IMG/VR virus record: IMGVR_UViG_3300025914_000046
Location: 1 to 25,528 of that record
DNA: 25,528 nucleotides
Direction: 5' to 3' (one strand)
DNA from: a virus
Shown: positions 1 to 25,528 of the stretch, piece after piece
How positions within the stretch are numbered: position 1 is the first letter of the stretch
Layout: each line of letters begins with the position of its first letter
Made by a program: the position numbers and the translations under genes
The notes under the pieces: model-generated
The model's input: only the letters and a program-made list of their open reading frames with translations
Database searches by the model: none
What the model was told of the DNA's origin: nothing

Positions 1-588
1 CACCGCCCGAATCACGCTTTCGTCTTCTGTCGGGTCGTCTGCATAGTTAGCCAAAGGGCGTCCGCGCTCTACCCCCTGAAATCTGCCGTTTAAAGGCTGG
101 TCTAAAGGCTTTCTGATAGTTCCATCATCTCTCGCCTCTGCAAGGGCTAAACCGCGAGATAAAACGCCTTCCACGGCACGATCGGCAACAGCATCCCGGT
201 CAAACTCTATAATTGCATCTGACTGTCCGTAAGCTGGGTTAGAAGCTCGCCGCATGACCTCTTCCCCTACGTGTTGCATTAACTGCTGACGGTAGCTGTC
301 GATTAATTCGGGGTTTACCGTTGCCCTTTCGGGGTCTTTCTCTCGCATCAGCGATTCAGCAGTGTCCCGAAAGGCTTCCCCTGGATCTTTCTTGAATGAT
401 GACTGCCAGCGCTGGGACTGCTCGACTGCTAGCTTCCGCCCTTCATCAATGGCTTTTTCTGCCACTTTGGTGGCAATAAAATTTTTGACAACATTTCCGG
501 CACTCCAGCGGGCGATCGCCACACCTACCCCGCGACTTAAAGCCCCCGCCGCCACATCGATCAAAATGGGAATAATTAGGAGTGTCAT
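1..588 (-). CDS. Hypothetical phage protein, C-terminus beyond left edge
   Basis: An open frame of 196 codons starts at ATG 588-586 and runs off the left edge without a stop. The N-terminus (MTLLIIPILIDVAAG...) is hydrophobic for about 15 residues and then turns basic and amphipathic. The rest is charged and mostly helical in character (for example residues 40-110, rich in E, K, R and Q). It lies downstream of the head genes in the direction of transcription, where head-tail or tail genes are usual, so a structural or injection-related role is possible but not shown. I do not recognise the family. The upstream sequence offers only a weak ribosome site (AGGTTT). The coding sequence contains the 10-bp core CCAGCGCTGG (406-415) of the intergenic palindrome family, here translated as part of SQRWQ. 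Confidence 0.65.
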   Translation of the reverse strand, partial: MTLLIIPILIDVAAGALSRGVGVAIARWSAGNVVKNFIATKVAEKAIDEGRKLAVEQSQRWQSSFKKDPGEAFRDTAESLMREKDPERATVNPELIDSYRQQLMQHVGEEVMRRASNPAYGQSDAIIEFDRDAVADRAVEGVLSRGLALAEARDDGTIRKPLDQPLNGRFQGVERGRPLANYADDPTEDESVIRAV

Positions 589-600
589 TGGTTAAACCTG

Positions 601-617
601 TATTTTATAATATAATG
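601..617 (-). promoter_or_regulatory. Possible -10 region of the left-edge gene
   Basis: On the minus strand TATATTATAAAATA lies about 13-30 bp upstream of the ATG at 588. It could serve as a -10 element in the divergent gap between the partial minus-strand gene and the plus-strand gene at 705. No convincing -35 was found. Confidence 0.3.
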
Positions 618-704
618 GCTATCTATGACAGCGAAAACCTTTGCTATATGGAAGTTTTAGCGCGATCGTGTTAAACTATTTACAACCTGTAGCAAGCGTG
701 TAAA

Positions 705-1088
705 ATGACCAATAAAACAGCAATAAACTTTCCGATTACTATTACGGTTGATTTAAAAACTGAACCGACCGATTGCTTTTTTACTCTTGATTGTGGCTGC
801 AATTGGTGTCCGGGATGGGTTATAGGCGATGTCAGACTCCCTTTAACTTATCCTTTTAGCGCTTATTGCCTGCTATACGATGCGACTGGTTCTACCCATT
901 GGGTACAAAGAAGCAAAATTAAATATAGGGGCGAGTCAGAAAAATTTAATTATCACCGATATCAATCAGAATTTGACTGGCAGAAATGGCGGACTTTTCC
1001 TAAGGTTGACGAGCATTTCATTCCCAAACCTGAGAACGTCTGGAAAGAGTCAGACGTACTTAGTAGTGATGAGCATTTTGACTTTTAA
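705..1088 (+). CDS. Hypothetical protein inserted on the opposite strand
   Basis: This 127-residue frame begins with MTNKTAINFPITITVDLK and has a cysteine cluster near residues 24-35 (C-F-F-T-L-D-C-G-C-N-W-C-P-G-W). The rest is rich in aromatic and acidic residues. No known domain is recognised. It is on the plus strand between two minus-strand genes: divergent from the partial gene ending at 588 and convergent with the gene whose stop is at 1115. It is more AT-rich than the head genes. The start has no clear Shine-Dalgarno sequence. A 14-bp inverted repeat brackets its end. It is one of three plus-strand insertions in the head operon and may be a moron-type accessory gene; that role is inference. 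Confidence 0.55.
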   Translation: MTNKTAINFPITITVDLKTEPTDCFFTLDCGCNWCPGWVIGDVRLPLTYPFSAYCLLYDATGSTHWVQRSKIKYRGESEKFNYHRYQSEFDWQKWRTFPKVDEHFIPKPENVWKESDVLSSDEHFDF

Positions 1089-1102
1089 GACTCTTTCCAG
1101 AC
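1038..1102. repeat. 14-bp perfect inverted repeat around a gene end
   Basis: GTCTGGAAAGAGTC at 1038-1051 is the exact reverse complement of GACTCTTTCCAGAC at 1089-1102, with 37 bp between the arms. The left arm is coding and the right arm begins directly after the TAA at 1086-1088. A second palindrome, TTAAGCTTAA (1104-1113), follows. It could be a bidirectional 3'-end structure between the convergent genes, although there is no T-run directly after the stem. Confidence 0.5.
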
Positions 1103-1114
1103 ATTAAGCTTAAC

Positions 1115-1777
1115 TTATCTTCTTTTTACGGCTGCATTTCTTAAATTGTCTTTTTCGTCATTTGTTGGCACTGCCGAAACAGGACGATCGCCAGATTCTA
1201 GCAAATTATCTTCGAGGGCTTCACTTGGTAGACCTTCAACAGCTACTGTAAACTCTGGCGTCGATTCAACCTGTGGCGCTGTTTTCTCTTGTGGCAAAAT
1301 CCCCAAACGCCTCCCTTCCGCAATTATCATGTCTGATGTTATTTGTGATTCGGGAATTAAAATTGCTGCTGGTGTTGTTACATTTACCGGAGTGATTGTC
1401 ACTTTAAATGCTTGTGCCTTGTCGCCGGATATGTTTAACGTCAGTGTTTGTACCGTTGGTATTGGTTTTGCGTCTATTTCTGGCGTTTCTCCTGGCGTAT
1501 CTTTTGGGATTTCCGCTTCTGGAATTGGCGTTGGGCTTACTATAAGAGTCATAGGGTCATCCCCCGCAACTCCATGCTGAGTAGTTACCAAAGCTCCCTG
1601 GTTTGTCCAAAAAGTAAAGTCAGGGTGTTTTTTCAAAGTTTCTAATGTCTCAGTTGAAACTTTGTTTTCCCCTGACTTTAACACGATCGCATCAAAGTTT
1701 ATACTCCCGCCCTGCTGAATTGGAGGAATGTATTTTTCGGGATAAAAAGTGATTGTTGTTGTTAAAGTGTCGGTCAT
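1115..1777 (-). CDS. Head-region protein, N-terminal paralogue of the 2642-3031 product
   Basis: The product has 220 residues. About 58 N-terminal residues align with the protein encoded at 3031-2642. Shared features in order are a strand ending in FYP, an I-P pair, a central F-D-x-I-x-L-x-x-G-x-N-K segment, a helix with E-x-L-x-x-L-x-x-H-P-D, and a G-A-L strand. The remainder is rich in Pro, Thr and acidic residues (about 70-110). It then has a strand-rich segment and a charged tail ending KRR. Both paralogues lie just downstream of the major capsid gene, so a minor head or head-tail role is likely, but the family is not recognised. The ATG at 1777 has no clear ribosome site. Palindrome 1816-1833 lies 39 bp upstream. 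Confidence 0.7.
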   Translation of the reverse strand: MTDTLTTTITFYPEKYIPPIQQGGSINFDAIVLKSGENKVSTETLETLKKHPDFTFWTNQGALVTTQHGVAGDDPMTLIVSPTPIPEAEIPKDTPGETPEIDAKPIPTVQTLTLNISGDKAQAFKVTITPVNVTTPAAILIPESQITSDMIIAEGRRLGILPQEKTAPQVESTPEFTVAVEGLPSEALEDNLLESGDRPVSAVPTNDEKDNLRNAAVKRR

Positions 1778-1815
1778 GTTTTTTGGGGATGTTTGTATTG
1801 TTATTATAGCCGATC

Positions 1816-1833
1816 ATTCCCAGCGCTGGGAAT
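1816..1833. repeat. 18-bp palindrome, perfect copy
   Basis: ATTCCCAGCGCTGGGAAT, perfectly self-complementary. It lies 14 bp past the stop of the gene ending at 1847 and upstream of the gene starting at 1777. It belongs to a window-wide family (perfect copies also at 8426, 16569, 17011, 19750, 21296 and 25047). Confidence 0.95.
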
Positions 1834-1846
1834 AAAACCAAAGATT

Positions 1847-2269
1847 TTAAACAGATTTTGAAGTGCTGAACATTTCAAGCTCTAACCTTTCCCCAAAAGC
1901 TTCGGAGTAAGCGGGCATCGAAGTACGATCAATGCTGCGTAACGTAAAAGGGAAATTACGCCCGCCAATCGTGCAATTTCCCGAAGATCCGGGGACAATC
2001 CAAGCTGGCAAAAACTTAGGATTCATTGCGTGTCCGCGATAGATTTTGCTCTGCTGTCCCTGTCCGGGACTGGGAGTAAGTTCTATGCTGTTAATTATGT
2101 ATAAATGTGCCGTTACGGTGAAAGCCTCCCGCCCTGTCGGATTACCAAATTTGTCAATCCCCGTCCCAAGCGACCTATTAAAAACTAATGGGACACTCTC
2201 GTGATCTGCTTTTAAAAAGTTTACACTGGGATGTGTTAAAGCTATTAACTCGCTTAAAGATTGTATCAT
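1847..2269 (-). CDS. Head-tail region protein of unknown family
   Basis: The frame could extend to 2305, but the ATG at 2269 (MIQSLSELIALTH...) is preferred. On the minus strand it is preceded by CAGGAG with an 8-base spacer, the best ribosome site in this part of the window. The product is then 140 residues, strand-rich, with several Gly/Pro turns and no transmembrane segment. It lies in the head operon after the capsid gene, where phages carry head-closure or tail-completion proteins, so a neck or tail-completion role is possible by position only. Its start codon overlaps the start codon of the plus-strand gene at 2268 (shared CATG), and its ribosome site lies inside that gene. Palindrome 1816-1833 follows the stop. 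Confidence 0.65.
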   Translation of the reverse strand: MIQSLSELIALTHPSVNFLKADHESVPLVFNRSLGTGIDKFGNPTGREAFTVTAHLYIINSIELTPSPGQGQQSKIYRGHAMNPKFLPAWIVPGSSGNCTIGGRNFPFTLRSIDRTSMPAYSEAFGERLELEMFSTSKSV

Positions 2270-2645
2270 GGCAATAACTCCTGAAGCTTTCAATCTAAAG
2301 TACAAAACACAATTTAGTCCCGCAATTTATACTGATTGGGTAACTGTAGCCGAAAGTCGTGCTGCGATTTTTCCCCCGCAGTTTCGTGTTTTAGCTACTG
2401 AATATTATTTAGGCTATTTACTGTGCATGACCTCAGCGGAACGTCAAGGTAATGAAGTAAAGCAGTTTGAGGTAAAACCCGAGGGGTATTCGGTGACTTA
2501 CGATACAAGTGGAGCGGGCAAGTGCGATCGGTGGTTGCAATTTTTAAAACAATTAGGATTGTCGGCGGGCGTCCAAATTCCTGAGTTAAAAACTACAACC
2601 GTTCTTTATTCCAACCGCACCGAAAAATTTCGTTATGACTTTTAA
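2268..2645 (+). CDS. Putative head-tail connector-like protein, reversed orientation
   Basis: This 125-residue product resembles short phage head-tail connector proteins (DUF4054 / gp6-like). It has an N-terminal helix with F-x-x-x-Y, a helix over 40-55 with Y-Y-L-G-Y-L-L, a G-Y-S-V-T-Y-D-T-S-G strand segment near 72-82, then a W-L-Q-F-L helix and a strand-rich C-terminus. The match is by overall pattern only. The gene is on the plus strand in a minus-strand operon, yet it fits exactly between its neighbours. Its ATG overlaps the ATG of the gene at 2269 and its TAA (2643-2645) overlaps the TAA of the gene ending at 2642. The upstream sequence has only a weak AAAGA site. No competing minus-strand frame covers 2306-2641, so the gene is probably real. 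Confidence 0.6.
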   Translation: MAITPEAFNLKYKTQFSPAIYTDWVTVAESRAAIFPPQFRVLATEYYLGYLLCMTSAERQGNEVKQFEVKPEGYSVTYDTSGAGKCDRWLQFLKQLGLSAGVQIPELKTTTVLYSNRTEKFRYDF

Positions 2646-3031
2646 ATTTCTCCAGTTTTTAATTGAGTAATTCTGGTATTTAAACTTGTTCTAATTTTAG
2701 TTCGCTGTTCGACTGCGAGCCAACTTTCCAGGGTTGAAATATCCGCAGTGTTGTTGACAAGTTTTATGGCGTCTGCATCTTTGTATTGCAACAAATCAAT
2801 TATTTCTGTGTTAGCTAAAGGGTCGATTGTTGCTGGTTGCTCACCAACAATGTCTAAAGCTCCCACTTCGCTATAACGTTGATAATCAGGGTGAATTTGC
2901 AACTGTTGCAACTCTTCGGGACTTAACTTGTTAGTCCCTGCCGTCAGCAAGATTTGGTCAAACCCTAATCTTGCTGTTTCGTGCATTTTAGGAATGCACC
3001 TGTCAGGGTAAAAAATTACAATTGCGGGCAT
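2642..3031 (-). CDS. Small head-region protein, paralogue of the 1115-1777 product
   Basis: The product has 129 residues. Residues 1-62 correspond to the N-terminal domain of the protein encoded at 1777-1115: FYP at 7-9, I-P near 13, a G-F-D-Q-I-L-L-T-A-G-T-N-K-L segment at 23-36, the H-P-D motif near 47-49, and G-A-L at 57-59. The C-terminal half has helices such as I-I-D-L-L-Q-Y-K-D-A-D-A-I-K and differs from the paralogue. The ATG at 3031 is preceded by GAGG at a good distance. It directly follows the major capsid gene (47 bp), so a capsid-associated or head-completion role is likely, without a family name. Confidence 0.7.
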   Translation of the reverse strand: MPAIVIFYPDRCIPKMHETARLGFDQILLTAGTNKLSPEELQQLQIHPDYQRYSEVGALDIVGEQPATIDPLANTEIIDLLQYKDADAIKLVNNTADISTLESWLAVEQRTKIRTSLNTRITQLKTGEI

Positions 3032-3078
3032 TATTTAATTCCTCAGAGCGATCGGATAGAACAATTTAATTTCAAGAA

Positions 3079-4038
3079 TTACGCTACTTTAACAGTATTA
3101 ATGTAGCGAATCCCACTCGGATCTGTAACCATTGTGGCGCTTGACGCGCTAAAGAATGGAAAAACTCGCGTCAAATTTTGAGTGGGACTCAAAAACCTTT
3201 CATCAACTAATTGAGCTACCTTATTCTCAATTCTTCGACTTACTACTGATTGATCTTTGGTGTAAACAACCAATCGATCGCGGTTGGTTCCCGTTGGAAA
3301 AACTCGGTATCTTTCCAGAATGTCTGAAGAACTGTAAGGCGTTGTGACAATTTCTAGAGGATCTCGATTTTGCAAGCGCAATTGATCCGATGCTGCCTGA
3401 ATAGCTGACACGCTGCCATTAATCGGATTAAGTGCTTGCGCTGCAAGCACAAGCATTTTTTGAGGCATCAGCAATGTAGTAGGTGCGAGAATAGTTTCCC
3501 CGTCATTACTTAGCCCCGAACTTAACACCAGATCGACTAAAAATGCTACCCACTGCGCGTAGGTAGCCGTGTTTGGGTTAAAACTGCTGTTAACAGTAGA
3601 AACGCGAGGGTTATTATAAAGCCCTGTATGTCCGAGTGCAGCTTCACCAATTGCTGCAAATCTGTTTAGCCTGTGAGCGATCGCAAATCTGACCTTATCA
3701 ATTTGCTGGTTTTCGACCTGGCTGTCTATGCCTAGTCTGAGCATTTTTCGCAATTGCTGCCAGCTTACAGAATAACCTTTTGCTGCTAACACTACCCCTA
3801 CTTTGTCGGTTGTCAAGCCAAACGGCGTCAAAGGAATGTCACTTGCCCCAGGAGCTAGCAAAATCGCCTCTTCCCCCAGGTTTCCGCTTGCATACAAGTT
3901 TCCGACTTCTTCTTCGCCCGGAGGCAGGTCGGGAATTGTCGGGATTAACGTGCCATTTTCAAATGGCAAATTAGGAAACCTGTAATTAGTTCTGACTTGT
4001 AATTTTCTAGCCAAAAACAACCATAAATCGCTTGCCAT
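3079..4038 (-). CDS. Major capsid protein
   Basis: The product has 319 residues and fits the HK97-fold major capsid family of the DUF2184 type. It has an acidic N-terminal arm region with G-E-E-x-V near 42-46, a D-I-P-L segment near 67-70, a G-Y-S-V-S-W strand, a long helix with Q-Q-L-R-K-M, and an A-A-I-G-E-A-A-L-G-H-T-G-L-Y-N-N-P segment near 130-146. A C-terminal domain with repeated strands ends in R-Y-I-N-T-V. Order within the operon (portal, protease, cement protein, then this gene) agrees. The ATG at 4038 has a strong ribosome site, AAGGAG, 5 bases upstream. No separate delta domain or scaffold is seen here; the scaffold appears to be fused to the protease upstream. The capsid assignment is firm; the exact subfamily is less so. 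Confidence 0.85.
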   Translation of the reverse strand: MASDLWLFLARKLQVRTNYRFPNLPFENGTLIPTIPDLPPGEEEVGNLYASGNLGEEAILLAPGASDIPLTPFGLTTDKVGVVLAAKGYSVSWQQLRKMLRLGIDSQVENQQIDKVRFAIAHRLNRFAAIGEAALGHTGLYNNPRVSTVNSSFNPNTATYAQWVAFLVDLVLSSGLSNDGETILAPTTLLMPQKMLVLAAQALNPINGSVSAIQAASDQLRLQNRDPLEIVTTPYSSSDILERYRVFPTGTNRDRLVVYTKDQSVVSRRIENKVAQLVDERFLSPTQNLTRVFPFFSASSATMVTDPSGIRYINTVKVA

Positions 4039-4110
4039 CTTTTCTCCTTATTCCATGCAATTTGGAACTTAATAAATGTGTTACTTACTAACCGAAAACA
4101 GCGCGGTTTA

Positions 4111-4141
4111 TTGCCCTAATTGTTAATAGAGATTAGGGCAA
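4111..4141 (-). terminator. Hairpin between cement and capsid genes
   Basis: TTGCCCTAAT (4111-4120) pairs perfectly with ATTAGGGCAA (4132-4141) around an 11-base loop. The right arm contains the last codons and stop of the cement gene. There is no U-tract on the minus strand, so partial termination or mRNA processing ahead of the capsid gene is more likely than full termination. A second small stem, AACCG/CGGTT, lies at 4091-4108. Confidence 0.5.
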
Positions 4142-4636
4142 ATTTAACGATACATTTGCTACTTGCGGTGTTGCTGCTGTTGCTCCGTTAGTTGACGACA
4201 ACCACCTGCAATTCGGCACAGCTACCACAGTAGCACCCGCAACATTAGTTCCGTAACCCTTTTGTAAAGGGTTTGCGGGATTAAAGGCTGCAAACACGGG
4301 ATCTTGGGCTTTTACGTCCGTAAATACCCAGACACCGACCTGTCCTTTCCAGTAATAGCTTATTTGACTTTTGGGCGGGTAGCCATCCTCTATTGCTCTG
4401 ATGCCAAAAAAAGCGAGTGAAACTCCCAGAATTATTGAATCTGCTGCTGCTGGAAGTATTACCCCGCGCCTTTCTAAGTTTTCTGGTGGGGTTTGGTTTG
4501 GCTGTGCTGCGACAAAAACACCCGGGAGAATTAATGCTGTAGCTTCAGCTTGCACGGCGGTACGTGCGCCATCTTCAGCACCTCCCATCACTAACTGTCC
4601 CGGCTCGTAAGCGTACCTGATGCCACTAAATACCAT
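4133..4636 (-). CDS. Head decoration / structural cement protein
   Basis: The product has 167 residues and the layout of phage cement proteins. It has an N-terminal G-Q-L-V-M-G-G segment, a short strand I-L-P-G-V-F-V-A near 36-43, then I-L-G-V-S-L-A-F near 69-76. A K-G-Q-V-G-V-W-V core strand follows near 97-104, with a Gly/Ala/Thr-rich C-terminus. Such proteins bind outside the capsid shell at three-fold sites. It sits between the prohead protease and the major capsid gene, the usual place. AAGGAG precedes the ATG at 4636 by 8-9 bases. The gene overlaps the end of the protease gene by 11 bp, so translation is probably coupled. A structural cement role is inferred from pattern and context. 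Confidence 0.7.
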   Translation of the reverse strand: MVFSGIRYAYEPGQLVMGGAEDGARTAVQAEATALILPGVFVAAQPNQTPPENLERRGVILPAAADSIILGVSLAFFGIRAIEDGYPPKSQISYYWKGQVGVWVFTDVKAQDPVFAAFNPANPLQKGYGTNVAGATVVAVPNCRWLSSTNGATAATPQVANVSLNLP

Positions 4637-5762
4637 TGTTGTTACTCCTTGTTTTATGTGCGTCCCGATAGCTTCGGGCTGCTGGTGTTAATTCTTCCTC
4701 ACCCGGATCTAGCGGATCGTTTGGCAATTCCAAATCTTCCGGTAGTTCGGGCGGGACTTGACTTTTCTGCGTATTGAGCAAAGGCGATCGCTTCGCTGCT
4801 GCATTGATGACTATTTCGATCGCCCTTAATTCGGCGGCGGGTTCATCAATTTTTAACAACTCTTCCAAACTGCGACCAAATAACTCAGCATACTCATGTC
4901 CCGGAAGTTTGGCAGCCGTTACAAGCTCGTCCGCTTGTGACTTTAACTTAACATACCTTTCTGTCAAATTGGCTTTTTTCTGGTATTCGTGAACTTGACC
5001 TTGCAGGGTTTCAACTTGCGATTTTAAGGCGTCTCTTTCACTCGTTACAGCGCTCAATTGAGATTGAGCCTCTGTATACTTCTGATTAAGTTCTAGGTAC
5101 TCAGAACTGCGTTTAACGTCCTCGTTTCTATCTCCTGACATTTGGTTTATTACCTCTTGTACTTTTTTTAGCCCGATCGTCTGGATTAACTTAGGAATCG
5201 TGGTCGGCATTTGCTCAAATTCTTTGAGCGACCGTCCGATTCCTACTGTAGCATCCGCAGGTATGGAAACTGCGGATATCTCAAAAATTTCCCATTTAAT
5301 AGCTTTAACTTTTTCCGGACTAACTAATTCAGCATCCCAACCAGTGCCGCTATATACAGCTTTTTCCAAAACTTCATATTCATAGACTCGGTACATCAAG
5401 CTGATGCCTTTGATTATTTCGTCTTGAATGTCTTGATAAAGTTGCTCTGCAGCAGGCGATCGGGAAAATTTTGCAGATGCGTAACCTCTACCGCCCCGCC
5501 AGTCAATCGAAGTAATGACGCCCCGCACTTCGTTAATGTTGTGGTTCCACAAAAATTGTATCAGCCCGTTTTGCAGGCGATCGCCTGCAATTGCGCTGGC
5601 ATCGCATTTTAGGACTTCTTCGACTAGCTCCCAACGGCTCCAATCTAGCCGTACATAAGGCGTTTCGCTGGCAAAGCTAAAATCGACCGTTTTTAATCCA
5701 TCTTTTTCGCTAACTTTTGCAGGTTCTAAAAACGATATATCTCTATAAAGTGTTTGTTGCAT
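4626..5762 (-). CDS. Prohead serine protease fused to coiled-coil scaffold
   Basis: The product has 378 residues. Residues about 20-180 look like a caudoviral prohead protease (U35/HK97 class). F-L-W-N-H-N at 70-75 contains candidate catalytic His74, V-R-G-V-I-T-S follows, and K-G-I-S-L-M-Y places candidate Ser121. E-I-F-E-I-S-A-V-S-I-P-A-D at 158-170 is the conserved strand. Residues about 222-285 form a charged heptad-rich coiled coil, and 330-378 are acidic and Pro-rich. The C-terminal half therefore has the features of an internal scaffold. In this phage type the scaffold directs capsid assembly and is then cleaved by the protease. No other scaffold gene is visible before the capsid gene. 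The ATG at 5762 has no strong ribosome site. Confidence 0.8.
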   Translation of the reverse strand: MQQTLYRDISFLEPAKVSEKDGLKTVDFSFASETPYVRLDWSRWELVEEVLKCDASAIAGDRLQNGLIQFLWNHNINEVRGVITSIDWRGGRGYASAKFSRSPAAEQLYQDIQDEIIKGISLMYRVYEYEVLEKAVYSGTGWDAELVSPEKVKAIKWEIFEISAVSIPADATVGIGRSLKEFEQMPTTIPKLIQTIGLKKVQEVINQMSGDRNEDVKRSSEYLELNQKYTEAQSQLSAVTSERDALKSQVETLQGQVHEYQKKANLTERYVKLKSQADELVTAAKLPGHEYAELFGRSLEELLKIDEPAAELRAIEIVINAAAKRSPLLNTQKSQVPPELPEDLELPNDPLDPGEEELTPAARSYRDAHKTRSNNNGI

Positions 5763-5774
5763 CTTTAATTGCTA

Positions 5775-5792
5775 ATTCCCATACCTGGGAAT
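5775..5792. repeat. 18-bp palindrome, variant centre
   Basis: ATTCCCATACCTGGGAAT keeps the outer seven bases of each arm but has TACC instead of GCGC in the centre. It lies between the portal stop (5824) and the protease start (5762). Confidence 0.8.
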
Positions 5793-5823
5793 GAAAGAAT
5801 TTAACTATTCTAGCAGATAAAAC

Positions 5824-6999
5824 CTATATTCCGGCTAGGTCTTTAATACGTATAACTGCCTCATCAGCCCCAAGTATTGATTGCTCAACTGTTTTGTTTA
5901 AGGCAGTGATAAGTCCGTTCGGATCGTCGGGTTCGTCCATCCTCAGCGGAAAATTGCCCCAATCGCCAATATTTCCATAGTTGAATTCAATAATTGGGCG
6001 TATCATCTCCTCAACCAATTTCTCCCCAAATATTCCCGCTTCCGTGCGGGAATTCATTCTCAAAATTTTGGTATGACCTGCATTTAAGTTTGAGTCCCCA
6101 GATCCCGATTCTCCTTGTCCCAAAATAGTTTCGGGGACAAGAAAACTCATCAAAATTGATTGTCTCAAAATTCTCAAAACAACAACAAAGAAATTACCAT
6201 CAGTCTGTTGCTGGATTGCCTCAATCATATCCTCAATATCAATTACCATTACACCCGAATTACGAGCTTTCTCTAGGTTATCTAAAAATACTTTTGCCGA
6301 TTCTTCCGTCCCCCGGCTGTTTTTTCCGACTAGCAGCGGTGTTGCTTGTCTTTGGGCTGCGATCGCCATTGCGACCATAACTAAACGGTACTGCTCCCAA
6401 AATGGCGTCGCCCTTTCAAGGGTTGCCACCCCTGCCGGGTTATTGCCAAAATTGAATTCTTCATCGTTTTTTATATGAATTACATCAGTCAAAAGTAAGT
6501 CTAAATCGCCTTTTTTAAAGCGAATCTCTAGCTCGCCCTTGTCGTTTACTTTGTATTTTATATAACGCGGATCTACCCAGTTTAAACCTGCTAATTCTGC
6601 TTTTTTTCCGACTATTTTATGCCATTTTTCAGTTACAGAAGCGCCACAATATAACGCGGACGCCATTTGACTCTGATAGGTCTTAAAAGATCCCGGTAAA
6701 TTTTTAAGTTGTGTCCTGATATCCTCTTGAATTCCATCGTTAACGTGCTTGTAATCTTGCAAATAAGAAAGCATCAGCATAATGCGAACTTTTGCTGCTG
6801 CTGCTATCCACGGCTGTCTCAACATTGACACGTAAGTGTCCATCGATCGACTAGAACCGCTAGTAAAGTATAAACCGCTGCTGGTGTTAGTACCCCAACC
6901 AGCAGGAAACCAATCATCCATTACGTTTAACCCTAGACTGTTGGCTACCGTTGTTACCAATGGGGTCAGGGCTTGTGTCTGTAAAACTAATTGAGGCAT
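5824..6999 (-). CDS. Portal protein
   Basis: The product has 391 residues. It forms the dodecameric channel at the capsid vertex through which DNA is packaged and leaves. Evidence is the pattern and position. An N-terminal segment with R-Q-P-W-I-A-A-A-A-K-V is near 62-72. W-V-D-P-R-Y-I-K-Y-K-V is typical of portal wing strands, and D-V-I-H-I-K-N lies near 172-178. A long helix has L-R-I-L-R-Q-S-I-L-M-S-F-L-V-P-E-T-I-L-G-Q, followed by a G-S-G-D-S-N-L loop. A C-terminal E-E-M-I-R-P-I-I-E-F-N segment resembles the stem and crown regions of portals of the SPP1/DUF1073/Mu gp29 type. It lies two units downstream of the terminase, separated from it by the plus-strand cassette. AAGGGGAT precedes the ATG at 6999. 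Confidence 0.8.
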   Translation of the reverse strand: MPQLVLQTQALTPLVTTVANSLGLNVMDDWFPAGWGTNTSSGLYFTSGSSRSMDTYVSMLRQPWIAAAAKVRIMLMLSYLQDYKHVNDGIQEDIRTQLKNLPGSFKTYQSQMASALYCGASVTEKWHKIVGKKAELAGLNWVDPRYIKYKVNDKGELEIRFKKGDLDLLLTDVIHIKNDEEFNFGNNPAGVATLERATPFWEQYRLVMVAMAIAAQRQATPLLVGKNSRGTEESAKVFLDNLEKARNSGVMVIDIEDMIEAIQQQTDGNFFVVVLRILRQSILMSFLVPETILGQGESGSGDSNLNAGHTKILRMNSRTEAGIFGEKLVEEMIRPIIEFNYGNIGDWGNFPLRMDEPDDPNGLITALNKTVEQSILGADEAVIRIKDLAGI

Positions 7000-7012
7000 T
7001 TTTTTTATCCCC

Positions 7013-7047
7013 TTGACAGGGTTATATCCTTGTATGCTATAGTATAC
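7013..7047. promoter_or_regulatory. Divergent promoter region between portal gene and plus-strand cassette
   Basis: On the plus strand TTGACA (7013-7018) could be a -35 with TATAGT (7038-7043) as -10, though the 19-bp spacing is long. On the minus strand TATACT (7046-7041) could drive the portal gene. The site GTATGCTATAGTATAC (7032-7047) is palindromic with one mismatched pair and covers both -10 regions. It is a good candidate operator for the adjacent HTH protein. Confidence 0.45.
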
Positions 7048-7076
7048 TGACTTTGCAGTAAATTTTAATCAAGTTC

Positions 7077-7403
7077 ATGGTAACACGCAAGATAGACCAT
7101 AAAAAGGCTAAGGAAAAACAGCGGGACGCTACAATGCTAGATTTGTACCGTCAAGGGCTAACATATCCCCAGATAGGCGATCGCATAGGAATGACCGCAG
7201 AAGGCGTTCAAGCGCGAATTAGAACGCTCAAACAGCACGTTAAGAAACAGGAACCTACCCGCAGTTTGGAGGAATTGGAAGCACTCAGAAACCAAATCCG
7301 CGAACTCAGGAGTCAGGGTAAAGATATGTGGGAGATCGGTCGCGCGATCGGTATCACAAAACCTCAAGTTTACAGACATTTACAAGCAATGGGACTAATC
7401 TAA
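7077..7403 (+). CDS. Small protein with two helix-turn-helix domains
   Basis: The product has 108 residues. Residues 20-52 (L-Y-R-Q-G-L-T-Y-P-Q-I-G-D-R-I-G-M-T...V-Q-A-R-I-R-T-L) and 72-106 (L-R-S-Q-G-K-D-M-W-E-I-G-R-A-I-G-I-T-K-P-Q-V-Y-R) are two homeodomain-like or resolvase-type helix-turn-helix units. They are joined by a charged helix. The N-terminus is very basic. It is probably a DNA-binding regulator and could act on the near-palindrome at 7032-7047 in its own promoter region. A small terminase role is possible in principle, but the gene directly upstream of the large terminase is the better candidate for that. It is the first gene of a plus-strand cassette; its TAA overlaps the next ATG in TAATG. 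Confidence 0.8.
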   Translation: MVTRKIDHKKAKEKQRDATMLDLYRQGLTYPQIGDRIGMTAEGVQARIRTLKQHVKKQEPTRSLEELEALRNQIRELRSQGKDMWEIGRAIGITKPQVYRHLQAMGLI

Positions 7404-7765
7404 TGGATTTTTGGACTGGTGATGTCATATTGAGCGAGTTTTGTCAATTAGGCAGTTATTTTTTACCTGGCACTAATATTGTCAAAAAAGAATCTGCCAT
7501 ACACTATCAAATTAGAACTGAAGATGGGTTGATTGTTGATTTTTGCCGGGTTTACCATCACACTTATCAAGTACCAGGTTTTGAACCTAAAAACATTATT
7601 CCTCACCCTTTTCCTATGGAATCAATCTACTGTATTGGAGAAAAAATAATTGTTTCAGGCAAGGTAATTCAAGAAACACAATCTATCATTTTACTTGAGT
7701 GTACCGGAATATCAGATAGTACAGCACAACAACAAATTAAGATTGCAGCAGAGGAGAGTTTTTAA
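7403..7765 (+). CDS. Unknown protein, second gene of plus-strand cassette
   Basis: The frame stays open upstream to 7328, but the ATG at 7403 is chosen. It overlaps the TAA of the HTH gene in the sequence TAATG, which indicates termination-reinitiation. The upstream extension would overlap the HTH coding region by 75 bases. The product has 120 residues beginning M-D-F-W-T-G-D-V-I. It is strand-rich and aromatic, with H-Y-Q-I-R-T-E-D-G-L near 34-43 and no membrane segment. Motifs such as G-x-K-V-I-Q-E-T-Q-S-I-I-L-L-E suggest a small beta-barrel, but no family is recognised. Base composition is more AT-rich than the flanking terminase and portal genes, consistent with separate acquisition. Confidence 0.65.
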   Translation: MDFWTGDVILSEFCQLGSYFLPGTNIVKKESAIHYQIRTEDGLIVDFCRVYHHTYQVPGFEPKNIIPHPFPMESIYCIGEKIIVSGKVIQETQSIILLECTGISDSTAQQQIKIAAEESF

Positions 7766-8415
7766 TGTATCTGATAGGCAAAAAATATCTGACTTTCAAA
7801 ATTTCAAATTATTTTATCGGTGACGTGCTGCTTTATGTATCTCGAATTCCGAGACATGATTTTTTGTATGTTGAGCAAGCTTACCCTTCAAAACGTCCCG
7901 GAAAATTTGTCCTTATTAGCGATTTCATAATGGCTCACCACACAAACAAACTTAGAGCAAAAGCATCAGATTTTATATTTACGACTTTGGAATGGCGGGA
8001 CAATGTTTGTATCCGCAGTGCCATTGAAAACAACTTGATCGAAGATTTAAAATACAACATAGATCCTCGGATAGTCAATGGGGAAGTGTGGACAAATACT
8101 GATTACTCACTTAACAAACTTGTTAACCAAGACCCCAATCTTCTACCGTTTGAGGAATACCCAGAATTGCCTTATGGAGTAACTGAACTCCCACCTTATG
8201 CGCCTCGAAACCAAATGCTTTTAACACCTTTAAGACCCGCCCGTCCGGACATCAGATTCCCTACTATGTTTTTCCTTAGCCAACTGCGACAAAACAAACC
8301 TATTTCTATTAGTTTGTCGGACAAACCAGTACGATCGCGCCGCGCCGGAGGCGTCAGATTTAAACTTAAATATTCTCAAATTCCCCGCAGGGACTATGTA
8401 GATGACTTTTGCTAA
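7765..8415 (+). CDS. Unknown protein, third gene of plus-strand cassette
   Basis: The product has 216 residues. The ATG overlaps the previous TAA in TAATG, as at the first gene junction. The N-terminal half is strand-rich and aromatic (G-D-V-L-L-Y-V-S-R-I-P-R-H-D-F-L-Y near 19-35). The middle has a Pro/Tyr-rich stretch (about 130-150), and the C-terminus is basic (R-S-R-R-A-G-G-V-R-F-K near 191-201). No catalytic motif or transmembrane segment is evident. The last gene of the cassette ends 11 bp before a perfect 18-bp palindrome, which lies between this stop and the convergent terminase stop. Function unknown; a moron or anti-host role is inference from position only. Confidence 0.65.
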   Translation: MYLIGKKYLTFKISNYFIGDVLLYVSRIPRHDFLYVEQAYPSKRPGKFVLISDFIMAHHTNKLRAKASDFIFTTLEWRDNVCIRSAIENNLIEDLKYNIDPRIVNGEVWTNTDYSLNKLVNQDPNLLPFEEYPELPYGVTELPPYAPRNQMLLTPLRPARPDIRFPTMFFLSQLRQNKPISISLSDKPVRSRRAGGVRFKLKYSQIPRRDYVDDFC

Positions 8416-8425
8416 ATGTCTTACC

Positions 8426-8443
8426 ATTCCCAGCGCTGGGAAT
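8426..8443. repeat. 18-bp palindrome, perfect copy
   Basis: ATTCCCAGCGCTGGGAAT lies between convergent stop codons (8415 plus strand, 8452 minus strand). This placement fits a 3'-end or transcription-blocking role better than a promoter role. Confidence 0.95.
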
Positions 8444-8451
8444 GATTAATC

Positions 8452-9906
8452 CTAATAGGTCGGGTGTTGGAACGGTCGCCCGACTTTGCCGTCTACGATA
8501 TCTCGGTTGTGAACGAGATCGATACAGGCGAACGCCGCTGCCATTGCCATAATAGTGTCGTCATGCTCGGCGATCGCCCTTCGTTCTTCTTTCGAGAATT
8601 TTTTCATTTCAGAAACGCCAGCCCAAGTTTTAGGAAATTCGATTGTTTCTTCCTCTACCATTAGGGCAAGGCGATCGGTATTGATAATTTTGCTTGACTT
8701 AGTGCTTAACACTTTTTGAATGTTAAGTCCGGGCAATTTTTCCTGTATGTTCTCACAAACTACAGTCCCGCCCGAGTTACTTTCGATGCCAACAATCAGC
8801 TCCGGATACCGCCTAAAATAGGGCGCAAGCGCTCGAATTGATGTCGAGACAGGAGTGTTGTTTTTCCTGTATTCATACGCCAATTTATAAGGGACGCAGC
8901 TCACATCCCAAGCTTGCGCGACAAAGAAATCAGTACCGCCATAATTCGGGTCAATTCCCCACAAGTAGCGGCGTCCGTGGACGGGTAGAGCGAACGAGCC
9001 GATCGCGCACTTATCAACTTTTTCGGAATTGAATAACATTGCCTCTGCTTTTTTGACGTGCCAGTTTCCGTGCAGCAAACGATCGCGGTTGATGCTGTCT
9101 TGTGCCTGTAAATTCGCCACATAACCCGGGTCTGCTGCTAACAATGAAGGGTTATCGGCGATCGTCGCGCCAATAAATGTAAAGCTTTTAGGAAGGCATT
9201 CCCAGTTACCAGAATCGGGGAATCTTTCTTTTAACTCTTCAGGAGTATCGCCCCAAATAACAACATCATCTTTGACAATAAAGTACCTGATAACACCTAT
9301 TTTTTCGGGGTCAGGATACCCATCTTTGCCTATCCACCAAGCCACCAATACAGCAACCCAACTGTCTGCATCTGGGTTGCAGGTTGCTATCATTTTAGGT
9401 TTGAATCCGTGGGGCGATCGCAACCTAGAAAGCAAGTAAAAAAACTGTTTTTTTGTAAAGTGAGTTACCTCATCAAAACCGATGAAGGGCAATTGAGCGC
9501 CCTGCCAATCATCAAGGTCTTTTTCATGCTGCAAGTGAGAGAACCTGACGGTTGCTCCCGATGGGAATGTCCACTCTAGGCGCGTTTGATGTGCCTTTGC
9601 GCCCCTCATGGGATACCAACGCATAGATTCATCCCACAGCCCGCCCTCGTTCATTATTTCCGGGTACGTGCGACGCAAAATTACACCGCTGTACTTGCCG
9701 TTACCCGTTAGCTTCGCCGCAGCCCAAATCAGAGCGGTACTCTTACCCGGGCCCGCGCCCCCGCCAAACACAATCACGTCCGCCTCTGATGTCAGCATCA
9801 TTTTTTGTTTGGGATGAGGCGGCGGAAAAGGCGATATTTTTTTACGTTTTGCGCGGTTAGCCTCTGCCTGTTTTTTAAGGGCGAGCGCTTTAGCTAGGGT
9901 TGGCAT
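8452..9906 (-). CDS. terL: Terminase large subunit (ATPase-nuclease)
   Basis: The product has 484 residues. It is the packaging motor that cuts concatemers and drives DNA through the portal. Walker A G-G-G-A-G-P-G-K-S is at 48-56. Walker B P-F-I-G-F-D-E is at 140-146, with D145 and E146 coordinating Mg and hydrolysing ATP. The coupling motif A-T-C-N-P-D is near 174-179. The RNase H-like nuclease begins with W-G-I-D-P-N-Y-G-G-T-D, giving candidate Asp319. A second acidic site is in E-H-D-D-T-I-M-A-M near 450. The length is normal for the family. It overlaps the upstream gene by 17 bp, which supports that gene being the small subunit. Palindrome 8426-8443 follows the stop. Confidence 0.93.
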   Translation of the reverse strand: MPTLAKALALKKQAEANRAKRKKISPFPPPHPKQKMMLTSEADVIVFGGGAGPGKSTALIWAAAKLTGNGKYSGVILRRTYPEIMNEGGLWDESMRWYPMRGAKAHQTRLEWTFPSGATVRFSHLQHEKDLDDWQGAQLPFIGFDEVTHFTKKQFFYLLSRLRSPHGFKPKMIATCNPDADSWVAVLVAWWIGKDGYPDPEKIGVIRYFIVKDDVVIWGDTPEELKERFPDSGNWECLPKSFTFIGATIADNPSLLAADPGYVANLQAQDSINRDRLLHGNWHVKKAEAMLFNSEKVDKCAIGSFALPVHGRRYLWGIDPNYGGTDFFVAQAWDVSCVPYKLAYEYRKNNTPVSTSIRALAPYFRRYPELIVGIESNSGGTVVCENIQEKLPGLNIQKVLSTKSSKIINTDRLALMVEEETIEFPKTWAGVSEMKKFSKEERRAIAEHDDTIMAMAAAFACIDLVHNRDIVDGKVGRPFQHPTY

Positions 9907-10369
9907 TTTCTGATCCTTGCAGCAATAATCGGGGCGGTTCTTCCTCTACGTCGATTGTTTCCCATAGCGGGGTTTCTTCCTCAACCTCTGCCGGAGCGAG
10001 TGCCATTGCACTAACTGAGACATCCCCTAAAATTTCAAATATACGCCCTAGTTCTCGCAGTTTTAACAGATCGCTTGTTGGCGCTTGCACTTCTTGCTGG
10101 ATCGCCGTTAAAACCGCAATTCCTGTCTCGTTTAAAACGCGCACCCAACCGCTAGCTAAATTTTTTCTGTATTGCCAGTAACTTCTAACCAGGTCGGGTC
10201 GCGCTTTGACTTTTTGACTGATGGCAACCTGCGATTTTACCGGAACACCAAAATGATGTTCCGCTGCTTTGGCTCCCTTGACATCGCGCATCGCTACAAG
10301 CTGGCAACACTGTTCGTCACTTAACTTTGGATATATGGGTCTATTCAAAAATGGATCTTTTTTAGCCAT
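9890..10369 (-). CDS. Probable terminase small subunit
   Basis: The product has 159 residues and is directly upstream of the large terminase, with a 17-bp overlap. The N-terminal part (L-S-D-E-Q-C-C-Q-L-V-A-M-R-D-V-K-G-A-K-A-A-E-H-H-F-G-V near 16-42) has the look of a helix-turn-helix that could recognise packaging sites. The middle is helical (90-125) and the C-terminal 30 residues are acidic and Pro-rich, suitable for contact with the large subunit. This order and size match terminase small subunits, but sequence motifs alone are not decisive. Upstream is an intrinsic terminator (10411-10441) with no consensus promoter between it and the ATG. Transcription may therefore depend on read-through. 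Confidence 0.65.
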   Translation of the reverse strand: MAKKDPFLNRPIYPKLSDEQCCQLVAMRDVKGAKAAEHHFGVPVKSQVAISQKVKARPDLVRSYWQYRKNLASGWVRVLNETGIAVLTAIQQEVQAPTSDLLKLRELGRIFEILGDVSVSAMALAPAEVEEETPLWETIDVEEEPPRLLLQGSENANPS

Positions 10370-10410
10370 CGGCTATTACCCCAAAACTAATTTTAGGTTA
10401 GCACGATCGA

Positions 10411-10441
10411 CAAAAAACGATCGCCTTTGGGGGCGATCGTT
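10411..10441 (-). terminator. Intrinsic terminator built from HIP1-type sequence
   Basis: On the minus strand ACGATCGCC (10440-10432) pairs with GGCGATCGT (10426-10418) around a 5-base loop and is followed by TTTTTT (10417-10412). It lies 29 bp after the stop of the SSB-like gene and ahead of the terminase genes, so it probably separates early from late transcription. Confidence 0.8.
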
Positions 10442-10469
10442 CATTGATGCAAGCAATATAATAACGAAG

Positions 10470-11579
10470 TTAGAAAGGGATATCAGAATCTGGTTGTATA
10501 ACGTGGCTTGGCGAAAATGCAGCTAACAAAGCTTGTTCTACCGCCTTAAATACTTCGTTATTTACTCCTTTTTTAGCCAATCCTCTTAGTCTAGAAACCA
10601 CTGAATGTTGAGGGTATTTTGACTCAATCAACTCTAGGGCTAAAGTACAAACAACTTGATTTTTAACGTTTATACTCAACTGGTCGAATTCAGTTGCACC
10701 CACTCGATCCAGCACTTTTTGCATCCGATCGCCATCAATTTTCTTATTGTTGACTATGTAAGCTTGATCGAGTGAAAGCATTATTTCAGAGTAAGCCATT
10801 CCTATTTCTTCCTCTGTCATGAATTCTTGATCGTTTTCCTGGGTTACGGCTTCGACTGTGCTATACGCCGTCGCTTGCAGCCCTCTGGGCGCGTTTGGAG
10901 GCTGTATTGGGTAACTTACGCCCGATCGCACGTTTTGACCTGTTGAACGTCCTGGTTGCTGTGTCTGGGCGGGTGTTCTGGTGCTGCTATTTCTGGTTTG
11001 TTCTTCCAGCGCATCATCATCCATAAACTCCGAATAACCCGGCACGTCTTCAAGCTTGACCTCACAGCCGTTGCACCTGCTAAGTACCCTGCGAATTATT
11101 TCTCGCCAATCGTGATCATTTCCACCCGGGAAATACGGCATTTCTACCCTGTTTGCAAACATATTGCAGTAGAGAATAGTGCCTGCATTTCTTGACTGGG
11201 TTCGCGTTGGATCTGCTGGTGTTGGGTTGATTCCTATCTTGCCTTTCAATTGCTCATCAGTCATTGCCGATAGCCCCCACAGCATCCCTTTACCAAATAA
11301 AGAGCTAAGACCCGTTTCAAAATGGTAGACCTGATCGTCTTCATCCGCCAGAATTAAAGCCATTTTCCAGCCTTCTTTGCCCCCGCGTTCTGCCTGGTAA
11401 ATACTCAAACCCAATAACCCGCCTTTGGCACTCTCGAAACTAGGGGAATCTATGTTTACGTTTCGACCATCTACTATTTTGTACCACAGCGAACCGTACT
11501 TTCGATTGCAGTAAATAACCGTTTTTCCCAGCCTGTAAGGTAAAAAACCCGATTTTTTCCTTTCTATTCCATCACTCAT
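10470..11579 (-). CDS. Putative single-stranded DNA-binding protein with SSB-type tail
   Basis: The frame is open to 11729, but the ATG at 11579 (MSDGIERKK...) is preferred because AGGAG lies 9 bases upstream and a promoter lies just beyond. The product has 369 residues. The N-terminal domain (about 1-120) has the alternation of an OB-fold phage SSB, with strands around W-Y-K-I-V-D-G, W-K-M-A-L-I-L-A-D-E-D-D-Q and H-F-E-T-G-L-S-S-L. A Thr/Gln/Pro-rich linker spans about 195-240. A helical domain (about 245-355) precedes the last residues P-D-S-D-I-P-F. D-I-P-F is the classical SSB tail that docks replication proteins. The helical insert is unusual for an SSB. A role in element replication or recombination fits the nearby replication genes; the family assignment is by pattern. 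Confidence 0.55.
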   Translation of the reverse strand: MSDGIERKKSGFLPYRLGKTVIYCNRKYGSLWYKIVDGRNVNIDSPSFESAKGGLLGLSIYQAERGGKEGWKMALILADEDDQVYHFETGLSSLFGKGMLWGLSAMTDEQLKGKIGINPTPADPTRTQSRNAGTILYCNMFANRVEMPYFPGGNDHDWREIIRRVLSRCNGCEVKLEDVPGYSEFMDDDALEEQTRNSSTRTPAQTQQPGRSTGQNVRSGVSYPIQPPNAPRGLQATAYSTVEAVTQENDQEFMTEEEIGMAYSEIMLSLDQAYIVNNKKIDGDRMQKVLDRVGATEFDQLSINVKNQVVCTLALELIESKYPQHSVVSRLRGLAKKGVNNEVFKAVEQALLAAFSPSHVIQPDSDIPF

Positions 11580-11602
11580 TGCTCGTGTCTCCTGTAAATT
11601 TC

Positions 11603-11665
11603 CTTTGTCTATTGATACTATACCATAACACGCCTGACAATTCCGAAAAAAACTAAAAAAAATTT
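11603..11665 (-). promoter_or_regulatory. Promoter of the SSB-like gene
   Basis: On the minus strand a T-rich tract (TTTTTTTTAGTTTTTTTC, an UP-element-like sequence) is followed by CGGAATTGTCA. The shared motif ATGGTATAGTATCAA (11626-11612) and then CAAAGGAAA follow. TTGTCA and TATCAA are spaced by 17 bp. A true ribosome site, CAGGAGA, comes after this, so CAAAGGAAA is probably not the ribosome site of this gene. Confidence 0.5.
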
Positions 11666-11727
11666 TGGGACTGTCCGATCGCCCGTGACAGCCCCGCTCA
11701 ATGCTAAAAATAAGAGCGATTGCTCTC

Positions 11728-11745
11728 ATTCCCAGCCCTGGGATT
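11728..11745. repeat. 18-bp palindrome, imperfect copy
   Basis: ATTCCCAGCCCTGGGATT has changes in the centre and in the right arm. It lies 8 bp after the stop codon of the antirepressor-like gene at 11754. Confidence 0.75.
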
Positions 11746-11753
11746 AACTTTAC

Positions 11754-12461
11754 TTAGATTTTAGGTAGCCTCAGTTGGTCGTTGCCCCCAAAGTGCCGAG
11801 CGTAGCCTATCTCAAAATCTTCGCGGGTCGGTGCGCCGTCTAAACACGCCACCAGCTCGCGTATATATGGGGTTAAACGCTTCTTGATGTCCTTGTTGAT
11901 GTATTGGTGAATTTTATCAGGTCGCACCCCGTTAACGGGCGGATTTAGCCTGTTAATTTTGCAGGCTTCCTCTGGCGTGAACTGCGAGTAGATGTACGTC
12001 CAGTAAAACTGCGCCCCAAACCACTTAAAGGCGCGATCGCAGAAGTCCTTATCGTAGAACGCCTGCCACGGGTCGGGACGGTCAAGTATCCGCGAAAGCT
12101 TGTCTACCGGGGCGATCGCGTCGCTGGTCACTTTGTACCCTGCCAGTTGGTGCATATACACGGTCGCACCTACTTTGCCCATTGCCCGTGCTAGTTCTGG
12201 GTTATCCTCAAACAACCAATCAAAAACTAAGTCAGCGGGAATCAAGTGTACACCCTGTAATCCTCCTGGCGTCTGCACTTCAGCCTTTTTTAGGTCTTTT
12301 TTGTGAACCCCTTTGTAACCTCGACTTAAGCGATTGGCTAAAGCATTTTTGGCTAGATTTGCCATCCGTGAATACCCCGCTAAAGTGGCGAACGCTTCGC
12401 CCGTCTGCGTATTGATTACCAATTCGATGCCATTGCTGTCGTAACGTGTTAAACTTGTCAT
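11754..12461 (-). CDS. Antirepressor-like protein with P63C-type C-terminus
   Basis: The product has 235 residues from the ATG at 12461 (MTSLTRYDSNG...). The frame also allows a GTG at 12494, but that codon falls inside a strong 5' hairpin and neither start has a good ribosome site. The N-terminal part (I-E-L-V-I-N-T-Q-T-G-E-A-F-A-T...L-A-N-R-L-S near 10-50) resembles cyanobacterial phage antirepressor domains. These also carry the T-P-G-G-L-Q-G-V-H-L-I-P-A-D-L-V-F-D-W-L segment seen here near 64-83. The C-terminus (W-F-G-A-Q-F...R-P-D-K-I-H-Q-Y-I-N...R-L-T-P-Y-I-R-E-L...F-G-G-N-D-Q-L-R-L) resembles the P63C domain linked to phage antirepressors. It may relieve repression of the element. Domain names rest on memory of the families. 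Confidence 0.55.
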   Translation of the reverse strand: MTSLTRYDSNGIELVINTQTGEAFATLAGYSRMANLAKNALANRLSRGYKGVHKKDLKKAEVQTPGGLQGVHLIPADLVFDWLFEDNPELARAMGKVGATVYMHQLAGYKVTSDAIAPVDKLSRILDRPDPWQAFYDKDFCDRAFKWFGAQFYWTYIYSQFTPEEACKINRLNPPVNGVRPDKIHQYINKDIKKRLTPYIRELVACLDGAPTREDFEIGYARHFGGNDQLRLPKI

Positions 12462-12490
12462 AGGTTTGCTTAGTTGCGAGAAGTGAACTG

Positions 12491-12550
12491 CCACGGGTAA
12501 AAGGGACGTTTGCCCGTCCTTTGTGGCGTAAATATACTATACCACACCAC
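12491..12550 (-). promoter_or_regulatory. Promoter motif and 5' hairpin of the antirepressor-like gene
   Basis: On the minus strand the shared motif GTGGTATAGTATATT (12545-12531) is followed within 7 bases by CCACAAAGGACG. Together with CGTCCCTTT...GTGG this folds into a hairpin over 12526-12491, with stems CCAC/GTGG and AAAGGACG/CGTCCCTTT (one bulge). The AAAGGA element and the GTG at 12494 would both be paired, so translation from them would be blocked unless the hairpin opens. Confidence 0.5.
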
Positions 12551-13017
12551 TTTGAAGCTATCAGAAAAATAGAAAAAAAATTTTTGGAGGTCGCCCGATC
12601 GCGCCTTTTGCCCTCCCCCGCGCCTCTGGATGCAATGGGCTGTCTTGTCTTAATGCCTTGTTTTTATATATAAATGACAGCCTAGTGACAGCTAAAACCC
12701 TTGCACCGTACCGATTTACTCCCATCTGTGACAAAACTCGGACGATCAGACTGGATTTGCCGTTGCGGGGATTCCCGTTATGGGCGATCGGACAACTTAC
12801 TCCCATCTACTCGCCCGCGATCGGTGTGACTCGTCAACTTATTCTCTGATTGCTTGATAATTAGCCCCTGCTAGAAATAAGCAAGCTCGTCCGTTAAGGT
12901 TAAGGTATTATATTTTATTGCAAAAGTTTTTTTATTTTTGGCTTTTTCAAAATTATTCAAAATCATCAAAAATTAGCAAACCTAAGCAAATTTTTGCCTA
13001 GTTTTGAATTTTGCTTG

Positions 13018-13048
13018 GAGGGGGGGTCTAGGGGGGGGTGTCTGGGGG
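13018..13048 (+). repeat. G-run cluster, potential G-quadruplex
   Basis: Runs of G7 or more, G8 and G5 are separated by TCTA and TGTCT. The piece GGGGGTCTAGGGGG is shared with the second cluster at 13296-13327. At least four runs of three or more G on one strand allow quadruplex formation. Confidence 0.7.
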
Positions 13049-13099
13049 AAGCTATTTTGAAGCTAAAATAAATATGAAATTTGAAATTTGAAATTTGAA

Positions 13100-13166
13100 A
13101 ATTATTTTGTAATATTAATCAAGAAAATATTTTTTGATATTAATTAATGAAATATTTTATAATATT
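13100..13166 (+). repeat. 67-bp AT-rich direct repeat, copy A
   Basis: Matches 13191-13257 at 65 of 67 positions, with differences at repeat positions 50 (G/A) and 60 (A/G). The period is 91 bp. It contains TAATATTAATCAAGAAAATA and TTAATTAAT segments. It is flanked by G-run clusters on both sides. Confidence 0.9.
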
Positions 13167-13190
13167 AATTAATTTTGTTATTAATTAAGA

Positions 13191-13257
13191 AATTATTTTG
13201 TAATATTAATCAAGAAAATATTTTTTGATATTAATTAATAAAATATTTTGTAATATT
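13191..13257 (+). repeat. 67-bp AT-rich direct repeat, copy B
   Basis: Second copy of the repeat at 13100-13166. The 24-bp spacer between the copies is itself TTAATTAA-rich. Confidence 0.9.
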
Positions 13258-13295
13258 TTCTTAATTAATTTAAGCTTCAATATCAAAAAAAGCTT

Positions 13296-13327
13296 TAGGG
13301 GGGGTCTAGGGGGGAGGGTAGGGGGGT
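13296..13327 (+). repeat. Second G-run cluster, potential G-quadruplex
   Basis: Runs of G7, G6, G3 and G6 separated by TCTA, A and TA. It shares the piece GGGGGTCTAGGGGG with the cluster at 13018-13048. Complementary C-runs follow at 13554-13566 and 13575-13581. Confidence 0.7.
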
Positions 13328-13592
13328 AGCATATAGAAGCTACTCTAAGCTAAAATTCAAAAAAGTTTGATTCAAAATATTTTTTTGCAATTTTTGTAAA
13401 TTTTTTGTAATTTTTAGCAAAATTTGCAAATTTTTAGCAAAAAAGCAAAATATTATATTAATTAATGAAATTTCTTAATTATATATATTAATATAATTTT
13501 CTTTTTCAAACTTAAGTTTTGAATTTTCTTTTTTAATTTTCGTTTCATAATAGCCCCCCTCCCCCTACACTATAGCCCCCCATAGAGCCTAT

Positions 13593-13817
13593 ATGCCACC
13601 TACCTATGACCATTATACGTGCCTCCTTATAGGCTATGGCTGCCTAGGTATAGCCTATATACTACTAAGTCTAGCCTATATATGCCTCGACTATGACTAT
13701 AGTAGGCGACAATACAAGCGCACCTATTGGCTTATAGGCTACTTCTATATAGGACTAGCCATAGGCTACCTATACCTAACCTTTCGATTCCTATCGCCTT
13801 GTGCTATGTCTCGATAG
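13593..13817 (+). CDS. Possible two-helix membrane protein
   Basis: The frame encodes 74 residues with two hydrophobic segments, about 9-32 (C-L-L-I-G-Y-G-C-L-G-I-A-Y-I-L-L) and 46-68 (W-L-I-G-Y-F-Y-I-G-L-A-I-G-Y-L). They are joined by a charged loop, D-Y-S-R-R-Q-Y-K-R. Size and topology would suit a class II holin, but there is no adjacent lysin and no ribosome site. Codon use is extreme, dominated by TAT, ATA, CTA, GGC and GCC. The surrounding DNA, coding or not, shares the same CTATAGGC-like vocabulary, so the frame may be a by-product of base bias. It is the only plus-strand candidate in this half of the window. Confidence 0.3.
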   Translation: MPPTYDHYTCLLIGYGCLGIAYILLSLAYICLDYDYSRRQYKRTYWLIGYFYIGLAIGYLYLTFRFLSPCAMSR

Positions 13818-13876
13818 CCTAGCCTAGGTGCGCCATTAAGGCACGATCGCGCCTCCTAACGTACAATCTAGCCATC

Positions 13877-14839
13877 CTAGTATTGATAGTGCCTAACCTT
13901 AAGATATGCCCAAGGTGTCGCTTCGCCCAAGGTAGACGCGACGATCGCGCCTCCTGAAAGGTAGATCATAGGCACGAAGACACGCGCACTCGAAAGGCTA
14001 AGGCTAAACATAAGGTGGCTATAAATGCTTAGGTTGGCTCCACTTCCAATGACGCCACCTTCGCTTGTGCCTTTGCCACTCGTGCCTGCATAGCGTGTAG
14101 TGCCTTGCGCTACAAGCATCTCGACTAATTGCGTATTGGTGGCGACTACATAGCCCTCGAAGTGGTACTCGCCTGCTAGCAACGTTAGCTCGCGTGTCGT
14201 GGCGTTCCATGTGGCGCGATCGCTCGCCATGTTCAGCGTCTGGATCAATGGCAGCGTACTCTCGACCTCGTTTGGGAATGTGATATTGGCTGATCCAGGC
14301 GCGATCGTCGCTTGTAGGACTATATCTCGCATTCGAGTCCCGCTGTTGAGTGGTGGTGTCGCGAAGCTTACAACTCCCGCAGGATCTCGATATAGATAGT
14401 TGCTGGCACTTGTCGCCGCTGAGGCGATCGCCTGTAACGTGGGGCTATATGGCTGATAAGTCGTGTTGGTTATGCTATCGAGCTTTGTATTGATCCCCGC
14501 AACACGATCGCGCTCCACATTGGTCGCGCTTGATAGTGGTGTTAGTCCCGTTTCGATCGTAGTGGCTTGATTGTCGGCTGCACTCGACTGAGAACGCTCT
14601 GCCTGCATGGCGTTCCTAAGGCTTTCTGCTGATGCTTTGAGCGCGATCGCGTCCCCTAATTGCGTTATACGTGAGGCGATTTGCCCTTGGATCGCGACGA
14701 TCGCCTCCAATTCCTCACTTATAGCAAGACTTTGATTGAGCAACCCTTGTGCTGGTACGTTCAGCACTGCTGCGCTGTTGGGCTGCCCTGGATCTAGGCG
14801 GGTCACTGGGGCGTTACTGGCGATCGGCGTTAAAGGCAT
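13877..14839 (-). CDS. Putative fibre or adhesin-like structural protein
   Basis: The product has 320 residues. Residues 1-130 are Ala/Gln/Ser/Thr-rich and helical, with a heptad-like stretch (I-S-E-E-L-E-A-I-V-A-I-Q near 41-52) that suits a trimeric stalk. The middle (T-N-T-T-Y-Q-P-Y-S-P-T-L-Q-A-I-A-S near 126-142) is a common fibre junction motif. The C-terminal 150 residues are strand- and Gly/Ser-rich (L-L-A-G-E-Y-H-F-E-G-Y-V-V-A and ending A-Y-L-K-V-R-H-Y), compatible with a C1q/TNF-like or head-fibre tip. A host-binding or capsid-surface role is likely but not proven. The gene lies apart from the head operon and has its own promoter with an overlapping inverted repeat (14877-14910). Confidence 0.5.
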   Translation of the reverse strand: MPLTPIASNAPVTRLDPGQPNSAAVLNVPAQGLLNQSLAISEELEAIVAIQGQIASRITQLGDAIALKASAESLRNAMQAERSQSSAADNQATTIETGLTPLSSATNVERDRVAGINTKLDSITNTTYQPYSPTLQAIASAATSASNYLYRDPAGVVSFATPPLNSGTRMRDIVLQATIAPGSANITFPNEVESTLPLIQTLNMASDRATWNATTRELTLLAGEYHFEGYVVATNTQLVEMLVAQGTTRYAGTSGKGTSEGGVIGSGANLSIYSHLMFSLSLSSARVFVPMIYLSGGAIVASTLGEATPWAYLKVRHYQY

Positions 14840-14862
14840 AGCAAAATTTAGTGTAGTGTCTT

Positions 14863-14910
14863 CCCTATAATACTACATACCATCCAGACTTTATCAATTC
14901 CGGATGGTAT
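14863..14910 (-). promoter_or_regulatory. Promoter with overlapping inverted repeat (candidate operator)
   Basis: ATACCATCC (14877-14885) pairs with GGATGGTAT (14902-14910). On the minus strand TTGATA lies inside the repeat, and TAGTAT follows 16 bp later in GGTATGTAGTATTATAGG, a member of the shared promoter motif family. The inverted repeat covers the -35 and spacer, which is where a repressor dimer would block polymerase. Confidence 0.5.
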
Positions 14911-14929
14911 ATCATAATTTATCTTTGCC

Positions 14930-14947
14930 ATTCCCAGGGCTGGGAAC
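14930..14947. repeat. 18-bp palindrome, variant copy
   Basis: ATTCCCAGGGCTGGGAAC, with a changed centre and one changed end base. It starts 9 bp beyond the stop of the gene at 14957. Confidence 0.8.
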
Positions 14948-14956
14948 GATCCCCGC

Positions 14957-15397
14957 TTATACCCAACTCAAGCACGTAGGTAGAGCGATCGGATCGTCTT
15001 GTTCATCGCGGGGGTGGGGCATTCCACTTACCCAAAATTGCCTGGTCTTAAAGAAGGGATTAAAATGCAGTGTAGCCAATTGCCCGTTGCACTTGCTCAG
15101 CGCCCAGGCACAAGCCTCTGGCTCGTCGGCGTCTTCCCAAGATTTAGGCATCCCAATTACAAACCCTTGACGGTAGAGGAAATCGGCGACTGTGTGAAAA
15201 TTATTGCGACGGTGGTCGTTGCCCCACTCGCTCCCGTCAGGCATCACGGGGATCACTTGCTCCCAAGCTTCGCGCCTTTCGGTAATGGCGTCTAGGTATT
15301 CACCCATCTGGTTAAACATTGTCACAACATCTTGGTAAGCCGGCCATGTGCCGAGGTAAGCTGCGATCGTCTCTGGGGTTAGGTTAGGGTGTGTCAT
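14957..15397 (-). CDS. Small accessory protein, unknown
   Basis: The product has 146 residues, is acidic and contains no membrane segment. It starts M-T-H-P-N-L-T-P-E-T-I-A-A-Y-L-G, has W-E-Q-V-I-P-V-M-P-D-G-S-E-W-G near 45-59, and a D-E-P-E-A-C-A-W-A-L segment near 90-99. I do not recognise the family. It is the last of the four small accessory genes (14957-16923). These are separated by similar intergenic modules containing the shared promoter motif and palindromes. AAAGGAAA lies about 10 bases upstream of the ATG and could serve as ribosome site here. Confidence 0.65.
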   Translation of the reverse strand: MTHPNLTPETIAAYLGTWPAYQDVVTMFNQMGEYLDAITERREAWEQVIPVMPDGSEWGNDHRRNNFHTVADFLYRQGFVIGMPKSWEDADEPEACAWALSKCNGQLATLHFNPFFKTRQFWVSGMPHPRDEQDDPIALPTCLSWV

Positions 15398-15421
15398 GGT
15401 GTTTTTTCCTTTGTTTTGTTG

Positions 15422-15490
15422 TTCTATGCTATACTACCGTGCCAGCGCCGGGAATTCCGCAAACTTTTAAAAGTTTATTCCCGCCGCAGC
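15422..15490 (-). repeat. Intergenic composite module, copy 1 (degenerate)
   Basis: In minus-strand order it holds a degraded palindrome remnant (15490-15477), the 16-bp palindrome AAACTTTTAAAAGTTT (15476-15461), and GCGGAATTCCCGGCGCTGG. The promoter motif CGGTAGTATAGCATAGAA follows (15439-15422). It corresponds closely to the modules at 16515-16586 and 16957-17028. Confidence 0.8.
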
Positions 15491-15507
15491 TCAATGAAGG
15501 CGATCGC

Positions 15508-15891
15508 CTATTGAAGTGCCGTTAAAGTGACGGGGGTCGATTCAGTGAACACCCGATCGTACCATTTGACCCCTTCTGGAATCCCAGGCACGGGATTGGT
15601 AGGGTTTAAACCAATAACAAAGTATGCGTCTAACTCCACGTTGTATACGATATATCCTTTCTGATCCCCTTTGTACAAAGCCCAAAGGTAACAGACTCCG
15701 GGCAAACTAACATCTTTGTGGTAGTCGATTGCGTATCCAGCGCCATTCAAGGCTTCATAGATGAGTCGGAAGGGGCGGGCGATCGCTTCGTAATCCGCTT
15801 GTAGCCACTCAGGAGCGGGGATCATTTCAGTCCAAGGGAGATGGCGCTTGGACTCTGCGATTTCTTGTAGGGTTGGGTATTGACTGGTCAT
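15508..15891 (-). CDS. Small accessory protein, unknown
   Basis: The product has 127 residues. It begins M-T-S-Q-Y-P-T-L-Q-E-I-A-E-S and has an aromatic middle with V-C-Y-L-W-A-L-Y-K-G-D-Q-K-G-Y-I-V-Y-N-V-E-L-D-A-Y-F near 66-91. This is typical of a small alpha-beta fold. No family is recognised and no catalytic motif is visible. The stop codon abuts AGGCGATCGCCT (15498-15509), a HIP1-containing palindrome that may play the 3'-end role other genes give to the 18-bp palindrome. No Shine-Dalgarno sequence is seen; the upstream motif CGGTAGCATAGTGTAAAA (15929-15912) is a divergent copy of the shared promoter. Confidence 0.65.
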   Translation of the reverse strand: MTSQYPTLQEIAESKRHLPWTEMIPAPEWLQADYEAIARPFRLIYEALNGAGYAIDYHKDVSLPGVCYLWALYKGDQKGYIVYNVELDAYFVIGLNPTNPVPGIPEGVKWYDRVFTESTPVTLTALQ

Positions 15892-15911
15892 GGTTGTTTA
15901 CTGTTTTGTTG

Positions 15912-15943
15912 TTTTACACTATGCTACCGCAAGTGCTGGGGAT
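15912..15943 (-). promoter_or_regulatory. Divergent copy of the shared promoter motif
   Basis: On the minus strand GCGGTAGCATAGTGTAAAA follows a decayed half palindrome (ATCCCCAGCACTTG). The arrangement is the same as in the neighbouring intergenic modules but more degraded, and it lacks CAAAGGAAA. Confidence 0.45.
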
Positions 15944-16488
15944 CACGCGGCGTTTTGTTCACGGGGATCGAGGAGTACGATCTCGATCCCGTACCGATTA
16001 CGCATCTGCTGTTGATAGTGCCAGATCATGCGGTGAGGGATGCTGACTTGGGCAACTCGGTTCTCAGTGACTGTCTGGCGATCGGTAACTCGTCCCAACA
16101 TTAGAGCGTGAGAGGCATAAGCCATGTAGTAGCCATTGCTGCCGTTAGAGTTGGGCTGGTGGATCATGACGATCGCCCCTTGCTCGTGGCTGTCCGCCCA
16201 TTGACGGGCTGTGTCGCTTACCGGAGCGCTCTTCAAGAAAATCTGATGGAAGAGGATCTGATCCTGAGTTGTATCCGAAGCCTCTTTGAGTGGCACTTCG
16301 ATGTTTACCACGGTCTTTGTAAGCTTGGCTAACACTTTACGCGCCTCTGTTTTCAGGGCTGAGTGCTTAAGGTTCAGCTTGCCTTCGTAATGACCATTTG
16401 CCCGCAGGGCTTTGAGTGTAGTCTGTAGTGTTCTGTAGCTTCCTGCGATCGCGTTCTTGAGGTCGTTGGCGTTAGGTGTGAGTGTCAT
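15943..16488 (-). CDS. Accessory protein with possible MutS domain I-like fold
   Basis: The product has 181 residues. The N-terminal 80 residues are helical and basic. Residues about 106-176 run A-I-V-M-I-H-Q-P-N...G-Y-Y-M-A-Y-A-S-H-A-L-M-L-G, then Q-V-S-I-P-H-R-M-I, and end R-Y-G-I-E-I-V-L-L-D. This order (a hydrophobic strand, an aromatic F-Y-E-like motif, a D/H-A helix, an I-P strand, a helix, a final strand) parallels the mismatch-recognition domain I of MutS. It also aligns with the neighbouring protein at 16923-16594. The MutS Phe-x-Glu that wedges into mismatches is not conserved (Y-Y-M here). No ATPase domain is present. The assignment is tentative; alternatively this is an unrelated phage alpha-beta domain. 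Confidence 0.6.
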   Translation of the reverse strand: MTLTPNANDLKNAIAGSYRTLQTTLKALRANGHYEGKLNLKHSALKTEARKVLAKLTKTVVNIEVPLKEASDTTQDQILFHQIFLKSAPVSDTARQWADSHEQGAIVMIHQPNSNGSNGYYMAYASHALMLGRVTDRQTVTENRVAQVSIPHRMIWHYQQQMRNRYGIEIVLLDPREQNAA

Positions 16489-16514
16489 GTCTGTGTCCCG
16501 TGTTGTTTTCCTTT

Positions 16515-16586
16515 GTTATATTATACTACCATACCAGCGCTGAGAATTCCGCAAACTTTTAAAAGTTTATTCCCAGCGCTGGGAAT
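16515..16586 (-). repeat. Intergenic composite module, copy 2
   Basis: In minus-strand order it holds the perfect 18-bp palindrome (16586-16569), AAACTTTTAAAAGTTT (16568-16553), and GCGGAATTCTCAGCGCTGG. The promoter motif ATGGTAGTATAATATAAC follows (16532-16515), then AAAGGAAAAC. It is nearly identical to the module at 16957-17028. Confidence 0.92.
16569..16586. repeat. 18-bp palindrome, perfect copy
   Basis: ATTCCCAGCGCTGGGAAT starts 7 bp beyond the stop of the gene at 16594. It also forms one end of the composite intergenic module. Confidence 0.95.
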
Positions 16587-16593
16587 GAGTGGG

Positions 16594-16923
16594 TTAGTCA
16601 ATGAACTCGATACTTCCGCCCTGCGATCGCACGGCTTCCGCCAACTTGGTCGCGACAGAAACGTGGATGCTCAGCACGGGGATGTCGGCTCCTCCCATGC
16701 TGTGATATTCGAGCATGAGTCCCGATCGCGCCGCTAAGTTGCAGGCATGAGATCCATAAGTGTAATACCGAGAATGATAGTGTCCCAAGATCATTACAAT
16801 ATCCGCTTTCTGGTCTTTTTTCCAGAACAGCCAGCGCTTAGCAGCCGGGGGTAAGTAGATAGACTCAATGAGTGCCAAGGTTTCATCGACTGAGAGAAAT
16901 GTTGAGACTGGGGTGAGTGTCAT
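16594..16923 (-). CDS. Small orphan MutS domain I-like protein
   Basis: The product has 109 residues. Residues about 39-108 read D-I-V-M-I-L-G-H-Y...R-Y-Y-T-Y-G-S-H-A-C-N-L-A-A-R-S-G-L-M-L, then I-P-V-L-S-I-H-V-S-V-A-T-K-L-A-E-A-V and G-G-S-I-E-F-I. This tracks MutS domain I, whose consensus order is a L-L-F-x-x-G-D-F-Y-E strand and turn, a D-A helix with A-A-x-x-L, an I-P-M-x-G-x-P strand, a x-L-x-x-L-V helix and a G-x-x-V-A-I strand. The Phe-Glu pair is replaced (Y-Y-T), so mismatch wedging is unlikely. The neighbour at 16488-15943 has the same pattern, and both begin M-T-L-T-P. A separate AAAGGAAC ribosome site lies close to the ATG, after the promoter-linked AAAGGAAAAC. Confidence 0.65.
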   Translation of the reverse strand: MTLTPVSTFLSVDETLALIESIYLPPAAKRWLFWKKDQKADIVMILGHYHSRYYTYGSHACNLAARSGLMLEYHSMGGADIPVLSIHVSVATKLAEAVRSQGGSIEFID

Positions 16924-16956
16924 GAGCTTGAGTTCCTTTGGTGTTTGTTTTCCTTT

Positions 16957-17028
16957 GTTATCCTATACTACCATATCGGCGCTGAGAATTCCGCAAACTT
17001 TTAAAAGTTTATTCCCAGCGCTGGGAAT
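16957..17028 (-). repeat. Intergenic composite module, copy 3
   Basis: In minus-strand order it holds the perfect 18-bp palindrome (17028-17011), AAACTTTTAAAAGTTT (17010-16995), and GCGGAATTCTCAGCGCCG. The promoter motif ATGGTAGTATAGGATAAC follows, then AAAGGAAAAC. It differs from copy 2 at only a few positions. Confidence 0.92.
17011..17028. repeat. 18-bp palindrome, perfect copy
   Basis: ATTCCCAGCGCTGGGAAT starts 3 bp beyond the stop of the methyltransferase gene and is immediately adjacent to AAACTTTTAAAAGTTT. Confidence 0.95.
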
Positions 17029-17031
17029 GAG

Positions 17032-18006
17032 TTAAGGCATTGTTTTGAGTAGTGAAGCGTACCAAAGAGGCGGAACGCTATACCCAAAGCCCGATCCCGT
17101 GGTTTTAGGGCTGTTGGGGTACTTAAAGGTCGGGGGGAAGCCTGCGAGTCTGCTATAGGCTTGTAGATTGAGATTGAGCCACCGATCGCCCTCTGGGAGA
17201 TAGAGGCACGAAACGTTGGAGCGCCCATTAAAGGCAGAGTCCCTAAATTTGGACTTAAGCATTGTGGGGATCGGTTCAAACCATCCCCGCGCCTTTGGGA
17301 CTTTGCCGCTTGTTACGCGCTCGACATACAGCGGCGAGGGCTTGTGTTCCGGATACTTGTTGCGATTTTTATAGTACCAGGCAGCAGCAGAGGTTAGCTG
17401 GCGCTCGGTAGGCACGATCGGCTCGAACGTGGGGATCAAGTCCTCAATCACCTTGTACCAACTGATCCCCGCAGGCTGGATGGGCGATCGCCAGTCGCCA
17501 GCGAGGGATGCTGTCACGATCAATCGTTTCCTAGATTGACCAAAGGGCGCTCCAATGCAGATGGTTTTGTGGTTGAAAGTATAGCCCAGGGTCAGGGCGC
17601 GATTTTTGATATACTCGAACTCTGGGGATCGGGCATATTGGGGAACCTGTTCGAGCGTGAAGTTTTCCGGTCTGCCGTGGGCGATCGCATCCATAGCGGC
17701 GATCGCCATTGGCATATTCGCATGACTAGGACTCCCAAACTGGGCAATAGAGAAGTCCGCACACACGGGACTAATGTGGGCAAGCTTAGCCCCGATCGGG
17801 AGTCCCGGGAAACCCCACATCGCGTAATCCTGCACGGTCATCAAATAAGTGCGATCCCAGCCGTTGAGCTTGTGGATCTCGATAAAGGCTTCCGACAGCA
17901 TCCGATCGCTAGGATCGCACTCAACTCCCAACACGGGGTCGATCCCCGCTAACTCCATCCCGCACTTAATCCCACCGATCCCCGAAAATAAGTCCCATCC
18001 GATCAT
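17032..18006 (-). CDS. C5-cytosine DNA methyltransferase
   Basis: The product has 324 residues and transfers methyl from S-adenosylmethionine to cytosine C5. Motif I D-L-F-S-G-I-G-G is at 5-12. Motif IV is S-P-V-C-A-D-F-S at 79-86, with catalytic Cys82; the usual P-P-C is P-V-C. Motif VI has L-E-Q-V-P at 118-122 in place of E-N-V. Motif VIII is Q-S-R-K-R at 157-161. The target-recognition region is about 190-265, and motifs IX-X are L-A-G-F-P-P-T-F and G-Y-S-V-P-P-L. AGGATGAGAC supplies a ribosome site. It follows the gene at 18051 by 45 bp with no consensus promoter, so the two are probably co-transcribed. No restriction partner is adjacent. The target is unknown; a role in self-protection or in matching the host HIP1-site methylation is inference. 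Confidence 0.85.
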   Translation of the reverse strand: MIGWDLFSGIGGIKCGMELAGIDPVLGVECDPSDRMLSEAFIEIHKLNGWDRTYLMTVQDYAMWGFPGLPIGAKLAHISPVCADFSIAQFGSPSHANMPMAIAAMDAIAHGRPENFTLEQVPQYARSPEFEYIKNRALTLGYTFNHKTICIGAPFGQSRKRLIVTASLAGDWRSPIQPAGISWYKVIEDLIPTFEPIVPTERQLTSAAAWYYKNRNKYPEHKPSPLYVERVTSGKVPKARGWFEPIPTMLKSKFRDSAFNGRSNVSCLYLPEGDRWLNLNLQAYSRLAGFPPTFKYPNSPKTTGSGFGYSVPPLWYASLLKTMP

Positions 18007-18030
18007 GATTGTCTCATCCTAGTGTTAACA

Positions 18031-18043
18031 GCCCCTAGGGGGC
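18031..18043. repeat. Short palindrome after the 18051-18554 gene
   Basis: GCCCCTAGGGGGC, containing the perfect CCCCTAGGGG. It lies 8 bp beyond a stop codon, in the position taken by the 18-bp palindrome elsewhere. Confidence 0.6.
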
Positions 18044-18050
18044 GTGAGTT

Positions 18051-18554
18051 TTATTCTGGGAATCGCCAGCCTCCGAGGCTTTGTAAATTGACTTTCCTTT
18101 TGACGAGTGCCTCTGCGAGGTCGTATTCACAAAGTTGGTCGGTGTCCCAGGCTTCTTTCTGTGTCATGATCCCCCGTCGAGACTCGCTGGTAGGAAAACG
18201 CTCAATTCTCCAAGAGTCGTCATAAGCCGTAAGGGCTAGCACCGCATTTACTCGGTTAGTTCTGTGTCTGAGCTTCCACCTGAGAGTCCCAAGCTCGCGA
18301 TCGGCAAACAAGGGCCCGATCTGAATCGCATCTAATTCCAAAACTTGATTCAGTACAAAAAACTGGTAGCGAAGGTGTTCCCGGGATCTGTCCCCAACGT
18401 CAAACAGTTGAACCTGATATCTTTCTAACATCAGTTGCTGTGACACCAAGTGTTCTAAGCAAAAAAGCTCGGCGATCGTCAGGGGAGCCACATCTAGTCT
18501 CGACTTGATCTCATCAAAATATTTTCTGTGGTCTTCGGGGTTGATAATGTCCAT
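18051..18554 (-). CDS. Accessory protein, unknown
   Basis: The frame is open to 18590, but the ATG at 18554 (MDIINPEDHRK...) is chosen because AAAGGAG lies 9 bases upstream and the promoter motif overlaps the earlier codons. The product has 167 residues, largely helical and charged, with L-T-I-A-E-L-F-C-L-E-H-L-V-S-Q near 25-39 and R-W-K-L-R-H-R-T-N-R-V near 92-102. No catalytic motif, membrane segment or known family is recognised. It probably forms a unit with the downstream methyltransferase gene, which begins 45 bp after its stop. Whether it modulates the methyltransferase is not shown by the sequence. Confidence 0.65.
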   Translation of the reverse strand: MDIINPEDHRKYFDEIKSRLDVAPLTIAELFCLEHLVSQQLMLERYQVQLFDVGDRSREHLRYQFFVLNQVLELDAIQIGPLFADRELGTLRWKLRHRTNRVNAVLALTAYDDSWRIERFPTSESRRGIMTQKEAWDTDQLCEYDLAEALVKRKVNLQSLGGWRFPE

Positions 18555-18573
18555 TTTCCTAATCTCCTTTGCT

Positions 18574-18588
18574 GATACCATAGTATAC
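18574..18588 (-). promoter_or_regulatory. Promoter-like motif of the 18554 gene
   Basis: On the minus strand CGGAATTGTATACTATGGTATC includes TATACT as a possible -10. CAAAGGAGA follows and in this case is well placed as a ribosome site. CGGAATT is also present upstream of the SSB-like gene and the composite modules. Confidence 0.45.
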
Positions 18589-18652
18589 AATTCCGCCTGC
18601 TGTAAGTCCGTACAGCTTTAGAAATCAGGGGCGGGCGATCGCCCCGTGCAGT

Positions 18653-19138
18653 CTAGATCCCCAGTGCTGATCGCGCGTCGAATTCTGCTTTGTGCTGGGC
18701 AATCGATTCCTTGATGCTGCCAAAACCTTGCTGGGCAAGTACAGCGTAAATATGCTTGCAGGCAGGGGCTTTAAAAGCGGGGCGCATCTCCTGAAAGTCC
18801 TTGCACCCGCACTCATAACGGGGTTTGCCGTCCTTGACCTTGTAACCCACGTAGTTAACTGTCCCGGCTTCCGGGTTCTTGATCCAAAACTCGGTGCTGC
18901 TGGTAGCGCTAACTGTCAGCGATGCCGCGTTCGCCTTTCTGAAGTTTACGAAGTGATTCTGAAAAAGGCTTTTTTTGTAGAGTCGAGGGCGCTTGCCCTT
19001 TACCAAAATCCAGATCCCCGACCACCAAACTTGCATTTTCATTAGTCGCCGGGGGAGTGTTCCCAGTACGCGGGCGATCGCTTCTTTGGTGTAGATAATT
19101 GCGTCTTGAACTTCTTTGATGTCTAAGTTGGGCTTCAT
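18653..19138 (-). CDS. SWIM zinc-finger protein
   Basis: The product has 161 residues. Residues 108-131 contain the SWIM pattern C-x-C...C-x-H: Cys110, Cys112, Cys127 and His129 (Y-E-C-G-C-K-D-F...A-C-K-H-I-Y-A-V-L). SWIM fingers mediate DNA or protein binding and occur in recombination-associated proteins and mobile elements. The N-terminal part has W-W-S-G-I-W-I-L-V-K-G-K-R-P-R-L-Y near 38-54 and a basic stretch, suggesting nucleic-acid contact. The spacer between the Cys pairs is 14 residues. The stop is followed by a palindrome, GGGCGATCGCCC (18633-18644). The gene has its own copy of the shared promoter motif; CAAAGGAAAAC is about 22 bases from the ATG, too far for a normal ribosome site. 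Confidence 0.75.
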   Translation of the reverse strand: MKPNLDIKEVQDAIIYTKEAIARVLGTLPRRLMKMQVWWSGIWILVKGKRPRLYKKSLFQNHFVNFRKANAASLTVSATSSTEFWIKNPEAGTVNYVGYKVKDGKPRYECGCKDFQEMRPAFKAPACKHIYAVLAQQGFGSIKESIAQHKAEFDARSALGI

Positions 19139-19165
19139 GGCAGTCTGTGGTGTTTGTTTTCCTTT

Positions 19166-19183
19166 GTTATACTATACTACCAC
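19166..19183 (-). promoter_or_regulatory. Shared promoter motif upstream of the SWIM gene
   Basis: On the minus strand GTGGTAGTATAGTATAAC is followed directly by AAAGGAAAAC. Upstream, TTTTTCGGAACTTTCC resembles the CGGAATT-containing region of the other copies. Confidence 0.55.
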
Positions 19184-19193
19184 ATCGGTAAGG

Positions 19194-19391
19194 TTAATCC
19201 CGGAAAGTTCCGAAAAAGTTTTTTAAGCTTTCTCTTATTTGATGGTTAAAGTGGCGACGAGTCCAGCGCGTTACCTGGCGTTTAACCCATTTTGTTTGCT
19301 TGGGCGTAGTGATAGAAACCTTGTTGTCATGGATGGCATGACTACGCCCGCCCCCAACTTTCCGATAGTTTTCTTTGTTGTTTCTGTGCAT
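19194..19391 (-). CDS. Small basic protein, unknown
   Basis: The frame runs to 19406, but the ATG at 19391 fits best. It lies two bases after the TAA of the upstream gene (TAATAATG), so translation may be coupled. The product has 65 residues and a very high content of Lys, Arg and His (K-W-V-K-R-Q-V-T-R-W-T-R-R-H-F near 34-48). Such a composition suggests binding to DNA or RNA. There is no cysteine and no hydrophobic segment. I do not recognise the family. It could still be a chance frame, but the coupling, the position and the lack of any other gene in the 200-bp gap argue for it. Confidence 0.5.
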   Translation of the reverse strand: MHRNNKENYRKVGGGRSHAIHDNKVSITTPKQTKWVKRQVTRWTRRHFNHQIRESLKNFFGTFRD

Positions 19392-19393
19392 TA

Positions 19394-19660
19394 TTATCGA
19401 TCCCAAACTGTTATATCTAAATGCGGGAGTTCATCCTCACTCACGATCGGTTTTGCTTTTTGGTCGTAGATGTTGATAGTAGCTCGCATCAACTTTCCGC
19501 TCAGCAGGATCTGAATGTCGGCGTCTGTCAGTACCCGGCGGCAATCCTCGATGGGGAAGGTATAACCCAGGCGTCGCATGACTTCGCTCAACGTGGCGAT
19601 CGCATTGTCCTTATTCCTTGCGTGAGGGTGGCTAATAAAGTAAGTGATAGTTGGCTCCAT
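19394..19660 (-). CDS. Small protein, unknown
   Basis: The product has 88 residues in alternating strands and helices. It has an N-terminal strand I-T-Y-F-I-S-H near 4-10, a helix A-I-A-T-L-S-E-V-M-R-R-L-G-Y near 20-33, L-T-D-A-D-I-Q-I-L-L near 44-53, and a strand L-M-R-A-T-I-N-I-Y-D near 57-66, then H-L-D-I-T-V-W. It looks like a compact alpha-beta domain. No family is recognised. AAAGGGAC lies 9 bases upstream of the ATG. The next gene (19391) starts directly after its stop, so the two form a pair. The promoter region has a good -35 (TTGACA) and an internal inverted repeat. Confidence 0.65.
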   Translation of the reverse strand: MEPTITYFISHPHARNKDNAIATLSEVMRRLGYTFPIEDCRRVLTDADIQILLSGKLMRATINIYDQKAKPIVSEDELPHLDITVWDR

Positions 19661-19693
19661 AACTCTGTCCCTTTAATTTCCTTTGTTGATGTT

Positions 19694-19723
19694 ATCGTAT
19701 ATCATAGCATACGATCATGTCAA
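19694..19723 (-). promoter_or_regulatory. Promoter with internal inverted repeat
   Basis: On the minus strand TTGACA (19723-19718) is followed 16 bp later by TATACG. Between and over them is ATCGTAT-GCTATGAT-ATACGAT, a 7-bp inverted repeat at 19694-19700 and 19709-19715. This placement suits a repressor operator. CAAAGGAAA follows in the leader. Confidence 0.55.
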
Positions 19724-19749
19724 GGGGTATCAGGATAAATCTTGACTTC

Positions 19750-19767
19750 ATTCCCAGCGCTGGGAAT
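19750..19767. repeat. 18-bp palindrome, perfect copy
   Basis: ATTCCCAGCGCTGGGAAT starts 4 bp beyond the stop of the helicase gene and upstream of the promoter of the 19660 gene. Confidence 0.95.
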
Positions 19768-19771
19768 GGGA

Positions 19772-21220
19772 TCAGAAGTCGAGTTCAAGGGCAAGCTGCC
19801 GCCATTCGCCATTAGAGCTAATCTGGGAGCCATCGGTGAGGAGCCAATGGTCTAGCGCGGCGCTGTGCTTGAACGATCGCCGCCAAAGCAGGGGCGGGGT
19901 ATAGCCAAAGGTTTCATAGAAGCGAACGCGGGCTGCTGAGGGACGATCGCCCCGCTCGAAAGCGGCGACCAACTCTTCCTCATAGAAGGCTTTGTGGATG
20001 CGCTCAGTTCCCGACAGCAAGGCGAATGGGATACCTTCAGGCGCGACCGTGCGTTTGGTTTTGAGATCAAACTCACAGCCACAAGCGCAATGGGTAGCGC
20101 TAATGTACGATCGGATGTCGCAGTTCTCGTCAAGGCAGGGCTTTGTCGGAACTTCCCCGGGCTGAAAGTCTGGCAATTCGATGTCATCAGGAGTGTAAAC
20201 CAACTCCTCAATCCTGCCAAGACGATCGACACAGCCAGTCAAATCATAAACGGAAAAGTGAGTTTTTTTAGTCCCATCCCTATACGTGCAGGGGCGGGCA
20301 AAACGCCCCATCACTTGAACGTAACTAGAGTGAGAATCGGGATCGATCGCGAGGATTAAGTTAGTGGCGCAAGGGAGATCGATCCCCTCCCGAAGCACTT
20401 GACAGCTTACCAAAACGGGGATCTCCTCATTCCTAAACCGCTTGAAAATTTCCTCTCTCTTATTGGTTCCGCCCGTGACACAGATTGCCTCAATCCCTTT
20501 CTCGTTGAATCGTTCTGCCATTGCCCGCGCTTTCGGGACAGATGGGGAAAAGACGATCGTCGGGCGTTTATCAGTTAGGCTATAGATAAATAGGATGTAT
20601 TCCGGATCGAATATCATCTGACCAGTAATAGCATTAGGCGTCACTGCGTACACCGGACGCACCAAATGTCCCATGTCGATTAGCTGGGCGATCGTTGGCG
20701 CAAATACAATATTTTCCCGAAGGAACAACTCCCCGAGCGAGGTGTACTTGTCGTTACGGCGCGGCGTTGCTGTTACCCCGATCGTTCGGTTCTTATGCTT
20801 CCAATATGTATTTACGTCCGGAATCCAATCCCGGATACATTTAGGAAAGGCTGACAAATGCGCCTCATCCAGAAACGTATAATCCGGTCGCAGCCAATCG
20901 ATCCCTCTTGTGGCGATCGCCTGGTAAGTCGCGACCTGAATTTGGGCGCGTCGGGACTCCCGCATTGTTCCGGCGATCGCCCCAACATCCAATCCCCAAT
21001 AGTCCTCTAACTCTCGAATCGTTTGGATCACTAACGACTTTCTAGGGACAATCACTAGCGTCCGGACATCCCTTTTTCGGGACACATCGTTGACTATCTT
21101 TCCCATGATTGCGGTCTTGCCCGCACCTGTGGGAGCAATCAATAAAGGGTCTTCGCCTTTGGCTAAAATCTCCTTTACCTTATTTGCACATTGCATTTGA
21201 TACGATCGCAACTTTCTCAT
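19772..21220 (-). CDS. SF2 DNA helicase (DEAH type)
   Basis: The product has 482 residues. Motif I A-P-T-G-A-G-K-T is at 29-36. Motif II D-E-A-H is at 118-121 and motif III V-T-A-T-P is at 149-153. R-P-T-I-V-F-S starts the second RecA domain near 219, and V-L-R-E-G-I-D-L-P is motif V near 275-283. Motif VI Q-V-M-G-R-F-A-R is at 302-309. The C-terminal part has Cys361, Cys366, Cys377, Cys379 and Cys381, probably a zinc ribbon. The layout matches phage and plasmid helicases of the UvsW/RecG-like or type III restriction-like SF2 group. It probably unwinds DNA during replication or recombination of the element. It follows the replication initiator by about 330 bp and has its own extended -10 promoter. 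Confidence 0.88.
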   Translation of the reverse strand: MRKLRSYQMQCANKVKEILAKGEDPLLIAPTGAGKTAIMGKIVNDVSRKRDVRTLVIVPRKSLVIQTIRELEDYWGLDVGAIAGTMRESRRAQIQVATYQAIATRGIDWLRPDYTFLDEAHLSAFPKCIRDWIPDVNTYWKHKNRTIGVTATPRRNDKYTSLGELFLRENIVFAPTIAQLIDMGHLVRPVYAVTPNAITGQMIFDPEYILFIYSLTDKRPTIVFSPSVPKARAMAERFNEKGIEAICVTGGTNKREEIFKRFRNEEIPVLVSCQVLREGIDLPCATNLILAIDPDSHSSYVQVMGRFARPCTYRDGTKKTHFSVYDLTGCVDRLGRIEELVYTPDDIELPDFQPGEVPTKPCLDENCDIRSYISATHCACGCEFDLKTKRTVAPEGIPFALLSGTERIHKAFYEEELVAAFERGDRPSAARVRFYETFGYTPPLLWRRSFKHSAALDHWLLTDGSQISSNGEWRQLALELDF

Positions 21221-21255
21221 CCTTAGACCCCCTTTACTTTTTCCAATTCTAACAT

Positions 21256-21264
21256 ATTATATCA
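21256..21264 (-). promoter_or_regulatory. Extended -10 promoter of the helicase gene
   Basis: On the minus strand TGATATAAT gives a perfect TATAAT with the TGn extension. The -35 position (CGGAAA) is poor, as is usual for extended -10 promoters. The ATG is 36 bases further and has TAAGGATG overlapping its start. Confidence 0.6.
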
Positions 21265-21295
21265 TAAAACGCAAGGGCTTTCCGGACAGTTTTCC

Positions 21296-21313
21296 ATTCC
21301 CAGCGCTGGGAAT
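21296..21313. repeat. 18-bp palindrome, perfect copy
   Basis: ATTCCCAGCGCTGGGAAT lies about 30 bp upstream of the helicase promoter and 234 bp past the replication gene stop. This copy is closer to a promoter than to a stop codon. Confidence 0.95.
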
Positions 21314-21546
21314 AGATCCCCGATCGTCCTTTGTAGTTCTTCATGTAGTATGCAATGTAGTATTAAGATTAATCTTTGAGCTTTCCCGGAATTGAACTTG
21401 CAAAAGTGTAGATATAGATAAGCAAACAAAACGATCCCCGCCACACCGGATCGGGCTGTAGCGAGAGAGGGTAGAGGATATAGCAGCGAGGGCTACATTA
21501 AGGACGATCGGATTGTAAGGGCGCGATCGTATCGCCCAGAAAACAG
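21314..21546. other. Gene-free gap between replication and helicase genes
   Basis: No convincing gene. It contains two direct copies of ATGTAGTAT (21343-21351, 21355-21363), the perfect palindrome AAGATTAATCTT (21365-21376), and several HIP1-like CGATCG cores toward 21510-21535. The direct repeats and palindrome could be protein-binding sites. Confidence 0.45.
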
Positions 21547-24500
21547 CTAGGAAGGCGCAGGAGGCTCCCAGAATAGGTTGTGACAAGGAATTAGCCAGAC
21601 CTCGCCCCTAATGCTCACTTTAAAGCCATTTCCTTCGCAATCTAGAAGGCGAGCTTCCTCAAATTGTGGGCGATCGGCGCGATTTGTTTGTACCCACACA
21701 GTAACAATTTCAGAATCGCGAGGTTTGTCCCCCTCCTCACCCGGTCGCGCCGTTTGAGTGCCTTCGCCCCCGATCGCGCCCTGGGAGCCAGTTTTGCCCG
21801 ATCGCGCCCCGTTTTCCTCATTTTCTGGGGGTGTCTGGGGTTCTGTCTTATCTTCCTCCGTTGTTTTATAAATATAGTCCGTACCCGTGACCTCTGGCAT
21901 AGTATAGGTTTCTGGCAATTTATTGCCATCAAACCCTTCTATTTGCGTTTGATGTAAATTAGGAGTATCGGGAATGGCTGAAAGTCTATCGGGGTCTAGG
22001 TTTGGGCGATCGCCGCCGTCGAATTCTAGGGAATCTTTCGATAACCTTTGCCTAAATCTGCGATCGACATAAGAAAATAGCTCCTCCCAGTTGTCGGGGT
22101 GGCACTTGGCGCGATCGTACCAATAGGTATAAACGCGGGTTCCTTCAACTCCGGGAAGGGGCTGGGGGAGTCTAATTTGCTTTTTGCAAGGTTTAACTCC
22201 GAACAAGGGCATCAGAGTGCGGTTGATAAAAGTGAGGTTGGTCGAGTGTCCGGGATGACCAATTACTCTAGAGATCGTTTTCTTCCACCGCACAGCGCGT
22301 ACAAATTCCACAACGTCGGCGCTCTGGTCGCTGTAGACGTGTCCGTCTAGGAACTTGTGGAAGCCCAGAGAGTGCATGATCTTGACAAACAGCCAGCGAT
22401 CGGTCTTGACGCGATCGGGAATAAAGAAATCGAGGTCGCTCTTATCCGCCCATTGCTGCGCCTTTAGCGCCTCTGACTCCTCAGAATGAGTAAGTAGCCA
22501 AAAAAGGTCTAACTGGCTGCTTAATTCGCGTTCTCGGTAGCGGATTCTGTGTATAAAGTCCACCGACCACAGTGGCGACTGTTGCAGCCCCGGAAATCGG
22601 CTCAGCAGTTTGTGCTTGATTACCATGCACCGTTCCTGCCAGTTTGCATCAAGACTCTTGCCCAGATCCTCAGCTTGCTTGTCCGTAATGTCTGGGGCGT
22701 TGAATATCTGCTGGCACTCAATTAGCTGGACTTCGACCTTGGCTTCCTTGTAGGCAGTAGAGTCCACTTGATGCGCTTGTACCTTCGAGGGCTTCATGCC
22801 CATCCCTTCAAAAGCGTAATAGAGAAACGAACGGTAATTGCGTTTCTCTAAATACTCGATCGCCTGCATCTTTGCCCACGCCTGAATGTGGGGACTATCT
22901 AATTGCGCTCTGAGGGTAGCCATCACTTTGTCGCCTATGTCCCCAGCGAAAACACCCGCCTCTGCGGTGATGCGGGTTGCCAAGTCCTCCAACAAGATTT
23001 GCTCAAATGCTCCAGCATTGCGCTTGTGGTCAATACCAATTTGAGGTGCAAAAACAATGACGCGATCGGGGTTGCGGACGCGGCGGGACATTTGCACCGC
23101 TTCATTGATTCCGACAACTCCTGCAAACCAGCAGAAGACGGTATCAAACTTGCCTTTGTTGTTGATAGAAACTCCACTCTCGACAGTAGGAGTGCAAGCG
23201 ATCCAGTTGACGCGGTTGGGGTTCGCGTCTATGTATGCGTCGGGATCTTTCAAGAAAGCGCGAACCCACTTTTCCGTAACAGTCTTAGAAGTGATCAAAA
23301 GCCCGTCGCCCCTGAGTTTCTGTAACTGTTCTGCGATCGCCTCCGCCTTTGTAATGCTATCTACAACTACGGCGGGCAATTTAGCCTCTAGAATTTGCAG
23401 GTTTATCCACTCGTCAACTTGCTTTTTTGTCAAACCATCATCATCAACAAAAAACAATGGCGGCGTTGGGCGATCGCTCTTGTTGTCATATTTTGTTACT
23501 AATTTTGTCGGGTCGATTTGCTCTACATATTCAACAAGCCAATTGGTCATGTTTCCATCCATCAAAATGATCCGGGAGCATATTTTAACAATGTACTCGA
23601 ATCTTTTGAGGATATCCAAACGTTTTCCTCTCAGGGTAGAACTGCACAACAGGTGTTTAATTCCTGTCATGGACTCATCCAAAATAACGGTCGCCCCGAT
23701 AAATATTTCCGGGGGAAGCTTCAGTATTGAATCAAAGCAAAGTGCAACTCGCAAATTTGGATCTTTAAATCTCCCATACGCATGATGCAAGTCCAAATGA
23801 TCGAAGTCCCACCTGTCGCACAGTTGCTCCTGAAGGGAATTTCTGTGTCCGATCGACCCCATCACGCCATCGGCAGTGGCGACATTTTTGACCTTGCCGT
23901 TTTTCTCGACCTTTTTGACTTTAGCAACTTTCTTCGCTACCCATTCAGATTTGCCGCTGTTGAGATCCGATCGCACGACCGTTAGTGTCCCGGGTGCGGG
24001 TTCCGGGGCATCAAAGAAATAGTCCCGCGTCTGTCCGCTGGTAGAAGTAAACTGTCGGTAAGCTCTCCACAGGCGCGTGTGTTCGTATTCAGTCGCAGAC
24101 TTCGCATCCCGCAAAGCAGTCTCGATTACTTCAAATTGACCTGCCACAATGTAATCGTCCGCGCCTTTGTGCGGGCCCGGCAACTGTGCAATCCTTACGG
24201 TCGCCCGACGGAACTGACGGGACAGTATCGCCGCTGCCTTAAACTCGACAGTTGCCTCAAACCCCATGCCGGGACGGTAATCAAAAACTATGCAGATGCT
24301 GCGTCCGGCGCTATCGAATTCCTTTAACTCCTCTCGCAAAAGCCGCTCAACAACCTTTCCCCAGTCGTCGCGAATCGCTCTAAAACCCGTAAATATTCCC
24401 GGAAGTGCGATCGCTGGAATGCCCCGACTAATCAGCGACGCCGCCTTCTTTTCCCCTTCAACAACAACAACGGGCAATCCGTAAAACTTTACCCATTCCC

Positions 24501-24912
24501 AGTAGCTCATCTCTGGGGGCTTGGCGACTCCAAAACGCTCCTGGGCTTTCTTTATTGCCTTGCGTCCCGGCTTGATAAAAGTTATAGGAGTGATGCGTCC
24601 CAGTGCTGATATGTAGCGCTTGGGCTTCCCTTCCTCATCCAAGTAAGGCGACCCGCCCAGCCAACGCATCCGATCGTTACATACCCAACCGAAAAAGTCC
24701 TCGACCTTGTTAAACTTTCGGGCCCAGCCCCTAGGCATACACCCGTTATTCAGTTGACCCGCGTCCGGGTAGGCTAACTCGAAAGCTTCTTTTCCCCAGA
24801 TGGGGGCAAAGTTTAATGCTTGGGTTTCTTCATCAATTCCCGATCGATCGAGATCGGCTTTAATGAATTTTTTGATCTCTTCAAGCTTGACTAACTCTGC
24901 TAAGTATGTCAT
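21547..24912 (-). CDS. Plasmid-type replication initiator, CyRepA1 / DUF3854-like
   Basis: The product has 1121 residues. Residues about 145-260 form a Toprim-like DUF3854 domain (V-V-V-V-E-G-E-K-K-A at 148-157, I-V-F-D-Y-R-P-G near 208-215, K-G-A-D-D-Y at 249-254). A helicase-like part follows: Walker A-like L-N-S-G-K-S at 317-322, Walker B V-I-L-D-E-S at 409-414, C-T-P-T-V-E-S-G-V-S-I at 573-583, and Q-M-S-R-R-V-R at 607-613. Residues about 1000-1060 are low-complexity and acidic or Pro-rich, before a strand-rich C-terminus. This primase-helicase layout is that of cyanobacterial plasmid initiators. It implies autonomous replication, so the phage may persist as a plasmid. The ATG is far from AAAAAAGGAAA (about 24 bases), so start usage may depend on leader structure. 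Confidence 0.8.
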   Translation of the reverse strand: MTYLAELVKLEEIKKFIKADLDRSGIDEETQALNFAPIWGKEAFELAYPDAGQLNNGCMPRGWARKFNKVEDFFGWVCNDRMRWLGGSPYLDEEGKPKRYISALGRITPITFIKPGRKAIKKAQERFGVAKPPEMSYWEWVKFYGLPVVVVEGEKKAASLISRGIPAIALPGIFTGFRAIRDDWGKVVERLLREELKEFDSAGRSICIVFDYRPGMGFEATVEFKAAAILSRQFRRATVRIAQLPGPHKGADDYIVAGQFEVIETALRDAKSATEYEHTRLWRAYRQFTSTSGQTRDYFFDAPEPAPGTLTVVRSDLNSGKSEWVAKKVAKVKKVEKNGKVKNVATADGVMGSIGHRNSLQEQLCDRWDFDHLDLHHAYGRFKDPNLRVALCFDSILKLPPEIFIGATVILDESMTGIKHLLCSSTLRGKRLDILKRFEYIVKICSRIILMDGNMTNWLVEYVEQIDPTKLVTKYDNKSDRPTPPLFFVDDDGLTKKQVDEWINLQILEAKLPAVVVDSITKAEAIAEQLQKLRGDGLLITSKTVTEKWVRAFLKDPDAYIDANPNRVNWIACTPTVESGVSINNKGKFDTVFCWFAGVVGINEAVQMSRRVRNPDRVIVFAPQIGIDHKRNAGAFEQILLEDLATRITAEAGVFAGDIGDKVMATLRAQLDSPHIQAWAKMQAIEYLEKRNYRSFLYYAFEGMGMKPSKVQAHQVDSTAYKEAKVEVQLIECQQIFNAPDITDKQAEDLGKSLDANWQERCMVIKHKLLSRFPGLQQSPLWSVDFIHRIRYRERELSSQLDLFWLLTHSEESEALKAQQWADKSDLDFFIPDRVKTDRWLFVKIMHSLGFHKFLDGHVYSDQSADVVEFVRAVRWKKTISRVIGHPGHSTNLTFINRTLMPLFGVKPCKKQIRLPQPLPGVEGTRVYTYWYDRAKCHPDNWEELFSYVDRRFRQRLSKDSLEFDGGDRPNLDPDRLSAIPDTPNLHQTQIEGFDGNKLPETYTMPEVTGTDYIYKTTEEDKTEPQTPPENEENGARSGKTGSQGAIGGEGTQTARPGEEGDKPRDSEIVTVWVQTNRADRPQFEEARLLDCEGNGFKVSIRGEVWLIPCHNLFWEPPAPS

Positions 24913-24983
24913 AATTTATTCATAGAAATTGTTATTTCCTTTTTTCTGCGAGCGATCGTTCCTAGGCGACAGCTCGCATTTTT
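24909..24983 (-). promoter_or_regulatory. Leader of the replication gene: hairpin and four-codon minicistron
   Basis: On the minus strand TGCGAGC (24978-24972) pairs with GCTCGCA (24953-24947), followed by GAAAAAAGGAAA. An ATG at 24923-24921 opens a four-codon frame (M-N-K-L) whose TGA overlaps the initiator ATG (ATGA). The only good ribosome site serves this minicistron, not the initiator. A longer frame of 41 codons (25041-24916) also ends 3 bases before the initiator ATG. On the plus strand the same hairpin is followed by TTTTT and would be an intrinsic terminator. Confidence 0.45.
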
Positions 24984-25046
24984 GTGTACGTGTTTCCCAG
25001 TGTACCGTCATCTCGCCATTTTGGGAACCCCTGCAACACATAATCT

Positions 25047-25064
25047 ATTCCCAGCGCTGGGAAT
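25047..25064. repeat. 18-bp palindrome, perfect copy
   Basis: ATTCCCAGCGCTGGGAAT lies in the leader of the replication gene, between promoter motif 25125-25139 and the start codon. Transcription from that promoter must pass through it. Confidence 0.95.
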
Positions 25065-25124
25065 CGTTACACCGTAAGGGTTTCAACGTTGTACTCCTGT
25101 TTAGCTCGCTTCAATTGCCCAGTA

Positions 25125-25139
25125 ATTATACTATACCAC
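25125..25139 (-). promoter_or_regulatory. Shared promoter motif upstream of the replication gene
   Basis: On the minus strand GTGGTATAGTATAAT contains a perfect TATAAT. It lies about 213 bp upstream of the initiator ATG, leaving a long leader with the palindrome, a hairpin and short frames. A ribosome site AGGAG followed by a 13-codon TTG-initiated frame (25092-25051, 5'-coordinates approximate) that ends inside the palindrome is also present. Confidence 0.5.
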
Positions 25140-25167
25140 AATACAAAATACTCTCAGGACGATCGCC

Positions 25168-25220
25168 CGTGTCACTGTTAGGGAGTGTATTTTATAACTA
25201 TAGTAACAATCAATGACACG
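25168..25220. repeat. Inverted repeat upstream of the replication promoter
   Basis: CGTGTCA (25168-25174) pairs with TGACACG (25214-25220), with TGTTA and TAACA also matching inside. GTAAGGGTTT near 25074-25083 is repeated in inverse orientation near 25224-25233 as AAACCCTTAC. These paired motifs around the promoter could be initiator binding sites. Confidence 0.4.
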
Positions 25221-25242
25221 CTCAAACCCTTACCCAGTCAAC

Positions 25243-25268
25243 GCCCCCGTTGTTTGTAGCGCGGGGGT
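25243..25268 (-). terminator. GC-rich hairpin upstream of the replication region
   Basis: CCCCCG (25244-25249) pairs with CGGGGG (25262-25267) around a 12-base loop. It could end transcripts of the gene entering from the right edge, whose stop is at 25413. No T-run follows on the minus strand. Confidence 0.4.
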
Positions 25269-25412
25269 AATTTAGGGTTCCGCGATTCGATGCCCGTAAC
25301 ACTTCCCCAGGAATCGCCAATAAGAATGCTGCTACGAGGGCGAGATGAACACAACTGCGAAGGGCGAAGTATTTTGCTCATGTCGTGATTACTTAATTTG
25401 TCGGTGACGAGT

Positions 25413-25528
25413 TTACTCAATCCAAGTAGGAGATAACAGCTTGGTTACTATTATTTCTATTGCCTCATCTCCTGACAACACATCTCTAGGCAGTTGGCGA
25501 GCCTCCTCTACACTGACAGGCACCTCTC
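25413..25528 (-). CDS. C-terminus of a protein entering from the right edge
   Basis: A minus-strand frame is open from the right edge to TAA at 25415-25413, giving 37 residues (E-V-P-V-S-V-E-E-A-R-Q-L-P-R-D-V-L... ending L-L-S-P-T-W-I-E). It looks like an amphipathic helical protein end. The other two minus-strand frames have stops within 45 bases of the edge. Too little is visible to assign a function. The next gene on the same strand, the replication initiator, starts 500 bp further on. Confidence 0.5.
   Translation of the reverse strand, partial: EVPVSVEEARQLPRDVLSGDEAIEIIVTKLLSPTWIE

Follow-up and report, generated by a model that had tools for sequence, protein, structure and literature searches.

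The window, the whole stretch of 25,528 nucleotides analysed here, carries genes for a Mu-type portal, a major capsid protein, a cement protein, an S78 protease, the terminase large subunit (TerL), a C5-methylase, a helicase and a CyRepA1-family replication protein, together with 29 copies of the cyanobacterial HIP1 octamer. The gene content and the HIP1 copies identify the window as part of a cyanophage genome, which may be a phage-plasmid; the large CyRepA1-family protein is of a type typical of cyanobacterial plasmids. Searches of named phages with the replication protein and portal of the window, and with a 20-kb piece of the related contig G003, returned no close relative. Two of the genes serve as landmarks for the related contigs (G001 to G007) described below.

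21547–24912, minus strand: CyRepA1-family plasmid-type replication protein, 59–61% identical in G001, G002, G003 and G006
8452–9906, minus strand: terminase large subunit, 71% identical across the clade

Dispersed between the genes are seven exact copies of the perfect 18-bp palindrome ATTCCCAGCGCTGGGAAT and three variants of it, exactly at the coordinates given in the original prediction. They are listed here without strand.

1816–1833: perfect palindrome, 13 bp after the stop of 1847–2269 (minus strand) and directly upstream of the TATAAT before 1115–1777 (minus strand)
5775–5792: variant ATTCCCATACCTGGGAAT, 12 bp before the start of the prohead protease gene
8426–8443: perfect palindrome between convergent stops (8415, plus strand; 8452, TerL, minus strand)
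11728–11745: variant ATTCCCAGCCCTGGGATT, 8 bp after the stop of 11754–12494 (minus strand)
14930–14947: variant ATTCCCAGGGCTGGGAAC, 9 bp after the stop of 14957–15397 (minus strand) and 90 bp before the start of 13877–14839 (minus strand)
16569–16586: perfect palindrome, 7 bp after the stop of 16594–16923 (minus strand)
17011–17028: perfect palindrome, 3 bp after the stop of the C5-methylase gene, 17032–18006 (minus strand)
19750–19767: perfect palindrome, 4 bp after the helicase stop (19772–21220, minus strand), with a TTGACA/TATGAT promoter ~35–58 bp further on
21296–21313: perfect palindrome between the CyRepA1 and helicase genes, ~75–100 bp upstream of the helicase start
25047–25064: perfect palindrome, 134 bp upstream of the CyRepA1 start

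At up to three mismatches, 0.01 matches are expected by chance (mean of 100 dinucleotide shuffles of the window), which bears out the earlier claim that no chance copies of such a palindrome should occur. The centres of all ten sites lie outside called genes, again as claimed, in a window of which 18% is intergenic (p = 4e-8). A stop codon lies 3–13 bp before seven of the ten, consistent with the description of most copies as closely following a stop, and the copy reported between convergent stops is that at 8426. Site 5775 is found 31 bp past a stop codon, while the sites at 21296 and 25047 are promoter-side with no well-supported stop codon close by. An eleventh match, at 402, has 3 mismatches and a broken core and lies within a gene.

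Degenerate sites form half of a 40-bp module, CAGCGCTGGGAATTCCGCAAACTTTTAAAAGTTTATTCCC, that is present three times in the window with at most two mismatches.

15443–15482, minus strand: degenerate site, AAACTTTTAAAAGTTT and degenerate site, preceding 14957–15397 (minus strand)
16535–16586, minus strand: degenerate site (TGAG variant, adjoining a TATAAT), AAACTTTTAAAAGTTT and perfect site, preceding 15943–16488 (minus strand)
16977–17028, minus strand: third copy of the module, preceding 16594–16923 (minus strand)

The context was read for two of the modules (16535 and 16977); on the minus strand, each is followed by a -10-like box, the Shine-Dalgarno-like stretch AAAGGAAA and a start codon. 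Decayed copies had been described near 15440, 15930, 16534 and 16977, of which the one near 15930 was recovered by no scan and the other three are real.

Relatives were recovered from IMG/VR by motif scans and TerL alignment, and comprise G003, G001 and about eight shorter contigs. A scan with the 18-mer returned four contigs, one of which is HIP1-rich (G001, 62.6 kb). With three mismatches allowed, G001 holds 20 matches, most of which take the form ATTCCCAACACTGGGATT, and a second scan with this form yielded G002 to G007. Control scans with reversed patterns gave zero matches, and nothing was found when CyRepA1 or the capsid was used as the single query in scans for close relatives. The proteins of the window are 40–71% identical to, and syntenic with, those of the relatives (TerL 71%, portal 67%, helicase 64%, capsid 63%, CyRepA1 60%). 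G003 (66.3 kb) looks complete because it has a 93-bp terminal direct repeat. G001, G002, G004 and G007 are near-identical (97–99%) in their overlaps and hence not independent; the independent members are G003, G005, G006 and the window.

The feature shared by all members is a ten-base core, TCCCA-N4-TGGGA, consisting of two inverted TCCCA half-sites. A count in related phages, a check proposed with the original prediction, gave 148 cores in the seven related contigs, several of which overlap, in addition to 10 in the window; every other spacer gave 0–1, leaving spacer 4 as the single enriched one. The window has GCGC at the centre; the relatives mostly have ACAC, and their consensus is asymmetric with a 3' extension (TAATTCCCAACACTGGGATTAATC). 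The perfect 18-bp palindrome proposed as the family unit is accurate for the window, whereas the selected unit is the shorter core and full 18-bp symmetry is window-specific. A weight-matrix scan detected 40 sites in G001, 45 in G003 and 25 in G006. Core sites have a near-regular density of 0.36–0.64 per kb in every member, and the spacing in the clade is about one site per 1.5 kilobases. By the calls of a simple purpose-made gene caller, which make the counts approximate, sites lie outside genes in 41/45 cases in G003, 37/40 in G001, 25/25 in G006 and 10/10 in the window, with 18–26% of these genomes intergenic (p from 4e-8 to 8e-23).

Across the clade, sites often adjoin a stop codon. Within tandem intervals they lie closer to the stop than to the start (p = 0.0016, window and G003), at a median distance of 6–28 bp from the upstream stop. 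Sites are present in 15 of 21 convergent, 63 of 103 tandem and 16 of 29 divergent intergenic regions. At orthologous places whose flanks are at least 0.65 identical, all ten bases of the core survive in 29/37, 18/21 and 20/24 comparisons; moving the same mask into the flanks gives 0.20–0.34 (for the 29 of 37, a null of 0.195 and p = 2e-14). The site family is real, under selection and clade-wide.

For eight of the ten window sites, one or more relatives have a counterpart, matched by hand, at the corresponding gene boundary. The counterpart of 1816 lies 7 bp after the stop of the orthologue and that of 5775 lies 7 bp before the protease start, both in G001, G003, G005 and G006, the latter being present in the more distant L182 and L189 as well. 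Site 8426 corresponds to position 3210 of L189, at the TerL stop between convergent genes. In G001, G003 and G006, the counterpart of 14930 is located 64–66 bp before the start of the orthologue, that of 17011 overlaps the methylase stop, and the interval of 21296 holds one or two sites. The counterparts of 19750, after the helicase stop, and of 25047, 121–123 bp upstream, are found in G001, G002, G003 and G006.

The motif tracks the phage lineage. Three contigs with a TerL identity of 64–72% (L182, L089 and L189) contain 3, 1 and 4 core sites, respectively, all outside ORFs, and the four site centres of L189 all differ. In the next group out (L190–L197, TerL identity 53%), one isolated match is present in L193 and none in the other seven fragments. 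L189 is nearly HIP1-free, and for this reason its host probably differs, yet the motif is kept. Equal density over the host chromosome had been named beforehand as the outcome that would speak for a general host repeat. Among 84,980 species genomes (11.3 million contigs), a scan covering the exact GCGC-centred 18-mer only gave 7 scattered matches, none cyanobacterial by title. A chromosomal repeat of the REP or HIP1 type was rejected on this basis; REP elements resemble the sites as palindromes near gene 3' ends, but the exact 18-mer is no host-chromosome repeat.

One reading offered at the outset was that of 3'-end hairpins without U-tracts. Such a stem-loop past the stop would stabilise or process the mRNA or aid termination. 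The closeness to upstream stops in tandem intervals and the TCCCA/TGGGA core stem with its 4-nt loop agree with such a role, as does a co-occurrence with terminators: among 3' ends with a site, 32/80 have a true U-tract hairpin 10–70 nt past the stop, compared with 15/70 of those lacking a site (Fisher p = 0.02). Given this co-occurrence, the sites tend to mark transcription-unit boundaries; the U-tract hairpins are separate elements, just downstream of many sites. The palindromes themselves, in contrast, are followed by a T5 run in 0 of 76 tandem cases and by T4 in 3 of 76. A T-T mismatch at positions 2/17 is carried by most of the relatives' copies and is the commonest form in G003 (24 of 45 sites), and a TGAG variant, which breaks a central pair, is kept at orthologous places between relatives. 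The ACAC centre of the relatives, which would form the loop, is conserved regardless of the transcribed strand, sites occur in divergent regions and upstream of CyRepA1 as well, and Rfam gave no match. The orientation of the consensus relative to transcription is random (53 same, 44 opposite), and at some orthologous places (G003 3414, 9980 and 35173; G006 29890) the centre is inverted within conserved flanks, which are 87% identical between G003 3414 and G006. Because the loop is kept despite random orientation and in-place inversions, it is more likely read as double-stranded DNA. Random orientation, the lack of a U-tract, the T-T mismatch and loop conservation on either strand together point to a double-stranded DNA protein site rather than an RNA hairpin, and the hairpin reading is judged improbable. 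Substitution of the palindrome for an intrinsic terminator, prompted by a hairpin at 10402–10440 (minus strand) where relatives have a site, was rejected, as the relatives carry both there and sites and terminators co-occur. Intrinsic terminators are likewise palindromes near gene 3' ends; the clade sites differ in having no U-tract and in existing alongside separate U-tract hairpins.

A site in double-stranded DNA could alternatively be bound by a phage DNA-organising protein with a job in architecture or segregation, such as nucleoid-like folding, topological insulation, partition or packaging. Near-regular site density across all members and the plasmid-type replication gene are in line with this possibility, as is the roughly equal share of convergent, tandem and divergent regions with sites, since no promoter is needed. 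Such a role does not require the strong avoidance of coding sequence or the abutment on stop codons, however, and no ParA/ParB-like protein was present among the G003 proteins scanned against Pfam. The account is considered unlikely. A mobile or recombinogenic palindrome, either a REP- or MITE-like repeat or a linker for cassette swapping, would fit the three promoter-palindrome cassettes of the window and the inversions of the centre in place. Against it, orthologous positions are conserved across phages 60–70% identical in protein, the exact 18-mer is absent from cyanobacterial chromosomes (by title), and synteny breakpoints are no closer to sites than other intergenic positions are (p 0.09–0.59). 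With breakpoints not enriched at sites, the linker version was discarded, and mobility in general appears quite improbable.

The original prediction also noted a resemblance to the stoperators of mycobacteriophages. Those of cluster A mycobacteriophages (L5, Bxb1, TipsytheTRex) number 20–30 intergenic sites across a genome, with a lineage-specific consensus. They are asymmetric, face the direction of transcription and stop working once reversed; their ligand is a monomeric immunity repressor that blocks elongation (PMC6550527, PMC9283540). The resemblance holds for the phage-wide, intergenic, regulatory-looking layout: the clade has 20–45 dispersed sites per genome, including the 45 of the 66-kb G003 and the 40 of G001, and a consensus specific to the lineage. 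It fails for strict identity, as the clade sites are pseudo-palindromic, indifferent to orientation and naturally inverting. Direction-dependent immunity-repressor sites of the mycobacteriophage type are consequently very improbable here; no classical repressor was recognised, nor any integrase among the G003 proteins scanned. The clade sites therefore fall outside the stoperator class, although stoperators are their nearest characterised analogue and they may work in a similar way. Chenard et al. (2016, PMC4916379) described 43 dispersed intergenic motifs in Nostoc phage A-1 and 21 in N-1, without a consistent direction, and proposed them as stoperators. The A-1 palindrome AGAGTNACTCT (AGAGT-N-ACTCT) has 25 copies in the first 50 kb, of which 24 are outside called ORFs and 8 overlap a stop codon. 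With tens of intergenic motifs whose direction is not tied to genes, the A-1 layout is the closest to that of the clade, but the motif is unrelated to the clade core (TCCCAN4TGGGA occurs 0 times in the 50 kb examined of A-1 or N-1) and the phages are largely unrelated, with only a helicase and one small protein matching among called proteins. Short palindromes repeated over a replicon are also characteristic of IncP plasmids, where the KorA/KorB operators are read by a global regulator. In the clade, by contrast, no KorB/ParB-type Pfam match was obtained among the G003 proteins scanned (the window being incomplete), and a KorA-like HTH matches weakly, below the family cut-off, in three relatives.

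The motif has a fixed spacing throughout the clade, is placed between genes at transcription-unit boundaries, is under selection at orthologous positions and is indifferent to orientation. The sites are most likely double-stranded DNA elements recognised by a phage protein that takes part in gene control across the genome. A probability of about one half is assigned to the specific reading that a single protein encoded by the phage, most likely a dimer, binds them and controls transcription genome-wide. Such a dimer would read the two inverted TCCCA half-sites four bases apart and might occupy tens of boundaries at once. Sites that overlap promoters (for example 1816, and the degenerate copies by the TATAAT at 16535 and 16977) could act as ordinary operators, and those at stop and start codons as roadblocks or insulators between neighbouring units. 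The whole would constitute a stoperator-like system, orientation-independent thanks to the palindromic site, in which the clade-specific centre (GCGC or ACAC) may give each lineage its own specificity. Two observations sit less easily with the binder model: visible promoters are often downstream of a site, where a bound protein would not obviously silence them, and many sites are near real U-tract terminators, which makes a pure termination role look redundant.

Several proteins are candidate binders. G003 encodes five KilA-N proteins, one of the small KorA-like HTH proteins and a zinc-ribbon HTH protein upstream of CyRepA1, and an apparent C-terminal remnant of the last is present at the right edge of the window. 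The double-HTH protein of the window (7077–7403), singled out earlier for DNA pull-down, was dismissed as the binder of the clade, with no match in the relatives at E 1e-3 and no obvious HTH in the syntenic gene of G003 and G005. A LuxR-type regulator like that of A-1/N-1 gave no match. An activator at a fixed distance from the -10 box was likewise rejected, as the ~52 bp measured by hand at several window sites is spread out in the relatives.

Beyond this clade, it is a tentative and rather doubtful proposition that unrelated cyanophage lineages (the TCCCAN4TGGGA clade and A-1 with AGAGTSACTCT) independently evolved palindromic, orientation-independent, stop-codon-embedded sites at most transcription-unit boundaries, read by an insulating or silencing phage protein as a direction-free counterpart of stoperators. 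To our knowledge, genome-wide operator or insulator systems are understood in detail only from actinobacterial phages, in which the site must face the polymerase. A symmetric cyanophage version would demonstrate that such a control design does not depend on directionality. The GCGC and ACAC forms offer a ready contrast for studies of repressor-operator specificity, and the sites could help to recognise and class this group of cyanophages in metagenomes.

In four places in related IMG/VR contigs (positions 3414, 9980 and 35173 of G003 and position 29890 of G006), the centre of the site is inverted relative to that of a relative's copy at the same place, with the flanks conserved. At one locus, the site occurs in the relatives together with a second element, which is present in the window as follows.

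10402-10440, minus strand: hairpin rich in GC with a run of T after it, ∼30 bp past the stop of the gene at 10470-11579

At the counterpart of this place, the relatives carry the palindrome and a hairpin together. The protein encoded at 10470-11579 is kept across the clade (∼42%) and ends at its C-terminus in SDIPF, much as single-strand DNA-binding proteins do in their acidic tail.

Dispersed motifs are also found in the comparison phages, where CCCCCGGAGTCA occurs 37 times in 50 kb of Nostoc phage A-1 (L180) in addition to the A-1 palindrome, and CCCCCGGAATCA occurs 31 times in phage N-1.

A KilA-N protein of G003 (45928-46626), one of the candidate binders of the site, has its C-terminal domain in common with the window protein at 11754-12494 (61% identity over 118 residues); the N-terminal halves of the two differ. 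Within 13000-13860, a repetitive, GC-poor stretch containing poly-G runs GGGGGGTCTAGGGGGG and repeats of ATTAATTAA is followed by ∼280 bp in which words of the CCTA/TAGG and CTAT/ATAG types predominate; the region matched no protein family.

Another candidate, a zinc-ribbon HTH gene, lies upstream of the plasmid-type replication gene CyRepA1 in G002, G003, and G006. In the window, what looks like this gene's C-terminal end lies at 25250-25330, the remainder being absent or changed. The interval 25065-25260, upstream of CyRepA1, contains inverted words AAACCCTTA / TAAGGGTTT, which are suggested to be present in the relatives too and may form part of a replication origin.
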